Assembly: GCA_017433375.1 (NCBI GenBank)
Contig: JAFRHG010000003.1
Location: 62,001 to 126,000 of the forward strand
DNA from: Bacillota bacterium
GTDB lineage: Bacteria; Bacillota; Clostridia; Peptostreptococcales; Anaerovoracaceae
Length of the DNA stretch: 64,000 nt
Direction: 5' to 3'
Below, piece after piece: positions 1 to 64,000 of the stretch (its first letter is position 1; each line of letters begins with the position of its first letter). Position numbers and translations under genes: made by a program. The notes below the pieces were generated by a model, which was not told where the DNA came from, searched no databases, and saw only the letters and a list, made by a program, of their open reading frames with translations.

Positions 1-11
1 AGGAGAACAAC

Positions 12-1280
12 ATGAAGGTAATGGTAGTCGGCGGCGGAGGCCGTGAACATGCGATTATCCGCAAGCTGAAGGAGAACCCCAACATCGAAATCATCTACGC
101 CCTGCCGGGAAACGGCGGCATCGCGGCGGACGCGGAGTGCGTGCCTATCGGCGCCAAGGATATTGACGCCATCGCCGCTTTCGGCCGGGAGAAGGCCATC
201 GACTTCGCCGTGGTGGCTCCCGACGATCCCCTGGCCATGGGCTGCGTTGATGCCCTGAACGGGGAAGGTATCCGCTGCTTCGGACCGACGAAGGACGCGG
301 CCATCATCGAGGCCAGCAAGGTCTTCGCCAAAAACCTGATGAAGAAGTACGGCATCCCTACGGCAGCCTACGAGGTCTTCACCGACATGGAGGAGGCCCT
401 GGCCTATCTGGAGAAGGCGCCTGTTCCCACGGTGATCAAAGCCGACGGGCTGGCCCTGGGCAAGGGCGTGATCATCGCCCAGACCAGGGAGGAGGCACGC
501 CAGGCCGTGCGCTCCATGATGGAGGAAAAGAAGTTCGGCGCCAGCGGCGATCAGATCGTCATTGAGGAGTTCCTCACCGGACCGGAAGTCTCCGTGCTTT
601 CCTTTACCGACGGCAAAACCATCGTGCCCATGGTATCCTCCCAGGACCACAAGCGCGCCCAGGACGGGGACCAGGGACTGAACACCGGCGGCATGGGCGT
701 GGTGGCGCCCAATCCCTGGTACACGCCCCAGATGGCGGACCGGTGCATGAAGGAGATCTTCCGCCCCACGGTGGAGGCCATGAACGCCGAAGGCAGGACC
801 TTCCGCGGATGCCTCTATTTCGGCCTTATGATCACGGAAAACGGGCCGAAGGTCATCGAATACAACTGCCGCTTCGGCGATCCGGAAACCCAGGTGGTGT
901 TGCCTTTGCTCGAGAGCGATCTGCTCACCATCATGGAGGCGACCGCCGACGGGCGTCTGGATGAGGTGGAGGTGAAATTCTCCGACCGGTATTCCTGCTG
1001 TGTGGTCATGGCCTCCGGCGGATACCCGGTCAGTTACGAGAAGGGATTCCCCCTGGATATCGGGCCTATGGATGAGGGCGTGGAGGTCTTCATCGCCGGC
1101 GCGAAGCTGGAGGAGGGGAGACTGGTCACCTCCGGCGGACGGGTCCTGGGCGTGACGGCCATGGCGGACAGCCTGGAGGGCGCTATACAAAAGGCCTACG
1201 CCAATGTGGAAAAGATTCACTTTGAGAAGGCGTTTTACCGGCACGACATCGGCCGGAAGGCGCTGGAGCATATCCGATAA
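12..1280 (+). CDS. purD: Phosphoribosylamine--glycine ligase
   Basis: Catalyses the ATP-dependent joining of glycine to 5-phosphoribosylamine, step two of purine synthesis, in the cytoplasm. The 422-residue product has the usual family length. It starts with the GGGGREHAI motif of the N-terminal domain, has ATP-grasp features (VIKADGLALGKG near residue 143) and the conserved EYNCRFGDPETQ segment near 285. The ATG follows AGGAG at 1-5 with a six-base gap. It is 37 bp upstream of purL and is probably the downstream part of a pur operon whose earlier genes lie outside the window. A copy of the GCAAAGGCAA decamer is read on the minus strand at 900-909, where the coding strand uses two TTG leucine codons unlike the surrounding CTG. 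Confidence 0.97.
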   Translation: MKVMVVGGGGREHAIIRKLKENPNIEIIYALPGNGGIAADAECVPIGAKDIDAIAAFGREKAIDFAVVAPDDPLAMGCVDALNGEGIRCFGPTKDAAIIEASKVFAKNLMKKYGIPTAAYEVFTDMEEALAYLEKAPVPTVIKADGLALGKGVIIAQTREEARQAVRSMMEEKKFGASGDQIVIEEFLTGPEVSVLSFTDGKTIVPMVSSQDHKRAQDGDQGLNTGGMGVVAPNPWYTPQMADRCMKEIFRPTVEAMNAEGRTFRGCLYFGLMITENGPKVIEYNCRFGDPETQVVLPLLESDLLTIMEATADGRLDEVEVKFSDRYSCCVVMASGGYPVSYEKGFPLDIGPMDEGVEVFIAGAKLEEGRLVTSGGRVLGVTAMADSLEGAIQKAYANVEKIHFEKAFYRHDIGRKALEHIR

Positions 1281-1317
1281 TCGCGGCATTAGGGTTGAGC
1301 CGGAAAGGAAAATAGCG

Positions 1318-4300
1318 ATGGTATTCAGAGTTTATGTGGAGAAGAAGGAAGCCGCGGCGGCCGAGGCAAAGGCAATGCTGTCGGAGATCAGAACGTTCCT
1401 GGGCATCGACAGCGTCCGCAATGTGCGGATCCTGAACCGGTACGATGTGGAGGACGTGGATCCCGAACTGTTTGACGCCTGCATCGGAAGCGTGTTTTCC
1501 GAGCCCCAGGTGGATAAGGTCTATGCCAGCCTGGGGGAGGCCGGCGTGGAGGGGCTTTCCCTCTTTGCCGTGGAGGCGCTGCCCGGGCAGTTTGACCAGC
1601 GGGCGGATTCCGCGGCCCAGTGCATCCAGATCATCTCCCAGAAGGAGCGGCCCCTGGTGGCCTACGCCAAGATCTACGCCCTGGAGGGTGAGATCAGCGG
1701 GGAGGAACTGGAGGCGGTCAAGAGCCACGTGATCAATCCTGTGGAGACCCGGGAAGCGGGCCTTGAAGAAGCGGACACCCTGAAGGTGGTCTACGACAGG
1801 CCTGCCGATGTGGCCGTGATCGAAGGCTTCAATACCCTGGAGGAGGACGGTCTCAAGGCTATGATCGACGATCTGGGCCTGGCCATGGACCTGGGGGACA
1901 TCCGTGTCTGTCAGGAATACTTCCGTCAGGAGAACCGTCCGCCCACGCTGACGGAGATCCGCATGATCGACACCTACTGGTCCGACCACTGCCGGCACAC
2001 CACCTTTAATACGGTGATCGACCACGTTGATTTCGAGGACGATGTGCTGCGGAAGGCCTACGAGGATTATCTGGATACCCGGAAGAAGCTGAACCGGACC
2101 AAGCCGGTGACCCTGATGGATATCGGCACCATTGCGGCCAAGGCCCTGAAGGCGGAAGGCCGGATGGAAGGTCTGGACGAATCGGAGGAGATCAACGCCT
2201 GCACGGTGAAGATCAAAGCCCGTATCGACGGAAAGGATGAAGACTGGCTCCTCCTGTTCAAGAACGAGACCCACAACCATCCCACGGAGATCGAACCCTT
2301 CGGCGGCGCGGCCACCTGCATCGGCGGCGCCATCCGTGATCCTCTGTCGGGAAGGGCGTATGTCTATTCCGCCATGCGCATCACCGGCGCGGCGGATCCC
2401 CTGAAACCTCTGGAAGAGACTATGGAAGGCAAGCTGCCCCAGCGGAGGATCGTCACCTCGGCGGCGGACGGCTATTCTTCCTACGGCAACCAGATCGGCG
2501 TGACCACGGGCCTGGTGGAGGAAATCTATCACGACGGCTTCGCGGCCAAGCACATGGAACTGGGAGCGGTGATCGGCGCCGCTCCGGCGGAGAACGTGGT
2601 GCGGGAGAAACCCGCTCCCGGGGACCTGGTCATCCTTCTCGGCGGACGGACCGGACGGGACGGCTGCGGCGGAGCGACGGGCTCCTCCAAGTCCCACGAT
2701 GTGTCCTCCCTGGAGAGCTGCGGGGCCGAGGTGCAAAAGGGCAACGCCCCCGAAGAGAGAAAGCTGCAGCGGCTGTTCCGCAATGGGGAAGCTTCCCGGA
2801 TGATCCGGCGGTGCAACGACTTCGGCGCCGGCGGCGTGTCTGTTGCCATCGGCGAGCTGGCCGACGGGCTGGACATCAATCTGGATGTGGTGCCCAGAAA
2901 GTACGAGGGACTGGACGGCACGGAGCTGGCCATCAGCGAATCTCAGGAACGGATGGCTGTGGTCATCGCCCCGGAAAACCGGGACCGGTTCCTTGAACTG
3001 GCGGCGGAGGAGAACCTGGAGGCTACGGTGGTAGCCAGGGTGACGGAGGATCCCCGGCTGGTCATGCACTGGCGGGGAAAGACCATCGTGGACATCGCCC
3101 GCAGTTTCCTGGATTCCAACGGTGCGGACAAGCACATCACCGTGGAGGCCCCGGCGGCGGCTATGCCCAGGAAGGAGACTCCGGCCGGATTCACCGAGGG
3201 TATGAAGGCCCTGGCGGCGGATCTGAACGTCTGCTCCCGGCAGGGGCTGTCCGAGAAATTCGACTCCACCATCGGCGCGGGCACGGTGCTCATGCCCTTC
3301 GGCGGACGGTTCCAGAAGACCCCGCCTCAGGTGATGGCCCAGAAGATCTCTGTGGAGGACAGCACGTCGTCCACGGTTTCCCTCATGTCCTGGGGGTATA
3401 ATCCGTACATTTCCGAGGCCAGCCCCTATCACGGCGCCTATCTGGCCGTGGTGGATTCCCTCTGCCGCCTGATCGCGGCCGGCGGAGGATCGGAGGCCGT
3501 CTATCTCAGCTTCCAGGAGTACTTCGAGAAGCTGGGAAGGGAGCCGAAGCGGTGGGGCAAACCCTTCGCCGCGCTGCTGGGCGCCTTCCGTGCCCAGATG
3601 GGACTGGGGGCAGCGGCCATCGGCGGCAAGGATTCCATGAGCGGATCCTTTGAGGACATTCACGTTCCGCCGACCCTGGTTTCCTTCGCTGTCACCTGCG
3701 AGGAGGCGGAGAGGATCATTTCTCCGGAGTTCAAGGGCGCCGGTCATCCTGTCTGGCTCATCGAGCCGGCCGTCAACGGGGAAGGGCTTCCCGATACGGA
3801 TTCCCTGAAGGGGATCTTTGAAGTAATAAAGAAAATGAACGGGGAAAAGGCGGTCCTTTCCGCCTGGACACCGGGATTCGGCGGTATCGCCGAGGGCATC
3901 GTGAAGATGGGCCTGGGCAACGGTATCGGATTTGCCTTTGCAGAGGAAGACGGGGCCGGCCTGTCCAGCCTGTTCGGATGGAACTACGGCGCATTCCTCG
4001 TGGAGACAGAGGCGGATATGGACGGGGCAGCCCTGGACGGGGAAATTGCCTCCGCCGGCGGAAACTGCCGGCTCCTGGGACAGACGGCGGAGGACGGTAT
4101 GATCTCCCGCGGAGAAGAGTCGGTCAGCCTGGAGGAGCTGCAGAGGATCTCCGAAGGCGTGCTGGAGTCCGTCTACCCCCTGAACATCGAAACACAGAAA
4201 CAGGAGCTGCCCGATCTTCGCTGGGACCGTGAGGAACATGGCGCGGCCTGTCCGGCACCGGCTGTGCGGACGGCCAGACCGAAGGTGCTGATCCCGGCCT

Positions 4301-5073
4301 TCCCGGGCACAAACTGCGAATACGATTCCGCCCGCGCCTTCGCTGAGGCCGGCGCGGAACCGCAGATCCAGGTGATCCGGAACCTGACGGCAGGGGACAT
4401 CTCCCGGTCCGTAGAGGACTTTGCCGCATCCCTTAAGGATGCCCAGATGTTCTTCATTCCCGGCGGATTCTCCGGCGGCGATGAACCCGATGGTTCGGGC
4501 AAGTTCATCACGGCCTTCTTCCGCAACCCGAAGGTAAAGGAAGCGGTGGAAGAACTTCTGGATCAGCGGGGCGGACTGGCCGCCGGCATCTGCAACGGAT
4601 TCCAGGCCCTGATCAAGCTGGGGCTGATCCCCTTCGGAAAGATCGTGGATACGGACGAGAACTGCCCGACCCTGACCCTGAATGAGATCGGACGGCACCA
4701 GTCGAAGCTGGTCCGGATCCGGGTGGCTTCCAATCTTTCGCCCTGGCTGGCAAAGGCGGAGCTGGGCGGTATATATACCGTACCCGTATCCCACGGGGAG
4801 GGACGGCTGATCGCGCCGCCCGATGTGCTGAAGGATCTGGCGGAAAAGGGTCAGATCGCCACTCAGTACGTGGACGCCGAGGGCGGCCCGTCGGATGACA
4901 TCCGGTACAATCCCAACGGCTCCATGTACGCCATCGAGGGCATGACCTCTCCCGATGGACGGGTATTCGGCAAAATGGGTCATGCGGAACGGACAGGCAG
5001 CTGCCTGTATAAGAACGTGCCGGGACGCTACGATATGGAGATGTTCCGGTCAGCGGTGGAATTCTTTCGGTAG
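1318..5073 (+). CDS. purL: Phosphoribosylformylglycinamidine synthase, single-chain
   Basis: Converts FGAR to FGAM with glutamine and ATP in purine synthesis. The 1251-residue chain combines an N-terminal PurS-like domain, the synthase core (DTYWSDHCRHTTF near residue 220) and a C-terminal class I glutaminase domain with nucleophile Cys1092 in GICNGFQ and His1159/Glu1161 in VSHGEG. An upstream in-frame ATG at 1204 lies inside purD; the ATG at 1318 is chosen because GGAAAGGA precedes it and MVFRVYVEKK matches the expected start of clostridial single-chain PurL. Its last 24 bp overlap, tail to tail, the end of the minus-strand gene at 5050-6951. GCAAAGGCAA sites lie at 1366-1375 and, inverted, at 3932-3941. 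Confidence 0.96.
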   Translation: MVFRVYVEKKEAAAAEAKAMLSEIRTFLGIDSVRNVRILNRYDVEDVDPELFDACIGSVFSEPQVDKVYASLGEAGVEGLSLFAVEALPGQFDQRADSAAQCIQIISQKERPLVAYAKIYALEGEISGEELEAVKSHVINPVETREAGLEEADTLKVVYDRPADVAVIEGFNTLEEDGLKAMIDDLGLAMDLGDIRVCQEYFRQENRPPTLTEIRMIDTYWSDHCRHTTFNTVIDHVDFEDDVLRKAYEDYLDTRKKLNRTKPVTLMDIGTIAAKALKAEGRMEGLDESEEINACTVKIKARIDGKDEDWLLLFKNETHNHPTEIEPFGGAATCIGGAIRDPLSGRAYVYSAMRITGAADPLKPLEETMEGKLPQRRIVTSAADGYSSYGNQIGVTTGLVEEIYHDGFAAKHMELGAVIGAAPAENVVREKPAPGDLVILLGGRTGRDGCGGATGSSKSHDVSSLESCGAEVQKGNAPEERKLQRLFRNGEASRMIRRCNDFGAGGVSVAIGELADGLDINLDVVPRKYEGLDGTELAISESQERMAVVIAPENRDRFLELAAEENLEATVVARVTEDPRLVMHWRGKTIVDIARSFLDSNGADKHITVEAPAAAMPRKETPAGFTEGMKALAADLNVCSRQGLSEKFDSTIGAGTVLMPFGGRFQKTPPQVMAQKISVEDSTSSTVSLMSWGYNPYISEASPYHGAYLAVVDSLCRLIAAGGGSEAVYLSFQEYFEKLGREPKRWGKPFAALLGAFRAQMGLGAAAIGGKDSMSGSFEDIHVPPTLVSFAVTCEEAERIISPEFKGAGHPVWLIEPAVNGEGLPDTDSLKGIFEVIKKMNGEKAVLSAWTPGFGGIAEGIVKMGLGNGIGFAFAEEDGAGLSSLFGWNYGAFLVETEADMDGAALDGEIASAGGNCRLLGQTAEDGMISRGEESVSLEELQRISEGVLESVYPLNIETQKQELPDLRWDREEHGAACPAPAVRTARPKVLIPAFPGTNCEYDSARAFAEAGAEPQIQVIRNLTAGDISRSVEDFAASLKDAQMFFIPGGFSGGDEPDGSGKFITAFFRNPKVKEAVEELLDQRGGLAAGICNGFQALIKLGLIPFGKIVDTDENCPTLTLNEIGRHQSKLVRIRVASNLSPWLAKAELGGIYTVPVSHGEGRLIAPPDVLKDLAEKGQIATQYVDAEGGPSDDIRYNPNGSMYAIEGMTSPDGRVFGKMGHAERTGSCLYKNVPGRYDMEMFRSAVEFFR

Positions 5074-6951
5074 ACCGGCATCGTCCGGCGGAAGGCCGGC
5101 GCTGAAATCCAGCGCGCCCATGTCGGTGATGCCTTTCCCCGTATGGGGATGGAAGTGGGCATAGACCACATCGGTACAGAAGGCCGCGATCAGGACCACG
5201 GTGATGGTCCGCAGCACCTTGTGGTTGATCCTCATGAACCAGCTGTCCAGAAGGGGAGCCAGGAAGTAGACGACCATGGAGCCGAGAGCGGCAAAGGCAA
5301 AGAGCCCTTCGGCACAGATGCGGCCGTCAAGATTGAGGAAATAGCCGCTGTAGTCCCACCAGCGCATGCCGGTGGATTTCTCCAGGAAGTAGGAAGTGAA
5401 GTATTCCACGGCGTCGCTGACAAGGGCGATAGAGAGGAACTCCAGCACCGGCTTGGTCCGCAGCTTGCAGACGACCACCAGGATCATGGTGCCGCCGAAA
5501 CCGTAGATGGGTATCCAGGGGCCGTAGAGGGTGCCCCGGTTGACGAACTCGCCGGTCTGGATGACGAAGAGGATGACCTCCCAGATCCAGCCTATAAAGG
5601 CGAAGAGGAAGAACATCAGCGCCAGGTTCCAGGCGGTATAGCAGCGGATGAAGCTTGTCTGGACCCGGTGCACCAGGGCCTCGCTGCGGTAGCGGGGATC
5701 CAGGCGGTCGGGATAGGCCAGCCCGTGGATGACATCCACAGCGCCGGACAGATGGTACTCCCGGTTCTGGTGATTCTGGTATTCTTCTTTTCCCTCCAGG
5801 CTGCCGACCCACATGCCCAGGTTCTCGGCGAAGAACTTCTTCACGCCGGTCAGAACGAAGGGATGCTCGTCCAGATACTCCTGTTCTTTTTCAATATCCT
5901 TATAGATGGAACGGAGGCGATATTCCTCCGCGTGTTCATAGAGGTATGTGTCATCCAGCATCTCCGTTCCGGGGATGCTGTTTTCAATGGCCAGCTTCCG
6001 CACATAGGCATAGTACTCGGACACGGATGCCATCTTATAGGGCCCGTAGAGAAAAATGTTCAGGAATCCGCCGGTGAGGAATCCCAGGGCCAGCCATCCG
6101 ATGAAAGTGAGTTCCAGTTTGAAGCATTCGATCTTGTGGCCGTCCATCATCCGCCGGGAAAGGGTGAGGGCCTCCATGGGCCGGATGTCCGGGTTCTCCG
6201 CGACGATAAAGGGCACGAGGTAATAGGAATACCGCTTGATGACGGCGCCGGCGATGGTCAGGAACCAGAGGAAGTAGAAGAAGTCCATGGCGACGATGCA
6301 CAGGGACGCCCGTACCCACCGCTGGGCGTGCTTCAGGTGAAAGATATGATAGAAGGGGACCTTGTCATAGGTCCTTGCCTCCAGGAACATTCTGCGCATC
6401 ATGACCCGGTAGGGATCCCGTATGCCGACAAACACCAGGGTAAAGATCAGAATGGCCAGGATCACGAAGATGATGAGGCTGACCTCCGGGGATTTGGTGA
6501 TGGTGAAGATGGACTGGAGGACTTTGACGTAGAGGTGCCCCGAGGTAACGGTGTTGACGAGGGCAGCCAGAACGCCCTGGGTATGGCCCAGGACCGAGCC
6601 GCCGGAAGTGGAGAACTGCTCCTCCAGCTGATCGGAAAGATCGATGCCTTCCACCACATTGCCGCTAAGGATGTCCGCCAGAACTTCCGCGCCCGGGTCT
6701 TCAAAGTGGTCGCTGATTCCCATGGGCTGGACGGTGGGAAGGAGGCTCCGGTTTTCGGTGATATGCATGAACAGAGCCTCTTCGGAGAATTCAGCTCCCA
6801 GAAGAATCCCGATCATGATCAGGATCAGAAGCAGGCCGTAGTGCTTTTTCAAGGTTTTTCGGCCGCTTCGCCGGAACTCCCGTATCTCATCGAACCTTAA
6901 AATGAGATTCTCTTCTTTTGCTGTGGCCATGTCCTCCGGTGCCTTGTCCAT
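5050..6951 (-). CDS. Membrane protein: DUF975-like region plus putative ABC-transporter type IV (CmpB) domain
   Basis: The 633-residue product is an integral membrane protein of unknown transport substrate. A short cytoplasmic N-terminus is followed by a hydrophobic segment (YGLLLILIMIGILLG, about 40-54) and a membrane region resembling DUF975 proteins to about residue 320. A charged linker follows, then a second membrane block from about 430 with the FIGWIWEVI and NRGTLYGPWIPIYG signatures of the putative ABC-transporter type IV family. No ATPase gene is adjacent, so an actual ABC transporter role is unproven. The start has AAAGGA six bases upstream and a consensus-like promoter (separate entry). 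Its 3' end overlaps purL by 24 bp in convergent orientation. Confidence 0.75.
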   Translation of the reverse strand: MDKAPEDMATAKEENLILRFDEIREFRRSGRKTLKKHYGLLLILIMIGILLGAEFSEEALFMHITENRSLLPTVQPMGISDHFEDPGAEVLADILSGNVVEGIDLSDQLEEQFSTSGGSVLGHTQGVLAALVNTVTSGHLYVKVLQSIFTITKSPEVSLIIFVILAILIFTLVFVGIRDPYRVMMRRMFLEARTYDKVPFYHIFHLKHAQRWVRASLCIVAMDFFYFLWFLTIAGAVIKRYSYYLVPFIVAENPDIRPMEALTLSRRMMDGHKIECFKLELTFIGWLALGFLTGGFLNIFLYGPYKMASVSEYYAYVRKLAIENSIPGTEMLDDTYLYEHAEEYRLRSIYKDIEKEQEYLDEHPFVLTGVKKFFAENLGMWVGSLEGKEEYQNHQNREYHLSGAVDVIHGLAYPDRLDPRYRSEALVHRVQTSFIRCYTAWNLALMFFLFAFIGWIWEVILFVIQTGEFVNRGTLYGPWIPIYGFGGTMILVVVCKLRTKPVLEFLSIALVSDAVEYFTSYFLEKSTGMRWWDYSGYFLNLDGRICAEGLFAFAALGSMVVYFLAPLLDSWFMRINHKVLRTITVVLIAAFCTDVVYAHFHPHTGKGITDMGALDFSAGLPPDDAGLPKEFHR

Positions 6952-7001
6952 GAGTTATCCTTTCGTTACTCCGCAGAGATGTTTCACTGTCATACGCCAT
7001 C

Positions 7002-7030
7002 AGTATACTCAAAGTGGATTGCCGATTCAA
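7002..7030 (-). promoter_or_regulatory. Sigma-A-type promoter for the 5050-6951 membrane protein gene
   Basis: On the minus strand, TTGAAT (7030-7025) and TATACT (7007-7002) are separated by 17 bases. The predicted start site is about 45 bases upstream of the ATG at 6951. No other gene could use it. Confidence 0.6.
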
Positions 7031-7060
7031 CAGGAATTCCACGGGAAATGTTGAAATGGC

Positions 7061-7089
7061 TTGCATTGCCTTTGCGGATATGGTAGTAT
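7061..7089 (+). promoter_or_regulatory. Sigma-A-type promoter for rpsO
   Basis: TTGCAT (7061-7066) and TAGTAT (7084-7089) are 17 bases apart, about 90 bases before the rpsO start codon. The spacer contains an intergenic copy of the TTGCCTTTGC decamer (7066-7075), which touches the -35 box. Confidence 0.6.
7066..7075 (-). repeat. Intergenic copy of the dispersed GCAAAGGCAA decamer
   Basis: One of 19 exact copies in the window and one of only two outside genes. It lies in the promoter spacer of rpsO, so it cannot be explained by protein sequence or codon choice. Confidence 0.8.
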
Positions 7090-7099
7090 GCACGATGTG

Positions 7100-7175
7100 A
7101 GTTTACCTGCCGCTGAGTCGGACGACACTCCGACGTCGGACCCGGCCGCAGGCGTATGACAAAAAGGAGGACAAT
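7100..7175 (+). promoter_or_regulatory. Structured rpsO leader, candidate S15 autoregulatory RNA
   Basis: The untranslated leader folds on paper into a closing stem CCTGC (7106-7110) with GCAGG (7148-7152). Inside it a hairpin pairs GTCGGA (7117-7122) with TCCGAC (7129-7134). A second GTCGGA (7135-7140) repeats the first arm and could compete with it. Autoregulatory leaders bound by S15 are established for rpsO in several bacteria; that this one works that way is inference. AAAGGAGG precedes the ATG. Confidence 0.5.
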
Positions 7176-7442
7176 ATGATCACTACGGAAAAGAAAGCGG
7201 AAATCATCAAAGAGTATCAGACCAAAGAAGGCGATACCGGATCCCCGGAAGTTCAGGTTGCCATTCTGACCTACCGGATCAACGATCTGAACGAGCACCT
7301 GAAGGTGCACAAGAAGGACCACCACTCCAGAAGAGGACTGCTGAAGATGGTCGGACAGAGAAGAAACCTGCTCAACTATCTGAGGGAGAACGATCTGGAC
7401 AGATACAGAAGCCTGATCGCCCGTCTGGGTCTGAGAAAATAA
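7176..7442 (+). CDS. rpsO: 30S ribosomal protein S15
   Basis: The 88-residue protein binds 16S rRNA early in 30S assembly. It has the family's length and signatures: the N-terminal [23 protein letters not shown], here split as KAEIIKEY and [10 protein letters not shown], the [19 protein letters not shown] segment and the terminal LIARLGLRK. The start codon is preceded by AAAGGAGG. It is transcribed from its own promoter through a structured leader and is followed directly by a hairpin terminator. rpsO and pnp are commonly neighbours; here a polysaccharide deacetylase gene lies between them. Confidence 0.98.
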
Positions 7443-7455
7443 CGAAGTGAGAAAG

Positions 7456-7486
7456 TCAGGTGGGACACTTGTCCCGCCTGATTTTT
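7456..7486 (+). terminator. Rho-independent terminator after rpsO
   Basis: TCAGGTGGGAC and GTCCCGCCTGA form an 11-bp stem with one T-G wobble around an ACTT-type loop, followed by a run of T at 7482-7486. Confidence 0.85.
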
Positions 7487-7511
7487 GCATAATATTTGAA
7501 GAGGGACATCC

Positions 7512-8690
7512 ATGGATCGACGGGAAAAACGCTACCAGAAACAGAAGCTGCGCCGCAAGGTGCTCCTTTTGCTTGCCGCGGTGATCGCCCTGGCGGTGAT
7601 CTTCGGGCTCTTCTGGTCCGGTGTGATTTTCCAGGGGCTGCTGAAGCCGGGGAAGGCGGAGAACCTGAGCGCCAAGGTCCGGTACGCCGATGTCACCCTG
7701 TCCTGGGACAAGGCGAAGAACGCAGACGGATACATCATCTATGAGAAGAAGGGTGATGAAGATCCGGTCATGGTGGGCAAGGCCATCGGCGGCAAGGACT
7801 GCTCCTATGCCGTCGAGGACTACACCAAGGATGAGCCCCATGAGTATTTCATCACGGCGTACAAATACAACCGCTTTCGTGACCGGGATTTCGAAGGGGA
7901 GCCTTCGGATACGGTGACGGCGGAGTACGATTCCTCAAAGTACGCCCAGAAGATACCCATCCTGGCCTATCATCAGGTCCTGCCCGCGGGCAGGAAGGCC
8001 AGCACAGGACTGGCTATTCCGGCGGACCGGTTTGACGAGCAGATGAGGTTTCTCCACGACAACGGCTTTACGACCCTGACCCTGGACGAGTTCCGCCAGT
8101 GGCACGCCGGCAAGCTGGAGGTCCCGCCCAAGAGCTGCGTGGTCACCTTTGACGACGGTTTTTACGGCACCTATTATCTGGCCTATCCCATCATCAAAAA
8201 GTATGACCAGGCGGCGGTGGTGTTCTGCATCGGCAAGAACACGGCCGGCGTGACGGATCCCTACACGGAAGATCCGGCGGATAAGAAGAACCACTATGTC
8301 CGGGAAGATGTGATCAACAAAGTGCGGAAGGAGTACCCGAAGTTCGCCTTTGAGAGCCACACCTACGATATGCATAACCGTGTGGACGGGAAGAAGCCGG
8401 CGGTATCCTTCTCCTATGACCAGATCATGGAGGACTGCAAAAAGAATGAGCCTTTCGGCTTCACCTATCTGGCCTATCCCTGGGGAACCTACAGCGACAC
8501 CATGCAGCAGGCGGTGAAGGACAGCGGCTATAAGATGGCTTTCGCCTACCGTCCCTTCTACTACGCCACCAGGGATGATGATACCTACGCGGTCAACCGG
8601 ATCAAGATCAACGGGGACATCCCCATTGAGGAGTTCATCGAGGTGGTCAACGGGAACGCGGAGAAGTACAACAATCCGGACCGAAAATAA
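7512..8690 (+). CDS. Membrane-anchored polysaccharide deacetylase
   Basis: A carbohydrate esterase 4 (NodB-fold) enzyme, probably removing acetyl groups from an envelope glycan outside the cell. The 392-residue chain has a basic N-terminus and one hydrophobic anchor (KVLLLLAAVIALAVIFGLF, about 14-32). A fibronectin type III-like region (about 45-130) precedes the catalytic domain. Catalytic-domain motifs are ILAYHQVLP, VVTFDDGFYGTYYLAYP (metal-binding Asp pair), FESHTYDMH and YLAYPWGTYS. The histidine motif is spaced H-x4-H. The ATG is preceded by GAAGAGGG. The gene sits between rpsO and pnp and is cut off from rpsO by a terminator; its substrate cannot be told from sequence. Confidence 0.85.
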   Translation: MDRREKRYQKQKLRRKVLLLLAAVIALAVIFGLFWSGVIFQGLLKPGKAENLSAKVRYADVTLSWDKAKNADGYIIYEKKGDEDPVMVGKAIGGKDCSYAVEDYTKDEPHEYFITAYKYNRFRDRDFEGEPSDTVTAEYDSSKYAQKIPILAYHQVLPAGRKASTGLAIPADRFDEQMRFLHDNGFTTLTLDEFRQWHAGKLEVPPKSCVVTFDDGFYGTYYLAYPIIKKYDQAAVVFCIGKNTAGVTDPYTEDPADKKNHYVREDVINKVRKEYPKFAFESHTYDMHNRVDGKKPAVSFSYDQIMEDCKKNEPFGFTYLAYPWGTYSDTMQQAVKDSGYKMAFAYRPFYYATRDDDTYAVNRIKINGDIPIEEFIEVVNGNAEKYNNPDRK

Positions 8691-8726
8691 TGAATCAGTT
8701 TTCCGATAGCATTGCGGGCAAATCCG

Positions 8727-8735
8727 TGATACAAT
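8727..8735 (+). promoter_or_regulatory. Extended -10 promoter candidate for pnp
   Basis: TGATACAAT (8727-8735) fits an extended -10 element. No good -35 box is visible at the right distance. It lies about 50 bases before the pnp start. Confidence 0.4.
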
Positions 8736-8785
8736 GTCGGAGTTATGTACGTTGGTAAGAAATTAACAGGAGGTAGTTGTTAATT

Positions 8786-10885
8786 ATGAAGTACGAAAAT
8801 TACAGAACGTTTAAAACCGCTATCGGCGGGAAGCTGCTGGAACTGGAGATCGGCAAGGTCTGTGAGCTGGCGAACGGGCAGGTATGGGTGCGCTACGGCG
8901 ACACCGTGGTCAACGTGACCGCCTGCGCGGCTAAGGAGCCCAGAGAAGACGCGGATTTCTTCCCTCTGTCCTGCGACTACGAGGAGAAGATGTACGCGGC
9001 AGGGAAGATCCCCGGCGGCTTCATCAAGAGAGAAGGAAGACCCAGCGAGCGGGCGATCCTGTGCTGCAGACTGATGGACAGGCCGCTCCGTCCGCTGTTC
9101 CCCAAGGGATTCTTCAATGAGGTTCAGGTCGTAGCCACCGTCATGTGCGTGGATCACGACGCTCCGTCGGAGATCGCGGCCATGATCGGCTCCTCCGTTG
9201 CGCTGGCCATTTCCGACATTCCGTGGGACGGCCCCACCGGATCCGTCGTGGTCGGCATGGTCGACGGGGAATTCGTCATCAACCCGTCCCTGGAGCAGAG
9301 GGAAAAGAGCGTCATGCACATGACCGTTTCCGGAACCAAGGAAGCGATCATGATGGTGGAAGCCGGCGCCCAGGAGGTTCCCGAGGATGTCATGCTGGAT
9401 GCCATCATGTTCGCCCATGAGGAGATCAAGAAGATCGTCGAGTTCATCGAACAGATCGTCGAGGAAGTGGGCAAGCCGAAGATGGAAGTCACCCTCTACA
9501 AGGTGCCGGAAGACATCGACGCGGCGGTCAGAGACTTCGCCGTGGCCAAGATGAGAAAAGCCATCCAGACCGAGGACAAGAAGGAACGTCTGGACAACAT
9601 GGATGCCGTGGAAAAGGAAACCAAGGAACACTTCGAGGAGATCTATCCGGACAACGCCAAGGATATCGACAATGTCCTCTATCAGATCACCAAGGAGCAG
9701 GTACGCGGCATGATCCTGGACGAAGGCATCCGTCCGGACAACCGGAAGCTGGATGAGATCCGTCCCCTGTGGATCGATCACGGCGTGCTGCCCAGAACCC
9801 ACGGAACCGGCCTCTTCAAGAGAGGACAGACCCAGGTTCTGTCCGTGGCCACACTGGGACTGCTCAGCGAGTCCCAGACCATCGACGGCATCACGGAACA
9901 GACGGAAAAGAGATATATGCATCACTACAACTTCCCGCCTTACTCCGTCGGCGAAGCCGGCCGGATGAGAAGCCCGGGAAGACGGGAGATCGGCCACGGC
10001 GCCCTGGCGGAAAGAGCGCTGCTGCCCGTGCTGCCTAATGAGGAAGAATTCCCCTACGCCATCCGCGTGGTCTCCGAGGTGCTGTCCTCCAACGGATCCA
10101 CCTCCATGGGTTCCACCTGCGGAAGCTGCCTGGCGCTGATGGACGCCGGCGTGCCCATCAAGGCACCGGTCGCCGGCATTGCCATGGGCCTCATCGAACG
10201 TGTTGAGGAAGACGGCTCCAGCAAGATGGCCATCCTGTCCGACATCCAGGGCATGGAAGACTTCCTGGGCGACATGGACTTCAAGGTCGCCGGAACGGCA
10301 AAGGGCGTTACCGCGATCCAGATGGATATCAAGGTCCACGGTCTGTCCAGGGATATTCTGGAGAAGGCTCTGAAGCAGGCTAAGGAAGGCCGGATGCACA
10401 TCATGGCCGCCATGCTGGAAGACCTGCCGGAGCCCAACAAGGATCTGTCACCCTACGCGCCGCGCATCATGACCATGCAGATCGAAGTGGATCAGATCCG
10501 TACGGTCATCGGCAAGGGCGGAGAGACCATCAACGGCATCATCGACCGGACCGGCGTCAAGATCGATATCAAGGACGACGGCATGATCTTCATCGCGTCG
10601 CCTGACGGCGCCAGCCTGGACGCGGCCAAGGCCGAGATCGAGCTGCTGCTGAAGGAGCCGGAACCCGGCGAGATCTACGAGGGTAAGGTTACCCGGATCA
10701 TGAATTTCGGCGCTTTCGTCGAGATCCTGCCCGGCAAGGAAGGCCTGATCCATATCTCCAAGATCGCCAAGGAGAGGATCGACAAGGTGGAAGACGTCCT
10801 CCACGTGGGAGACGAGGTCAAGGTCAAGGTCGTGGAGATCGACGACCAGGGCCGGATCAACCTGAGCCGCAAAGCGCTGCTGTAG
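8786..10885 (+). CDS. pnp: Polyribonucleotide nucleotidyltransferase
   Basis: Phosphorolytic 3'-5' exoribonuclease of RNA turnover. The 699-residue protein has the full order: first RNase PH domain, helical domain, second RNase PH domain ([19 protein letters not shown] near 395), KH domain ([18 protein letters not shown] near 575) and C-terminal S1 domain ([21 protein letters not shown], here split as [12 protein letters not shown] and [10 protein letters not shown]). A TTG codon lies in frame at 8777 but only three bases after AGGAGG (8768-8773). The ATG at 8786, twelve bases from that site, gives the expected start KYENYRTF. The gene probably has its own weak promoter. Confidence 0.97.
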
Positions 10886-10909
10886 TCTCCGGGGACAGAC
10901 ACTGCGAAT

Positions 10910-11989
10910 ATGAACGTGTTTATCGCTATCATGCTGGTTTTTGCTGCCGTCGGTTTCACCGACAAAGCCCTCGGCGGCAGATGGGGGCTCTCCGAGCAGT
11001 TTGACCGGGGTCTCTATACCATGGGAACCATGGCCATCCCCATCATCAGCATCTGTGCCGTGGGGACGGAGTTCATCCGCCGCCACGCTGACCAGGTGAT
11101 GGCGCTGTCGGACAATCTGTTTTTTGACCCTTCCATGATCATCGGGGCCGTACTGGCCCCGGACATGGGAGGGTATTTCATTTGCCGGGAGATCACATCC
11201 GATCCGAAGATGCTGGCCATGAGCGGCGTTGTCCTGGGCACCCTCCTGGGACAGGCGATCACCTTCCAGCTTCCCGTCTTCTCCCAGACCGTGGACAAAA
11301 AAGACCATCCGGCCATGTTCCGGGGATTCATCGTGGGCATCATCATGATCCCTGCCGGGCTCATCGTGGCGGAACTGATGATCCGCATGCCTCTGGTGCT
11401 GTTTCTGAAACAGCTGGTTCCCATCCTGGCTCTGTGCCTGGTGATCGCGGCGGGGCTTTACCGGGCGCCTGCGGGGACGGCCCGGGTATTCGCCGTCTTT
11501 GCCCGGATCGTCAACTGGCTCTTCTATCTGATGTTCGCGGTCACGGTCATCGGCCTGTTCATCCCGTCCCTGGCCTACGCCAGCCTGGATTCGGTGCAGG
11601 AAGCGGTGCTCATCGTCTTCAAATCCGCCGTCATTATCGCCGGCTCCCTGGTCATGTCGGAGCTGATCCTGAAGTTCTTCCGAAAGCAGATCAACGCCGT
11701 CGCCGGACGGATGGGGATCAACCAGGTCTCCGTGGTGTCCCTGCTCATGACCTGCGCCACATCCCTGGCGGTCATGCCCATGTTTCCCCGGATGGACGAG
11801 AAGGGCAAGCAGGTGGTTTCCGCCTTTTCCCTGAGCGGGTCTTTTGTCATCGGCGGCTCCCTTGCCTTTGTATCCAACGTCACCGACGGTTATACGGTCA
11901 CCGTCTTCGTCGTCTCCAAGCTGGTCTGCGGCATCCTTAGCGCCTGGGTGATCCATCTGCTCTGGCGCAAAGGCAATTCCGGCGCCTAA
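10910..11989 (+). CDS. eutH: EutH-family ethanolamine transporter
   Basis: The 359-residue protein is hydrophobic throughout and matches EutH, a membrane protein for ethanolamine uptake. Recognisable family segments are the start MNVFIAIMLVFAAVGFTDK, the LAPDMGGYFICREI stretch and GTLLGQAITFQLPVF. It begins 24 bases after pnp with only a weak ribosome-binding site, so it may be read through from pnp. No ammonia-lyase or microcompartment genes are near, so it may feed another pathway or a eut operon elsewhere. The gene ends four bases before the riboswitch promoter. It carries one exact decamer (11967-11976) and one nine-base match (11872-11880). Confidence 0.85.
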   Translation: MNVFIAIMLVFAAVGFTDKALGGRWGLSEQFDRGLYTMGTMAIPIISICAVGTEFIRRHADQVMALSDNLFFDPSMIIGAVLAPDMGGYFICREITSDPKMLAMSGVVLGTLLGQAITFQLPVFSQTVDKKDHPAMFRGFIVGIIMIPAGLIVAELMIRMPLVLFLKQLVPILALCLVIAAGLYRAPAGTARVFAVFARIVNWLFYLMFAVTVIGLFIPSLAYASLDSVQEAVLIVFKSAVIIAGSLVMSELILKFFRKQINAVAGRMGINQVSVVSLLMTCATSLAVMPMFPRMDEKGKQVVSAFSLSGSFVIGGSLAFVSNVTDGYTVTVFVVSKLVCGILSAWVIHLLWRKGNSGA

Positions 11990-11993
11990 GCCC

Positions 11994-12023
11994 TTGACAG
12001 GCGATGAATGCCGGGTTTATAAT
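11994..12023 (+). promoter_or_regulatory. Consensus sigma-A promoter of the riboswitch-ribU unit
   Basis: TTGACA (11994-11999) and TATAAT (12018-12023) both match consensus, with an 18-base spacer. Transcription would start near 12030, just upstream of the FMN aptamer. Confidence 0.85.
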
Positions 12024-12043
12024 ACCCGCATATTATAGTAATT

Positions 12044-12180
12044 GAATCTGTTTCGGGGCGAGGTGGAAGTCCTCACCGGCGGTGATGCGCAGGGCGCTGT
12101 TCCTGTGACAAGTCCGCGAGCTTCGGCTGAAAGGGTGCGATTCCCTTACCGACGGTTACAGTCCGGATGGAAGAAACGAG
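12044..12180 (+). promoter_or_regulatory. FMN riboswitch (RFN element)
   Basis: The conserved blocks of the FMN aptamer are all present in order: TTTCGGGGCGAGGTGGAAG, CTCACCGGCGGTGATG, AGTCCGCGAGC, the GATTCCCTTACCGACGGTTA region, and CAGTCCGGATGGAAGAAA. It controls ribU, a riboflavin transporter, as is well established for this class. FMN binding would be expected to favour the terminator at 12219-12241 and shut off uptake. Confidence 0.95.
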
Positions 12181-12218
12181 AAAGTGATTGCATGGTTCAT
12201 GCATGACGCGAGTATTTG

Positions 12219-12241
12219 CCCTGGGAGTTCTCAGGGTTTTT
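12219..12241 (+). terminator. Riboswitch expression-platform terminator
   Basis: CCCTGGG and CTCAGGG pair around an AGTT loop and are followed by TTTTT (12237-12241), 57 bases before the ribU start. The position fits transcriptional attenuation by the FMN riboswitch. Confidence 0.75.
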
Positions 12242-12297
12242 ATAGTCAGGGACAGATTCGAACAACCGTTACCGACAAGGTGAAAGGAGAATCGAAG

Positions 12298-12870
12298 ATG
12301 ACCAATCAAGAAACACAGCAGGAACAGGTAAAACCCAGAATCACAACCGTAAGGCTGGCCAAGATGGCGATGCTGGTGGCGATTTCCATCGTTCTGGTGG
12401 CGCTCATCCACTTCCCGATCTTTCCGGCCGTAGCCTTCCTGGAGTATGACCCGGCGGACATTCCCATTCTGATCGGAACATTCGCCTTCGGCCCTGTGGC
12501 CGGCGTACTTCTGACCATCGTTACCGCGGTGATCCAGGGACTGACCGTCAGCGCGGCCAGCGGCGTCTATGGCATTCTGATGCACATCATCGCCACCAGC
12601 GCCCTGGTGGTGACGGCGGGCCTGATCTACAAACACAACAAGACGCGCAAGGGAGCCGTCATCGCGCTGCTCAGCGGCGTGGTCGCCATGACCGTGGTCA
12701 TGATCGGCGCCAACATGATCATCACCCCGATCTTCATGGGCGTTCCCGCCAGCGTCGTCTGGAGTCTGATGCCCTTTATCGCCGGATTCAACGCCATCAA
12801 GGCGGGGGTCAACGGATTGGTTACATTCCTGGTGTACAAGAGGATCTCAGGATTCCTGCATAAGCAGTAA
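12298..12870 (+). CDS. ribU: Riboflavin ECF transporter S component
   Basis: Substrate-binding membrane subunit that imports riboflavin with a shared ECF energising module encoded elsewhere. The 190-residue product is hydrophobic, with a cytoplasmic N-terminus and five or six membrane segments. The family pattern is seen in KMAMLVAISIVLVALIHFP and FLEYDPADIPILIGTFAFGP. The ATG at 12298 follows AAAGGAG (12283-12289); an earlier in-frame ATG at 12184 lies inside the riboswitch and is rejected. Control by the FMN riboswitch supports the substrate assignment. Confidence 0.95.
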   Translation: MTNQETQQEQVKPRITTVRLAKMAMLVAISIVLVALIHFPIFPAVAFLEYDPADIPILIGTFAFGPVAGVLLTIVTAVIQGLTVSAASGVYGILMHIIATSALVVTAGLIYKHNKTRKGAVIALLSGVVAMTVVMIGANMIITPIFMGVPASVVWSLMPFIAGFNAIKAGVNGLVTFLVYKRISGFLHKQ

Positions 12871-12881
12871 AGGGGCGGATG

Positions 12882-12935
12882 AGGATAGCCGCCAGGCAAA
12901 AGAAGAAGGATAGCCGCCGAGGCAAAAGAGAAGGA
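12882..12935 (+). repeat. Imperfect tandem repeat before the serine acetyltransferase gene
   Basis: Two adjacent copies of about 26 bp share AGGATAGCCGCC and AGGCAAAAGA, differing by a one-base insertion and a slipped purine run. The second copy supplies the GAAGGAAAC that precedes the ATG at 12943. It looks like a recent local duplication of the ribosome-binding region. Confidence 0.6.
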
Positions 12936-12942
12936 AACGAAT

Positions 12943-13929
12943 ATGACCATTGATGAGAAGAGAATCAGAAACGAAGTGGATGAGATCGTCGAGCTGGTGC
13001 TCAGCGACTACGATCAGGGCAGGGATATCGACAACATGGATATCTTCAATCAGCCGGACCGTGACGAGGTCGTGCAGATCGTGATCAAGCTGCTGGGCGT
13101 GCTGTTTCCCGGCTACTACCGGGACAAAGGATACCGGTTCTACAACATGTACAGCAAGCTGACCCTGCAGTTCGAGGACATCATGTACTACCTTTCCCAG
13201 CAGGTGGCTCTGGCCCTCGCTTTTGAGGAGAAGCACGCGGGAAAGAACGACGCGGAACTGGAGGAGGAAGCGCGCAGGATAACCCTGGAATTCTTCCGGA
13301 AGATCCCCCACATCCGTGCCATGATCAATACGGATATCCAGGCGACCTATGACGGGGATCCGGCTGCCTTCAACAAAGAGGAAATCGTCCTCAGCTATCC
13401 GGGCCTGCTGGCAAGTACCGTCTACCGGGTGGCCCACGAACTCCATCTTCTGGGCGTACCTCTTCTGCCGAGGATGATGTCCGAATACGCTCACAGCATC
13501 ACGGGCATCGACATCCATCCCGGCGCTACCATCGGCGAGTACTTCTTTATGGATCACGGCACCGGTATCGTCGTCGGATCAACCTCCGTCATCGGCAAAC
13601 ATGTGAAGATCTATCAGGGCGTCACTATCGGCGCGCTGTCCACCAAAGGAGGCCATTCCCTCCACGGGACCCGGCGCCACCCGACCATCGAGGATAACGT
13701 CACCATCTATTCCGGCGCGTCCATCCTGGGCGGCAACACGGTGATCGGAGAGGGGTCCATCATCGGCGGCAACGCTTTCATCACCTCGTCCATCGCGCCT
13801 GGATCACGGGTCAGCATCAGCAACCGGGGCATGATGAACATCGAAGGCGGACAGCCCGCCTGCGACAGCTGCGACAAGGCGGACGAATGCGTCCTGGGCA
13901 GTGCCGTCTTCCTGGAGGAGCAGGAGTAG
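12943..13929 (+). CDS. cysE: Serine O-acetyltransferase
   Basis: Acetylates L-serine with acetyl-CoA, the first step of cysteine synthesis. The 328-residue protein is the long (EpsC-like) form: a helical N-terminal part of about 190 residues, then a left-handed beta-helix of hexapeptide repeats (DIHPGATIGEYFFMDHGTG, VIGKHVKIYQGVTIGALS). The histidines in IHPGA and MDHGTG are the usual catalytic and substrate residues. A C-terminal tail holds CDSCDKADEC, which could bind a metal but may be chance. No cysK is adjacent. It is followed by a strong bidirectional terminator. Confidence 0.92.
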   Translation: MTIDEKRIRNEVDEIVELVLSDYDQGRDIDNMDIFNQPDRDEVVQIVIKLLGVLFPGYYRDKGYRFYNMYSKLTLQFEDIMYYLSQQVALALAFEEKHAGKNDAELEEEARRITLEFFRKIPHIRAMINTDIQATYDGDPAAFNKEEIVLSYPGLLASTVYRVAHELHLLGVPLLPRMMSEYAHSITGIDIHPGATIGEYFFMDHGTGIVVGSTSVIGKHVKIYQGVTIGALSTKGGHSLHGTRRHPTIEDNVTIYSGASILGGNTVIGEGSIIGGNAFITSSIAPGSRVSISNRGMMNIEGGQPACDSCDKADECVLGSAVFLEEQE

Positions 13930-13956
13930 GGCCTCCGCAAAAGCAATTAATGAGAA

Positions 13957-13990
13957 AAACGCTGTGCCGTTATCGGCACAGCGTTTCATT
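13957..13990. terminator. Bidirectional terminator between cysE and gpmI
   Basis: A perfect 13-bp stem (AAACGCTGTGCCG with CGGCACAGCGTTT) around a TTAT loop spans 13957-13986. It is flanked by A-rich sequence on the left and T-rich sequence on the right, so it can stop transcripts of both convergent genes. Confidence 0.9.
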
Positions 13991-14009
13991 TTCGTCTGAT
14001 TCGTGGTGA

Positions 14010-15536
14010 TCACTTCACCAGTGACTGGCCGGTCATTTCCGGCGGGATGGGCAGGCCCATGAGATCCAGCAGGGTGGGTGACAGATCGCAAAGCCGGCCG
14101 CCGTCCTTCAGCTGGCGGGGCTCCCTGGCGATATGAACCAGGGGCACCGGATTCAGGGAGTGGGCCGTCATGACGTTGCCCTCTTCATCGATCATCTCGT
14201 CGGCATTGCCGTGGTCAGCGGTGAGCAGGATCTGTCCGTCCTGAGCCAGGACCGCGTCCACGATCTTCGGTACACAGCTGTCCAGGGTCTCGATCGCCTT
14301 TACCGCGGCGTCCATAACGCCCGTGTGGCCGACCATGTCCGCGTTGGCGAAGTTGAGGATGATCACGTCGTATTTTTTTGAGCCGATGGCCTCCAGGACC
14401 TTCTCCGTGACCTCCGGCGCGCTCATCTGGGGCTGCAGATCGTAGGTGGCGACCTTGGGGGAGGGGACCAGGATCCGGTCCTCGCCCTCGCTGGGTTCTT
14501 CCACGCCGCCGTTGAAGAAGAAGGTGACGTGGGCGTATTTTTCCGTTTCCGCGATCCGCAGCTGCTTCAGGCCCAGAGAGGAAAGGTAGACGCCCAGGGT
14601 GTTGGCCGGCGTCTCCGGCGGATAGGCCAGGGTGACGTTAGGCATGGTGGCGTCGTACTGGGTCATGCAGATGTACCGGAGGTTGCTGACGGTCTTTTTG
14701 CGGGGGAAACCGTCGAAGTCCGGGTCCACGAAGGCCCGGGTAATCTCCCTCGCCCGGTCGGGACGGAAGTTGAACATGATCATGGCGTCTCCGTCATCCA
14801 CGGGAATGGCGCCGTCCACGATGGTGGGCAGAACGAACTCGTCGCTCTCGTCCCGCTTATAGGCTTCCTCCACGGCAGCCTGTCCGGTGGCAGCGTGGAG
14901 GCCGTCGGCACCGATCATGGCGTCATAGGCCTTTTCCAGCCGTTCCCACCGCTTGTCTCTGTCCATGGCGTAGTAGCGCCCGGAAACCACGCCGATGGTG
15001 CCCAGTCCCGTTTCCTTCATGTGTTCGCAGAGCTGGTCGATATAGGTGACGGCGCAGCGGGGCGGCACGTCCCGTCCGTCCAGGAAGCAGTGCACGCAGA
15101 CCTTTTCCACGCCTTCCCGCTTCGCCATGTCGATGAGGGCGAAGAGGTGGGTGATGTGGCTGTGCACGCCGCCGTCGGAGAGAAGTCCGAGAAGGTGCAG
15201 GGTGGAGTGGTTGGCTTTGGCGTGGGCCATGGCGGAGAGGAGAGCTTCGTTCCGGAAGAAGGACCCGTCCTCAATGGCCCGGGTGATCATGGTCAGATCC
15301 TGATAGACGATCCGGCCGGCGCCGATGTTCAGGTGGCCGACTTCCGAATTGCCCATCTGTCCGTCGGGCAGGCCCACGTCCATGCCGCAGGCCTTCAGGG
15401 TGGTGTTGGGATAGGACGCGAAGATCCTGTCCAGGGCAGGAGTGTCGGCGGCCTTGATGGCGTTGCCTTTGCTTTCCGAGCGGATCCCGAATCCATCCAG
15501 GATCATGAGCATAGTGGGTCGATGAGAATCCTTCAT
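14010..15536 (-). CDS. gpmI: 2,3-bisphosphoglycerate-independent phosphoglycerate mutase
   Basis: Interconverts 3- and 2-phosphoglycerate in glycolysis using two manganese ions. The 508-residue length is typical. The N-terminal MLILDGFG-type metal motif appears as MILDGFGIR, the phosphoserine loop is GQMGNSEVGH, and the C-terminal metal sites LTADHGNADEM and MVGHTG are present. The start ATG has GGAGG ten bases upstream. It is a single gene, divergent from folP across 63 bp and convergent with cysE. The minus-strand codons at 15472-15463 contain the GCAAAGGCAA decamer. Confidence 0.97.
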   Translation of the reverse strand: MKDSHRPTMLMILDGFGIRSESKGNAIKAADTPALDRIFASYPNTTLKACGMDVGLPDGQMGNSEVGHLNIGAGRIVYQDLTMITRAIEDGSFFRNEALLSAMAHAKANHSTLHLLGLLSDGGVHSHITHLFALIDMAKREGVEKVCVHCFLDGRDVPPRCAVTYIDQLCEHMKETGLGTIGVVSGRYYAMDRDKRWERLEKAYDAMIGADGLHAATGQAAVEEAYKRDESDEFVLPTIVDGAIPVDDGDAMIMFNFRPDRAREITRAFVDPDFDGFPRKKTVSNLRYICMTQYDATMPNVTLAYPPETPANTLGVYLSSLGLKQLRIAETEKYAHVTFFFNGGVEEPSEGEDRILVPSPKVATYDLQPQMSAPEVTEKVLEAIGSKKYDVIILNFANADMVGHTGVMDAAVKAIETLDSCVPKIVDAVLAQDGQILLTADHGNADEMIDEEGNVMTAHSLNPVPLVHIAREPRQLKDGGRLCDLSPTLLDLMGLPIPPEMTGQSLVK

Positions 15537-15599
15537 TTATGTTTACCTCCGTGTTCTTTTCGATTACAATTTACAGTATAGCACATTCAGGAGGAAAAA

Positions 15600-16460
15600 A
15601 TGAGTCTGGAACAGCTGTTAAGAGTTAAGAATAACCGGATCATCACCTTTGATCATATGGAGATGATGGGGATCGTCAACGTGACCCCGGATTCCTTCTA
15701 TTCCGGGTCCCGCATGGAGACGGAGGAGATGGCTTACGCAAAGGCAATGGAGCACCTTGAGGAAGGCGCCCTGTTCCTCGATGTGGGGGGAGAATCCACC
15801 CGGCCCGGATCGGCGCCGGTGACGGAAGAAGAGGAGATCCGCCGAATCTGTCCCGTGATCCAAAGGATCCGGAAGGCGGCGCCGGAGGCGGTGATCTCCG
15901 CGGACACCTACCGGGCGGGAACCGCCCAGGCTGCTCTCGAGGCGGGAGCAGATATGATCAACGATATCTCCGGTCTGACCTTTGAGCCGGAACTGGCTCG
16001 GGTCATCGCCCATGCGGGGGCCGGCGTGGTGATCATGCATACCGGCGGACGGCCCCGGACTATGCAGCAGAATCCCCGCTACGTGGATGTGGTGGAGGAG
16101 GTCCGCGCCTTTCTCGTCAACCAGATTTCCTTTGCCGTAGATTCCGGCATCGGCATCGATCAGATCATGATCGATGTAGGCATCGGCTTCGGCAAGACGG
16201 CGGAGCATAATCTGGAGCTTCTGCACCGTGTGGACCGCTTTGATGATCTTGGCTGTCCCCACCTTCTTGCCGCATCCAGGAAGTCTTTTCTGGGTAAGCT
16301 GCTGGGCAGGGAGAACGCGGAGGACAGGCTGCCGGGAACCCTGGCGGTGACGTCCTGGGGTGCGCTGCACGGCATGGCGGCCGCCCGTGTCCACGACGTG
16401 AAGGAAAACCTTGATGCCGCCCGTACAGCGGAGGCGCTGATGGAAGGGAGCCGGCAATGA
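15600..16460 (+). CDS. folP: Dihydropteroate synthase
   Basis: Joins p-aminobenzoate to dihydropterin pyrophosphate in folate synthesis. The 286-residue TIM-barrel protein has the signatures MGIVNVTPDSFYSGS, LDVGGESTRPGS, MINDISG and AASRKSFLGKL. The usual MHM-x-G-x-P loop reads MHTGGRPRTMQ, a mild variant. AGGAGG (15589-15594) precedes the ATG. Its stop overlaps the addA start by four bases (ATGA), so the two are translationally coupled. No other folate gene is adjacent. A decamer lies at 15738-15747. Confidence 0.95.
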   Translation: MSLEQLLRVKNNRIITFDHMEMMGIVNVTPDSFYSGSRMETEEMAYAKAMEHLEEGALFLDVGGESTRPGSAPVTEEEEIRRICPVIQRIRKAAPEAVISADTYRAGTAQAALEAGADMINDISGLTFEPELARVIAHAGAGVVIMHTGGRPRTMQQNPRYVDVVEEVRAFLVNQISFAVDSGIGIDQIMIDVGIGFGKTAEHNLELLHRVDRFDDLGCPHLLAASRKSFLGKLLGRENAEDRLPGTLAVTSWGALHGMAAARVHDVKENLDAARTAEALMEGSRQ

Positions 16461-19400
16461 ACTGGACCCAGGCGCAGCAGCAGACCATTGATGAGCGGGG
16501 AGTGAACATCCTGGTTTCCGCCGCGGCGGGATCGGGAAAAACCACGGTGCTGATCGAACGGATCAAACAGCTGGTGCTCCGCGACCGGGTCGATATCGAC
16601 CGGTTCCTGATCACCACCTTTACCCGGGCCGCCGCTTCGGAGATGAAGGAGAAGCTGGAGGATGCCATCGGCAAGGCGCTGGAGAACGCGGAGACCGAGG
16701 AGGACCGGGAATATCTGCAGCGGCAGGCAGCGCTCCTTCCCCAGGCCATGATCGGCACCTTTCACAGTTTTGCCACCACTATCATCCGGGAATACTTTTT
16801 CCTGACGGAACTGCAGCCGGGTTTTTCCATCGGCGATGAGGTCCGCGGCAACATCCTCAAGAGGGAAAGTGTGGACGAACTGTTCGAGGTCCGTTTCGAG
16901 GATGACCGGGAACGGTTCATGGACTTTCTGCGCACCTACAGCGGGGACCGAAGCGATGACCGGCTGAAGGAGAACATCCTGGGTATCCATAAGGAACTGT
17001 GCAGCATTCCCGATTACTGGGACTGGGCCAGGGAAACCACGGATAAGCTGGGCAGCGCATCCCCTGTGCGGGAACTGAAACTGGACCGCTTCCTGCTGCA
17101 GGAGGCGGTGGCCATCATGCGCAAGGCCGCCCGGGAGTACGGCCGGGCGGCGAAGCTCCTGGACGATCCGAAGACCGCCGGCCTCTTCGCCAAGGCCAGT
17201 CAGGACGCGGACATGATCCGTGCTCTGGCGGAGGAAGCGGCACAGAGGGCGGATGATCCCGATGCCCTGTCCCGTCTGCTTGAACTGAGCCAGTTGCTGT
17301 CCGGCCTGAGCCTGAACCGGATGTCGGCGGGCAAGGAGGAAAAGGACGCCTGGGAGCGGGTCAAGAAACAGGTGACCAGCTGGCGCGGCAAGGGAAAGAA
17401 AAGCCTGGATAAGATCAGGCAGCGGTATACCGCATCCGCATCGGAGGAATGGGACGGGATACTCCGGGGCCTGGAAGAGGATACCCGGTACTACCTTGAT
17501 CTCGTCCGGGGGATGGAGGAAATCTATAACGAAAAGAAACAGGCGGAGAACATCATCGACTTCGACGACGTGCTCCACTATGCCCTCCGCATCCTGAAGG
17601 ATGATAAGGCCGCCGCCGACTACCGGGGACGGTTCGAGTTTATCTTCATCGACGAGTACCAGGACAGCAATCTGCTTCAGGAGAGGATCGTAGAGCGGAT
17701 CTGCCGGGAGAACAATCTCTTCATGGTCGGTGACGTGAAGCAGAGCATCTATAAGTTCCGCCTGGCCGAGCCGGAGATCTTCCGCGACCGGTACCGCCGG
17801 TACCGGGAAGGGAAGGACGAGCAGTCCATCAAGATCGATCTGAACAACAACTTCCGCAGCAAGAAGACCATCCGCGACGGGGTCAACGAAATCTTCACCG
17901 CCGTCATGGAGGGCTACGATGAGGATGCCCGCCTCTACGGCGATGACGAAAATGAGCACCGGGGAGAACCGGTCTGCCTGCACATTCTCGACCGGAGCGA
18001 ATCGGAGAGGACGGAGCCGGAACTGGTGGCGGAAATCATCCGTCAGCAGGTGGGAAAAACCATCTACGATAAGGACGGCAATCCCCGCCCTCTGGAATAC
18101 GGAGATATCGCTGTGCTCTCCCGGGGACGGAATGACATCGCTGCCCTGGAGCGGTACCTGAACAATGAAGGCATCCCGGCCTACGGGCAGACCGATGGCG
18201 GTTACTATGAGACCGTGGAGATAGAAGTCTTCCTCAATCTCCTCCGGGTCATCAGCAACCTGCGTCAGGACGTCCCCCTGATCTCGGTGATGAGCGCCGT
18301 GTTTTTTGATTTCCATCCGGCGGAACTGGCCGCCGTCAGGATCGCCTTTCCCCGGGGAAGCTACTGCCAGGCGGTGATGAACTACGCCGAAAAGGGGGCG
18401 GATGAAAACCTGCGGGAGAAGATCCGGGGCATGCTGGAGCAGATCGCCCTGTGGCGGCAGATCAGCTGGACCGTTCCCCTGGACGAGCTGATCCGGATGC
18501 TGATGCACGAAACGGGATACTACGATTACTGCAGCAGCCTTCCCGTAGGCCGGCAGAGAATCTCCAATCTGCGCCTGCTCATGGACCGGGCCGCAGCCTT
18601 CGAGGAGACAGGGTACACGGGGCTCCACGGCTTCCTGACCTATGTGGAGGCAATGAAGCGCACCCGGCAGAAGGTCTCCGAGGCGTCCGTCGTCGGGGAA
18701 GGGGAAAAGGTGGTCCGGGTGATGACCGTGCACAAGAGCAAGGGGCTGGAGTTCCCCATGGTCATCCTGACCGGGGCGGGCCGCTCCGTCAACGGATCAA
18801 GAGCCGGGAAGCAGCCGGCCGTGCACAAGCAGTTCGCCCTGGGTCTTCCCCAGGTGGACCGGGAGATGCACTGGTCGGGAAAGACCATACTCCAGCGGGC
18901 CATCGCCGGGAAGAAGACCCAGGAGGATGTGGAAGAGGAGATCCGGATCCTCTACGTGGCCCTGACCAGGCCGAAGGATGCCCTGCACATCGTCGGCAGC
19001 GTATCATCCATGGACAAGCTGGATGTGGAATGGGATACGGGATCCTTCCTGGAGATGGTCTACGGCACGCTCCTGGAAATGGCTGTTGCAGATCCTTCTG
19101 CTGCCCGGGTCATCATCCACGGCGGAGACGAGGAGGCGGCCGGGGAGGCGCAAAGGCAATTCCGCCCCGGGAAGACGACCCTGCTGGATGCCGCCGACGA
19201 AGAGCCGGAAGACATCAGCCTGGCGGAGGAAGTGGACCGGAGGCTGTCCTACCGCTATCCCTATGAGGAGCAGATGGCCGTCCGTCCCAAGTATTCGGTG
19301 ACGGAACTGAACCGGACCGTCGAAGAGGCGGGAATGCAGCCGCCGGCGATACCCCCTATACGCGACCTGGTTGCGGAGGAAGAAGGGGAAGAGCTGACCG

Positions 19401-19894
19401 CTGCCCAGATCGGATCCGCCATGCACGCCATCATGGAGAGAGTCGACTTTGCCCGTGCCCGGGATGAGGGCATGGACTATATCCGGGCTGCAGCGGAGGA
19501 GATGACGGAGCAGGGAATCCTGACGGAGGAGGAACTTGCCGCCGCTTCCCTGGAAAACATCGCCGCCTTCTTCCGGGATCCCGTGGGTTTGCGCGCTGCC
19601 GGCGCAGAGACCCTGCACCGGGAAAAGGAATTTCTGATGCGCAAGGAAGAGCAGGGGGTGCCTGTGGTGGTCCAGGGCATCATCGACTGCTGGTTTGCCG
19701 AGGATGACGGTCTGGTGCTCATCGACTACAAGAACAGCCGCCTGGGAGGAGAGGCCGATGAACAGGTCATCGCCGACCGGTACAGGGAGCAGATCCGGCT
19801 CTACCGGGAAGCTCTGGAAAAGGCGGAGGAACGGCCTGTGAAGGAATCCTGGCTCTATCTGTTCCGGGCGAAACGTTTCATTCCCATCGACTGA
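16457..19894 (+). CDS. addA: ATP-dependent helicase/nuclease AddA
   Basis: Helicase-nuclease subunit of the AddAB complex that resects double-strand breaks for recombination. The 1145-residue chain starts with NWTQAQQQTID and Walker A AAGSGKTT (23-30), has the superfamily 1 motif FIDEYQDSN near 395 and a motif VHKSKGLEFPMV near 757. The C-terminal nuclease domain keeps QGIID (Asp1077) and LIDYK (Asp1090, Lys1092), with DYKNS where DYKTD is usual. Length is slightly below the common 1200 residues. The partner addB, normally just upstream, is absent from the window. It begins inside the folP stop codon. Confidence 0.93.
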   Translation: MNWTQAQQQTIDERGVNILVSAAAGSGKTTVLIERIKQLVLRDRVDIDRFLITTFTRAAASEMKEKLEDAIGKALENAETEEDREYLQRQAALLPQAMIGTFHSFATTIIREYFFLTELQPGFSIGDEVRGNILKRESVDELFEVRFEDDRERFMDFLRTYSGDRSDDRLKENILGIHKELCSIPDYWDWARETTDKLGSASPVRELKLDRFLLQEAVAIMRKAAREYGRAAKLLDDPKTAGLFAKASQDADMIRALAEEAAQRADDPDALSRLLELSQLLSGLSLNRMSAGKEEKDAWERVKKQVTSWRGKGKKSLDKIRQRYTASASEEWDGILRGLEEDTRYYLDLVRGMEEIYNEKKQAENIIDFDDVLHYALRILKDDKAAADYRGRFEFIFIDEYQDSNLLQERIVERICRENNLFMVGDVKQSIYKFRLAEPEIFRDRYRRYREGKDEQSIKIDLNNNFRSKKTIRDGVNEIFTAVMEGYDEDARLYGDDENEHRGEPVCLHILDRSESERTEPELVAEIIRQQVGKTIYDKDGNPRPLEYGDIAVLSRGRNDIAALERYLNNEGIPAYGQTDGGYYETVEIEVFLNLLRVISNLRQDVPLISVMSAVFFDFHPAELAAVRIAFPRGSYCQAVMNYAEKGADENLREKIRGMLEQIALWRQISWTVPLDELIRMLMHETGYYDYCSSLPVGRQRISNLRLLMDRAAAFEETGYTGLHGFLTYVEAMKRTRQKVSEASVVGEGEKVVRVMTVHKSKGLEFPMVILTGAGRSVNGSRAGKQPAVHKQFALGLPQVDREMHWSGKTILQRAIAGKKTQEDVEEEIRILYVALTRPKDALHIVGSVSSMDKLDVEWDTGSFLEMVYGTLLEMAVADPSAARVIIHGGDEEAAGEAQRQFRPGKTTLLDAADEEPEDISLAEEVDRRLSYRYPYEEQMAVRPKYSVTELNRTVEEAGMQPPAIPPIRDLVAEEEGEELTAAQIGSAMHAIMERVDFARARDEGMDYIRAAAEEMTEQGILTEEELAAASLENIAAFFRDPVGLRAAGAETLHREKEFLMRKEEQGVPVVVQGIIDCWFAEDDGLVLIDYKNSRLGGEADEQVIADRYREQIRLYREALEKAEERPVKESWLYLFRAKRFIPID

Positions 19895-19945
19895 AAGAAG
19901 CTCCGAAAAAAACGAAAAAAACATACAAAATTATCCAAAATCCGG

Positions 19946-19974
19946 TTGACAACCGGCTATAGAGGTGGTACATT
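19946..19974 (+). promoter_or_regulatory. Sigma-A promoter of the hrcA operon
   Basis: TTGACA (19946-19951) and TACATT (19969-19974) are separated by 17 bases. The start site would fall just upstream of the CIRCE operator, so bound HrcA would block initiation or early elongation. Confidence 0.85.
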
Positions 19975-19984
19975 TAACGTGAGG

Positions 19985-20011
19985 TTAGCACTCACAAGCG
20001 AAGAGTGCTAA
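19985..20011 (+). promoter_or_regulatory. CIRCE operator (HrcA-binding inverted repeat)
   Basis: TTAGCACTC (19985-19993), nine bases, then GAGTGCTAA (20003-20011): a perfect match to the CIRCE consensus. It places hrcA-grpE-dnaK-dnaJ under HrcA repression that is relieved on heat shock. Confidence 0.97.
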
Positions 20012-20027
20012 CAACAGGAGGGCCAAA

Positions 20028-21071
20028 ATGGATTTAACTGAACGAAAACTGAAAATCTTGCAGGCCATCATTGCAGACTTTGTCCGGACGGCTGAGCCGG
20101 TGGGATCGCGGACGATCTCTCGGAATTACGATCTCGGCGTCAGCCCGGCAACGGTGCGGAACGAAATGTCGGACCTGGAGGAAATGGGATACCTTACCCA
20201 TCCCCATACGTCATCGGGCAGGGTGCCTTCGGAGAAGGCCTATCGGCTCTACGTCAACGAGATGATGGGCAAGAAGGAGCTGACTCCGGCGGAGAAGGAC
20301 GTAATCGCCAAGAAACTGCTGGATAATGTGTCGGAACTGGACAACCTGATCGAGCGGGCAGCCCAGGTGCTGTCGGAGATCACCAGCCTGACGGCTTTCG
20401 CCCTTTCTCCGGGCAAGGAGCAGGAGCGGCTGAAATACGTCAACCTGATCCCCATCGATGATCGGACGGTCGTGCTGATGATCGTCTCCGACACCGGCGA
20501 GGTGTCCAACACCACGGTGCGCCTCGACCGGCCGGCAAGCGACGACACCCTGCGGGTGCTGGCCAAAAACATGACCTACAACTACGCGGGAAAGACGCTG
20601 AGCGAAGCCCTGAAGCTGGACATCATCAAGACCTTCCGGGAGGACGCGGAGGCCATGGCCATGTACCAGAACAACATCGTGCCGGGATTCATCCGCACTT
20701 TGGAGGACATGCTCAATGTCAACCTGTATATGGACGGTCTGACCAACATCTTCTCCATACCGGAGTACAGCGACATTGAGAAAGCGCGGCATTTCTTCGA
20801 GATGATGAGCCGCAAGGAGGAGATCACCCGGAAGCTGATCGGCACCGACGACGGGATCATCGTCACCATCGGCGGCGAAAATCAGGAAGCCGAACTCTGC
20901 GACTGCAGCGTGGTGACCGCCACCTATCACGTTGACGGGAAGATGGTCGGCAAGCTGGGCGTCATCGGCCCAACCCGGATGAAATACGATGAAGTAACGT
21001 CGGTCGTTGAATTCCTGACCGATAACATCAGCAAAGCATTTATGATCACGGAAGGAGACGAGAATGAGTGA
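20028..21071 (+). CDS. hrcA: Heat-inducible transcription repressor HrcA
   Basis: Represses the chaperone operon by binding CIRCE. The 347-residue protein opens with a winged-helix domain (LTERKLKILQAIIADFVRTA and GSRTISRNYDLGVSPATVRNEM, the latter split as GSRTISRNY and SPATVRNEM) followed by the GAF-like HrcA domain. It ends with the family segment LGVIGPTRMKYDEVTSVVEF. AGGAGG lies eight bases before the ATG. First gene of the operon, it overlaps grpE by eight bases and is autoregulated through the CIRCE 17 bases upstream. Confidence 0.97.
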   Translation: MDLTERKLKILQAIIADFVRTAEPVGSRTISRNYDLGVSPATVRNEMSDLEEMGYLTHPHTSSGRVPSEKAYRLYVNEMMGKKELTPAEKDVIAKKLLDNVSELDNLIERAAQVLSEITSLTAFALSPGKEQERLKYVNLIPIDDRTVVLMIVSDTGEVSNTTVRLDRPASDDTLRVLAKNMTYNYAGKTLSEALKLDIIKTFREDAEAMAMYQNNIVPGFIRTLEDMLNVNLYMDGLTNIFSIPEYSDIEKARHFFEMMSRKEEITRKLIGTDDGIIVTIGGENQEAELCDCSVVTATYHVDGKMVGKLGVIGPTRMKYDEVTSVVEFLTDNISKAFMITEGDENE

Positions 21072-21729
21072 GGAAGCCAGGGAAATCCGCATAGAGGATC
21101 CGGCGGAAGAAACCTCTGCCGCCCAGGCGGATCCGGTCATGGAGCCGGAGAGCGAAGCCGCCGCGGAAGCGGAGCAGACGGACTGCTGCGGGGAACCTGC
21201 CGAAGGGCAGGAGTGCCCGAAAGAGCCGGTGGACGGCGCGGAGGGTTCGTCCGATGAGGAGCCGGAGGATCCGGACCAGGACGGCAGTCAGCCGGAAGAG
21301 TCCGGAGAAGAGCCGGAGAGCGGGGCGGAGGACAACGCCCGGTACCTGCGGCTTCTGGCGGAGTTCCAGAACTATAAGAAACGAACGGAGAAAGAAAAAT
21401 CGGATCTTTATTCCTACGCCAACGAAAAGATCATGACCGAACTGCTGGAAGTTATGGATAACTTCGAAAGAGCTCTTGAGCAGGGCGAGTCTGATGGATT
21501 CAAGGAGGGAATGGAACTGATTTTCAACCAGCTGGAGAACGTCCTGTCCAAGGCGGGCCTGGCTGAGATAGCCGCGCTGGGTGAGGATTTCGATCCCAAC
21601 GTCCACAACGCGGTAATGACGGAGGAAACCGATGAATATGAGAGCGGCAAGGTTTCCGGCGTAATGCAGAAGGGATATACCCTGAACGGTAAAGTGATCA
21701 GGCCATCCATGGTCAAAGTCGTGAACTGA
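21064..21729 (+). CDS. grpE: Nucleotide exchange factor GrpE
   Basis: Releases ADP from DnaK. The 221-residue protein is longer than many GrpE proteins because its first 95 residues form an acidic, low-complexity tail rich in Glu, Asp, Pro and Ala. The conserved core starts at YLRLLAEFQNYKKRTEKEK and ends with the family signature GYTLNGKVIRPSMVKV. GAAGGAGA precedes its start inside the end of hrcA, indicating coupled translation. It lies 68 bases upstream of dnaK. Confidence 0.95.
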   Translation: MSEEAREIRIEDPAEETSAAQADPVMEPESEAAAEAEQTDCCGEPAEGQECPKEPVDGAEGSSDEEPEDPDQDGSQPEESGEEPESGAEDNARYLRLLAEFQNYKKRTEKEKSDLYSYANEKIMTELLEVMDNFERALEQGESDGFKEGMELIFNQLENVLSKAGLAEIAALGEDFDPNVHNAVMTEETDEYESGKVSGVMQKGYTLNGKVIRPSMVKVVN

Positions 21730-21797
21730 CGGGACCGGTAGTCCCGCCGACCGTTTGAACCGGCCGCTGAAGAATAGACCCGAAGGAGGAAAAGAAA

Positions 21798-23693
21798 ATG
21801 GGAAAAGTAATAGGAATTGATTTAGGAACCACGAACTCCTGCGTTGCCGTGCTGGAAGGCGGAGAGCCGACAGTTATCACCAACGCGGAAGGAAACCGCA
21901 CCACCCCGTCCGTCGTCGGATTCGCGAAGAACGGCGAGAGACTGGTGGGCGAAACGGCTAAGAGACAGGCCATCACCAACCCGGAGCGGACCATCGCGTC
22001 CATCAAGAGACACATGGGCGAGGCCTATGACGTGCAGATCGACGGGAAGAAATACACCCCGCAGGACATCTCCGCCATGATCCTGGCCAAGCTGAAGACC
22101 GACGCGGAAGCCTATCTGGGAGAGACCGTCAACGAGGCGGTCATCACCGTACCGGCCTACTTCACCGACAGCCAGAAGCAGGCGACCAAGGACGCGGGCA
22201 AGATCGCGGGCCTGGATGTCAAGAGAATCATCAACGAGCCGACGGCGGCCTCCCTGGCTTACGGCCTGGATAAGGCGGAAGGCTCCCAGAAGATCCTGGT
22301 CTACGACCTGGGCGGCGGCACTTTCGATGTCTCCATCCTGGAACTGGGCGACGGCGTCTTCGAAGTGCTGGCCACCAACGGCAACAACAAGCTGGGCGGC
22401 GATGACTTTGACGAAGCGGTCCTGAACTATATGGCAGATACCTTCTCCCAGGAGAACGGCATCGACCTGCGGGCGGACAAGATGGCTATGCAGCGTCTGA
22501 AGGAGGCTGCGGAAAAGGCCAAGAAGGAACTGTCCAGCGCCCAGACCACCAACATCAACCTGCCCTTTATCACCGTCAGCGAGAACGGCCCGCTGCACCT
22601 GAACATGGATCTGACCAGAGCCAAGTTCGATCAGCTGACCTCCGATCTGGTCAACAAGACCATCGAGCCCATGAAGAAGGCTATGGCTGACGCGGGCGTG
22701 ACCAACAGCGATATCGCCAAGGTCATCCTGGTGGGCGGCTCCACCCGTATCCCTGCAGTGCAGGACGCGGTGAAGAGCATCACCGGCAAGGACCCCTTCA
22801 AGGGCATCAACCCGGATGAGTGCGTAGCCATCGGCGCGGCCATCCAGGCGGGCGTTCTGACCGGCGAGGTCCACGACGTGCTGCTGCTGGATGTCACACC
22901 TCTGTCCCTGTCCATCGAGACCCTGGGCGGCGTGGCCACCAAGCTGATCGAGCGGAACACCACCAGCCCGACCAAGAAGAGCCAGATCTTCTCCACGGCG
23001 GCGGACAACCAGCCGGCCGTTGACATCCACGTCATGCAGGGCGAGCGGGATATGGCCGCCGGCAACACCACACTGGGACGTTTCCAGCTGTCCGGCATTC
23101 CGCCGGCACCCCGCGGCGTACCGCAGATCGAAGTTACCTTCGACATCGACGCCAACGGCATCGTGAACGTCAGCGCCAAGGATCTGGGTACGGGCAAGTC
23201 CCAGCAGATCACCATCACTTCTTCCACCAAGCTCTCCGAGGATGAGATCAACGCGAAGGTGAAGGAGGCCGAGCAGTACGCGGAAGAGGACAAGAAGAGA
23301 AAGGAAGAGGTCGAGGTCAAGAACCAGGCCGAAACCCTGATCTACGAGACGGAAAAGAACATGAAGGATCTGGATCAGGCCCTCTCCGAAGACGAAAAGA
23401 ATGAGATCAACGGCGCCAAGGAAGAGCTGTCCAAGGCTCTGGAAGCCGGCAACATGGATGACATCAAGGCGAAGACCGAGGCACTCACCGAGAAGTTCCA
23501 CACCATCTCCGCCAAGATGTATCAGCAGGCTCAGCAGGCTCAGGGCGCGGCGGGAGCCGGCCCGGATATGAGCGGCATGGGCGGCGCGGCAGGCGCGGGA
23601 ATGGGCGGCGAAGCCGGCCCCTCCGGCAGCGCCTCCGGTGCCGACAATGTGGTCGACGCCGACTTCGAGGTCGTCGATGACGACGAAAAATAA
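21798..23693 (+). CDS. dnaK: Chaperone protein DnaK (Hsp70)
   Basis: ATP-driven chaperone. The 631-residue protein has the nucleotide-binding domain ([17 protein letters not shown] at the start, [17 protein letters not shown] near 170, [13 protein letters not shown] near 310) and the substrate-binding domain with a Gly/Ala-rich tail of about 45 residues ending [14 protein letters not shown]. The N-terminal ATPase lacks the extra loop typical of Gram-negative DnaK, as expected for Firmicutes. A strong GAAGGAGG site precedes the ATG. Codon use is highly biased toward G/C endings, consistent with strong expression. Confidence 0.98.
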
Positions 23694-23754
23694 CTGTTCC
23701 GGGAAGCAGGGAAGTGGTTGCCTTTCCACGGGACATCTGAGGAAATGACTGCGC

Positions 23755-23780
23755 GGGAGCTGCCGGAAACGGCGGCTCCC
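23755..23780 (+). other. GAAA-tetraloop hairpin between dnaK and dnaJ
   Basis: GGGAGCTGCCG pairs with CGGCGGCTCCC (one T-G wobble) around a GAAA loop. No T-run follows, so it is more likely an mRNA stability or processing element that lowers dnaJ relative to dnaK than a terminator. Confidence 0.6.
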
Positions 23781-23817
23781 GAACGTGGATTAAACGACTT
23801 GAGGAATACGGAATAAC

Positions 23818-24969
23818 ATGGCAGATAAGAGAGATTATTATGAGGTCCTTGGGCTCAAGAAGGGTGCAAGCGAGGATGAGATCAAGAAGTCTTTTCGCAA
23901 GCTGGCGATGAAGTATCATCCGGACAAAAACCCGGGAGACAAGGAAGCGGAGGAAAAATTCAAGGAGATCAACGAGGCCTATGCGGTGCTGTCCGATCCG
24001 GAGCAGAAGCAGAAGTACGATCAGTTCGGCCATGCCGGCGTGGATCCCAACAGTTTCGCCGGCGGCGGTTTCGGCGGTTTCGGCGGCTTTGAGGATATCT
24101 TCGACATGTTCAGCGGCGCCTTTGGCGGCGGCGGTGCTTTCGGCGGCGCATTCGGCGGCCAGGCACGGCGCAGCAACGCGCCCCGCAAAGGCAACGATAT
24201 CCAGAAGTCCATGACCATCGATTTCACCGAGGCTGCCTTCGGCTGCAAGAAGCAGATCAAGCTGACCAAGTACGTCAAGTGCAAGACCTGCGGCGGCACG
24301 GGGGCGAAGCCGGGCACATCGAAGAAGACCTGCCCCAACTGCGGCGGCACCGGCGAGGTCCGCACCCAGCAGAGGACGCCTCTGGGCACGTTCCAGAGCG
24401 TATCCCCATGCCCGAACTGCAACGGCACGGGCCAGATCAACGAGTCGCCCTGCACGGACTGCAACGGCACGGGACGGGTGCGTGACACGGTCAAGCTCAC
24501 GGTCAACATTCCCGCCGGCGTGGACAACGATTCCGTCATTCCCATCCGGGGACAGGGGGAGCCGGGCATCAACGGCGGCCCCGACGGGGATCTGTATATC
24601 GTCATCAATGTGCGGCCCCACAAGATCTTCGAGCGGCGGGGACAGGATCTGTGGCTGGAGATCCCCATCTCTTTCGACCAGGCGGCCCTGGGCGACGACA
24701 TCGTCGTCCCGACCCTGGAGGAAAAGGTTTCCTACAAGGTGCCCGCCGGCACCCAGCCGGGAACCGTCTTCCGCCTGAAGGGCAAGGGGGTCAAGAGCGT
24801 ACGCTCCAACCGGAAGGGAGACCTCTACGTGAAGGTCGTCCTGGAGGTGCCCACCAAGCTCAACAGCAAGCAGAAGAAGGCCGTCAAGGCCATGGGAGAA
24901 GCCGTCACCGACGATTGCTACCAGAAGAAGAGCAGATTCCTGAAAGCCATTAAGGAATTCTTCAGCTAA
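23818..24969 (+). CDS. dnaJ: Chaperone protein DnaJ (Hsp40)
   Basis: Co-chaperone that stimulates DnaK and binds unfolded protein. The 383 residues contain a J domain with HPD at YHPDKNPGD, a Gly/Phe-rich linker, and a zinc domain with four CxxCxGxG repeats ([32 protein letters not shown]), followed by the C-terminal substrate-binding domains. The ribosome-binding site is poor compared with the rest of the operon. In related bacteria prmA and rsmE follow directly; here the restriction island is inserted between them. A decamer lies at 24185-24194. Confidence 0.97.
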
Positions 24970-24991
24970 CAGTCTGATCCGTTTGACGGTC

Positions 24992-25044
24992 AATTACGCC
25001 ATTCGCCATTTAATTACGCCATTTAGTTACTATATGGCGTAATT
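24992..25044. repeat. AATTACGCCAT repeat cluster after dnaJ, possible terminator and operator
   Basis: AATTACGCCAT occurs at 24992-25002 and 25012-25022, and inverted at 25034-25044. The second and third copies form a 12-bp stem followed by a T-run at 25045-25051, which could terminate the dnaJ transcript. They also flank the upstream side of the fic promoter, with related half-sites on the other side, suggesting a binding site for an autoregulator. Confidence 0.65.
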
Positions 25045-25049
25045 ATTTT

Positions 25050-25078
25050 TTGACAGCAGCCCTTGGTTGAAGTATAAT
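25050..25078 (+). promoter_or_regulatory. Perfect consensus promoter of the Fic/restriction island
   Basis: TTGACA (25050-25055), 17 bases, TATAAT (25073-25078). Both boxes match consensus exactly. It is bracketed by AATTACG-type inverted repeats on both sides. Confidence 0.9.
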
Positions 25079-25080
25079 TC

Positions 25081-25112
25081 AATTACGTCATACATGGATG
25101 CGTGGCGCAATT
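25081..25112. promoter_or_regulatory. Operator-like inverted repeat downstream of the fic promoter
   Basis: AATTACGTCAT (25081-25091) and GTGGCGCAATT (25102-25112) are imperfect inverted copies of the AATTACGCCAT repeat found upstream of the promoter. A protein bound here would cover the start site. The Fic protein's own C-terminal winged helix is a candidate binder; this is inference. Confidence 0.5.
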
Positions 25113-25123
25113 AAGAATAGGAA

Positions 25124-26197
25124 ATGGTAATCAGAATGAGAGAATTTGATTATGAAACGCGATGGGAAAGGTTACTGGAGCCGGATATCGTCTCGCTGCT
25201 GACGAGCATTCATGAGTTTCGTGGGAAGGAAGCTCTTTTCATGAAGGCGAAACAGGATGCACTTACGCAGCTTGTGGAAGTCGCCAGGATCCAGAGTGTG
25301 GATACTTCCAATCGTATTGAAGGGATATATACTTCTGATGAGCGACTCCGTAAGATCGTAATGGATAAGACTGCGCCCAGGACCAGGAATGAGCAGGAAA
25401 TTGCAGGATATCGTGATGCCTTGACGACGATACACGAAAGCTATGACTTTATCCCGATCAAAGCAACCAGTTTCCTACAGCTTCATCGGGATCTTTATAA
25501 GTTTGCCGGTGCACCCATCGGAGGACGTTATAAGATAGCAGACAACGAGATCGCTGAAATCGATGCTGATGGCAATAAGACGATATGCTTTATGCCGGTG
25601 CCTGCCTGGCAGACCGCCGAGAGCATCGATAAACTTTGTGAGGCTTACGATGAAGTGCTTGACAAACCGAATGTTGATCCTTTGCTGATCCTGCCTATGT
25701 TCATTCTGGATTTCCTGTGCATCCACCCATTTTCGGATGGCAATGGACGAATGAGCAGATTGCTTACGCTGCTGTTGTTATATAAACTTGGATATCATGT
25801 GGGCAAGTATATAAGCATTGAGAAAGTGATCCATGACAGTAAAGACAGCTACTACGAGGCTCTGCAGGAGAGTTCGAGGTGTTGGCATGAGGGGAATAAT
25901 GATGATCTTCCTTTTGTGCGCTATACGCTCGGGGTTGTGCTGGCAGCCTATCGGGAATTCTCGGAACGTGTAGATCATTTCAGCAATAGAAACCTCAGCA
26001 AACGTGATATCATAAGGGAAATCATCAAGGAGACTTCAGGGACGATCACCGCAGCGGAAATCACAAAAAGGTGTCCGGATATCAGTTTTCGAACGATACA
26101 GCGTACGTTAAGCGATCTGCAGAACAGCGGGGAGGTTATTAAACTTGGCGGAGGACGATATACATCGTATACTTGGAACAGGGAGAAGGAATCATGA
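25124..26197 (+). CDS. Fic-domain protein with C-terminal winged helix
   Basis: Fic proteins usually transfer AMP from ATP to a target hydroxyl. The 357-residue protein has a Fic N-terminal region with the inhibitory motif SNRIEG (62-67, S/T-x3-E-G type), a canonical active site HPFSDGNGR (201-209) and a C-terminal winged-helix region (about 290-355). An intact inhibitory helix suggests the enzyme is normally held off. A second in-frame ATG at 25136 is possible; neither start has a strong ribosome-binding site. It is the first gene of the A+T-richer island and overlaps hsdM by four bases, so it is expressed with the restriction system. Its target is unknown. Confidence 0.9.
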   Translation: MVIRMREFDYETRWERLLEPDIVSLLTSIHEFRGKEALFMKAKQDALTQLVEVARIQSVDTSNRIEGIYTSDERLRKIVMDKTAPRTRNEQEIAGYRDALTTIHESYDFIPIKATSFLQLHRDLYKFAGAPIGGRYKIADNEIAEIDADGNKTICFMPVPAWQTAESIDKLCEAYDEVLDKPNVDPLLILPMFILDFLCIHPFSDGNGRMSRLLTLLLLYKLGYHVGKYISIEKVIHDSKDSYYEALQESSRCWHEGNNDDLPFVRYTLGVVLAAYREFSERVDHFSNRNLSKRDIIREIIKETSGTITAAEITKRCPDISFRTIQRTLSDLQNSGEVIKLGGGRYTSYTWNREKES

Positions 26198-27693
26198 TCA
26201 CAGGAGAACTTAAAAACAAAGTCGATAATATCTGGGATGTGTTCTGGGCAGGCGGCCTGACGAATCCCCTGGATGTGATCGAGCAGATCACCTATCTGAT
26301 GTTTATCCATGACCTGGACGAAGTCGATACAAGAAGAGCCAGGGAATGTGCCATGCTGGGGCTTCCCTTTGAAAGTGTCTTCACCAAGGAAGTCAATATC
26401 GGGGGACGCACCATCGACGGCAGCCAGTTGAAATGGTCCGTATTCAGGGATTTCCCGGCAGAAAAAATGTATGCGGTGATGCAGGAATGGGTCTTTCCGT
26501 TCATCAAGGATCTCCATGGCGATAAAGAGAGTGCGTATTCCAAATATATGGGGGATGCTATTTTCAAAGTGCCCACACCGTTGATGCTATCCAAGGTTGT
26601 AGACAAGTTGGATGACATTTTCACAGATATGGAAGAGGCTCATGACATAGATGTTCGCGGAGATGTATACGAGTATCTCCTGAATAAGATCTCCCAGTCC
26701 GGCGTCAATGGACAGTTCCGTACACCCAGACACATCATCAAGATGATGGTCGATCTGGTTGAACCAAAGCCAAGGGATACCATCTGTGACCCTGCCTGCG
26801 GAACTTCCGGTTTTCTCATTGCATCCGGAGAGTATTTGAGGGAAAAGCACAAGGATGAAGTGCTCTTCGATAAGGCCGGCAAGGATCACTACATGAACCA
26901 TATGTTTTTTGGCTATGATACAGACCGTACCATGCTCCGCATCGGAGCGATGAACATGATGACTCATGGTGTAGACAACCCGTTCATAGAATACCGCGAC
27001 AGCCTTTCCGACCAGAACACAGACAAGGACAAGTATACGCTGATCCTGGCTAACCCGCCCTTCAAAGGCAGCCTGGATTACGACATTGTATCCGCAGATC
27101 TCCTTAAAGTGTGCAAGACCAAGAAGACAGAGTTGCTCTTTGTAACGCTGTTTTTAAGAATGCTCAAGGTAGGCGGTCGCTGTGCCTGTATCGTTCCGGA
27201 CGGAGTGCTCTTTGGTTCGTCCAAGGCACATAAAGCAATGAGAAAAGAAATTGTAGAGAATAATCGCCTTGAGGCTGTCATCTCAATGCCATCAGGAGTA
27301 TTCAAACCATACGCCGGTGTATCTACAGCCGTGCTCATTTTCACCAAGACAGGAGCCGGCGGAACAGATTATGTATGGTTCTACGACATGAAAGCGGACG
27401 GCTACAGCCTGGACGATAAGCGTTCCGAGATAAAAGACAACGATATCCCGGACATAATTCAGCGTTTCCACAACCTTGAAGGTGAGAAAGATCGCAAACG
27501 CACAGAACAGAGCTTCCTGGTTCCAAAAGCAGACATTGAGAATAACGACTACGACCTGTCGATCAACAAGTACAAGGAAGTAGAGTATGTGCCGGTGGAA
27601 TATCCACCGACAGATGAGATCCTGGCGGAAATCAAGGCCATAGAAGCCGATATACAGAAAGAACTGACGGAATTAGAGAAGCTGTTATCCTGA
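26194..27693 (+). CDS. hsdM: Type I restriction-modification methyltransferase subunit
   Basis: N6-adenine methyltransferase subunit of a type I system; works with HsdS to modify DNA and with HsdR to restrict it. The 499-residue chain has an N-terminal helical HsdM domain and a methylase domain with AdoMet motif DPACGTSGF (199-207) and catalytic NPPF (287-290). An in-frame TTG at 26173 exists, but the ATG at 26194 overlaps the fic stop (ATGA) and follows GGGAGAAGGA. Codon use is much more A/T-rich than in the flanking core genes. It is followed by a BRO-N gene rather than directly by hsdS. Confidence 0.95.
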   Translation: MITGELKNKVDNIWDVFWAGGLTNPLDVIEQITYLMFIHDLDEVDTRRARECAMLGLPFESVFTKEVNIGGRTIDGSQLKWSVFRDFPAEKMYAVMQEWVFPFIKDLHGDKESAYSKYMGDAIFKVPTPLMLSKVVDKLDDIFTDMEEAHDIDVRGDVYEYLLNKISQSGVNGQFRTPRHIIKMMVDLVEPKPRDTICDPACGTSGFLIASGEYLREKHKDEVLFDKAGKDHYMNHMFFGYDTDRTMLRIGAMNMMTHGVDNPFIEYRDSLSDQNTDKDKYTLILANPPFKGSLDYDIVSADLLKVCKTKKTELLFVTLFLRMLKVGGRCACIVPDGVLFGSSKAHKAMRKEIVENNRLEAVISMPSGVFKPYAGVSTAVLIFTKTGAGGTDYVWFYDMKADGYSLDDKRSEIKDNDIPDIIQRFHNLEGEKDRKRTEQSFLVPKADIENNDYDLSINKYKEVEYVPVEYPPTDEILAEIKAIEADIQKELTELEKLLS

Positions 27694-27715
27694 TGAAGGG
27701 GAAAAGGAGATTAGG

Positions 27716-28573
27716 ATGGGAAAAGAGATCAAAGAAAGAGTAGAGTTGTTTGAAGAGCAGCCGATCCGTGCGGCATGGGTCGAAAGTGAAGAAGAATGGT
27801 ACTTTTCGATTGTGGATGTAGTCAGAGTTCTCACGGAGAGCAAAGATGCAACAGCATATTGGAGAAAGCTTAAACAACGTTTAAAGGAAGAAGGGAACGA
27901 AACCGTGACAAATTGTCACGGTTTGAGAATGAACGCACAAGATGGAAAAAGGAGACTTACGGATGTGGCAACGGTAGAGCAGTTGTTCCGTATCATTCAG
28001 TCAGTACCATCTAAGAAAGCAGAGCCTGTAAAACTATGGCTCGCTCAAGTAGGTCGTGAGCGAATTGAAGAGACCATTGATCCTGAACAGGCTATAGACA
28101 GGGCTCTTGAGACCTATTTGAAGAAGGGTTATTCGGAAGAATGGGTGCATCAGAGACTTCTTGCTATTCGTATTCGAAATGAGCTTACAGAAGAATGGCA
28201 GAAGCGAGGCGTTCGGAAAGGTGTAGAATTTGCAATTCTCACAGACGAAATAAGCAAAGCCTGGTCGGGCATGTCAACGAGACAGTATAAGAATCTGAAA
28301 GGTCTCAAGAAAGAGAATCTCAGAGATAATATGACTGATCTCGAATTAGTTTTGACTATGTTATCAGAAGCCACAACCAAAGAAATCTCTGAAGTCAGAA
28401 AACCGGAGACCCTCGAGGAAAACAAAGAAATAGCCCGAGCAGGAGGTAACGTTGCAGGCAACGCACGAAAAGAGATTGAAGAAAAAACTGGCAAACCCGT
28501 TGCTTCTTCGAAGAATGCCACTGATCTGAATCAGCTGGTAGTTGGTGTAATAGAGGATATTACTGAAGAGTAA
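27716..28573 (+). CDS. BRO-N domain (DinD/antirepressor-like) protein
   Basis: The 285-residue protein has an N-terminal BRO-N-type domain (FEEQPIRAAWVESEEEWYFS, split here as FEEQPIRAAW and EEWYFSIVDVVRVL), with LWLAQVGRERIEE near 100, then a helical region similar to DNA-damage-inducible protein D. BRO-N domains are common in phage antirepressors and occur beside type I restriction loci; what they do there is not established. GAAAAGGAGA precedes the ATG. It lies between hsdM and hsdS genes in the same direction and is probably co-transcribed. Confidence 0.75.
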   Translation: MGKEIKERVELFEEQPIRAAWVESEEEWYFSIVDVVRVLTESKDATAYWRKLKQRLKEEGNETVTNCHGLRMNAQDGKRRLTDVATVEQLFRIIQSVPSKKAEPVKLWLAQVGRERIEETIDPEQAIDRALETYLKKGYSEEWVHQRLLAIRIRNELTEEWQKRGVRKGVEFAILTDEISKAWSGMSTRQYKNLKGLKKENLRDNMTDLELVLTMLSEATTKEISEVRKPETLEENKEIARAGGNVAGNARKEIEEKTGKPVASSKNATDLNQLVVGVIEDITEE

Positions 28574-28577
28574 ATTG

Positions 28578-28589
28578 AGATTTGTAGGG
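28578..28589 (+). repeat. AGATTTGTAGGG leader repeat, copy 1
   Basis: A 12-base sequence found three times in the island (28578, 29210, 31461), each just before a start codon. Copies 1 and 3 share 15 bases (TTGAGATTTGTAGGG). It includes the ribosome-binding purines. Confidence 0.75.
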
Positions 28590-28604
28590 GAAAGGGGTCA
28601 ATAA

Positions 28605-29159
28605 ATGGGAAATATAGATAGAGAAAGAAATGTAACTGTCGCAACAGATCTGGATGGGAGTCGCTTTGTATTGATTAGCGATGTCAGGTTCAAAGGGAAG
28701 CGAGAAGATTGGAAGAATGTCGAAGCGTTTCTAAAGGAGTATATAGGTGAGTTCTATGAGATAGAGGAAACTGCGGAGAAGATCTTTATCTCATCAGACT
28801 TTCCTGATGAGTTTGCAAATTCCGAATATCGGATCCGATTAAAGGGAGCTGTGTCAAAAGCAAAAGCCAATGCTTCCCAAGCTGTTCCAGAGCTGATTCA
28901 AATAGCCTCAAATAGAAGGTTCTCTGAAAACAGAAAAACAAAGCATCGTTCAGATGCAAAACTGGGATGGTATAGGTATGATGTTCGTTTTGCCCTTCCG
29001 GTCTATAACGACAGAACAGGCAATGTAGAGAGATATAATATATACAAGGCAGTAATGCTTGTTCGACATGCGGAGGATGAAAAGAAATACCTGTATGATT
29101 TTCTGGAGATAAAAAAAGAAACGAGCAGCCCGCTTGAGTCCGAAGACTGTACGGTGTAA
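28605..29159 (+). CDS. Unknown protein in restriction island, possible phage polyvalent-protein-type domain
   Basis: A 184-residue soluble protein not firmly recognised. It has no signal peptide or membrane segment. The first 90 residues are mixed and charged; the C-terminal part (GWYRYDVRFALPVYNDRTGN ... KKYLYDFLEIKKE) has alternating beta-strand patterns ending in YDFLEIKKE, which recalls small domains in phage MuF and polyvalent proteins. That likeness is weak and is inference. The gene is preceded by the AGATTTGTAGGG repeat also found before both hsdS genes, so it may have been assembled with them. Confidence 0.6.
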   Translation: MGNIDRERNVTVATDLDGSRFVLISDVRFKGKREDWKNVEAFLKEYIGEFYEIEETAEKIFISSDFPDEFANSEYRIRLKGAVSKAKANASQAVPELIQIASNRRFSENRKTKHRSDAKLGWYRYDVRFALPVYNDRTGNVERYNIYKAVMLVRHAEDEKKYLYDFLEIKKETSSPLESEDCTV

Positions 29160-29209
29160 ACCCATTTCTTAAGTGAAATTATAGGACGGATTATGATAGT
29201 AGTCAAGGT

Positions 29210-29221
29210 AGATTTGTAGGG
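29210..29221 (+). repeat. AGATTTGTAGGG leader repeat, copy 2 (before first hsdS)
   Basis: Identical 12 bases, ending five bases before the hsdS start codon. The same spacing is seen in copy 3 before the second hsdS; 18 of 20 bases up to the ATG match between the two. Confidence 0.8.
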
Positions 29222-29226
29222 ATAAT

Positions 29227-30357
29227 ATGAGCCGAGTAAAGTTAGGAGAAATATGCCAGATAGTGTCTGGCAGCACCCCAAAGACAAGTGTCAATGATTA
29301 TTGGGATGGGGATATAGATTGGATCACACCAGCAGAGTTGACAAATGATTCATACATACTGAATGAGAGCGCTCGGAAAATAACGGAGCTGGGGGTTCAA
29401 AAAACAGGGCTGAAGCCATTTCCGAAAGGAACTGTGATATTGTCATCAAGAGCTCCTATTGGAAAAGTGGCTATTGCCGGGAAGGAGATGTATTGCAATC
29501 AGGGATTTAAGAACCTGATATGCTCTGACGCAATTCTCCCAGAGTATCTCTACTGGTTTTTGAAAGGTAATACTGAATACCTAAATTCTTTAGGTCGAGG
29601 CGCAACCTTTAAGGAAATATCCAAGAAAATAGTTTCGGATATTGAGATAAATGTTCCAGGCATTGTAGATCAGAAGAATGCGGTGGATATTTTAGAACGA
29701 TGCTGGACAATAATTAAAGAACGTAGAAAAGAGTTAGAAAAACTGGATGAGCTCATCAAAGCCCGATTTGTCGAGATGTCTTCTAGATGGAACTGTGATG
29801 AAAAACTGCTGTCTGAATATCTTGAGATGATCACATACGGATTCACAAATCCTATGCCTGATGCTGAGGATGGGCCGTGGAAAATAACTGCAAAAGATGT
29901 TGTTGATGGACGTGTCAATTTTTCTAAGGCACGCAAGACCACTCAAGAATCATTTGATTCACTAACTGATAAAAGTAAACCTATCACTGGAGATGTTTTG
30001 TTAACGAAAGACGGAACTCTTGGGAGAACAGCAGTAGTTGAGGATGATAACATCTGTGTAAATCAGTCTGTTGCGGTTCTAAGATGTAATAGGAAGGTTA
30101 TTCCACAGTTTTTGTCGATGTTGTTACAGTTGCCAGAATATCAGCGTGAAATGACGAAAAACTCAGGCGGTGGAACCATTAAGCATATTTATATAACCAG
30201 AGTAAATAAAATGGTAGTCAAGATACCAACCATAGAACAACAGAATGAGTTTATTAGATTTTGGGCTCAAGTCGACAAATCAAAAGTTGCCATACAGAAG
30301 TCGCTTGATGAAACCCAATTACTGTTCGATAGTTTGATGCAGAAGTACTTTGGATGA
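29227..30357 (+). CDS. hsdS: Type I restriction-modification specificity subunit, first copy
   Basis: Recognises the DNA target of the type I complex. The 376-residue protein has two target-recognition domains (about 1-150 and 195-350), each followed by a conserved helix: KLDELIKARFVEM near 175-187 in the middle and QVDKSKVAIQKSLDETQLLF at the C-terminus. Nucleotides coding for these two helices are identical over 31 and 32 bases to the second hsdS, while the recognition domains differ. This is the pattern of modular, exchangeable specificity genes. A recombinase gene follows immediately. Confidence 0.95.
   Translation: MSRVKLGEICQIVSGSTPKTSVNDYWDGDIDWITPAELTNDSYILNESARKITELGVQKTGLKPFPKGTVILSSRAPIGKVAIAGKEMYCNQGFKNLICSDAILPEYLYWFLKGNTEYLNSLGRGATFKEISKKIVSDIEINVPGIVDQKNAVDILERCWTIIKERRKELEKLDELIKARFVEMSSRWNCDEKLLSEYLEMITYGFTNPMPDAEDGPWKITAKDVVDGRVNFSKARKTTQESFDSLTDKSKPITGDVLLTKDGTLGRTAVVEDDNICVNQSVAVLRCNRKVIPQFLSMLLQLPEYQREMTKNSGGGTIKHIYITRVNKMVVKIPTIEQQNEFIRFWAQVDKSKVAIQKSLDETQLLFDSLMQKYFG
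29749..29779 (+). repeat. 31-bp direct repeat, central hsdS segment, copy 1
   Basis: Starts GAGCTCATCAAAGCCCG and ends GTCGAGATGT. Identical to 32018-32048 in the second hsdS; flanking bases diverge at once. It encodes the central conserved helix between the two recognition domains and is a probable crossover site. Confidence 0.9.
30268..30299 (+). repeat. 32-bp direct repeat, distal hsdS segment, copy 1
   Basis: Starts CAAGTCGACAAATC and ends GCCATACAGAA. Identical to 32561-32592. Downstream the two genes still encode nearly the same peptide but with many silent differences, so the exact identity of this block is best explained by exchange or selection on DNA. Confidence 0.9.
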
Positions 30358-30478
30358 AATGTGACAACGATTATGTGACCGGCTGGTGGTGATGAAAGAT
30401 AATAGCTAACACGGGGATTAGACGAGTGCAACCATTCCACATGTGTTGATATACTCTGGAAAAAAGGAGTGAATTAAC

Positions 30479-31447
30479 ATGAAGGAAAGAATTGCCCGTG
30501 TAATCGAAGAGATGGCGGATACGTTAGACGTGAGTCAGTTACGTAAACTGCAGGAAGTTATGATTAAGCATCTCGCCGAAAACGTTACCGCAAAAGAGGA
30601 TATAACAAACATCGAATACGAGAAGCTCTTTCTCGATGCAAAGCGCATTGAGGGTTGCTCGGATCGAACGATAGCGTATTATAAGGCAACGATCGATCAT
30701 TTTTTGAAAATGGTCCATGAATCCGTCAGAAGATTGGCAACAGAAGATATTCGGTCGTATCTGGTTGAATACCAGGGCCGCAATGGCTGCAGCAAAGTTA
30801 CAGTTGACAATGTCCGGAGAAATCTTTCCAGCTTTTTCTCTTGGCTTGAAGAGGAGGACTATATCCTGAAAAGCCCGATGAGAAGAATCCATAAAATCAA
30901 AACGGACAAGGTCGTAAAACAGGTGATATCGGATGAAAGCATAGAAAAGTTAAGGTACAGTTGTGAGGAAGTCAGGGATCTTGCCATTATTGACCTGTTG
31001 TATTCCACGGGGATCCGGATTGGAGAACTTGTCAATCTGAACATGGACGATGTTGACTTTGAAAAACGCGAATGCATTGTCTTCGGCAAAGGCAATAAGG
31101 AACGCAGAGTATACTTTGATGCTAGGGCAAAGATTCATCTTCAGGAGTACATTCGAAGCAGGAAGGATGACAATCCGGCACTGTTTGTAACGTTAGATCG
31201 GCCGTATAACAGACTGAAGATCAACGGCGCCGAGATTCGTCTTCGTGAGTTGGGGCGAAAACTGAATCTGGACAGAATACACCCGCACAAATTCCGACGT
31301 ACGATGGCAACGCGGGCAATAGATAAGGGAATGCCGATTGAACAAGTTCAAAAACTGTTGGGGCATTCGCAAATTGACACAACAATGCAATATGCTATTG
31401 TGAATCAAAATAACGTGAAACTCTCGCATCAAAGATATATGACCTGA
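30479..31447 (+). CDS. Tyrosine recombinase (XerC/D-like) of the hsdS locus
   Basis: A site-specific recombinase, likely acting on the hsdS repeats. The 322 residues have a SAM-like N-terminal core-binding domain (about 45-125) and a catalytic domain with the full residue set: Arg180 (STGIRIGEL), Lys204/207 (GKGNKE), His270-x2-Arg273 (HPHKFRRT), His296 (LLGHSQ) and Tyr305. AAAAAGGAG precedes the ATG, and a TATACT box (30450-30455) hints at its own weak promoter. Recombinases placed between hsdS genes are known to switch type I specificity. This one carries the island's only full GCAAAGGCAA copy (31086-31095). Confidence 0.93.
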   Translation: MKERIARVIEEMADTLDVSQLRKLQEVMIKHLAENVTAKEDITNIEYEKLFLDAKRIEGCSDRTIAYYKATIDHFLKMVHESVRRLATEDIRSYLVEYQGRNGCSKVTVDNVRRNLSSFFSWLEEEDYILKSPMRRIHKIKTDKVVKQVISDESIEKLRYSCEEVRDLAIIDLLYSTGIRIGELVNLNMDDVDFEKRECIVFGKGNKERRVYFDARAKIHLQEYIRSRKDDNPALFVTLDRPYNRLKINGAEIRLRELGRKLNLDRIHPHKFRRTMATRAIDKGMPIEQVQKLLGHSQIDTTMQYAIVNQNNVKLSHQRYMT

Positions 31448-31460
31448 TGAAGGCAGATTG

Positions 31461-31472
31461 AGATTTGTAGGG
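31461..31472 (+). repeat. AGATTTGTAGGG leader repeat, copy 3 (before second hsdS)
   Basis: Third copy of the 12-base leader repeat, five bases before the second hsdS start codon. Confidence 0.8.
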
Positions 31473-31477
31473 ACGAT

Positions 31478-32650
31478 ATGGTTAAAGGATTAGTATCAAA
31501 CTACGCGGAACAAATACGGGGCGTATCATACAAGCCGAATGATCTTCACAACGGGCTGGACAATGATTCAGTTATCCTGTTGAGAGCAAATAACATCGAT
31601 GACGGAAGAATCAACTTTGAAGATGTAGTTTATGTTGACCGTAAAAAGGTATCAGATTTTCAATACTTGCGGAAGGGAGATGTGCTTATATGTGCATCCA
31701 GTGGAAGCAAGAATTTAGTTGGGAAAGCTGCTTCTGTAGATTTTGATATTGAATGCACTTTTGGAGCTTTCTGTAAGGTTGTAAGACCTACGAAAGTAGC
31801 TCCAGAATTTTTGGGCTTGTTTTTTCAGAGTCCCAACTATCGCAAGAAAATCTCTGAACTAGCTCAGGGTGCCAATATTAACAATATCAAAAATGAGCAT
31901 ATTGATAATCTTCAACTAGAAATATATAGCGAGAGCGAGCAAAGGTTAATCGTTGAGTGCTTATCAAGGACTATAGCTGTTATTAATGCCAGAAAAGAGG
32001 AACTGTCAAAATTGGACGAGCTCATCAAAGCCCGATTTGTCGAGATGTTTGGGGATGTAATTCACAATACAAAAGGATGGGAAATACAGACTTTTTCAGA
32101 TGTTACAGAATCCCGGCTGGGGAAGATGCTCGATGCAAAGAAGCAGACAGGGAAGTATCCGTTCCCATACTTGGCTAATTACAATGTACAATGGTTTCAT
32201 TTCAACCTCGATGATTTGAATCAGATGGATTTTGATGAGGCAGATCAAAAGGAATTTGAACTTATTGATGGTGATTTGATGGTTTGTGAAGGCGGAGAAA
32301 TCGGGAGATGCGCCGTATGGCACAATGATATTCAACCTTGCTATTTTCAAAAGGCAATTCATCGAGTGAGGTGTAAACAAGAATACTTGCGGCCTGATTA
32401 TCTTGCTTGGTGGTTTAAGTTTAATTGCGATCATGGTGGCTTCGCTGCAATTGAAGGTGCTAAAGCGACAATCTCTCATCTTCCAGGGGCAAAGCTCAAA
32501 AAGCTTAGTGTCACAATACCACCGCTCACATTACAAAATGAATTTGTGACGTTTGTCAAACAAGTCGACAAATCAAAAGTTGCCATACAGAAATCATTAG
32601 ACGAAACTCAGTTGCTATTTGACAGCCTGATGCAGGAATACTTTGGATAA
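31478..32650 (+). CDS. hsdS: Type I restriction-modification specificity subunit, second copy
   Basis: The 390-residue product has the same plan as the first hsdS: recognition domain, central helix KLDELIKARFVEMFG (about 177-191), second recognition domain and terminal helix ending QLLFDSLMQEYFG. Both recognition domains differ clearly from those of the first copy. It is intact and in the same orientation, so the locus could make two HsdS proteins at once or serve as a donor for domain exchange. It lies 30 bases after the recombinase and three bases before the next gene. Confidence 0.95.
   Translation: MVKGLVSNYAEQIRGVSYKPNDLHNGLDNDSVILLRANNIDDGRINFEDVVYVDRKKVSDFQYLRKGDVLICASSGSKNLVGKAASVDFDIECTFGAFCKVVRPTKVAPEFLGLFFQSPNYRKKISELAQGANINNIKNEHIDNLQLEIYSESEQRLIVECLSRTIAVINARKEELSKLDELIKARFVEMFGDVIHNTKGWEIQTFSDVTESRLGKMLDAKKQTGKYPFPYLANYNVQWFHFNLDDLNQMDFDEADQKEFELIDGDLMVCEGGEIGRCAVWHNDIQPCYFQKAIHRVRCKQEYLRPDYLAWWFKFNCDHGGFAAIEGAKATISHLPGAKLKKLSVTIPPLTLQNEFVTFVKQVDKSKVAIQKSLDETQLLFDSLMQEYFG
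32018..32048 (+). repeat. 31-bp direct repeat, central hsdS segment, copy 2
   Basis: Exact copy of 29749-29779 in the same orientation, 2.27 kb downstream. Confidence 0.9.
32561..32592 (+). repeat. 32-bp direct repeat, distal hsdS segment, copy 2
   Basis: Exact copy of 30268-30299 in the same orientation, 2.29 kb downstream. Recombination between copies 1 and 2 would remove the recombinase gene and one hsdS. Confidence 0.9.
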
Positions 32651-32652
32651 CG

Positions 32653-33261
32653 ATGAAAAAGAACGATTTTTTACCAAAAGAATTAAGTGAAATCAATCTG
32701 GTGAGACCGACCTCTGCCGCATATATTACGTGGATGTTACACTGTGATCATGAAGCCATGGCGCTCCGGGATAAGTACGCGGCAGAAAGGGAAGAAACCG
32801 AAATTGATTATCAGGACAGGGAGATCATAAAGAGATTAAACAATCCGGAGGATTTCTTCAAATGGATGCGGAAGCCCCTACGTGGCAAGAACAAATTCCT
32901 ACTCCGTGATGTGATGCTAAATAGAGAAGACGAGATCACGCCGATGGTAAGGGACAAGATCCAGACAAGTTGGATTGATGACTTCGTGGAGTGTGTGATA
33001 GACTTCTTTATTGAGTGCAATAATGACCCAAGCCCCTGGATACGCGAAAACTATGATAATGTACGAAATCCTTATGCACAGTCGGAACTGTGTCTTGTGC
33101 TGGGTTTTCGTGGAGGAGAAGAAGATTCTGCCTTCCTCGTTAATGAGGCAAAACGATTTGTTGCAGAATATCCGGAAAATGATTACGAACAGGGCCCGAT
33201 AATAGCGTTATACATGATCCATGGATACGATCATTATATGAGAGATCTTGATGCTATTTAG
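32653..33261 (+). CDS. Unknown helical protein between hsdS and hsdR
   Basis: A 202-residue soluble, mostly helical protein that I do not recognise. It has no signal peptide, membrane segment or obvious catalytic motif. Recognisable pieces are an N-terminal segment with PTSAAYITWMLHCDHEA and a middle segment with FIECNNDPSPWIRENYDN. It starts three bases after the hsdS stop and ends about 50 bases before hsdR, so it is very likely part of the operon and may modulate the restriction complex or be an added defence gene. Confidence 0.7.
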   Translation: MKKNDFLPKELSEINLVRPTSAAYITWMLHCDHEAMALRDKYAAEREETEIDYQDREIIKRLNNPEDFFKWMRKPLRGKNKFLLRDVMLNREDEITPMVRDKIQTSWIDDFVECVIDFFIECNNDPSPWIRENYDNVRNPYAQSELCLVLGFRGGEEDSAFLVNEAKRFVAEYPENDYEQGPIIALYMIHGYDHYMRDLDAI

Positions 33262-33312
33262 AAGACATAGGAATCAAAAGTGAAGTTATTCTAATCGAGG
33301 AGATAAGGACAA

Positions 33313-36300
33313 GTGACCAATTTTGACTTCCTGAAAAAGGAGCCACAATTTGATACCTTTGCGGATGTTGCCATAGCTGCGGAGAGGATCATACATATTG
33401 ACCGGGCGGCCAGTGTGTTGAACTGTCGGCGGGCTATGGAGTTTGCTGTGAAGTGGATGTATTCTGTGGACGGAGATCTGCGCAAGCCATATCAGAACAC
33501 TTTGGTCACTTTGATGAACACCGATGAGTTCCGACAGATAGTAGACAGAGACCTGTGGAAGCGAATGGACTTCATCCGCAAGATAGGGAACAATGCGGCT
33601 CACAAAGGCAAAGGAATATCTGAGGATCAGGCCAGGTTGTGCTTGCAGAATCTCTTCATTTTCATGGATTTTGTAGCATGCTGCTACGCAAGCGAATACA
33701 CAGAAAGGGAATATGCTCCGAATCTGATAACAGCGGAGATTCCTAAAGAACCTGTAGCACCTGAGTATTCCGATATAGACCTTGAAGCACTGCTGAAAGA
33801 AAATGAAAAGCTCAGGGAAGAACTCACTGCGAGACGAGAGAGTCAGCATGATAACTATGTTCCCAAACCCCTTGATCTGTCAGAATACGAAACGCGTAAG
33901 ATTTACATCGACACACTCTTGCAGGATGCCGGCTGGACGGAAGGCAGGGATTGGATCAACGAAGTTGAGCTGCCCGGAATGCCGAACAAGTCAGAAGTTG
34001 GCTTTGCAGACTATGTGCTCTATGGTAATGATGGCAAGGCACTGGCCGTCGTCGAGGCGAAGAAAACATGTGTCGATGTTTCTAAGGGACGTCAGCAGGC
34101 GAAACTCTATGCGGATCTCCTCGAAAAGCAACACGGACGAAGACCGATGCAGTTCATAACCAACGGCTTTGATATCCGCCTGATCGACAACTGCTATCCG
34201 GAGCGCTCAGTTGGAGCATTTTATTCCAAACGTGATCTGGAGAAGTTCTATAATCTTCAGGCAAGCAGGACAAGCCTGAAGAACGTCTATGTCGATAAGG
34301 CTATTGCCGGTCGTTACTATCAGGAAGCGGCCGTCAAGGCAGTATGCGATGCGCTGGACGAGAAGAATCGCCGGAAGGCTCTTCTCGTTATGGCTACAGG
34401 TTCAGGCAAGACAAGGACAGTCATATCCCTCGTGGATGTATTGAACAAACATGGGTGGATCAAGAATGTGCTTTTTCTGGCGGATAGAAATTCGCTTGTC
34501 ACCCAGGCAAAGCGCAGCTTTGTCAACCTGCTTCCTGAGATGTCTACGGCTAACCTATGTGATGGAAGAGATAAGGACAAGTATGGTGAGCGGTGTATCT
34601 TTTCGACCTATCAGACAATGATGAATTGCATCGATACAGCGAGAGACGAAGATGGGAAACTATACACAGCGGGACACTTCGATCTGGTCATCTGCGATGA
34701 AGCCCATAGATCCATATACAACAAGTATCGGGACATCTTCAACTATTTCGATGCACCGCTGATTGGACTTACCGCAACTCCCAAGGATGAAATAGACAAG
34801 AACACATACGAGATATTCCATCTGGAGAATGGGGTGCCCACATACGGATACGATTTGGCTCAGGCGGTGAAAGATGGCTATCTGGTTGACTTTGTATCCG
34901 TAGAAACCACCCTCAAATTTATTGATGAGGGTATCAGGTACGATGAACTCTCTGAGGAGGACAAGGAAAAATATGATAGCACCTTCGGAATGGAGGAGGA
35001 CCACTACCCGATAGGCATATCATCTTCAGATCTTAACAAATGGGTCTTCAACGAAGATACGATCAGGAAGGTGCTGGACATTTTGATGCGACAGGGTCTT
35101 CATGTGGATTACGGTGAAAAACTGGGCAAGACCATAATCTTTGCAAAGAATCATCGACATGCCGAGAAAATACATGAGATCTTTGGGAAACTCTACCCCC
35201 ATCTGCCGGGATATACGAAGGTGATAGACAATTATATCAACTACTCTCAGAATGCAATCGATGAGTTCTCTGACCCAAACAAACTGCCTCAGATCGCTAT
35301 CTCGGTCGATATGTTGGATACAGGTATAGACATACCGGAGATTCTTAATCTGGTCTTCTTCAAGAAGGTCATGTCAAAGGCAAAGTTCTGGCAGATGATA
35401 GGTCGTGGCACCAGGCTATGCGAAGGGCTTATGGATGGTCAGGACAAGGATAAATTCTATATCTTTGACTTCTGTGGTAATTTCGAGTTCTTCCGAATGA
35501 ACAAAGGCAAACCTACCGCCAATCAGATGGCACTACAGGGAGCCATTTTTGGTCTGGAGTTTGACATGGCATATAAACTTCAGGACATTGCATATCAGAC
35601 AGAACCGCTCAAAGAGTATCGCGCCGAACTGGTTGATGATATGGCAGGAAAGGTACAGGAAATCGATAAAGATAACTTTGCCGTAAGACAGCACATCAAG
35701 TATGTAGATCAGTACTCAAACAAGGACAATTACATTGGATTGACTTATGAGGACACTCTGACTGTCAGGGAAGAAGTGGCGCCGTATATCCTGCCGGATA
35801 ATGACGAAACAAGTGCTGTCCGATTCGATGCATTGCTTTATGGACTGGAACTGGCGTATTTATCCGGAAAGACTCATTCAAAAGCAAGAAGAGATCTGTT
35901 AAAGAGGGTAGAAGGCATTGCAAGTGTGGCCAACATCCCGGAGATAATGGCACGAGCTGAGCTGATCGATAAGATCCTCAATACCGACTACCTTGAGCGG
36001 GCAGGTGTGGAGGACTTCGAGCATATTCGAAAAGAACTTCGTCATCTGATGAAGTATCTGCCCAAAGATCGCAAAATATATGATACAGACTTTACCGATG
36101 ATATACTGTCTGTTGACTGGCATGAATCAGAACTTGAGAACGATGATCTCAAGAACTACAAAGCCAAAGCAGAGTATTATGTGCGTGAACACCAGGATCA
36201 AATAGCCATCGCAAAACTTAAAAGCAATAAGCCTCTGACAGAGATGGATTTGAGATCCCTTGAGGACATACTATGGAGTGAGGTCGGAACCAGAGAAGAC

Positions 36301-36615
36301 TATGAGAGTGAATTTGGCGAAAAACCTCTGGGGGAATTTGTTCGGGAAATCGTCGGTCTGGATATGAATGCGGCGAAGGATGCTTTTGCCCAGTATCTTG
36401 ATGATACTAATCTGGATACCCGACAGATATATTTTGTGAATCAGATTGTCGAATACATCGTGCATAATGGCATCATGAAGGATCTGTCTGTATTGCAGGA
36501 CACTCCATTTACGGATCGCGGCAGTGTTGTGGATCTGTTCCAGGATCAGAATATATGGATCGGGATCAGGGGAGTGATCGATCAGATCAATGCCAATGCG
36601 AGAATGATCGCATAA
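33313..36615 (+). CDS. hsdR: Type I restriction endonuclease/translocase subunit
   Basis: ATP-driven DNA translocase and nuclease of the type I complex. The 1100-residue chain has an N-terminal DUF4145-type domain (1-130), a PD-(D/E)xK nuclease with Asp233 and Glu248-Ala-Lys250 (VVEAKKT), a superfamily 2 helicase with Walker A ATGSGKT (361-367) and DEAH (462-465), the motif QMIGRGTR near 695, and an EcoEI-type C-terminal domain. All catalytic residues are present. The start is GTG at 33313, preceded by GAGGAGATAAGGA. It is the last island gene and ends 25 bases before prmA. Confidence 0.95.
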   Translation: MTNFDFLKKEPQFDTFADVAIAAERIIHIDRAASVLNCRRAMEFAVKWMYSVDGDLRKPYQNTLVTLMNTDEFRQIVDRDLWKRMDFIRKIGNNAAHKGKGISEDQARLCLQNLFIFMDFVACCYASEYTEREYAPNLITAEIPKEPVAPEYSDIDLEALLKENEKLREELTARRESQHDNYVPKPLDLSEYETRKIYIDTLLQDAGWTEGRDWINEVELPGMPNKSEVGFADYVLYGNDGKALAVVEAKKTCVDVSKGRQQAKLYADLLEKQHGRRPMQFITNGFDIRLIDNCYPERSVGAFYSKRDLEKFYNLQASRTSLKNVYVDKAIAGRYYQEAAVKAVCDALDEKNRRKALLVMATGSGKTRTVISLVDVLNKHGWIKNVLFLADRNSLVTQAKRSFVNLLPEMSTANLCDGRDKDKYGERCIFSTYQTMMNCIDTARDEDGKLYTAGHFDLVICDEAHRSIYNKYRDIFNYFDAPLIGLTATPKDEIDKNTYEIFHLENGVPTYGYDLAQAVKDGYLVDFVSVETTLKFIDEGIRYDELSEEDKEKYDSTFGMEEDHYPIGISSSDLNKWVFNEDTIRKVLDILMRQGLHVDYGEKLGKTIIFAKNHRHAEKIHEIFGKLYPHLPGYTKVIDNYINYSQNAIDEFSDPNKLPQIAISVDMLDTGIDIPEILNLVFFKKVMSKAKFWQMIGRGTRLCEGLMDGQDKDKFYIFDFCGNFEFFRMNKGKPTANQMALQGAIFGLEFDMAYKLQDIAYQTEPLKEYRAELVDDMAGKVQEIDKDNFAVRQHIKYVDQYSNKDNYIGLTYEDTLTVREEVAPYILPDNDETSAVRFDALLYGLELAYLSGKTHSKARRDLLKRVEGIASVANIPEIMARAELIDKILNTDYLERAGVEDFEHIRKELRHLMKYLPKDRKIYDTDFTDDILSVDWHESELENDDLKNYKAKAEYYVREHQDQIAIAKLKSNKPLTEMDLRSLEDILWSEVGTREDYESEFGEKPLGEFVREIVGLDMNAAKDAFAQYLDDTNLDTRQIYFVNQIVEYIVHNGIMKDLSVLQDTPFTDRGSVVDLFQDQNIWIGIRGVIDQINANARMIA

Positions 36616-36640
36616 AACAAGATCGGAGGAAGTTTAGAAT

Positions 36641-37624
36641 ATGAAATACATCGAGCTGAAAATACACACATCCCATCAGGGCGTTGAGATGGTGTCGGAA
36701 CTTCTCATGAGGAATGGCATCAGCTCTGTTTCCGTTGACGATCCGGCGGATCTGGAGGATATTCTGGATAAGAAGAACGAATACGGGTGGGATTATATAG
36801 ACGACGATGTGAAGGGCAGGCCGGACAGGGAACCGATGGTCAGAGCCTATCTTGAGGACTCTGATGAAGGCCGCAGGAAGCTGCAGAGTCTCAAGGAAAA
36901 GATCATGAACCTGAAGAGTCTGGAACTGGAGGGACATTTCGGCTGGGATGTGGACTTTGGAAGGCTCTACGCCGAAGCTGAAGTGGTCGACGATGTGGAT
37001 TGGAAGGACAGGTGGAAGGAAAACTTTCATCCCATGAAGATTTGCGACAGCATCGTTGTCAGGCCCACATGGGAGGAATATGAGGCGTCACCCGGGGAAA
37101 AAGTCATCATGATCGATCCGGGCATGGCTTTCGGTACGGGAAGCCATGAGACCACAAGGCTATGCATGCAGCTTCTGGAAAAGTATGCGATCAAAGAGGA
37201 CCGCTCGGCTGGCCTTCTGGACATTGGGTGCGGTTCGGGCATACTTTCCATCGGAGGAGCATACCTCGGATTTGACCGTGTTCTCGGGATTGAAATAGAT
37301 TCCGATGCGGTCGATGTGGCCAGAGAAAACGCGGCGCTGAATGGAGTAAAAGATATTGTTGTGATCCGGCAGGGCGACCTGACGGAAGGCGTGGACTTTG
37401 CGGCGGATATCCTGGTCGCCAATCTCATGGCCGATCTGGTGATCCGGCTGGCAGCCGACTGCGCGGCCCAGCTGAAGCCGGGCGGTCTGTTCATCTCCTC
37501 CGGGATCCTGCTGGAGAAGCGGGATGAGGTGGAGAAGGCCATCCGGGAAGCCGGGTTTACCGTTGTTGAAGTTGCGAAAGAAGGAGAATGGTGCGCCATC
37601 GCCGCCCGCAGGGCCGGGGAATAA
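36641..37624 (+). CDS. prmA: Ribosomal protein L11 methyltransferase
   Basis: Trimethylates ribosomal protein L11 at several positions. The 327-residue protein has an N-terminal substrate-recognition domain and an AdoMet domain with LLDIGCGSGILSIGG near 190 and ILVANLMADL near 260, preceded by GMAFGTGSHETTRLCM. GGAGGA precedes the ATG. It normally follows dnaJ, from which the island separates it. The first 700 bases have softer, more mixed codon use than the last 250, so the island junction may have replaced part of the gene. It leads into rsmE 18 bases later. Confidence 0.95.
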   Translation: MKYIELKIHTSHQGVEMVSELLMRNGISSVSVDDPADLEDILDKKNEYGWDYIDDDVKGRPDREPMVRAYLEDSDEGRRKLQSLKEKIMNLKSLELEGHFGWDVDFGRLYAEAEVVDDVDWKDRWKENFHPMKICDSIVVRPTWEEYEASPGEKVIMIDPGMAFGTGSHETTRLCMQLLEKYAIKEDRSAGLLDIGCGSGILSIGGAYLGFDRVLGIEIDSDAVDVARENAALNGVKDIVVIRQGDLTEGVDFAADILVANLMADLVIRLAADCAAQLKPGGLFISSGILLEKRDEVEKAIREAGFTVVEVAKEGEWCAIAARRAGE

Positions 37625-37642
37625 GGCGCCGGAGGATATACC

Positions 37643-38395
37643 ATGAGCAGATTTTTTGTTCCGCCGGAAAACATCGGCGTGCGGACTATAGAGATCACCG
37701 ATCCCGGTGATCTGCATCATATGCGGAGGGTTCTCCGTCTGCGCCCCGGCGATGAGGTGGACGTGTCCGATACGGACCGGTGGGAATACCATGCCCGCAT
37801 CGAGATCCTGGAAGAGGACAGCGCCATGCTGACCATCCTGGACAAGCAGGCCTTCGCTGCGGAACCCAAGACGAAGGTCACCCTGTACCAGGGGATCCCC
37901 AAGCAGGGAAAACTGGACGGAGTGGTGCAGAAGTGCACCGAACTGGGCATCCGGGAGATCGTTCCCGTGTTCATGGACCGCACAGTCGTCGCGGACCGGG
38001 GAAACATGGGAAAAAAAGCGGAGCGCTGGCGCAAGATCGCCGCGGAGGCGGTAAAGCAGTGCCGCCGGGGGATCATCCCCGGTGTCCGGGACGCGGTGAA
38101 GATGGAGGATGTCCTGGAGGAGCTGGCCGGTTTCGACCTGGTGCTCATCCCCTATGAGAACGAGGAGTCATTGTCCATCAAGGAGGCTCTTCAGGATACT
38201 GACTGGCGCCCCCCGGGCAGGAAGGAACGGCGGATCGCCCTGTTCATCGGCCCGGAAGGCGGATTCAGCGACGAAGAAGTGCACGCTGTGTGCTCTGCCG
38301 GCGGACGAAGCGTCAGCCTCGGCCGGACCATCCTGCGCACGGAGACCGCTGGTCCGGCGGCTCTTGCTATGATCATGTACGAACTGGAATTGTGA
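37643..38395 (+). CDS. rsmE: 16S rRNA (uracil1498-N3)-methyltransferase
   Basis: A SPOUT-class enzyme that methylates U1498 of 16S rRNA. The 250-residue length is typical. The N-terminal PUA-like domain has HHMRRVLRLRPGDEV, and the trefoil-knot domain has LFIGPEGGFSDEEV and LGRTILRTETAGPAAL. CGGAGG precedes the ATG. Codon use is fully core-like, marking the end of island influence. It is part of the interrupted hrcA...dnaJ-prmA-rsmE order. Confidence 0.95.
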   Translation: MSRFFVPPENIGVRTIEITDPGDLHHMRRVLRLRPGDEVDVSDTDRWEYHARIEILEEDSAMLTILDKQAFAAEPKTKVTLYQGIPKQGKLDGVVQKCTELGIREIVPVFMDRTVVADRGNMGKKAERWRKIAAEAVKQCRRGIIPGVRDAVKMEDVLEELAGFDLVLIPYENEESLSIKEALQDTDWRPPGRKERRIALFIGPEGGFSDEEVHAVCSAGGRSVSLGRTILRTETAGPAALAMIMYELEL

Positions 38396-38404
38396 GGTGT
38401 GAAG

Positions 38405-39316
38405 ATGAAGATGGTTTTTGCGGACACGAAGATCATCGATCGGGGAGATATCCGCTGGAACGGGCTGGAAGAGCTTGGGAATCTGCAGCTTCACCGTGAT
38501 CTGGCCCCTGAGACGGCCTCAGAGGCCCTCAGAGGGGTGGAAGCCCTCTTTGTGGACTCTTTCCCCATGAATGAGAAAAAATTCGATTTATGCCGCAATT
38601 TGCGCTTTATCGGCATTGCCGCCACCGGATTCAACCATATCGATCTGGAGGAAGCGAGGAAGAGGGGCATTGCCGTATGCAACGTTCCCGCTTATTCCAC
38701 GGAGGCCGTGGCCCAGCACGCCATGGCTCTGCTGCTGACCCTGGCCGGACGGATCCGGGAATATGACGGGGAAGTGAACGGCGGGCGGTGGACCGCGGAG
38801 AAGGGCGCAGCCTATGAACCCTATCCCATGACCCTGCTGTCCGGCCGCAGCCTGGGCATCGTCGGTTACGGAAACATCGGCCGCAAAGTGGGGGAGATCG
38901 CCCGTGCCCTGGGCATGAAGGTGAACGTCTACCGGGAGGACCCTGACGGGACGGTCGCTTCGGATGTGGTCAGCCTGCACTGTCCACTGACGGAGGAAAA
39001 CCGTGGAATGGTGGACCGTGAGTTCATCGGACGGATGAAGGACGGCGCCATCCTGATCAATACGGCACGGGGCGCCCTGGTGGATGAACAGGCTCTGGCG
39101 GAGGCGCTGCGAAGCGGCAAACTGGCTGCCGCCGGGCTGGATGTGATGGCACAGGAACCGCCGGAGACTGATAATCCGCTGCTGGCACTGGACAACTGTC
39201 TGATCACGCCTCACATTGCCTTTACTCCCCGGGAGACCCGCCAGCTGGTGGTGGATGTCTGCGCCGATAACCTGCGGGCGTTTCTGCGGGGCAAGGAACT
39301 GAACCGGATCGTCTGA
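38405..39316 (+). CDS. D-isomer-specific 2-hydroxyacid dehydrogenase (glycerate dehydrogenase-like)
   Basis: NAD(P)-dependent reductase of 2-oxoacids, possibly hydroxypyruvate. The 303 residues have the cofactor loop VGYGNIGRKVGEIA near 153-166 and the catalytic Arg222 (NTARGALVD), Glu251/254 region (MAQEPPETD) and His270 (ITPHIAF). The ATG at 38405 is chosen over a GTG at 38399 because GAGG lies seven bases before it. Between the cofactor loop and SDVVSLHCPLT the chain is about 17 residues shorter than usual (VNVYREDPDGTVASDVV), and the residue that normally chooses NAD is replaced by a basic YRED segment. It is probably still an enzyme, but cofactor choice is uncertain. Confidence 0.85.
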   Translation: MKMVFADTKIIDRGDIRWNGLEELGNLQLHRDLAPETASEALRGVEALFVDSFPMNEKKFDLCRNLRFIGIAATGFNHIDLEEARKRGIAVCNVPAYSTEAVAQHAMALLLTLAGRIREYDGEVNGGRWTAEKGAAYEPYPMTLLSGRSLGIVGYGNIGRKVGEIARALGMKVNVYREDPDGTVASDVVSLHCPLTEENRGMVDREFIGRMKDGAILINTARGALVDEQALAEALRSGKLAAAGLDVMAQEPPETDNPLLALDNCLITPHIAFTPRETRQLVVDVCADNLRAFLRGKELNRIV

Positions 39317-39330
39317 AGGGAAGGGACCTG

Positions 39331-40707
39331 ATGAAGATAGCCTTTCATACACTGGGCTGCAAAGTCAACCAATACGAGTCGGAGGCCATGGCCGCGCTGT
39401 TTCGGCAGAGGGGCCATCTTGTGGTGGACGAACACGACTTCGCCGATGTGTATGTGATCAACACCTGCACGGTGACGGCGGAAGCGGACCGGAAGTCCCG
39501 GCAGTACATCCGACGGATGAAGAAGGTCAACCCGGACAGCATCGTGGCGGTGACCGGCTGCTATGCCCAGACCCGGCCGGAGGAGGTGTCGGCGGTTGCC
39601 GGCGTGGATATCGTCACCGGCACCAACGAAAAGAGCTCCCTGCCGCGGATCGTAGAGGAATTCGCGGAGAGGGGGCAGCAGCACGTTCTGCGGGTCCATC
39701 CCCTGGAGCAGCTGACGTCCTATGAGGACACGGGGATCGTGACAAGCGCGGAAAACCGCACCCGGGCCTACGTCAAGATCCAGGAGGGATGCAACCGCTT
39801 CTGTTCCTACTGCGTCATTCCCTATGCCCGGGGCGAAGTGAGAAGCCGTCCCATGGAGGATATCATCGCCGAGGCGCGGAAGCTGATCCGGGGCGGGTAT
39901 AAGGAAATCGTCCTGACGGGAATCAACACGGCCCTTTACGGGACGGAACCGGGATTCGGACGGGGCGCCGATGGTCTTTGTGCCGGTACGGGCCGCGCGG
40001 CTGCGGCGGAACCCTCCGGCATCGAGCCGGTGATCGCTGCCCTGGATGATCTTGATGGCGATTTCCGCATCCGCCTCAGTTCCCTGGAACCGGCGGTGGT
40101 GAACGCGGATTACGTGAAGAGACTCCTGCCTTACCGGCGGCTGTGCCACCACCTCCATCTGTCCGCCCAGAGCGGAAGCGACGCCGTGCTGCGTGCCATG
40201 AACCGGCCGTACGACAGGGAGCAGTATCTGGAGATCGTCCGGACCCTGCGCCGGGAGGATCCCGGCTACGGCATTTCCACGGATATGATCGCCGGTTTTC
40301 CGGGAGAAAAGGAAGAGGATGTGGAGGATTCCCTGGACCTGATCGGGCAGTGCGGCTTTTGCCGGACCCATGTGTTCCGCTACTCCCGCCGGCCGATGAC
40401 AGCCGCGGCGGAGATGAAGGATCAGATCCCGTCTCAGGTGAAGGGGGAGAGGAGCCGCCGGCTGCAGGAAGCCGGTGAACAGGCGGCGGAAGATTTCTTC
40501 CTAAGATGTGCGGGACAGACCCGCCGGGTGCTCTGGGAAACTTATTCCCCGGAGGACGGCCTGCTTTCCGGGTATACGGACAGCTATATCCGTGTCTGGA
40601 CCAAGGCTGCCCCCGAGGAAGGGGAGAGCCGGCTGAATACCTTCGAGGATGTCCGCCTCGCCGAACCATTCCGGGACGGCATGATGGCGGAGAGCAGCAG
40701 CCCCTGA
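39331..40707 (+). CDS. mtaB: tRNA t6A37 methylthiotransferase MtaB
   Basis: Radical-SAM enzyme that adds a methylthio group to threonylcarbamoyladenosine-37 of tRNA. The 458-residue protein has an N-terminal iron-sulfur domain (Cys10, Cys46, Cys77), the radical-SAM motif CNRFCSYC (Cys154, 158, 161) and a C-terminal TRAM-like region. The start FHTLGCKVNQYES is the MtaB signature. A Gly/Ala-rich stretch (GFGRGADGLCAGTGRAAAAE, near 209-228) is inserted where most homologues have a short loop. It follows the dehydrogenase by 14 bases. Confidence 0.94.
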   Translation: MKIAFHTLGCKVNQYESEAMAALFRQRGHLVVDEHDFADVYVINTCTVTAEADRKSRQYIRRMKKVNPDSIVAVTGCYAQTRPEEVSAVAGVDIVTGTNEKSSLPRIVEEFAERGQQHVLRVHPLEQLTSYEDTGIVTSAENRTRAYVKIQEGCNRFCSYCVIPYARGEVRSRPMEDIIAEARKLIRGGYKEIVLTGINTALYGTEPGFGRGADGLCAGTGRAAAAEPSGIEPVIAALDDLDGDFRIRLSSLEPAVVNADYVKRLLPYRRLCHHLHLSAQSGSDAVLRAMNRPYDREQYLEIVRTLRREDPGYGISTDMIAGFPGEKEEDVEDSLDLIGQCGFCRTHVFRYSRRPMTAAAEMKDQIPSQVKGERSRRLQEAGEQAAEDFFLRCAGQTRRVLWETYSPEDGLLSGYTDSYIRVWTKAAPEEGESRLNTFEDVRLAEPFRDGMMAESSSP

Positions 40708-40738
40708 TAACAAAGGCCGATTTGCTGTTGAGAAGTCT

Positions 40739-40767
40739 TTGACTTGACAGGGCATTCATACTATAAT
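40739..40767 (+). promoter_or_regulatory. Sigma-A promoter of the HIT-family gene
   Basis: TTGACT (40739-40744), 17 bases, TATAAT (40762-40767). A TTGACA at 40744-40749 is also present but sits too close to the -10 box. Confidence 0.75.
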
Positions 40768-40805
40768 GATTTAGTAATTCTTTAGAAAAGGAAAGGGTGT
40801 TAAGA

Positions 40806-41147
40806 ATGAGTGACTGCATTTTCTGTAAGATTGCCAATGGCGAGATCCCGGTCAATGTCGTTTACGAAGATGACCGGATTCTTTCCTTCCACGACGCGGA
40901 TCCCCAGGCGCCGGTCCATGTGCTGATCATTCCGAAGAAGCACATTCCGACCATGGATGACGTGACGGAGGAAGACGGAGAGCTGATTGCTCACATCATG
41001 CTCAAGGTGAAGGATATCGCGAAGGAGCTGGGCCTGAACAACGGTTACCGCCTGGTGAACAACTGCGGCGAGGACGGTTTCCAGACCGTGAAGCACCTGC
41101 ATTTCCATCTGCTGGGCAAGCGGAGAATGACCTGGCCTCCGGGCTGA
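40806..41147 (+). CDS. HIT-family nucleotide-binding protein (HinT-like)
   Basis: A 113-residue histidine-triad protein, probably hydrolysing phosphoramidate bonds of adenosine nucleotides. The N-terminal CIFCKIANGEIP and the active-site triad KHLHFHLLG are exact family features. The ATG at 40806 is preferred to an in-frame GTG at 40797 because AAAGGAAAGG lies just upstream of that GTG at a good distance. It has its own promoter. Order HIT, rpsU, yqeY after mtaB is common in Clostridia. Confidence 0.94.
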   Translation: MSDCIFCKIANGEIPVNVVYEDDRILSFHDADPQAPVHVLIIPKKHIPTMDDVTEEDGELIAHIMLKVKDIAKELGLNNGYRLVNNCGEDGFQTVKHLHFHLLGKRRMTWPPG

Positions 41148-41200
41148 GTGCCGCAACCCTGTGACCGCCGAAAACGGCTTTTTTCCGTTGCTTTTTATTC

Positions 41201-41229
41201 TTGCAATATGATTCGTGCGATAGTATAAT
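41201..41229 (+). promoter_or_regulatory. Sigma-A promoter of rpsU
   Basis: TTGCAA (41201-41206), 17 bases, TATAAT (41224-41229), about 70 bases before the rpsU start. A small GCCG-AAAA-CGGC hairpin with T6 just upstream (41167-41184) may end the HIT transcript. Confidence 0.75.
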
Positions 41230-41297
41230 GGCAACGTTGTATGCCGGCCCGTAAGGCGGATCGCAATGATTCTACAAGGTCAGGAGGTGAAACGGGA

Positions 41298-41477
41298 ATG
41301 GCACAGGTTATCGTCAGAGAGAACGAAAGCTTGGAGAGCGCTCTGAAGAGATTCAAGAGATCTTGCGCCAGAGATGGCGTTATGGCGGAAGTCAGAAAGA
41401 GAGAGCACTACGAGAAGCCAAGTGTAAGAAGAAAGAAGAAGTCTGAGGCTGCGAGAAAGAAAGCCAGAAAGTACTGA
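41298..41477 (+). CDS. rpsU: 30S ribosomal protein S21
   Basis: A 59-residue, highly basic ribosomal protein. [20 protein letters not shown] and the Lys/Arg-rich tail ending KKARKY match S21. AGGAGGTG (41282-41289) precedes the ATG at 41298; an in-frame ATG at 41241 would add 19 non-conserved residues and lies before this site, so it is rejected. It is followed by yqeY after 21 bases, probably in one transcript. Confidence 0.96.
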
Positions 41478-41498
41478 TTCTGAAATAGAGGTGTTAAC

Positions 41499-41951
41499 GT
41501 GACCTTAAAAGAACGACTGGACGCGGACTTTAAGGACGCCATGAAGAAGCGCGATACGGTCCGCAAGGAAACCATCAGTTTCGTGCGTGCTGCCATCAAG
41601 CAGTACGAAGTGGACAACCGGGAAGACATCGATGATGCCGGGGTAGCCGCCATTCTGGCCAAGCAGGTCAAAATGCGCAAAGATGCCCTCGGTGATTTCG
41701 AGTCGGCCGGCCGCAGCGATCTCGTGGACGCGTACAACGCGGAGATCGACGTGCTTCAGGAGTACATGCCGAAACAGCTTTCGGCGGAGGAGATCATGGA
41801 CGTGGTCAAAGAGACCGCGGCGGAAGCCGGCGTAGAGGCCGGATCCGGCAAGGCGGCCATGGGGAAGCTCATGGGCAGCGTAATGCCTAAGGTCAAGGGC
41901 GTTGCCGACGGCAACGCGGTCCGGCAGGCGGTCATGGAATACCTGGGATAA
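41499..41951 (+). CDS. yqeY: GatB/YqeY domain protein
   Basis: A 150-residue protein of the YqeY family, related to the tRNA-binding tail of GatB. Its role is not firmly known; a link to tRNA amidotransfer is suspected from the fold. The start TLKERLDADFKDAMKKRD and the end MGKLMGSVMPKVKGVADGN are typical. The start codon is GTG at 41499 with GAGG eight bases upstream. It is followed by a strong terminator. Confidence 0.92.
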   Translation: MTLKERLDADFKDAMKKRDTVRKETISFVRAAIKQYEVDNREDIDDAGVAAILAKQVKMRKDALGDFESAGRSDLVDAYNAEIDVLQEYMPKQLSAEEIMDVVKETAAEAGVEAGSGKAAMGKLMGSVMPKVKGVADGNAVRQAVMEYLG

Positions 41952-41975
41952 TCATCAAGAAAAAAACGGAAGGCG

Positions 41976-42011
41976 GCTGCATTCGACATATCGGGTGCAG
42001 CGGTCTTTTTT
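41976..42011 (+). terminator. Rho-independent terminator after yqeY
   Basis: GCTGCATTCGA (41976-41986) pairs with TCGGGTGCAGC (41991-42001) with two T-G wobbles around a CATA loop, followed by a T-run to 42011. Confidence 0.85.
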
Positions 42012-42027
42012 GTGGTATAATCCAGAT

Positions 42028-43851
42028 ATGTTTTTACCGGTATGTCAGGAAGATATGGAAGCGAGGGGATGGGATCAGGCCGATTTCGTCCTGGTGACGG
42101 GGGACGCCTACGTGGATCATCCCTCTTTTGGCGCGGCCATCATCGGGCGGCTGCTGGAGTCCAGAGGATACCGGGTGGCTGTTCTGGCCCAGCCGGACTG
42201 GCGCTCGGCAGAGGATTTCCGCCGTTTCGGAAGGCCCAGGCTTGGCTTTCTCATCGGAAGCGGCAGCGTGGATTCCATGGTCAATCACTATTCCGTATTC
42301 AAACGCCGGAGAAAACGGGACGTCTATTCCCCAGGAGGGAAGGCGGGACGGCGCCCGGACCGGGCGGTGACCGTCTACGCCAACCGGGCCAGGGAAGCCT
42401 ACGGGGATGTGCCTCTGATCATCGGCGGCCTGGAAGCCTCCCTGCGCCGGCTTGGACACTACGATTACTGGAACGATGATGTCCGCCGGTCCATCCTCAT
42501 GGACAGCCGGGCCGATATCCTCATCTACGGCATGGGGGAGCGAGCGGTCCTGGAGATCGCCGAGGCCCTGGAGGCAGGGATCGAAGCGGCAGATATCGGT
42601 TGGGTCCGGGGAACCTGCGTACGGCGGCAGGATCCTGATCGCTTTGACGACGATGTGGTTTTGCCGGCCTTTGAGCGGATCAGAGAATCGCGGGAGGAAT
42701 ACGCGAAAAGCTTCCGTTTGCAGTATCGGAGCAATGATGTGATCCGGGGAAAACGGCTGCTGGAAGAATACGAAAATAATTATTATGTCGTCCAGAATCC
42801 GCCCCAGCCCGCACTGGAGCGGCAGGAGCTGGACGACCTGTACGGCCTTCCCTTTACCCGGAAGGCCCATCCCATGTACGATGAAGAGGGCGGTGTGCCG
42901 GCCCTGACGGAGGTGCTCTTCAGCATCACCGCCAACCGCGGCTGTTTCGGCGGATGCGCCTTCTGCGCCATCACCTATCATCAGGGGCGGGAGGTACGCA
43001 GCCGCAGCCATGAATCCATCCTGGAGGAAGCCCGCCGGATGTCGGAGGACCCCCGCTTCAAAGGCTATATCCATGATGTGGGCGGTCCAACAGCCAATTT
43101 CCACCATCCCGGATGCCGTAAACAGCTTGAGGAAGGCCTCTGCGAAGGGCGGGATTGCCTTTTCCCCCGGCCCTGCAGACAGCTGGATACGGATCACGGG
43201 GAATACCGGGAGCTGCTGGGGAAACTGCGTCGTCTTGACGGGGTGAAGAAAGTCTTCGTCCGTTCGGGCATACGGTACGACTACCTGCTGGCCGACAAGG
43301 ACAAAGGCAAGGCATTCCTGAGGGAACTGGTCGGACACCATGTGAGCGGGACCCTGAAGGTGGCCCCGGAGCACGTCTGCCCGGAGGTTCTGGACATGAT
43401 GCACAAGCCTTCTGTCCAGGTCTTTGACCGGTTCTGTGAGGCCTACCGAGGGGAAAACGGGAAGCAGGGAAAAAATCAGTTTCTGATTCCCTACTTTATT
43501 TCTTCCCATCCGGGGAGTACACTGGACTCGGCGGTGGATCTGGCCCTGTACCTGCACAGGACAGGGTTCATTCCCGATCAGGTGCAGGATTTCTATCCTA
43601 CGCCGGGCACCCTGGCCACCTGCATGTACTACACGGAGATGGACCCGCTGACCGGAAAACCGGTCTACGTGGCGAAAGCTCTGGAGGAAAAGCGGATGCA
43701 GCGCGCGCTGCTGCATTTTCACAAGAAGGAGAACCATGGCCTCGTCCGTCAGGCCCTGAAGCGATGCGGCCGGGAGGACCTGATACCGACGCTTCTGGGA
43801 ACGGAAGGTTCCTCAAGGAAGAGAAGACCCCGGGGAGGTGATCATCGATGA
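42028..43851 (+). CDS. ygiQ: YgiQ-family radical SAM protein
   Basis: A radical-SAM protein of unknown reaction. The 607 residues begin MFLPVCQEDMEARGW and DFVLVTGDAYVDHPSFG, the family hallmark. The iron-sulfur motif is CFGGCAFC within ITANRGCFGGCAFCAITYH, and a cysteine-rich C-terminal part follows. The ATG has no ribosome-binding site and lies only six bases after a TATAAT (42016-42021), so the mRNA could be leaderless. The stop overlaps the next gene by four bases. Confidence 0.92.
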   Translation: MFLPVCQEDMEARGWDQADFVLVTGDAYVDHPSFGAAIIGRLLESRGYRVAVLAQPDWRSAEDFRRFGRPRLGFLIGSGSVDSMVNHYSVFKRRRKRDVYSPGGKAGRRPDRAVTVYANRAREAYGDVPLIIGGLEASLRRLGHYDYWNDDVRRSILMDSRADILIYGMGERAVLEIAEALEAGIEAADIGWVRGTCVRRQDPDRFDDDVVLPAFERIRESREEYAKSFRLQYRSNDVIRGKRLLEEYENNYYVVQNPPQPALERQELDDLYGLPFTRKAHPMYDEEGGVPALTEVLFSITANRGCFGGCAFCAITYHQGREVRSRSHESILEEARRMSEDPRFKGYIHDVGGPTANFHHPGCRKQLEEGLCEGRDCLFPRPCRQLDTDHGEYRELLGKLRRLDGVKKVFVRSGIRYDYLLADKDKGKAFLRELVGHHVSGTLKVAPEHVCPEVLDMMHKPSVQVFDRFCEAYRGENGKQGKNQFLIPYFISSHPGSTLDSAVDLALYLHRTGFIPDQVQDFYPTPGTLATCMYYTEMDPLTGKPVYVAKALEEKRMQRALLHFHKKENHGLVRQALKRCGREDLIPTLLGTEGSSRKRRPRGGDHR

Positions 43852-45248
43852 ATCGAATCAACGCGCTGGCCGCGGCCGTCATCCGGGGCAGACAGCAGTT
43901 TGAGACCATAATGGACTCCTCGTCATACCGTTCCTTCAATACGGAGGAACTGTACGATCTGCGGTGGAGTGAGCCGCCGGAGGAAGGGGAGGAGAACAGG
44001 CAGCTGCGCCTGGATACCCGGCAGCCGGAAGGAAGCGGAGAAAAGGAGGGGGCAGCCCCCATTACCGGACGGATTGGCGCGGCGGACAACCTGGATTACA
44101 TGGTCTGGCTGCTGAAGCATGAGGACATGGCGGGAAAGATCCAGCTGATCTACGTGGATCCGCCTTTCTTTTCCGGGACCCGCTACCACGCATCAGTACA
44201 GGTCTCCACGGAACGTCTGGGCAAATCGCCGGTGATCCGCACCGGCGCCTATGATGACAAGTGGGGCAGCAGCCTGGAGGAGTACCTGTCCATGCTGGCG
44301 GTCCGTTTTTATCTCATGCGGGAGCTGCTGGCGGACACGGGAAGCCTGTGGGTCCATCTGGACTGGCACGGCTCCCACTACGTCAAGATGATGCTGGACG
44401 AGATCTTCGGCCACGACCGCTTCGTCAACGAGGTGATCTGGACCTATAAGTCCGGCGGCGCCAGCGGCAGGGCCTTTGCCAAAAAACACGACACCCTGCT
44501 GTTCTACGCCAAAACCGGCGACTATCTCTTCCATCCCAGCAAGGAGAAGTCCTATAACCGGGAGGGAAAGGCCTACCGGTTCAAGGGCGTGGAGGAGTTC
44601 GAGGACGAAGGCGGCTGGTACACCATGGTCAATATGAAGGACGTATGGTCCATCGATATGGTGGGACGGACCTCCTCGGAGAGGATGGGATACGCTACCC
44701 AGAAGCCGGAAAAACTGGTGGAACGAATCGTGCAGGCCTGCAGCAACCCCGGAGATCTGTGCGCTGATTTCTTTGCGGGAACGGGCACCCTGGGCGCCGT
44801 CTGCAGCCGGCTTGGCCGGCCCTGGGTCATGTGCGACGAGGGCCAGGTGGCCGTGGCGGACCAGATTTCCCGCATGACATCCAGGGAAGGGTCCTTCGCC
44901 GTGGAGCGCCCGGAGAGTCCGGCTTCCGACGGCGGGGCGCAGCGGTCCGGTCCCGAGGCGGAGATCGTCCGGGAGGAAAACCGGCTCTACCTGAAGGACT
45001 ACCGGCCGGATCTGGCCCTGGTCCGGGAAAAGGATCGGGAGACGGTGTTCCGTTACATGGAGGACGACGGGCTGTGCCTGGTCCGTTTCTGGAGCGTGGA
45101 CACGGACGCGGACGATGCAAAGGCAACCCATGAAGGAAGGAAACTCCTGTCGGGAGGGGACATCTGTACCCTGCCGGAAGATAAAGTGAATGGAATAAGC
45201 ATAGTGGGATACGACGTCTTCGGCGGACGGTTCCAGTGGAGAGAATAA
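43848..45248 (+). CDS. Solitary DNA methyltransferase (beta class, Mod-like)
   Basis: Predicted N6-adenine or N4-cytosine DNA methyltransferase. The 466-residue chain has catalytic DPPF (104-107, IYVDPPFFSG) ahead of AdoMet motif DFFAGTGT (307-314), the order of the beta class seen in type III Mod proteins. A Lys-containing YATQKPEKLVERIV segment precedes motif I, as in that group. No restriction gene is adjacent, and G+C-rich codon use matches the core, so it looks like a resident solitary methylase. It overlaps ygiQ by four bases (ATGA) after GGGAGGTG. One GCAAAGGCAA copy is at 45117-45126. Target unknown. Confidence 0.82.
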   Translation: MNRINALAAAVIRGRQQFETIMDSSSYRSFNTEELYDLRWSEPPEEGEENRQLRLDTRQPEGSGEKEGAAPITGRIGAADNLDYMVWLLKHEDMAGKIQLIYVDPPFFSGTRYHASVQVSTERLGKSPVIRTGAYDDKWGSSLEEYLSMLAVRFYLMRELLADTGSLWVHLDWHGSHYVKMMLDEIFGHDRFVNEVIWTYKSGGASGRAFAKKHDTLLFYAKTGDYLFHPSKEKSYNREGKAYRFKGVEEFEDEGGWYTMVNMKDVWSIDMVGRTSSERMGYATQKPEKLVERIVQACSNPGDLCADFFAGTGTLGAVCSRLGRPWVMCDEGQVAVADQISRMTSREGSFAVERPESPASDGGAQRSGPEAEIVREENRLYLKDYRPDLALVREKDRETVFRYMEDDGLCLVRFWSVDTDADDAKATHEGRKLLSGGDICTLPEDKVNGISIVGYDVFGGRFQWRE

Positions 45249-45251
45249 GCG

Positions 45252-46391
45252 ATGAGAATCAGGATCAACAAACCGGAGCAGCAGAAAGAAAGCCAGTGGT
45301 CCGGCGGCAAAACGTGGGAACTGGGCATCTTTCCCGAGTCCGCGTCCTATCTGGACCGGGATTTTGTCTGGCGGCTGAGCACGGCCTCCTCAGACCGGGA
45401 GGAGTCCTCCTTTTCCAAGCTGCAGGGATATGACCGCATCCTCATGGTCCTGGAAGGGGATGTGGTACTGGCCCACGGCGATGAACGGTCCGTCCATCTG
45501 GGAGAGATGGAGCAGGACCGCTTTGACGGCGGTGTCAAGACCCGCTGTTTCGGCAAGCTGACCAGGGATTATAACCTGATCATGGCCCAGGGCTGCGAGG
45601 GAAGCCTCCGCACAGCGGAAGTCGCTTCCGAAGCGGAAAAGGTGACATCCGAGGCGCCCCTGTCCGATTACCGCTCCTTCGGCGTCTATGTGCTGGAGGG
45701 ATATGTGGTGATGAACTGCGGGGAGCGGAGCGAGATGCTTCATCCCGGTGAGCAGGCCATGGTGGATCTGGCTCCGGGAGAGGATGAGCATCTGTCCCTG
45801 ATGGGCGAGGGGCGGTGCGTCCTGGCGGAAGTTGCCTTTGCGGTGGAAGAGGAGGCGGGAGAGCCTGCCGCAGCTGAGGAAGCACCCGGGAATACCGAAT
45901 CGGGCGGATCCTTTTTTTCCGAATACGGAACCTGCATGCGGCTGCTTATGCGGAACAACCGGTGGTTCCGGGTCTTTCGCCGGGAGGGGAATGACGGGAT
46001 CTACTACGATAAGGCCCTGACCGACGCCCTCAGGATCCTGGAACGCCGGTACATCACCACCATCGTCTGGGCCATCGGCGCCTTTCTCTGCTTCGTGCCC
46101 CTGGTGCTGAACGGGAACCCCTTCGGATGTATTCTGGCAGCGGCGATCTTTTCCGTGGTTCACATTCTGCTGATCGCGCCCAGGATCTACTGGCATTTCC
46201 TGCCCCATCCCATCAGCGCTCACATGAAGCCGGTGGATGAGCTGAACGCCTTCGAACGGCTCCACCATGAGGAGACCATCGCGGAGAATCCCCAGCTGGA
46301 CCGCCTTATGCGCAAGTACAAATCCGATGATGAAAACTACTTTGCCGACGAGGATTCCATCCTGTACCGGCTGGTCAGGAAAGATAAATGA
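45252..46391 (+). CDS. HutD-like cupin domain fused to a membrane domain
   Basis: The first 200 residues resemble HutD (SQWSGGKTWELGIFPESASY and FSKLQGYDRILMVLEG, split for length), a cupin protein of histidine-degradation loci whose role is unclear. The rest is different: an acidic Ala/Glu linker (about 203-220), a charged region, two hydrophobic segments (TIVWAIGAFLCFVPLVLNG and FGCILAAAIFSVVHILLIA, about 272-310) and a cytoplasmic tail. The 379-residue fusion is longer than plain HutD by about 180 residues. No hut gene is nearby. It overlaps the next gene by four bases. Confidence 0.75.
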   Translation: MRIRINKPEQQKESQWSGGKTWELGIFPESASYLDRDFVWRLSTASSDREESSFSKLQGYDRILMVLEGDVVLAHGDERSVHLGEMEQDRFDGGVKTRCFGKLTRDYNLIMAQGCEGSLRTAEVASEAEKVTSEAPLSDYRSFGVYVLEGYVVMNCGERSEMLHPGEQAMVDLAPGEDEHLSLMGEGRCVLAEVAFAVEEEAGEPAAAEEAPGNTESGGSFFSEYGTCMRLLMRNNRWFRVFRREGNDGIYYDKALTDALRILERRYITTIVWAIGAFLCFVPLVLNGNPFGCILAAAIFSVVHILLIAPRIYWHFLPHPISAHMKPVDELNAFERLHHEETIAENPQLDRLMRKYKSDDENYFADEDSILYRLVRKDK

Positions 46392-47584
46392 GACGGGAAC
46401 TGATCGCGACGGCGACCTTCGGCCTGGAGGCTGTGGTGCGCCGGGAAATCCAATCGCTGGGCTATGAGGTTGTCCGAACAGAAGACGGGAAGGTGACCTA
46501 TCTCGCCGATGAGCGGGGAATCGTCCGCTCCAATCTTTGGCTGCGCTGCGCCGATCGGGTCCTTCTTAAGGTGGCCGAGTTCGATGCGCCGGATTTTGAG
46601 ACCCTCTTTCAGCGGACGGGCGGTATTCCCTGGGAGGAGATCATCCCCGCGGACGGCCGGTTCACCGTACTCTGCACCACGGTGAAATCCGCCCTCCATA
46701 ACGAGCCGGCCTGCCAGCGGACGGTCAAAAAGGCCATAGCTCTCCGCCTGCAGGAATTCTATGTCCGGGAGTCCATGCCGGAAACGGGAGCGGCCTATAC
46801 GGTGAAGCTGACCCTTCTCCGTGACCGGGCGACGCTGACCATCGACACCAGCGGCGCTGGCCTGCACAAGCGGGGCTACCGGGTCACCAGTGTGGCGGCC
46901 CCCATGAAAGAGACCCTGGCAGCGGCCCTGGTGCAGCTGTCCTTCTGGAAGCCCGGACGCCTTCTCATCGATCCCTGCTGCGGCAGCGGAACCATTCCCA
47001 TCGAAGCGGCCATGATCGGCGCCAATATCGCTCCGGGGCTTTCCCGCGGTTTCGCCTCGGAGGAATGGGAGATCATCGGAGAAGACATCTGGAAAGAAGA
47101 GCGGAGAGAGGCCTTCGCCGCGATCCGGCAGGATGCCAGCCTGGAGATCTGTGCTTCGGACGTTGACCCCCGCGCCCTGGAAGCGGCCCGTGAAAACGCG
47201 GAGGAGGCCGGCGTGGGGGACATCATCCGCCTGAAGCAGATATCTCTTGCTGACCGGGTGAAGACCGGAGACTTCCGGCAGGAGGGGACGGTGGTGGTGA
47301 CCAATCCGCCCTACGGAGAGCGGATCGGGGAAAAGAAGACCATTGCCGGGATCTACGCCTCCTTCCGGCTGGCCATGGAGGTGAATCCGGGGCTGAGCCT
47401 CTTCGCCATCACGGCGGATAAGGGAATAGAGGAAGCGCTGGGACGCAAAGCGGACCGCCGCCGGAAACTGTTCAACGGCAACATCGAGGCCACCTATTAT
47501 CAGTTTCACGGGCAGCGGCTCGGGAGAAAATCTGTGGATATGGCCGGCAGCGGCCCGGTCGCGGATCGGCGGCAGGACGGCTAA
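46388..47584 (+). CDS. THUMP-domain class I RNA methyltransferase (RlmL-like)
   Basis: Predicted guanine-N2 methyltransferase acting on 23S rRNA. The 398 residues start with a ferredoxin-like and THUMP region (ATFGLEAVVRREIQSLGYEV) and continue into an AdoMet domain with LLIDPCCGSGTIPIEAAMIG near 195 and the catalytic VVTNPPYGERIG near 305. This corresponds to the N-terminal half of E. coli RlmL, the usual form in Firmicutes. The start overlaps the upstream stop (ATGA). Its 3' end overlaps the convergent tetR gene by four bases. Confidence 0.9.
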   Translation: MRRELIATATFGLEAVVRREIQSLGYEVVRTEDGKVTYLADERGIVRSNLWLRCADRVLLKVAEFDAPDFETLFQRTGGIPWEEIIPADGRFTVLCTTVKSALHNEPACQRTVKKAIALRLQEFYVRESMPETGAAYTVKLTLLRDRATLTIDTSGAGLHKRGYRVTSVAAPMKETLAAALVQLSFWKPGRLLIDPCCGSGTIPIEAAMIGANIAPGLSRGFASEEWEIIGEDIWKEERREAFAAIRQDASLEICASDVDPRALEAARENAEEAGVGDIIRLKQISLADRVKTGDFRQEGTVVVTNPPYGERIGEKKTIAGIYASFRLAMEVNPGLSLFAITADKGIEEALGRKADRRRKLFNGNIEATYYQFHGQRLGRKSVDMAGSGPVADRRQDG

Positions 47585-48165
47585 CGGCAGAGTCCCTTGA
47601 GGAAGAGGGGAAGGATTTGGCGGGAATACTGGTAGAGGGAGTAGTTGCCGCTGGACAGGCACCAGTCGTACATCATGCCCCGCTCGAACATGGCGTAGGC
47701 CCGCATCAGGTCGTTGATGCTCAGGTCTTCCCGGAAATAGCCCTTCTGCTGGCCTTCCATGGCGATCTGCCGAAGCAGGCGGTAATAGGTCCGGTCAGGC
47801 TCCAGCAGGTGCTTTTCACCCCGGGTGATCAGCTGGTTGGAAAAGAGCTGGGAGAGCAGGGTGACGGAGACGGTATTCTCGATCATCAGAAACAGCTCCT
47901 GGTTGATCAGGGTCAGCTTCTCCAGAGGATCCAGGTCCGGATCCATCTTTTCCTGCAGCTCCTCGTATTTCTCGTCAAAGAGATAGGACAGGGACCCCAT
48001 GAGGGCGTCCTTGGATTCGAAATAATGGTAGAAGGATCCCTTGGACGTGTGGGATGCCTCCACGATGTCATCGATGGTCGTGTTGTCGTAGCCGTACTGG
48101 TAGAAGAGCCTCCAGGCGGCGGAGACGATGCGGCTTTTTGTCTGGTTTCGGTTGCTTTTTCTCAT
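47581..48165 (-). CDS. TetR-family transcriptional regulator
   Basis: A 194-residue repressor-type protein. The N-terminal helix-turn-helix reads SRIVSAAWRLFYQYGYDNTT and IDDIVEASHTSKGSFYHYF; the C-terminal ligand domain is variable. The ATG at 48165 (minus strand) has AGGAG five bases upstream and is preferred to one at 48195. It is divergent from putP. A palindrome at 48197-48211, just inside its transcription start, is a likely autoregulatory operator, so it may also control putP and the barnase/barstar pair. Confidence 0.88.
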   Translation of the reverse strand: MRKSNRNQTKSRIVSAAWRLFYQYGYDNTTIDDIVEASHTSKGSFYHYFESKDALMGSLSYLFDEKYEELQEKMDPDLDPLEKLTLINQELFLMIENTVSVTLLSQLFSNQLITRGEKHLLEPDRTYYRLLRQIAMEGQQKGYFREDLSINDLMRAYAMFERGMMYDWCLSSGNYSLYQYSRQILPLFLKGLCR

Positions 48166-48196
48166 GGGAACTCCTGATTCTGGTTTTACTCTCAAT

Positions 48197-48211
48197 AATC
48201 ATTCTATGATT
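48197..48211. promoter_or_regulatory. Palindrome, candidate TetR operator
   Basis: AATCAT-TCT-ATGATT, a perfect inverted repeat with a three-base centre. It abuts the tetR -10 box (minus strand, 48217-48212) and covers the predicted tetR start site. Confidence 0.55.
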
Positions 48212-48240
48212 AGTCTATAGTAAATATGTTGGAAAATCAA
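48212..48240 (-). promoter_or_regulatory. Promoter of tetR
   Basis: On the minus strand TTGATT (48240-48235) and TAGACT (48217-48212) are 17 bases apart, about 45 bases upstream of the tetR start codon. Confidence 0.55.
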
Positions 48241-48248
48241 CAGTTATC

Positions 48249-48277
48249 TTGAAATTATCCATTTGAATTATTCTAAT
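48249..48277 (+). promoter_or_regulatory. Promoter of putP
   Basis: TTGAAA (48249-48254), 17 bases, TCTAAT (48272-48277). Transcription would begin near 48284, giving a leader of about 110 bases that contains the terminator at 48335-48365. Confidence 0.6.
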
Positions 48278-48334
48278 CAGTTCATAATCAAGTCGATCTT
48301 TTATCCGGTTTCATGAAGTGTTACACTGTGGGCG

Positions 48335-48365
48335 GTGCCGGAACGGGTCCGGCACTGGCTTTTTT
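48335..48365 (+). terminator. Intrinsic terminator in the putP leader
   Basis: GTGCCGGA and TCCGGCAC form a perfect 8-bp stem around ACGGG, followed by a T-rich tail (48360-48365). No + strand gene ends upstream, so it lies in the untranslated leader of putP and suggests attenuation. Confidence 0.75.
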
Positions 48366-48393
48366 ATTGAACAACAGGAGAAGTGAAGTAACG

Positions 48394-49902
48394 ATGTTGG
48401 AAATTGTTGTTTTTATTCTGTACTTTGTCATTCTGTTCTTCGTGGCCATGGTGTTCTTCATCAACGGCAGCAACCGGGATCAGAAAGACTTCTTCCTCGG
48501 GGGACGTTCCATGGGACCCTGGGTCACGGCTATGTCCGCCCAGGCATCGGACATGTCCGCCTGGCTTCTGATGGGCCTGCCCGGATCGGTTCTGGCCTTC
48601 GGCTTCGGACAGATCTGGATCGGCATCGGTCTGGCCCTGGGAACGGCGGCCAACTGGATATTCTGCGCTAAACGGCTGCGCCGGTTCTCCAAGGCGGCCA
48701 ATGACTCCATCACGGTGCCCCAGTATCTGACCAACCGGTTCGCCAGCAAGAGCCCGGTTCTCCAGGTGGTCTGCGCGCTGATCTTCCTGCTCTCCTTTAC
48801 CATCTACGTATCCTCGGCCTTCGTGGCAGGAACTTCCGTGCTCACCATGCTGTTCCCGGAGATCAACGAACGGCTGGCCATGACCATCTTCGCCCTGATC
48901 ATCATCGCCTATACCTTCCTGGGCGGATTCAAGGCGGTCTGCTGGACCGACTTTTTCCAGGGCATCCTGATGCTGCTTGCCCTGCTGGCCATCCCCATCA
49001 TCGTTTCCGCTACCATGAATCTGGACACGGGGCTGCTGTCCCAGGTCTATGAATATACCGACGCCGCTTCCGGCGAGGTGGTCACCTGCGACTTCGGCAC
49101 TGGGCTCTTCACCTCCAGCTGGCAGGATGTGGTCTCCGGACTTGCCTGGGGTCTCGGCTACTTCGGCATGCCCCACATCATCGTCCGGTTCATGTCCATC
49201 GAAAAACCTTCCATGGTGAAGAAATCGGCGGTCATCGCCATCGTCTGGGTCGTCCTTTCCCTGGGCGCGGCCTGCCTCATGGCTTATCAGGCGAGAATGA
49301 TCGTGGCGGAGGAGCTGCTGACGGTCGGCGCACAGAAGACCGTATTCATCGTTATGGCGCGGCGTTTCTTCCCGCCGATCATTTCCGGCTTCCTGCTTGC
49401 GGCCATCATGGCGGCATCCGTTTCCACAGCGGACTCCCAGCTGCTGGTCGCCTCCAGTTCCTTCACCGCTGACCTGTATCAGCCCATCTTCCACAAGGAA
49501 TCCAAAGGAAAGGAACTGCTGATGGTCGGCCGGATCACGGTCATCATCATCGCCATCATCGCTTACTTCGTCGCCTCATCCAAGGGGGCAGGAGCCCAGG
49601 CCATCATGAATCTGGTGGAGAACGCCTGGGGCGTCTTCGGCGCGGCCTTCGGCCCGACGATCCTGCTGTCCCTCTTCTGGCGGCGGTTCAACTATGCCGG
49701 CGCCTGTGCCGGCGTCATCGTCGGCGCAGCGGTGGATATCATCTGGCTTCTTTGCCTCTCCGGTACAGGGGTCTATGAGATCCTTCCCGGATTCATCTGC
49801 GGCGGCATTGCAGCTATCATTGTGACCATGGTCACGCCGGAACCGAATAAGGCGGTGACGGACATCTACGATCACGCTACGGATAAGAATATAGATGACT
49901 AA
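48394..49902 (+). CDS. putP: Sodium/proline symporter
   Basis: Sodium-coupled solute importer of the SSS family, probably for proline. The 502-residue protein is hydrophobic with about 12-13 membrane segments. DFFLGGRSMGPWVTAMSAQA, ASDMSAWLLMGLPG and the FVAGTSVLTMLF region are typical of PutP. The ATG at 48394 follows AGGAG (48376-48380); an upstream in-frame ATG at 48313 lies before the leader terminator and is rejected. Its TAA stop overlaps the next start codon by one base (TAATG), coupling it to a barnase-like gene. Confidence 0.93.
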   Translation: MLEIVVFILYFVILFFVAMVFFINGSNRDQKDFFLGGRSMGPWVTAMSAQASDMSAWLLMGLPGSVLAFGFGQIWIGIGLALGTAANWIFCAKRLRRFSKAANDSITVPQYLTNRFASKSPVLQVVCALIFLLSFTIYVSSAFVAGTSVLTMLFPEINERLAMTIFALIIIAYTFLGGFKAVCWTDFFQGILMLLALLAIPIIVSATMNLDTGLLSQVYEYTDAASGEVVTCDFGTGLFTSSWQDVVSGLAWGLGYFGMPHIIVRFMSIEKPSMVKKSAVIAIVWVVLSLGAACLMAYQARMIVAEELLTVGAQKTVFIVMARRFFPPIISGFLLAAIMAASVSTADSQLLVASSSFTADLYQPIFHKESKGKELLMVGRITVIIIAIIAYFVASSKGAGAQAIMNLVENAWGVFGAAFGPTILLSLFWRRFNYAGACAGVIVGAAVDIIWLLCLSGTGVYEILPGFICGGIAAIIVTMVTPEPNKAVTDIYDHATDKNIDD

Positions 49903-50435
49903 TGAACAGAACGAGTAAAACAAGACGGATAATCACCATTCTTCTGGCTGCGGTGCTTCTGGCTGCCGTTGCCTTTTGCACGGGCTGCGGAAGCAAAAGC
50001 CAGGAGCAGGACACGACGGCGACGACGGCGGAGCAGACGACGGCCGCCTCACAGACGGAAGCAACGGATGATTCGGATGTGACGAAAGCGGCCTCCGAAG
50101 TCCGGGAGGACGGCACCTACGACTCCCGGGACGAGGTCACCGCTTATCTCCTCGCCTACGGCCGGCTTCCGGACAACTACATCACCAAAGATGAGGCCCG
50201 CCAGCTCGGTTGGGAGGGCGGTTCCCTGGAGCGCTATGCCCCGGGCATGTGCATCGGCGGCGACCGCTTCGGGAACTACGAAGGCCTGCTGCCCGAAGGG
50301 GAATATCAGGAGTGCGACATCGACACCCTGGGCAAGGAGAACAGGGGGCCGAAGCGGCTGGTCTTTTCTGATGAGGCCATCTATTACACGGATGATCATT
50401 ACGGCTCCTTTACCAAGATGGCAGAGAGGAAATAA
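49902..50435 (+). CDS. Barnase-family ribonuclease, probable lipoprotein
   Basis: An extracellular-type RNase. The 177-residue precursor has a basic N-terminus, a hydrophobic segment and a lipobox-like CTGC (Cys29), then a Thr/Ala/Glu-rich linker. The mature domain (about 72-177) follows barnase closely: RLPDNYITKDEARQLGW, a catalytic Glu137 (ECDID), Arg152 (PKRLVFSDE) and His166 (DDHYGSFTK). All three catalytic residues are present. The start codon overlaps the putP stop, and the inhibitor gene follows two bases later. A surface-bound ribonuclease with a cytoplasmic inhibitor is the expected arrangement. Confidence 0.9.
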   Translation: MNRTSKTRRIITILLAAVLLAAVAFCTGCGSKSQEQDTTATTAEQTTAASQTEATDDSDVTKAASEVREDGTYDSRDEVTAYLLAYGRLPDNYITKDEARQLGWEGGSLERYAPGMCIGGDRFGNYEGLLPEGEYQECDIDTLGKENRGPKRLVFSDEAIYYTDDHYGSFTKMAERK

Positions 50436-50437
50436 TT

Positions 50438-50701
50438 ATGGAAATCTATAAAGTCGATCTGGCCGGGGTCACCGGCATTGCACAGCTCCATGACCGGCTG
50501 GCGGAGGCGTTGCCTTTGCCCGAGTGGTACGGCAGGAACCTGGACGCCCTGAACGATGCTCTGTCGGAGATGCAGGGGGAGATCATGATCCAGGGCATCG
50601 AAGAAGCCGATGATGACATGACGGACTACCTGGACCGCTTCCAGGCGGTCTGTATCGACGCGGACCGGGATAACCCGCTTCTGCGCATCATGTTCCGCTG
50701 A
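50438..50701 (+). CDS. Barstar-family ribonuclease inhibitor
   Basis: An 87-residue acidic cytoplasmic protein that should bind and block the adjacent barnase-like enzyme until it is exported. LPEWYGRNLDALNDALSE is the barstar signature containing the Asp that fills the barnase active site. The ribosome-binding site GAGAGGAAA lies inside the end of the RNase gene, so the two are coupled. The TTGCCTTTGC decamer falls within this gene (50510-50519), coding LPLP with rare TTG codons. Confidence 0.92.
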   Translation: MEIYKVDLAGVTGIAQLHDRLAEALPLPEWYGRNLDALNDALSEMQGEIMIQGIEEADDDMTDYLDRFQAVCIDADRDNPLLRIMFR

Positions 50702-50732
50702 GTTAAGAGCCCATTATCACAACTGGAAATTA

Positions 50733-50761
50733 TTGACAATTAATCCCTCCCGTGGTACGAT
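50733..50761 (+). promoter_or_regulatory. Promoter of the DUF5688 gene
   Basis: TTGACA (50733-50738), 17 bases, TACGAT (50756-50761). Its spacer contains the left arm of the inverted repeat at 50741-50800. Confidence 0.7.
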
Positions 50762-50800
50762 GACATGGAAAATATTTCCATATAACCAAGGGAGGGATTA
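50741..50800. repeat. Nested inverted repeat over the promoter and ribosome-binding site
   Basis: Outer arms TAATCCCTCCC (50741-50751) and GGGAGGGATTA (50790-50800) are perfectly complementary and extend by TGG/CCA after one mismatch. An inner palindrome ATGGAAA-ATA-TTTCCAT spans 50765-50781. The right outer arm is the ribosome-binding site of the gene at 50804. The left outer arm lies between -35 and -10, so it is absent from transcripts started here and present only in read-through transcripts. Confidence 0.85.
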
Positions 50801-50803
50801 GTT

Positions 50804-51652
50804 ATGTTGAATTATGAAGCATTCTGTGCCGTTATCACAGGGAGAATCAAAGATCATCTGCCGGGGGAATTCCGGGATCACGAGCCGACGATCCGGGCGG
50901 TGAGAAAGATCAACGGGGAGAAGGACGGCTTCTGTCTTGAGCCGCCGGAGCAGGAGGAGTTTGTTCCTTTGCCGGTGCTGTACCTGGACGATGTCTACCA
51001 GGATTATCTTACCGACGAGGACATCGACCGGGTGCTGGAATGCATGGCGGAGGTGATCACGGCCAACACGGGCAGGCAGCTGCCCGATGAACTGAAAGGG
51101 GATTACTCCGCCTTCCGGGATTGCGTCGTGGTGAATCTGATCAGCGGACAGCTGAACGAGCGGCTTCTGGATGAAGTGCCTCATCGGAAGATCCTCGATA
51201 TGGCGGCGGTGTACCGGGTGATCTTCCGCTGGGATGAGGCGGGGGTCAACTCCTTTATCGTGAGCAACGAAATGATGGAGGATATGGGCGTGACGGAAGA
51301 GGAACTCTTTGACCTGGCCAGGACCAATTCACGCCGGATGTTCCCCGCCAGAGTGATCGAGGGGAAGGACTCCGTAGTCGTCATGACCAATGAATCGGGA
51401 ATGAACGGGGCATCCACCATGCTCTATGAACGGGAGATGCGGGACCTGTCCCGCAGGATGGGAGGGGACTTCTACATCCTGCCCAGTTCCGTTCACGAAT
51501 TCTTCGCCGTGCCCGTTCACGCGGCCAGCCCGGAATACCTGAAGAAGCTGCTGGAGCAGGGGAACGGCACGGTGACCGATTACCAGGAAATCCTGTCCTC
51601 CTCCATCTACCGCTATAGCGAGGAGCGGGGGACGCTGAAGCAGTGCGACTGA
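50804..51652 (+). CDS. DUF5688 family protein
   Basis: A 282-residue cytoplasmic protein of a family of unknown function common in gut Clostridia. The N-terminal part is acidic; a central stretch with ILDMAAVYRVIFRWDE and a C-terminal stretch with FYILPSSVHEFFAVPVH are family-like. There is no signal peptide, membrane segment or catalytic motif I can identify. GGGAGGG (50790-50796) precedes the ATG and is part of the large inverted repeat. It is convergent with the small peptide gene at 51721-51807. Confidence 0.85.
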   Translation: MLNYEAFCAVITGRIKDHLPGEFRDHEPTIRAVRKINGEKDGFCLEPPEQEEFVPLPVLYLDDVYQDYLTDEDIDRVLECMAEVITANTGRQLPDELKGDYSAFRDCVVVNLISGQLNERLLDEVPHRKILDMAAVYRVIFRWDEAGVNSFIVSNEMMEDMGVTEEELFDLARTNSRRMFPARVIEGKDSVVVMTNESGMNGASTMLYEREMRDLSRRMGGDFYILPSSVHEFFAVPVHAASPEYLKKLLEQGNGTVTDYQEILSSSIYRYSEERGTLKQCD

Positions 51653-51659
51653 AGGGAGT

Positions 51660-51692
51660 GAAAAAAAACGGCAGTGCCATTGGCGCTGCCGT
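51660..51692 (-). terminator. Terminator of the minus-strand small gene
   Basis: ACGGCAGTGCC and GGCGCTGCCGT (51668-51692) form an 11-bp stem with one wobble around ATT. Read on the minus strand it is followed by eight T (51667-51660). The + strand side has A rather than T, so it serves minus-strand transcripts. Confidence 0.8.
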
Positions 51693-51720
51693 AAAAAATA
51701 TGTTCAAGAACCATATTTGT

Positions 51721-51807
51721 TTAGAGCTGTCCCTTTGCGACGATTCTGTCGATCATCTCGGCACAGGTGGCCAGATCGTGCATCATCGTTTTCACAAAGC
51801 TTAACAT
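51721..51807 (-). CDS. Small gene for a 28-residue amphipathic peptide
   Basis: The peptide reads MLSFVKTMMHDLATC then AEMIDRIVAKGQL. Hydrophobic residues fall at 2, 5, 9, 12, 16, 19 and 23, the 3-4 spacing of an amphipathic helix. AGAGGG sits four or more bases before the ATG. A promoter (51859-51887), a leader of about 45 bases and a terminator (51692-51660) frame it, making a complete transcript of about 190 bases. The function is unknown; a signalling, toxin-like or membrane-associated peptide is possible. A longer in-frame reading to 51915 has no support. Confidence 0.55.
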   Translation of the reverse strand: MLSFVKTMMHDLATCAEMIDRIVAKGQL

Positions 51808-51858
51808 AGTATCCCTCTTTTCTTCATGGTGTGTTGAAATGCTTTTGCTTACGGTTAT

Positions 51859-51887
51859 AGTATATGGTTTAGTTTGCTCCATTTCAA
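51859..51887 (-). promoter_or_regulatory. Promoter of the 28-codon gene
   Basis: On the minus strand TTGAAA (51887-51882), 17 bases, TATACT (51864-51859). Confidence 0.65.
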
Positions 51888-51984
51888 GGGTCAATACAGT
51901 ACTGGTTTGCGGCATTGACGCTGGTGAACCGGGTCAAGTAGTCTGAAAATTGCAAAAGCAACGCCGGCTCTTTCCCGGTCAGAA

Positions 51985-51994
51985 TTGCCTTTGC
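51985..51994 (-). repeat. Second intergenic copy of the GCAAAGGCAA decamer
   Basis: TTGCCTTTGC on the + strand within the 350-base gap between two divergent transcription units. A near match GCAAAAGCAA lies just upstream at 51953. I see no gene in 51900-52120. Confidence 0.75.
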
Positions 51995-52098
51995 ATGGGC
52001 TGGACCAACTGCAAATGCTTGCTCCGCGGCTTTGACCGTCCTTCATCCGGTCGTTCCGCACTTCCCCGGACAAAGTTGCGATGGAATGGGCAGGAAAA

Positions 52099-52127
52099 TA
52101 GACGGAAGGGGAAAAATAGTGTATAGT
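52099..52127 (+). promoter_or_regulatory. Promoter candidate for the cyclo-ligase-larB unit
   Basis: TAGACG (52099-52104), 17 bases, TATAGT (52122-52127), ending 29 bases before the start codon at 52156. Confidence 0.45.
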
Positions 52128-52155
52128 TATCGGGAGACGAAGCAAAGGAATGGAA

Positions 52156-52740
52156 ATGGATACACAGACGGAAAGACAAACCAAGAAGGAACTGCGCGGG
52201 CCCATTCTGGCCAGACGGAAGGCCATGAGCACCGATGAGGTGGACAGCCTCTCCCGGATCATCTGCGGGAAAATACAGCAGATGGATGTCTACCGTGAGG
52301 CCGATGACATCTGCCTCTACATGCCCATCCGCAACGAGGTGGATGTGACCGGGCTTATCGGGCCGGCCAGAAGGCAGGGAAAGAAGGTCTGGATCCCCCT
52401 GGTGACCGGGGAGACCATGGTCTTCAACGCCTATGAGGAAGACAAGATGGGGGAGGAAGGAGCATTCCACATCCCCGAGTCCTCTTCGGAGGAGATCCTT
52501 TCGCCTTCCGAAAACACGCTGATCATCATGCCGGGATCGGTCTTCGATGTCCACGGCAACCGGATCGGCTACGGCGGGGGGTATTATGACCGCTATCTGC
52601 AGCAGTATCCCTTCTGCCGGACGGCGGCCGTCTGTTACGATTTTCAGATCGTGGATCAGCTTCCGGCGGAGGAACACGACCGGAAGCCGGAGCTGATCGT
52701 CAGCGAATGCCGGGTGTTTCGGCAGGAGGATATAGCATGA
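52156..52740 (+). CDS. 5-formyltetrahydrofolate cyclo-ligase
   Basis: Converts 5-formyl-THF to 5,10-methenyl-THF using ATP. The 194-residue protein has an N-terminal basic segment (RGPILARRKAMSTDE), YMPIRNEVD, and the nucleotide-binding signature RIGYGGGYYDRYL. Two in-frame ATGs exist at 52150 and 52156; the second is chosen because AAGGA lies seven bases before it and only one base before the first. Its stop overlaps larB (ATGA). Confidence 0.92.
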   Translation: MDTQTERQTKKELRGPILARRKAMSTDEVDSLSRIICGKIQQMDVYREADDICLYMPIRNEVDVTGLIGPARRQGKKVWIPLVTGETMVFNAYEEDKMGEEGAFHIPESSSEEILSPSENTLIIMPGSVFDVHGNRIGYGGGYYDRYLQQYPFCRTAAVCYDFQIVDQLPAEEHDRKPELIVSECRVFRQEDIA

Positions 52741-53498
52741 ACGAAATCTATCTGAAAGAATTGCTGGAAGAAGTCAGCCGGGGGGATATGGATCCGGAGG
52801 AAGCCCTGAGCGAGCTGAAGGAGCTGCCCTATAAGGACCTGGGCTTTGCCAACGTGGACCATCACCGGGCCATCCGGACGGGATTCCCCGAAGTGATCTT
52901 CAGCCAGGGCAAGAGGCCGGAGCAGATCAGGGATATCTTCCGGGAACTGATGGGACGGGGGCGGACCATCATGGCCACCAGGGCCACGGCAAGGGACTAT
53001 GAGGTGGTCAGGGAAACCATTCCCGAGGCGGTCTACTACGAAGCTGCCCGGATCATCGCCGTTCCCGCCGATGAGGAGAAGTCCAGAGAGTCCATCGGCT
53101 CCGTTACGGTGGTCAGCGCCGGAACGGCGGATATCCCCGTCGCTGAGGAGGCGGCGGTGACGGCAGAGATCCTGGGCAACCGGGTCAACCGCATCTACGA
53201 TGTGGGCGTTGCCGGCATCCACCGGCTGCTGGACCGTCTTGGTGAGATCCGTGAGGCGGACGTGGTGATCTGCGTGGCCGGCATGGAAGGAGCCCTGGCC
53301 AGCGTGCTGGGCGGCCTGGTGGACGCGCCGGTGATCGCCGTGCCCACCAGCGTAGGATACGGCGCCAACCTGGGCGGGCTGTCCGCTCTGCTTTCCATGC
53401 TCAACAGCTGTGCCAACGGAGTCTCTGTGGTCAATATCGACAACGGATTCGGCAGCGCCTACTTCGCCTCGGTCATCAACCGAAGGGGGAATCGGTAG
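52737..53498 (+). CDS. larB: Nickel-pincer cofactor carboxylase/hydrolase LarB
   Basis: LarB carboxylates nicotinic acid adenine dinucleotide to start the nickel-pincer cofactor of lactate racemase and relatives. The 253-residue protein has an N-terminal LarB-specific part and a PurE-like domain with VVSAGTADIPVAEEAA, VAGMEGALASVLGGL and VPTSVGYGANLGGLSALLSM. The ATG at 52737 overlaps the cyclo-ligase stop; an upstream ATG at 52707 lies inside that gene. Partners larC and larE and any racemase are not in the window. Confidence 0.9.
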   Translation: MNEIYLKELLEEVSRGDMDPEEALSELKELPYKDLGFANVDHHRAIRTGFPEVIFSQGKRPEQIRDIFRELMGRGRTIMATRATARDYEVVRETIPEAVYYEAARIIAVPADEEKSRESIGSVTVVSAGTADIPVAEEAAVTAEILGNRVNRIYDVGVAGIHRLLDRLGEIREADVVICVAGMEGALASVLGGLVDAPVIAVPTSVGYGANLGGLSALLSMLNSCANGVSVVNIDNGFGSAYFASVINRRGNR

Positions 53499-53505
53499 AA
53501 TTCTT

Positions 53506-53534
53506 TTGTCATCAGACGCTATATATGGTATACT
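53506..53534 (+). promoter_or_regulatory. Sigma-A promoter of the pyrH-frr unit
   Basis: TTGTCA (53506-53511), 17 bases, TATACT (53529-53534), starting eight bases after the larB stop codon. Confidence 0.7.
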
Positions 53535-53578
53535 GTCCCTGGCCGTGTGTCAGATAAGGAATGAGTGCAAAGGAGTAA

Positions 53579-54292
<714 letters not shown>

Positions 54293-54307
54293 AATCGGAG
54301 GTATGTC

Positions 54308-54865
54308 ATGAGTGAATTTGATATGGACCTGCTGCAGGAAAAGATCGGAAAGAGTGAATCCCTGCTGAAAGAAGACCTGGCGACAGTCAGAGCGGGAAGA
54401 GCCAACGCGGCCCTGGTGGATAAGGTGACCGTCGACTATTACGGCACGCCGACTCCCCTGAAGGCACTGGCCAACATCTCCGTACCGGAGCCCAGGACGC
54501 TGCTGATCACGCCCTTCGACCCCAAGAGCATCGGCCAGATCGAAAAGGCGATCAACGTCGCCAATATCGGCATCACGCCGGCCAATGACGGCAAGGTCAT
54601 CCGCCTGCAGATCCCCCAGGTGACGGAGGAGCGCAGAAAGGAACTGACCAAGACGGTCAAAAAGATGGGCGAGGATACGAAGGTCGCCGTCAGGAACCTT
54701 CGCCGGGACGCCAATGACAAGGTCAGGAAGCTGGAGAAGGCCGGAGAGTATACGGAGGACGACCGGAAAGAACTCCTGGATGATATCCAGAAAGTGACGG
54801 ACGAGGCCATTAAGGCCATCGATGACATCGTCGCCGACAAGGAAAAGGAGATCATGGAGGTCTGA
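54308..54865 (+). CDS. frr: Ribosome recycling factor
   Basis: Splits post-termination ribosomes with EF-G. The 185-residue length is exact for the family. LATVRAGRANAALVDKVTVD, VPEPRTLLITPFDPKSIGQI and the C-terminal KAIDDIVADKEKEIMEV are diagnostic. CGGAGG precedes the ATG. A hairpin with a T-run follows at 54888-54927, which may lower readthrough into uppS. Confidence 0.97.
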   Translation: MSEFDMDLLQEKIGKSESLLKEDLATVRAGRANAALVDKVTVDYYGTPTPLKALANISVPEPRTLLITPFDPKSIGQIEKAINVANIGITPANDGKVIRLQIPQVTEERRKELTKTVKKMGEDTKVAVRNLRRDANDKVRKLEKAGEYTEDDRKELLDDIQKVTDEAIKAIDDIVADKEKEIMEV

Positions 54866-54887
54866 TCCGAGGATCATGAGGATCGCG

Positions 54888-54927
54888 GCGGGAATGTGGT
54901 CTGCCTGAGGACCGCATCCCGCTTTTT
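54888..54927 (+). terminator. Hairpin terminator or attenuator between frr and uppS
   Basis: GCGGGAATGTGGTC pairs with GACCGCATCCCGC (one bulged A, one wobble), followed by TTTTT at 54923-54927. No clear new promoter lies before uppS, so termination is probably partial. Confidence 0.7.
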
Positions 54928-54948
54928 CCGTAAGGGAGGAAGTAAACC

Positions 54949-55671
54949 ATGCTGGACAGAGAACGGATCCCCCGCCATGTAGCCATCATCATGGACGGCA
55001 ACGGACGGTGGGCTGAGTCGAAGGGTGTCCCCCGACTCGCCGGACACAACGCCGGAATGAAGGCCATGAAGGAGATCGTCAAGCGGGCCCATGAACTGGG
55101 CATCGCCAACCTGACGGTCTACGCCTTTTCCACGGAAAACTGGAAGCGTTCCACCGAGGAGGTTTCCGGCATCTTCCGGCTGCTGATCACCTACGTGAAG
55201 AGCGAACTGAAGGAGATCATGGACAACAACGTCCGGATCCGCATTCTCGGCGATGCCTCGGCTATTCCCAGGGACGCCCTGAAGGCTGTGGAGAAGGCCC
55301 TCAGGGAAACGGAAAACAACACGGGCCTGCAGTTCAATATCGCCCTGAATTACGGCTCCAGGGATGAGATCCGCCGGGCGGTGGAAGAGATTGCCCGGGA
55401 AGTGGGGCAGGGAAAACTGGCCCCGGAGGAGATCACCGAGGAGATGATCGGGGATCACCTGTTTACGGGAAAGCTCCACGAGGACTGCGGCGATCCTGAA
55501 CTGATCATCCGCACCAGCGGTGAGGAGCGCCTGTCCAATTTCCTTCTCTGGCAGGCCGCCTACAGTGAATTCGTCTTTACGGACACCCTCTGGCCGGATT
55601 TCACGCCGGAGCGGTTCGAGGAAGCCATAGAAACATACCAGAACAGAAACCGCCGGTTCGGCGGACGGTAA
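54949..55671 (+). CDS. uppS: Isoprenyl transferase (undecaprenyl diphosphate synthase)
   Basis: Makes the C55 lipid carrier for wall synthesis from farnesyl and isopentenyl diphosphates. The 240-residue cis-prenyltransferase has HVAIIMDGNGRWAESKG at the active site and RTSGEERLSNFLLWQAAYSE near the C-terminus. GGGAGG precedes the ATG. cdsA follows 33 bases later. Confidence 0.96.
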   Translation: MLDRERIPRHVAIIMDGNGRWAESKGVPRLAGHNAGMKAMKEIVKRAHELGIANLTVYAFSTENWKRSTEEVSGIFRLLITYVKSELKEIMDNNVRIRILGDASAIPRDALKAVEKALRETENNTGLQFNIALNYGSRDEIRRAVEEIAREVGQGKLAPEEITEEMIGDHLFTGKLHEDCGDPELIIRTSGEERLSNFLLWQAAYSEFVFTDTLWPDFTPERFEEAIETYQNRNRRFGGR

Positions 55672-55704
55672 ACCGCCTCTGACGGACGAAAGGAACGGGA
55701 AACA

Positions 55705-56526
55705 ATGAAAACCAGAATTCTATCGGGACTGCTCATGGCGCCTCTGCTGGTGATCCTGATCATCGGCGGATATGTGCTCTACGCCGGATGCTTCGTCATC
55801 GGCGTTATGGCGGTGTACGAGTTTTTCAAGGGATTCCGGGCAATGGACATCCATCCCTGCTATCCCATCGCCCTCTGCGCGTCTATTGCGCTCTACGCCA
55901 TCGGGCTGTATCAGCAGCTGTCCCCCCAGGGGGCGGAGAACTGCTCCGGTTTGCTCATGCTGTGGTTCTTCGCCGTGGTTCTGGCCAGTCTCCTGTATCT
56001 GTTCAAAATCGAGGAGCGGAAGCTTGAGGACGCCCTGGCCACCATTACCGGCGTGTTCTACATCGTATTCTTCTGCTATCATATCGCGCTGATTTCCACC
56101 TGGGGCGATATGGACATCCTGGTCTGGCTGGTGGTCATCACCGCCTTCGGCACGGACATCATGGCCTACTTCACCGGCTACGCCCTGGGCAAGCACAAAC
56201 TCTGCCCCAAGATCAGCCCCAAGAAGACCATCGAAGGCTCCGTGGGGGGAACCCTGGGAAGCATCATTCTCTGCGGCCTCTTCGGATTCTTCTTTGCCAA
56301 ACCTCTGCTGGTCCACTGCCTGATCCTTGGCCTTCTGGGCGGTATCATCTCCCAGTTCGGCGACCTGACGGCATCGGTTTTCAAGCGGAAGATGGGCATC
56401 AAGGACTACGGCAACCTGATCCCGGGCCACGGCGGCATTCTGGACCGTTTTGACAGCGTACTGTTCACCGGTCCGCTGGTGTTCTACTACTTTACCATAA
56501 CAGGTATTATAGGAACTGTATCATGA
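55705..56526 (+). CDS. cdsA: Phosphatidate cytidylyltransferase
   Basis: Forms CDP-diacylglycerol for phospholipid synthesis in the membrane. The 273-residue protein has multiple membrane segments and the family signature IKDYGNLIPGHGGILDRFDS near the C-terminus, with KTIEGSVGGTLGS before it. GAAAGGAACGGG precedes the ATG. The stop overlaps dxr by four bases (ATGA). Confidence 0.95.
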   Translation: MKTRILSGLLMAPLLVILIIGGYVLYAGCFVIGVMAVYEFFKGFRAMDIHPCYPIALCASIALYAIGLYQQLSPQGAENCSGLLMLWFFAVVLASLLYLFKIEERKLEDALATITGVFYIVFFCYHIALISTWGDMDILVWLVVITAFGTDIMAYFTGYALGKHKLCPKISPKKTIEGSVGGTLGSIILCGLFGFFFAKPLLVHCLILGLLGGIISQFGDLTASVFKRKMGIKDYGNLIPGHGGILDRFDSVLFTGPLVFYYFTITGIIGTVS

Positions 56527-57677
56527 AACGGATTTCCATCTTAGGAAGCACGGGATCCATTGGAGCCCAGGGCCTTGAGCTCATCGAACACAACCCGGAA
56601 CAGCTGAAGGCGGTCGCTCTGTCCTGCAGCCGGAGAACGGATCTTCTGCGGGAGCAGATCGTTGCCTTTGCACCGGAAGCGGTCTCGCTGGCCCGGGAAG
56701 AGGACGCAAAGGCAATTCAGGCGGAGTTTCCCCGTCTGGATGTCTACTGGGGAGAGGAAGGGCTGAACACCCTGGCATCCATGGAGGACGCCGATATGGT
56801 CCTCAACTCCCTGATGGGCATGCGGGGCCTGGCCCCGACCCTGGCCGCCATTGACGCCGGCAAAGACATTGCCTTTGCCAATAAGGAGACCCTGGTGGCC
56901 GGCGGACAGCTCGTCATGAACCGGGTACGGGAAAAGGGCGTGAATCTCCTTCCCGTGGACAGCGAACACAGCGCCATATTCCAGTGCCTCCAGGGCAGCG
57001 GAGACAACCCAGTCCGGCGGATCCTGCTCACCGCTTCCGGCGGGCCTTTCCGCGGATTTACGGCTGAACAGCTGCGTGCCGTCACCCTGGCGGACGCCCT
57101 GCGCCATCCCAACTGGACCATGGGGGCGAAGATCACCATCGATTCCGCCACCATGATGAACAAGGGGCTGGAGATCATCGAGGCCAGATGGCTCTTCGAT
57201 GTGCCTCTGGAGAAGATCAAAGTCATCGTCCACCCCCAGAGCGTGCTTCATTCCGCGGTGGAATACGAGGACGGCTCCGTGGTGGGCCAGATGGGCAATC
57301 CGGATATGAAGGTGCCCATCGCTTACGCTTTTTCCTGGCCTGAGCGTTTACCCATGACCGGGGATATGCGCCTTCTCGATCTCATCGGATTCGGAACGCT
57401 GACCTTTGAGGAACCCGACGATGAGGTGTTCCGGACCATGAACATCGCCCGGGAAGCCTGCCGGCGGGGCGGCACCTGGCCCGTGTGCATGAACGCGGCC
57501 AACGAGTTGCTGGTGGATGCCTTCCTCCACGAAAAGATCGAATTCTGGCGCATACAGGAGCTGCTGGAGGAGGTCTTGGAAGGCCATCGGCCTGTGGAAA
57601 GCCCGGATCTTGAGGACATCCTGGAAGCGGACCGGACAGCCAGGGAGGAAACGGCTTCCCTGATAGATAAACCATAA
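56523..57677 (+). CDS. dxr: 1-deoxy-D-xylulose 5-phosphate reductoisomerase
   Basis: Second step of the MEP isoprenoid pathway, NADPH-dependent. The 384 residues contain the N-terminal nucleotide motif ISILGSTGSIGAQGLEL, the metal-site segment VDSEHSAIFQCL, and ATMMNKGLEIIEARWLF. The start overlaps cdsA. Three exact decamers are clustered here (56662-56671, 56706-56715, 56869-56878), the densest group in the window. Confidence 0.97.
   Translation: MKRISILGSTGSIGAQGLELIEHNPEQLKAVALSCSRRTDLLREQIVAFAPEAVSLAREEDAKAIQAEFPRLDVYWGEEGLNTLASMEDADMVLNSLMGMRGLAPTLAAIDAGKDIAFANKETLVAGGQLVMNRVREKGVNLLPVDSEHSAIFQCLQGSGDNPVRRILLTASGGPFRGFTAEQLRAVTLADALRHPNWTMGAKITIDSATMMNKGLEIIEARWLFDVPLEKIKVIVHPQSVLHSAVEYEDGSVVGQMGNPDMKVPIAYAFSWPERLPMTGDMRLLDLIGFGTLTFEEPDDEVFRTMNIAREACRRGGTWPVCMNAANELLVDAFLHEKIEFWRIQELLEEVLEGHRPVESPDLEDILEADRTAREETASLIDKP
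56662..56878. repeat. Cluster of three GCAAAGGCAA decamers inside dxr
   Basis: Copies at 56662-56671 (minus), 56706-56715 (plus) and 56869-56878 (minus). They encode AFA, AKA and AFA respectively in one gene, using GCA and GCC/TTT codons; the first two are only 34 bases apart in opposite orientation. Confidence 0.8.
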
Positions 57678-57692
57678 AGGAACGATAAACCT

Positions 57693-58706
57693 ATGACCAT
57701 TGTATACGCCATTCTCATCTTCTGCCTGCTGATCTTCGTCCATGAGTTCGGCCATTTTATCGTGGCCAAGGCCTGCGGCGTCAAGGTGAATGAATTCGCC
57801 ATCGGCATGGGGCCGGCCTTTTTCAAGCGGCAGAAGGGGGAGACGACATATTCCCTCCGGGTCTTTCCCATCGGCGGGTTCTGCGCCATGGAGGGTGAGG
57901 ACGAGGATTCCGACGATCCCCGGGCCTTTAACCGCCAGCCTGCCTGGCAGCGTGCCCTGGTTCTGGCCGCCGGGTCCTTCATGAATCTTCTGACCTGCGT
58001 GGTCCTGCTGATCATCATCGCCTTCTGGGCGGGCCAGCCGACCACCACCCTGGACAAGATCACCCCGGGATCCCCGGCGGAGGCGGCAGGGCTCAAGGCC
58101 GGAGACACCGTGGTGGCTGTGGACGGCAAGGCCATCAAGGAATGGAATGACATCATCACGGACCTCAACGGGGAAGACGAGAAGAAAACCGTGGAGATCA
58201 CCGTGAAACGTGACGGGAAGGAGATGAACTTCACCTGCGCGCCGGAATACGACAAGGAACAGAAGCGGTACATGATCGGCATACAGCCGGTCTCGGAGCA
58301 TCACCTCTTCGGATCCATAGGTGCGGGCATACGCAACACCGGCCAGATGACGGCAATGATGGTGAATGTGCTGCGCCAGCTCTTTACCGGCGAGGTGTCC
58401 GTCAAGGAGCTCTCCGGGCCCGTGGGCATCGTCTACGCGGTGAATACCACGGCCAAGTCCGGCATCATGTATGTGGTCTACCTGACCGCGCTGCTGAGCC
58501 TGAACCTGGCCATCATCAATATGATCCCGCTTCCCGCCCTGGACGGCGGGCGCCTGCTCTTCCTGCTGATCCGCAAGATCACCGGAAAGCGGGTGACCGA
58601 CGAAATGGAGGGGAAGATCCACTTCATCGGCATCATGCTGCTGATGCTGCTGATGGTCTACGTCACCTTCAACGACGTGATCCGCTTCATTCTGCCGATA
58701 TTCTGA
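57693..58706 (+). CDS. rseP: Intramembrane zinc metalloprotease RseP
   Basis: Site-2 protease family enzyme that cuts membrane-spanning regulators and signal-peptide remnants. The 337 residues have zinc motif HEFGH (17-21) in the first membrane helix, a PDZ domain (about 115-190, ITPGSPAEAAGLKAGDTVVA) and the second active-site segment NMIPLPALDGGRLLF near 272. AAAGGAACG precedes the ATG. It sits in the conserved dxr-rseP-ispG order. Confidence 0.96.
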   Translation: MTIVYAILIFCLLIFVHEFGHFIVAKACGVKVNEFAIGMGPAFFKRQKGETTYSLRVFPIGGFCAMEGEDEDSDDPRAFNRQPAWQRALVLAAGSFMNLLTCVVLLIIIAFWAGQPTTTLDKITPGSPAEAAGLKAGDTVVAVDGKAIKEWNDIITDLNGEDEKKTVEITVKRDGKEMNFTCAPEYDKEQKRYMIGIQPVSEHHLFGSIGAGIRNTGQMTAMMVNVLRQLFTGEVSVKELSGPVGIVYAVNTTAKSGIMYVVYLTALLSLNLAIINMIPLPALDGGRLLFLLIRKITGKRVTDEMEGKIHFIGIMLLMLLMVYVTFNDVIRFILPIF

Positions 58707-58721
58707 TGAAGGGATGAGGAG

Positions 58722-59804
58722 ATGAGCAGAGACAAGAGACAGGTCCTCTGCGGAGGAGTGCCCATCGGCGGGGACGCCCCCGTCACCATACAGTCCATGA
58801 CCAACACCCCAACGGCGGATGTAAAGGCAACGGTCGCCCAGATCAGGAGGCTGACCGATGCCGGATGCGAGATCATCCGGGCGGCGGTGCCGGATATGGA
58901 TGCGGCGGATGCCCTGAAAGAGATCCGCCGGCAATGTCCCATCCCTCTGGTTGCGGACATCCATTTTGATTACCGGCTGGCCCTGGCGGCCATGAACGCC
59001 GGCGTGGACAAGATCCGGATCAATCCGGGAAACATCGGCGAAGAGGAAAACATCCGCCGGGTGGTGGAACAGGCGAAGAGGTGCCGTATCCCCATCCGCG
59101 TAGGCGTCAACTCCGGCTCCCTGGAAAAGCACATCCTGCTGAGGGACGGCGGGGTGACCGCCCAGGGTCTGGCGGAGAGCGCCCTCTATAACGCAGGGCT
59201 TCTGGAGAAGTACGGCTTTGAGGACATCGTCATCTCCCTGAAGTCCTCCAATGTTAAGATGAACAACGAGGCCTACCGAATCGTGGACCGGCAGAGCCCT
59301 TATCCGCTGCACATCGGTGTCACCGAGGCGGGAACGCCGGCAAGGGGCAAGGTGAAATCCGCTGCCGGCATCGGCGCCCTCCTTCTGGATGACATCGGGG
59401 ACACCCTAAGGGTCTCCCTGACGGCGGATCCGGTGGAAGAGGTGATCTTCGCCCGGCAGCTTCTGGCGGCCCTGGATATCCGCCGGGAGGGCATCGAGAT
59501 CGTCTCCTGTCCCACCTGCGGCAGGACCCAGGTCGACCTGGAGAGGATCATCGCGGCCATCGAGGAGAAGCTGATCCCCGTGAAGAAACGCATGGAAGAA
59601 AAGGGCGCGCGGCCGCTGAAGCTGGCGGTCATGGGCTGCGCCGTCAACGGGCCGGGAGAGGCCCGGGGCGCGGACATCGGCGTGGCCTGCGGCAAAGGTA
59701 AAGGCGTTCTTTTCGCCGACGGGGAAATCATCGGCCAGGCGGCGGAAGCGGACATACCCGCAGCCGTTCTCCGCATGATCGAAGAAAGAGAACAGGAATT
59801 ATAG
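58722..59804 (+). CDS. ispG: 4-hydroxy-3-methylbut-2-en-1-yl diphosphate synthase
   Basis: Iron-sulfur enzyme of the MEP pathway (GcpE). The 360-residue protein starts VLCGGVPIGGDAPVTIQSMT and has the cluster-binding SCPTCGRTQVDLE and VMGCAVNGPGEARGADIG motifs. GGATGAGGAG precedes the ATG. With dxr it supplies two MEP steps from this operon. Confidence 0.97.
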   Translation: MSRDKRQVLCGGVPIGGDAPVTIQSMTNTPTADVKATVAQIRRLTDAGCEIIRAAVPDMDAADALKEIRRQCPIPLVADIHFDYRLALAAMNAGVDKIRINPGNIGEEENIRRVVEQAKRCRIPIRVGVNSGSLEKHILLRDGGVTAQGLAESALYNAGLLEKYGFEDIVISLKSSNVKMNNEAYRIVDRQSPYPLHIGVTEAGTPARGKVKSAAGIGALLLDDIGDTLRVSLTADPVEEVIFARQLLAALDIRREGIEIVSCPTCGRTQVDLERIIAAIEEKLIPVKKRMEEKGARPLKLAVMGCAVNGPGEARGADIGVACGKGKGVLFADGEIIGQAAEADIPAAVLRMIEEREQEL

Positions 59805-59813
59805 CGAGATAAC

Positions 59814-62800
59814 ATGAGGAGCATACTTCAGGAATCCATAGACTTCAGTCAATACCGGTCCTGCAGCCCCGAGCAGCTGCAGGCCGACGTCAAGGGGGCA
59901 TCCCTGTCCAAGGACAGCCGGGTGCTTTCTCTTGCCCTGTCCCTGAATATGATCCTTCAGCCGGAGGAACAGGAGCAGTTCCGCAGCCGCATCCTCCGCC
60001 AGATTCCCGGAATCCGTGACGTGGAGATCTTCCTGGATTACCGTGATCCCATCAACAAGCGGGAACTGGATGAGCGACGGGCAGCGGCCCTGGCCGAGTC
60101 GGAAAAAAAGAACGGCAACGGAAACGGGTCGTCCGGCAGCAACGGCTTCCGGTCGAGAAACGGATTCTCCCGCAAGCGGAAATATACGCCGGCGGAGGGC
60201 AACCGGATCATGGGAGGCCCCATCTCCGGCGAGCCCATACCCATCGGCCAGGTGAATTCCGAGAGCGGCAAGGTGGTCATCGACGGGGAACTGTTCCGGC
60301 TCTCCAGCATCACCACCAGAAACGACAGCAAGCTGGCCCAGCTCTATGTGACCGACAAGCGGACCAGCATTCCTGTGAAATCCTTTGTGGTCAACGAGAA
60401 GTGGGAGGAGATCGAAAACCTCCTCAAGCCGGGAGACGGGGTGCGGATCCGCGGACAGGCCCAGTGGGATCCCCGGGACAACTGCGTCACCATCATGGCC
60501 GACGCCCTGGAGAAGGTGGACAGGGAAGAGCGGATGGACACCTGGCCCGAGAAGCGGGTGGAACTCCATGCCCACACCAAGATGAGCGCCATGGACGGCA
60601 TGAACGATGTGGTCCGCATGGTCGAAACGGCGGAGAAGTGGGGCCATCCGGCGGTTGCCGTCACGGACCACGGCGTGGTGCAGGCTTTTCCCGACGCATC
60701 CCACGCGGCGAAGGAGATCAAGATCCTCTACGGCTGCGAGGGATATCTTCTGGATGACCGGGGACTGATCGGCGAAGACGGCACCATCGACTACCGGGGC
60801 AGGGGAACCAACCACATCATCATCTTCGCCCGCAACCAGCAGGGCCTGCGGAACCTGTACCGGCTGGTATCCCTTTCCCATCTGGACTATTTCTATAAGA
60901 AACCGCGGATTCCCCGTTCCGTCCTGGACAACTACCGGGAGGGACTGATCCTGGGATCCGCCTGCGAGGCCGGGGAAGTCTTCCGGGCCGTACTGAACGA
61001 TGCCCCCGAGGAGGAGCTGGAATTCCTGGCCGGCTACTATGACTACCTGGAGATCCAGCCACTGGTCAACAACAGCTTCCTCATCGATGCCGGAAGGGTG
61101 AAGGATGAGGAGGAGCTGAGGGAGCTTAACCGAAAGATCGTCGCCCTTGGCGAGCGGTACGGCAAGCCTGTGGTGGCCACCTGCGACGCCCACTATTTCG
61201 ACGCGGAGGAAGCCCTCTACCGCCGGATCATCATGGCGGGACAGGGATTCAAGGACGTGGAAGGGGACGAGGGCCTCTTCTTCCGGACCACCGACGAAAT
61301 GATGGAGGAATTCGCCTATCTGGGCGAGGAGAAAGCCTATGAGGTGGTCATTAAAAACACCAACCTCATCGCCGATATGATGGAGCCCATGATGCCGGTT
61401 CCCGCCGGCAAGTTCCCGCCAAAGATCGAAGGCGCCGAAGACTACCTGAAGAAGGCCTGCGAAGAACGGGCGGCCAGGCTCTACGGTTCGCCTTTGCCTG
61501 ACGAGATCCGGCAGCGGCTGGACCGGGAGCTGAATTCCATCATCGACAACGGCTACGCCGTCATGTACCGGTCGGCGGAGATGCTGGTGGACAAATCCCT
61601 GGCTGACGGCTATCTGGTCGGCTCACGGGGTTCCGTGGGATCCTCCTTCGCGGCCACCATGTCCGGGATCACGGAGGTCAACCCGCTGCCGCCCCATTAC
61701 CTCTGCCCCAAGTGCAAAAACCTGGAGTGGGGGGATCTGCAGGAATACGACTGCGGCGTGGACATGCCCGACAAGGTCTGTCCCGTCTGCGGAACGCCCT
61801 ACCTGAAAGAGGGCTTCAATATCCCCTTCGAGACCTTCCTGGGCTTTGAAGCCAACAAAGAACCAGATATCGATCTGAACTTCGCCGGAGAGTACCAGGG
61901 CACGGCCCAGAAATACGTGGAGGAGATCTTCGGCGCGAAGAACGTCTATAAGGCGGGCACCATCGCCGCCGTCAAGGATAAGACGGCCTACGGCTTTGTG
62001 GCCAAGTACTTCGAGGAGCGGGGGATTAGCGTGAACCGGGTGGAGATGGACCGTCTGACCTCCTGCTGCGCCGGTGTGCGGCGCACGTCGGGACAGCATC
62101 CCGGCGGCATCATCATCGTTCCCGAGGGTCACGAGATCTACGAGTTCTGCCCCGTGCAGCACCCGGCCAATGACGTGTCCTCCGACGTGGTGACCACCCA
62201 TTTCGATTACCACTCCATCGACCAGAACCTGCTGAAGCTGGACATCCTGGGCCACGACGCGCCCTCCATGATCCGGCAGCTGCAGGATATGACCGGCGTG
62301 GATCCCCTGACGGTACCCATCAAGGACCCCCGGGTCATGTCCATCTTCAACGGCACCGACGGCCTGGACATCAAAGACCAGGACTATAAGTTCACTCACG
62401 GAAGCTACGGCATCCCCGAGTTCGGCACACCCTTCGTCCGGCAGATGCTGGACGACGTCAAACCGACCACCTTTGAGGAGCTGATCCGGATCTCCGGGTT
62501 CTCCCACGGCACCGACGTCTGGATCGGCAATGCGCGGGACCTGATCGTGGATAAGACGGCGACCATGAAGGAAGCCATCGCCACCCGTGACGACATCATG
62601 AACTACCTGCGCAAGAAGGGACTTCCCGACTCCGATGCCTTCACCATCATGGAGAAGGTCCGTAAGGGCAAGGGCCTGACCGAGGAGCAGGAGGACCTGA
62701 TGGTGGAGAAGGGGGTACCCGACTGGTACATCGAGTCCTGCAAGAAGATCCAGTACATGTTCCCCCGGGCCCACGCGGTGGCCTACGTCATCATGTCCGC

Positions 62801-63284
62801 CCGGATCGCCTACTACAAGGTCTACCATCCCCTGGAGTTCTATGCCGTCTGGTTTACGGCCAAGGTGGAGAATTTCGACGAAAAGACGATCCTCCAGGGC
62901 CAGAGGGCCATCGAGCGCAGGCTGGAGGAGATCGCCAAAGCGGGGACGGAAGTCTCCAAGAAGGAAGAGGCGGATGTCCCTGTGCTGGAGGTGGCCTGTG
63001 AGATGTGCGCCAGGGGCTTTGCCTTTGCGCCGGCCCGCCTGGGACGCTCCGACGCCACCAGATTCACCGTGGACGAGGGGAAGGTCCGCCTGCCCTTTGT
63101 GGCCATCAACGGGGTGGGGGAGAACGCGGCCCGTTCCCTGGCTGAAGGATACCGCCGGCAGCCCTACCTGACGGTGGAGGATGTGGGCGCCCGGGGCAGG
63201 GTCAACAAGGCGGCCCTGGAGGAGCTTCGGGCCCACGGCGTTCTGGAGGGACTTCCCGAAACGGCGCAGATCAGTTTATTTTAG
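59814..63284 (+). CDS. polC: DNA polymerase III alpha subunit, PolC type, lacking the exonuclease insert
   Basis: Replicative polymerase. The order is an N-terminal domain (1-90), a Gly/Asn/Ser linker, an OB fold (about 140-235), PHP (VELHAHTKMSAMDG at 249; TDHGVVQAFPDASHAA at 284), polymerase with CPKC and CPVC zinc pairs near 635-660 and the metal-binding PDIDLNFAGEYQ near 685, and a C-terminal tail ending ISLF. At 1156 residues it is about 280 shorter than typical PolC. The 3'-5' exonuclease that normally splits the PHP domain is missing: YGCEGYLLDD (306-315) runs after only 18 residues into HIIIFARNQQGLRNLY (334). The reading frame is intact. A decamer is at 63019-63028. Confidence 0.95.
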   Translation: MRSILQESIDFSQYRSCSPEQLQADVKGASLSKDSRVLSLALSLNMILQPEEQEQFRSRILRQIPGIRDVEIFLDYRDPINKRELDERRAAALAESEKKNGNGNGSSGSNGFRSRNGFSRKRKYTPAEGNRIMGGPISGEPIPIGQVNSESGKVVIDGELFRLSSITTRNDSKLAQLYVTDKRTSIPVKSFVVNEKWEEIENLLKPGDGVRIRGQAQWDPRDNCVTIMADALEKVDREERMDTWPEKRVELHAHTKMSAMDGMNDVVRMVETAEKWGHPAVAVTDHGVVQAFPDASHAAKEIKILYGCEGYLLDDRGLIGEDGTIDYRGRGTNHIIIFARNQQGLRNLYRLVSLSHLDYFYKKPRIPRSVLDNYREGLILGSACEAGEVFRAVLNDAPEEELEFLAGYYDYLEIQPLVNNSFLIDAGRVKDEEELRELNRKIVALGERYGKPVVATCDAHYFDAEEALYRRIIMAGQGFKDVEGDEGLFFRTTDEMMEEFAYLGEEKAYEVVIKNTNLIADMMEPMMPVPAGKFPPKIEGAEDYLKKACEERAARLYGSPLPDEIRQRLDRELNSIIDNGYAVMYRSAEMLVDKSLADGYLVGSRGSVGSSFAATMSGITEVNPLPPHYLCPKCKNLEWGDLQEYDCGVDMPDKVCPVCGTPYLKEGFNIPFETFLGFEANKEPDIDLNFAGEYQGTAQKYVEEIFGAKNVYKAGTIAAVKDKTAYGFVAKYFEERGISVNRVEMDRLTSCCAGVRRTSGQHPGGIIIVPEGHEIYEFCPVQHPANDVSSDVVTTHFDYHSIDQNLLKLDILGHDAPSMIRQLQDMTGVDPLTVPIKDPRVMSIFNGTDGLDIKDQDYKFTHGSYGIPEFGTPFVRQMLDDVKPTTFEELIRISGFSHGTDVWIGNARDLIVDKTATMKEAIATRDDIMNYLRKKGLPDSDAFTIMEKVRKGKGLTEEQEDLMVEKGVPDWYIESCKKIQYMFPRAHAVAYVIMSARIAYYKVYHPLEFYAVWFTAKVENFDEKTILQGQRAIERRLEEIAKAGTEVSKKEEADVPVLEVACEMCARGFAFAPARLGRSDATRFTVDEGKVRLPFVAINGVGENAARSLAEGYRRQPYLTVEDVGARGRVNKAALEELRAHGVLEGLPETAQISLF

Positions 63285-63313
63285 TTGCATTCGCCATTTC
63301 ACTGTGTTATCAT
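63285..63313 (+). promoter_or_regulatory. Promoter of the rimP-nusA unit
   Basis: TTGCAT (63285-63290), 17 bases, TATCAT (63308-63313), directly after the polC stop codon. Confidence 0.6.
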
Positions 63314-63339
63314 AGGCAATGCAGGTTAACGTTTTGAAA

Positions 63340-63366
63340 GAGTGGGTCCAAGCCCACTCTTCTTTT
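63340..63366 (+). terminator. Leader hairpin before rimP, terminator-like
   Basis: GAGTGGG and CCCACTC pair around TCCAAG (63340-63359), followed by TTCTTTT. Placed between the promoter and the rimP start, it probably acts as an attenuator. A similar short hairpin is common before rimP in Firmicutes, to my knowledge. Confidence 0.7.
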
Positions 63367-63381
63367 AGGGCATAAATCGGT

Positions 63382-63864
63382 ATGGCGAAAAAAAAGGTTA
63401 CCGCGGTGGCGGAAGAGCTTCTGAAGCCCTTCTTGGACCGTGAAGGCTATGAACTGTATCATACGGAATTCGTCAAGGAGGGCAGCGACTGGTTCCTGCG
63501 GGTCTACATCGACCGCCCCGAGGAAGCGGGCAGCGAAGCATGGATCGGCACGGAGGACTGCGAGAAGGTCAGCCGCTTCCTGAGCGAGGCCCTGGACGAG
63601 GCGGATCCCGTGGAACAGAACTACTACCTGGAGGTTTCCTCTCCGGGCATGGACCGGCCCCTGATCCGGCCGGATCATTACCGGCGGGCCCTGGGAAAGC
63701 AGGTGGATGTCCGCCTCTACCGGGGAAAGGACGGGAAGAAGGAGATCTCCGGCGTCCTGAATGACTTCGACGGGGAGAGGATCGTCCTGATCGACGAAGA
63801 GGACAAACGGTGGGAACTGGAACTGACAGAGATCGCCCGCGCCAGGCTGGCGGTCATTCTGTAA
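63382..63864 (+). CDS. rimP: Ribosome maturation factor RimP
   Basis: Assists 30S subunit assembly. The 160-residue protein has the two-domain RimP pattern with FVKEGSDWFLRVYIDRPE, DCEKVSRFLSEALDE and YYLEVSSPGMDRPLIRPDHY. The ribosome-binding site is weak. It leads into nusA after 35 bases, the classical start of the nusA-infB operon. Confidence 0.95.
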   Translation: MAKKKVTAVAEELLKPFLDREGYELYHTEFVKEGSDWFLRVYIDRPEEAGSEAWIGTEDCEKVSRFLSEALDEADPVEQNYYLEVSSPGMDRPLIRPDHYRRALGKQVDVRLYRGKDGKKEISGVLNDFDGERIVLIDEEDKRWELELTEIARARLAVIL

Positions 63865-63899
63865 CGATATAAGGTGTTGGAAAAACAGGAGGAACAGCA

Positions 63900-64000
63900 A
63901 TGAGTGATTTTATGAACGCGATCGACGATCTGATCAAAGAGAAGGGGCTGACGAAGGAAATCGTCATGGAAGCCATCGAATCAGCCCTGATTGCCGCCTA
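63900..64000 (+). CDS. nusA: Transcription termination/antitermination factor NusA (5' end only)
   Basis: The first 33 codons are in the window, reading MSDFMNAIDDLIKEKG, then LTKEIVMEAIESALIAA. This matches the NusA N-terminal domain. AGGAGG lies eight bases before the ATG at 63900. The gene runs off the right edge. Its position after rimP supports the call. Confidence 0.9.
   Translation, partial: MSDFMNAIDDLIKEKGLTKEIVMEAIESALIAA

Follow-up and report, generated by a model that had tools for sequence, protein, structure and literature searches.

A dispersed decamer with clade-specific dialects in an uncultured gut genus of Clostridia: a putative DNA uptake tag

Copies of the decamer in the window

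We analyzed a stretch of 64,000 nucleotides, called the window below, which spans C14:62001-126000 of a Bacillota MAG (G000; 1,953,975 bases in 38 contigs, 89% complete). The decamer GCAAAGGCAA occurs in it 19 times, and all 19 copies lie at the coordinates and on the strands given by a sequence-only reading. Genes were called with a home-made caller, and the names purD-, purL-, gpmI-, folP-, dnaJ- and dxr-like and PolC are our presumptive assignments. On the minus strand, the copy at 900..909 lies in a purD-looking gene and is conserved in the relative G024. A purL-like gene carries copies on both strands (1366..1375, plus; 3932..3941, minus), and the plus-strand copy at 5291..5300, conserved in G024 and G005, is inside the gene of a 633-aa protein encoded on the opposite strand. 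The two intergenic copies that had been proposed were found to be so by our gene calls as well; these are at 7066..7075, conserved in G034, and at 51985..51994, which has an inverted A-variant copy 33 bases away (both minus). Plus-strand copies were further found at the 3′ end of an EutH-family gene (11967..11976), in a folP-like gene (15738..15747), in addA (19150..19159), in a dnaJ-like gene (24185..24194), and in a DNA methylase gene (PF01555; 45117..45126). On the minus strand, copies are located in a gpmI-like gene (15463..15472; conserved in G034), a HutD-family gene (45832..45841), an 87-aa ORF (50510..50519), and a long DNA polymerase III alpha-like gene, presumably that of PolC (63019..63028). 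The dxr-like gene holds copies at 56662..56671 (minus), 56706..56715 (plus) and 56869..56878 (minus). The copy at 31086..31095 (plus) lies in the acquired island, within a tyrosine-integrase ORF, and may be forced by the protein sequence. This site was also called intergenic, since the gene caller overlooked the integrase ORF.

Five additional nine-base matches had been reported. As expected from that claim, the 9-mer CAAAGGCAA has 24 copies in the window, 19 plus 5, but two of the five coordinates were about 10 positions off; 11872 and 35512 had been given for what are decamers beginning at 11862 and 35501. The variant NCAAAGGCAA accordingly occupies 11862..11871 (minus; conserved in G024), 33602..33611, 35374..35383 and 35501..35510 (all plus, island), and 43301..43310 (plus). 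Word counting in the window also gave the A variant NCAAAAGCAA on the plus strand at 13937..13946 and 51952..51961, as well as in the island at 28854..28863 and 35878..35887. Dinucleotide shuffling of the window yielded a mean of 0.16 copies of GCAAAGGCAA with a maximum of 1 (100 shuffles), against the 19 observed, and the best unrelated 10-mer reached a z of 11 compared with 34 for GCAAAGGCAA (order-4 Markov model, words with at least 6 copies). The scarcity of the word in the A+T-rich island had been put forward as an argument for selection on DNA. The single exact copy, compared with 4.0 expected, agrees with that claim, but the degenerate form NCAAARGCAA does not, with 6 sites against 4.9 expected. 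The scarcity is therefore not robust, the window containing a single island, and the argument drawn from it is weak.

Abundance, placement and anatomy of the word

Across the whole MAG, GCAAAGGCAA is present in 517 copies (260 and 257 on the two strands), whereas the reversed word used as a control is present in 9. This density corresponds to 265 per Mb, or one copy per 3.8 kb. Finer statistics were obtained from 462,147 of the 1,953,975 bases, comprising the window and 20 stretches that were partly chosen from contigs already listed for the word or for pilus or ComEC matches; the sample was nevertheless representative in density, with 120 exact copies against 122 expected from the genome as a whole. 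An order-4 Markov model predicted 2.2 copies for this sample. Thus, as in uptake-sequence systems, a short word is in large excess genome-wide. Among the 220,037 distinct 10-mers, GCAAAGGCAA was first both by count and by z when words with at least 6 copies were considered, and it also ranked first by z among the coding-sequence 10-mers with at least 10 copies. In 365 called genes, 92 copies were counted, whereas 100 synonymous-codon shuffles gave 3.5 ± 1.9, with a maximum of 9. The sequence-only reading had suggested comparing all 10-mers with a codon-aware model and had regarded counts near that expectation, or equal enrichment of other 10-mers, as evidence against it; neither was observed.

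The copies showed no replication-strand bias. Leading and lagging strands, assigned from the GC skew of each stretch, carried 62 and 58 copies (95% CI of the fraction, 0.42-0.61). Relative to the genes, the coding copies were split 52/40 between the same and the opposite strand, and all six gene-relative frames were used (32, 18 and 2 on the same strand; 6, 30 and 4 on the opposite strand), in line with the earlier observation that the word occurs in all frames. With 92 coding, 27 non-coding and 1 edge copy among the 120, the word is found on both strands and in both coding and non-coding DNA. It could be argued that such a word simply follows from codon or amino-acid usage, or from a mobile repeat. 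Each strand does have a favored frame, which accounts for 32 and for 30 of the 92 coding copies. However, synonymous shuffling removes the excess, and six frames are used in addition to the intergenic copies, indicating that the word is independent of codon choice. A mobile repeat would share flanking sequence, and no such flanks were seen. The synonymous shuffles, frame use, flanks and 10-mer ranking thus contradict both forms of this explanation, which we consider highly improbable. Selection or drive acting at the DNA level, which had been proposed, is instead supported by the excess in coding sequences, the occurrence of copies on either strand and in every frame, and the genome-wide copy number.

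The word is non-palindromic, and its core is strict. Single-base variants changed at positions 3 and 4 fell to background, while positions 1-2 were softer. Position 6 also accepts A, the variant GCAAAAGCAA occurring 29 times against 0.5 expected in our sample; the same substitution was found in the samples of the TGG dialect (10 versus 0.19) and the AR dialect (37 versus 2.2) described below, so that A is tolerated here in three dialects. In the TGG sample (141,545 bases), A3, A4, C8 and G10 were equally strict. Position 11 was C or T in 97 of the 120 copies (0.30 bit), and the remaining flank columns, 25 bases on each side, contained at most 0.15 bit. Because no flank is conserved beyond the Y at position 11, the word is not part of a longer repeat; conserved sequence of the REP or MITE kind was not seen beyond it.

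Non-coding DNA makes up 10.8% of the sequence and carries 27 of the 120 copies, an enrichment of approximately two-fold; this is an upper value because the gene caller overlooks some genes. Similarly, degenerate copies per 10 kb amounted to 11.1 in intergenic DNA compared with 3.8-6.0 in three gene classes. The 223 sites of NCAAARGCAA were no more regularly spaced than by chance (CV 0.94 versus 1.00 ± 0.06 for random placement), and pairs within 80 bases in any orientation, 12 against 8.7 expected, showed no clear excess. An enrichment of terminator-type inverted pairs, a typical but not a defining feature of uptake sequences, was thus not seen. Nor was there depletion in 14 genes of large secreted proteins, where 5.95 degenerate copies per 10 kb compare with 3.79. 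The random-like spread over the sampled contigs, the intergenic excess and the presence of DNA methylase genes in the window would suit a dispersed binding site of a chromosome-organizing, regulatory or modification protein, of the HIP1, nucleoid or methylase type. On the other hand, the word is non-palindromic and without strand bias, its copy number and its dialects would be unusual for such sites, and restriction-modification targets are normally not enriched. We therefore regard a binding site of this kind as unlikely.

Dialects and descent within the genus

Where a contig of G006 (C23) was compared with DBYH01000019.1 of 'Firmicutes bacterium UBA1191', the overlapping sequences were identical, and since G006 is listed as belonging to the same genus, the window is assigned to the GTDB genus UBA1191. 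For this genus (Peptostreptococcales, Anaerovoracaceae), the names Candidatus Copromorpha and Candidatus Colimonas have been introduced, and the members named in these sources come from gut or faeces metagenomes (PMC8035907, PMC8957277). We surveyed 392 genomes of the order (at least 80% complete), including 26 of the genus with our own, counting GCAAAGGCAA alone outside the genus. The 366 genomes outside the genus contained at most 62 copies each, at most about 25 per Mb compared with 265 here. GCAAAGGCAA is therefore near background elsewhere in the order, and this word is restricted to the genus.

Within the genus, 49 genomes including our own were compared. GCAAARGCAA was present in 93-632 copies in 24 of them, our own having 632; the smallest excess over the reversed control was that of G012 (93 versus 31). 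Five genomes, G001, G009, G010, G065 and G069, instead carried CAAARGCTGG in 525, 529, 634, 1021 and 478 copies, respectively, and merely 11-27 copies of GCAAARGCAA. The other 44 genomes had 1-63 copies of CAAARGCTGG, our own 7. Thus, the AAY and TGG dialects nearly exclude each other between clades. The AR dialect, counted as GCAAARGCAGC, reached up to 140 copies in many of the 24 genomes rich in GCAAARGCAA and 16 in ours. A weaker dialect, TGCAAAGGGC, had 96 copies in G021, 57 in G022 and 56 in G068, where the controls gave 0-1. Thus, one core, GCAAARGC, has the clade-specific 3′ ends AAY (our own genome), AR and TGG, while the genomes with TGCAAAGGGC use a variant of this core. A strong word was lacking in 17 of the 49 genomes. 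Among these is G036, which has 58 copies of TGCAAAGGGC against a control of 6, unevenly distributed between strands (17/41). In an unbiased scan of 10-106 kb in 15 of the 17, we saw no strong word that stood out. The core was weakly hinted at in G033 (GCAAAGGCTA, 6 versus 0.15), G029 (CGCAAAGGCT, 4 versus 0.06) and G032 (GCAAAGGCC, 4 versus 0.31), so that more dialects are possible. The word samples of G068 and G011 include an overlapping locus counted twice; once corrected, a side word in G068 has 5 copies instead of 9.

Next, a PolC tree of 48 rows was used to follow the dialect labels. They cluster on this tree, requiring 8 changes compared with 22.1 when shuffled (0 of 200 shuffles as low), and the four TGG rows formed one clade with a support of 98. 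Individually, the AAY label needed 2 changes, the AR label 5, some of which arise from our own labelling, and the unlabelled rest 7. Five of the 49 genomes were dropped for too little PolC (G001, G027, G032, G064 and G070); G005 carried the AR label, whereas both its counts and its position agree with AAY, and G068 was labelled 'none'. Furthermore, a UBA1191 row duplicates G006 under another label, and the 'none' class includes three rows of the outgroup. Dropped and mislabelled rows tend to raise the counts of changes. G026 (AR) and G029 fell outside Anaerovorax, together with JAQXJR, which points to an unusual PolC or an unusual placement of these two. Apart from them, the dialects of the common core largely follow descent, while AR is not one clade.

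Turnover of the copies was analyzed in 20 kb of the window, of which 7.2, 9.0 and 13.2 kb could be aligned to three relatives. Six of the 16 aligned copies were kept as a motif, whereas 1.9 were expected from 10-mer identity (P 0.007); the 16 are non-independent, since one site of our genome can count for more than one relative. Retention was uneven, with 2 of 4 copies kept in G034, 3 of 4 in G024 and 1 of 8 in G005. Conversely, G024 had seven copies in aligned columns, four of which are absent from our genome. Copies therefore seem to be both gained and lost, yet retained above the neutral level.

Competence genes and the uptake reading

Candidate genes for DNA uptake are widespread in the genus. 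ComEC was found in 40 of the 49 genomes and T2SSF domains (PilC/ComGB/Tad) in 47, 46 of them over the cut-off. No comEA adjoining comEC was seen by eye. AddB-like genes were likewise found in 47 of the 49, none of them over the curated cut-off, and addA is in the window. ComEC, the pilus genes and AddB are also present in relatives without a strong tag; the shared machinery therefore does not predict the tag. As both pilus/ComEC and AddB are widespread, neither machine discriminates between an uptake and a recombination reading. The main rival to uptake is a Chi-like recombination signal, at which AddAB would pause or switch and load RecA, different clades having evolved different Chi words. 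The word resembles Chi of AddAB or RecBCD in being dispersed and over-represented in a genome with AddA- and AddB-like genes, and one copy per 3.8 kb falls in the range of Chi in E. coli. However, known Chi sites are oriented relative to replication, and known Firmicutes Chi words have 5-8 bp; the present word is without replication-strand bias, is longer (10-11 bp) and has a core-plus-dialect structure, and AddB is also encoded in genomes without a strong tag. Chi words do vary between bacterial species, as described in PMC3630211. Taken together, we consider a Chi-like function rather unlikely.

An uptake sequence fits best among the possibilities that the sequence-only reading had left side by side, because the relatives carry dialects of one core and replication-strand bias is absent. 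In more specific terms, we propose, with a probability of roughly 0.6, that GCAAARGCAAY is the local dialect of a putative genus-specific tag for DNA self-recognition or uptake, comparable to DUS and USS. This reading is favored by the strand symmetry, the non-palindromic 10-11 bp, the clade dialects, the density of one copy per 2-4 kb, and the near exclusion of AAY and TGG. Neither KOPS nor HIP1 nor methylation targets would be expected to show such features; HIP1 is a palindromic octamer and KOPS is strongly strand-polar, unlike the present word in both respects. Several results could have strengthened the uptake reading without doing so: the degenerate word was not depleted in the island or in surface genes, its sites were neither evenly spaced nor paired as in terminators, and the conserved operon described below offered no basic pilin as a receptor. 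The low retention in G005, the number of changes needed by the AR label, the tree position of G026 and G029, the lack of a comEA beside comEC and the occurrence of the machinery in relatives without a strong tag are further points against it.

The USS of Pasteurellaceae is flanked by A/T tracts, whereas our word lacks such tracts and is unrelated in sequence. Both are short dispersed words, USS with hundreds to thousands of copies, and the uptake tags of Neisseriaceae and Pasteurellaceae are described as convergent (PMC5031613). The DUS of Neisseriaceae is similar in having hundreds of copies of 10-12 bp and a core with clade dialects congruent with phylogeny; according to Frye et al., these dialects follow descent (PMC3630211). 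In contrast to DUS, the present word has an unrelated sequence, occurs in Bacillota, shows no enrichment of terminator-type close pairs and has a receptor that is only postulated; moreover, some relatives have no strong word. Competence pili of monoderms (ComG, e.g., in S. pneumoniae) are comparable through the ComEC and ComGB/GspF-type genes. A difference is that uptake in most naturally competent organisms is described as sequence-independent (PMC12040237). A screen reported for Veillonella parvula found no word of at least 10 bp at 100 or more copies (PMC5397411). Our literature searches, with subscription journals mostly outside their scope, covered uptake sequences in Firmicutes, Gram-positives and Clostridia, UBA1191, Firmicutes Chi and competence in Anaerovoracaceae; no such word in Clostridia and no uptake tag from a Gram-positive lineage was among the matches listed, and those listed for GCAAAGGCAA itself held nothing on this subject.

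Under the uptake reading, a competence machine of the type IV pilus or ComG type would have a DNA receptor on the cell surface that prefers tagged DNA, and transformation with such DNA would copy tags into the genome, acting as a drive. A clade-level change in receptor specificity may then shift the 3′ half of the tag and create dialects. The data show the tag with its density, strand symmetry and independence of codons, the dialects and their clustering on the tree, and the presence of ComEC and pilus genes; an influence of the tag on uptake, the existence of a receptor and transformation as the route by which tags spread are inferred from these. We see an about even chance that this is a third independent uptake-sequence system and the first in a Gram-positive (monoderm) lineage, with dialects dividing an uncultured gut genus into recombination pools, and with a receptor that would fall outside the recognizable ComP-like pilins and could represent a new kind of protein for DNA recognition. 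If so, a third origin with dialects would allow ideas on the evolution of uptake sequences to be tested independently; these uncultured gut commensals would be naturally transformable with a preference for DNA of their kin, which may offer a route for delivering DNA into them.

The list of dialects makes a search for the receptor directly testable. In our genome, the pilus locus (L114) presumably reads pilA-B-T-C-D-M-N-O, and a minor pilin is encoded at L118:3685-4224 with ComGE and ComGF matches below the cut-off. A ComGB-PilT operon (L115) encodes a transglutaminase-like lipoprotein, ComGB/GspF, four small membrane proteins and PilT. The four small proteins were considered as ComP-like receptors, which is not supported because they are acidic; the soluble parts of 23 such proteins from seven loci had a pI of 4.1-5.2. 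In a survey of contigs picked for T2SSF matches, PilT with a similar neighborhood was found in 24 genomes, both with and without a strong tag. Of the small membrane proteins of L115, one belongs to DUF4860, and in another, a Glu preceding the membrane helix is shared by 13 of 13 rows.

Pilus-related loci

In the genome from which the window comes, an operon at L115:3199-7913 (L115 being one of its stretches) was observed to encode a transglutaminase-like lipoprotein, ComGB/GspF, four small membrane proteins, one of which is DUF4860, and PilT. This operon looks like that of an unusual ComG-type pilus. Orthologues are present in relatives, and resembling neighbourhoods were found in 24 genomes of the genus on contigs picked for T2SSF matches. 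By eye, no PilB was seen adjoining the operon in the own genome. Elsewhere in this genome, at L118:3685-6633, a ComGE/ComGF-like minor pilin gene, whose match is below cut-off, is followed by that of a protein of 799 aa, whose N-terminus resembles a pilin and whose C-terminal part is long; this protein is possibly a pilus-tip adhesin.

addA and AddB

The addA gene occupies window positions 16457-19894, and no addB was seen beside it by eye; an AddB-like gene is located away from addA, on contig G000:C20 of the same genome. AddB matches were under the curated cut-off in all genomes having one (47/47).

The A+T-rich island

The A+T-rich island (window 24991-36620) is flanked by a dnaJ-like and a prmA-like gene. 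Pfam matches gave the order Fic protein, HsdM, HsdS and tyrosine integrase, after which come two ORFs that, by eye, look like a second HsdS-like and an HsdR-like one. An integrase lying between two specificity genes points to a type I restriction locus of the shuffling kind.

Additional word occurrences

Own-genome comEC contains, at L116:5517-5534, an overlapping inverted pair of tags (the dispersed 10-mer, core GCAAARGC), TTGCCTTTGCAAAGGCAA. In the same-genus relative G068, a palindrome-related word distinct from the tag, AAGTGCACT, was observed in 5 copies in 36 kb (L240 and L241 combined).
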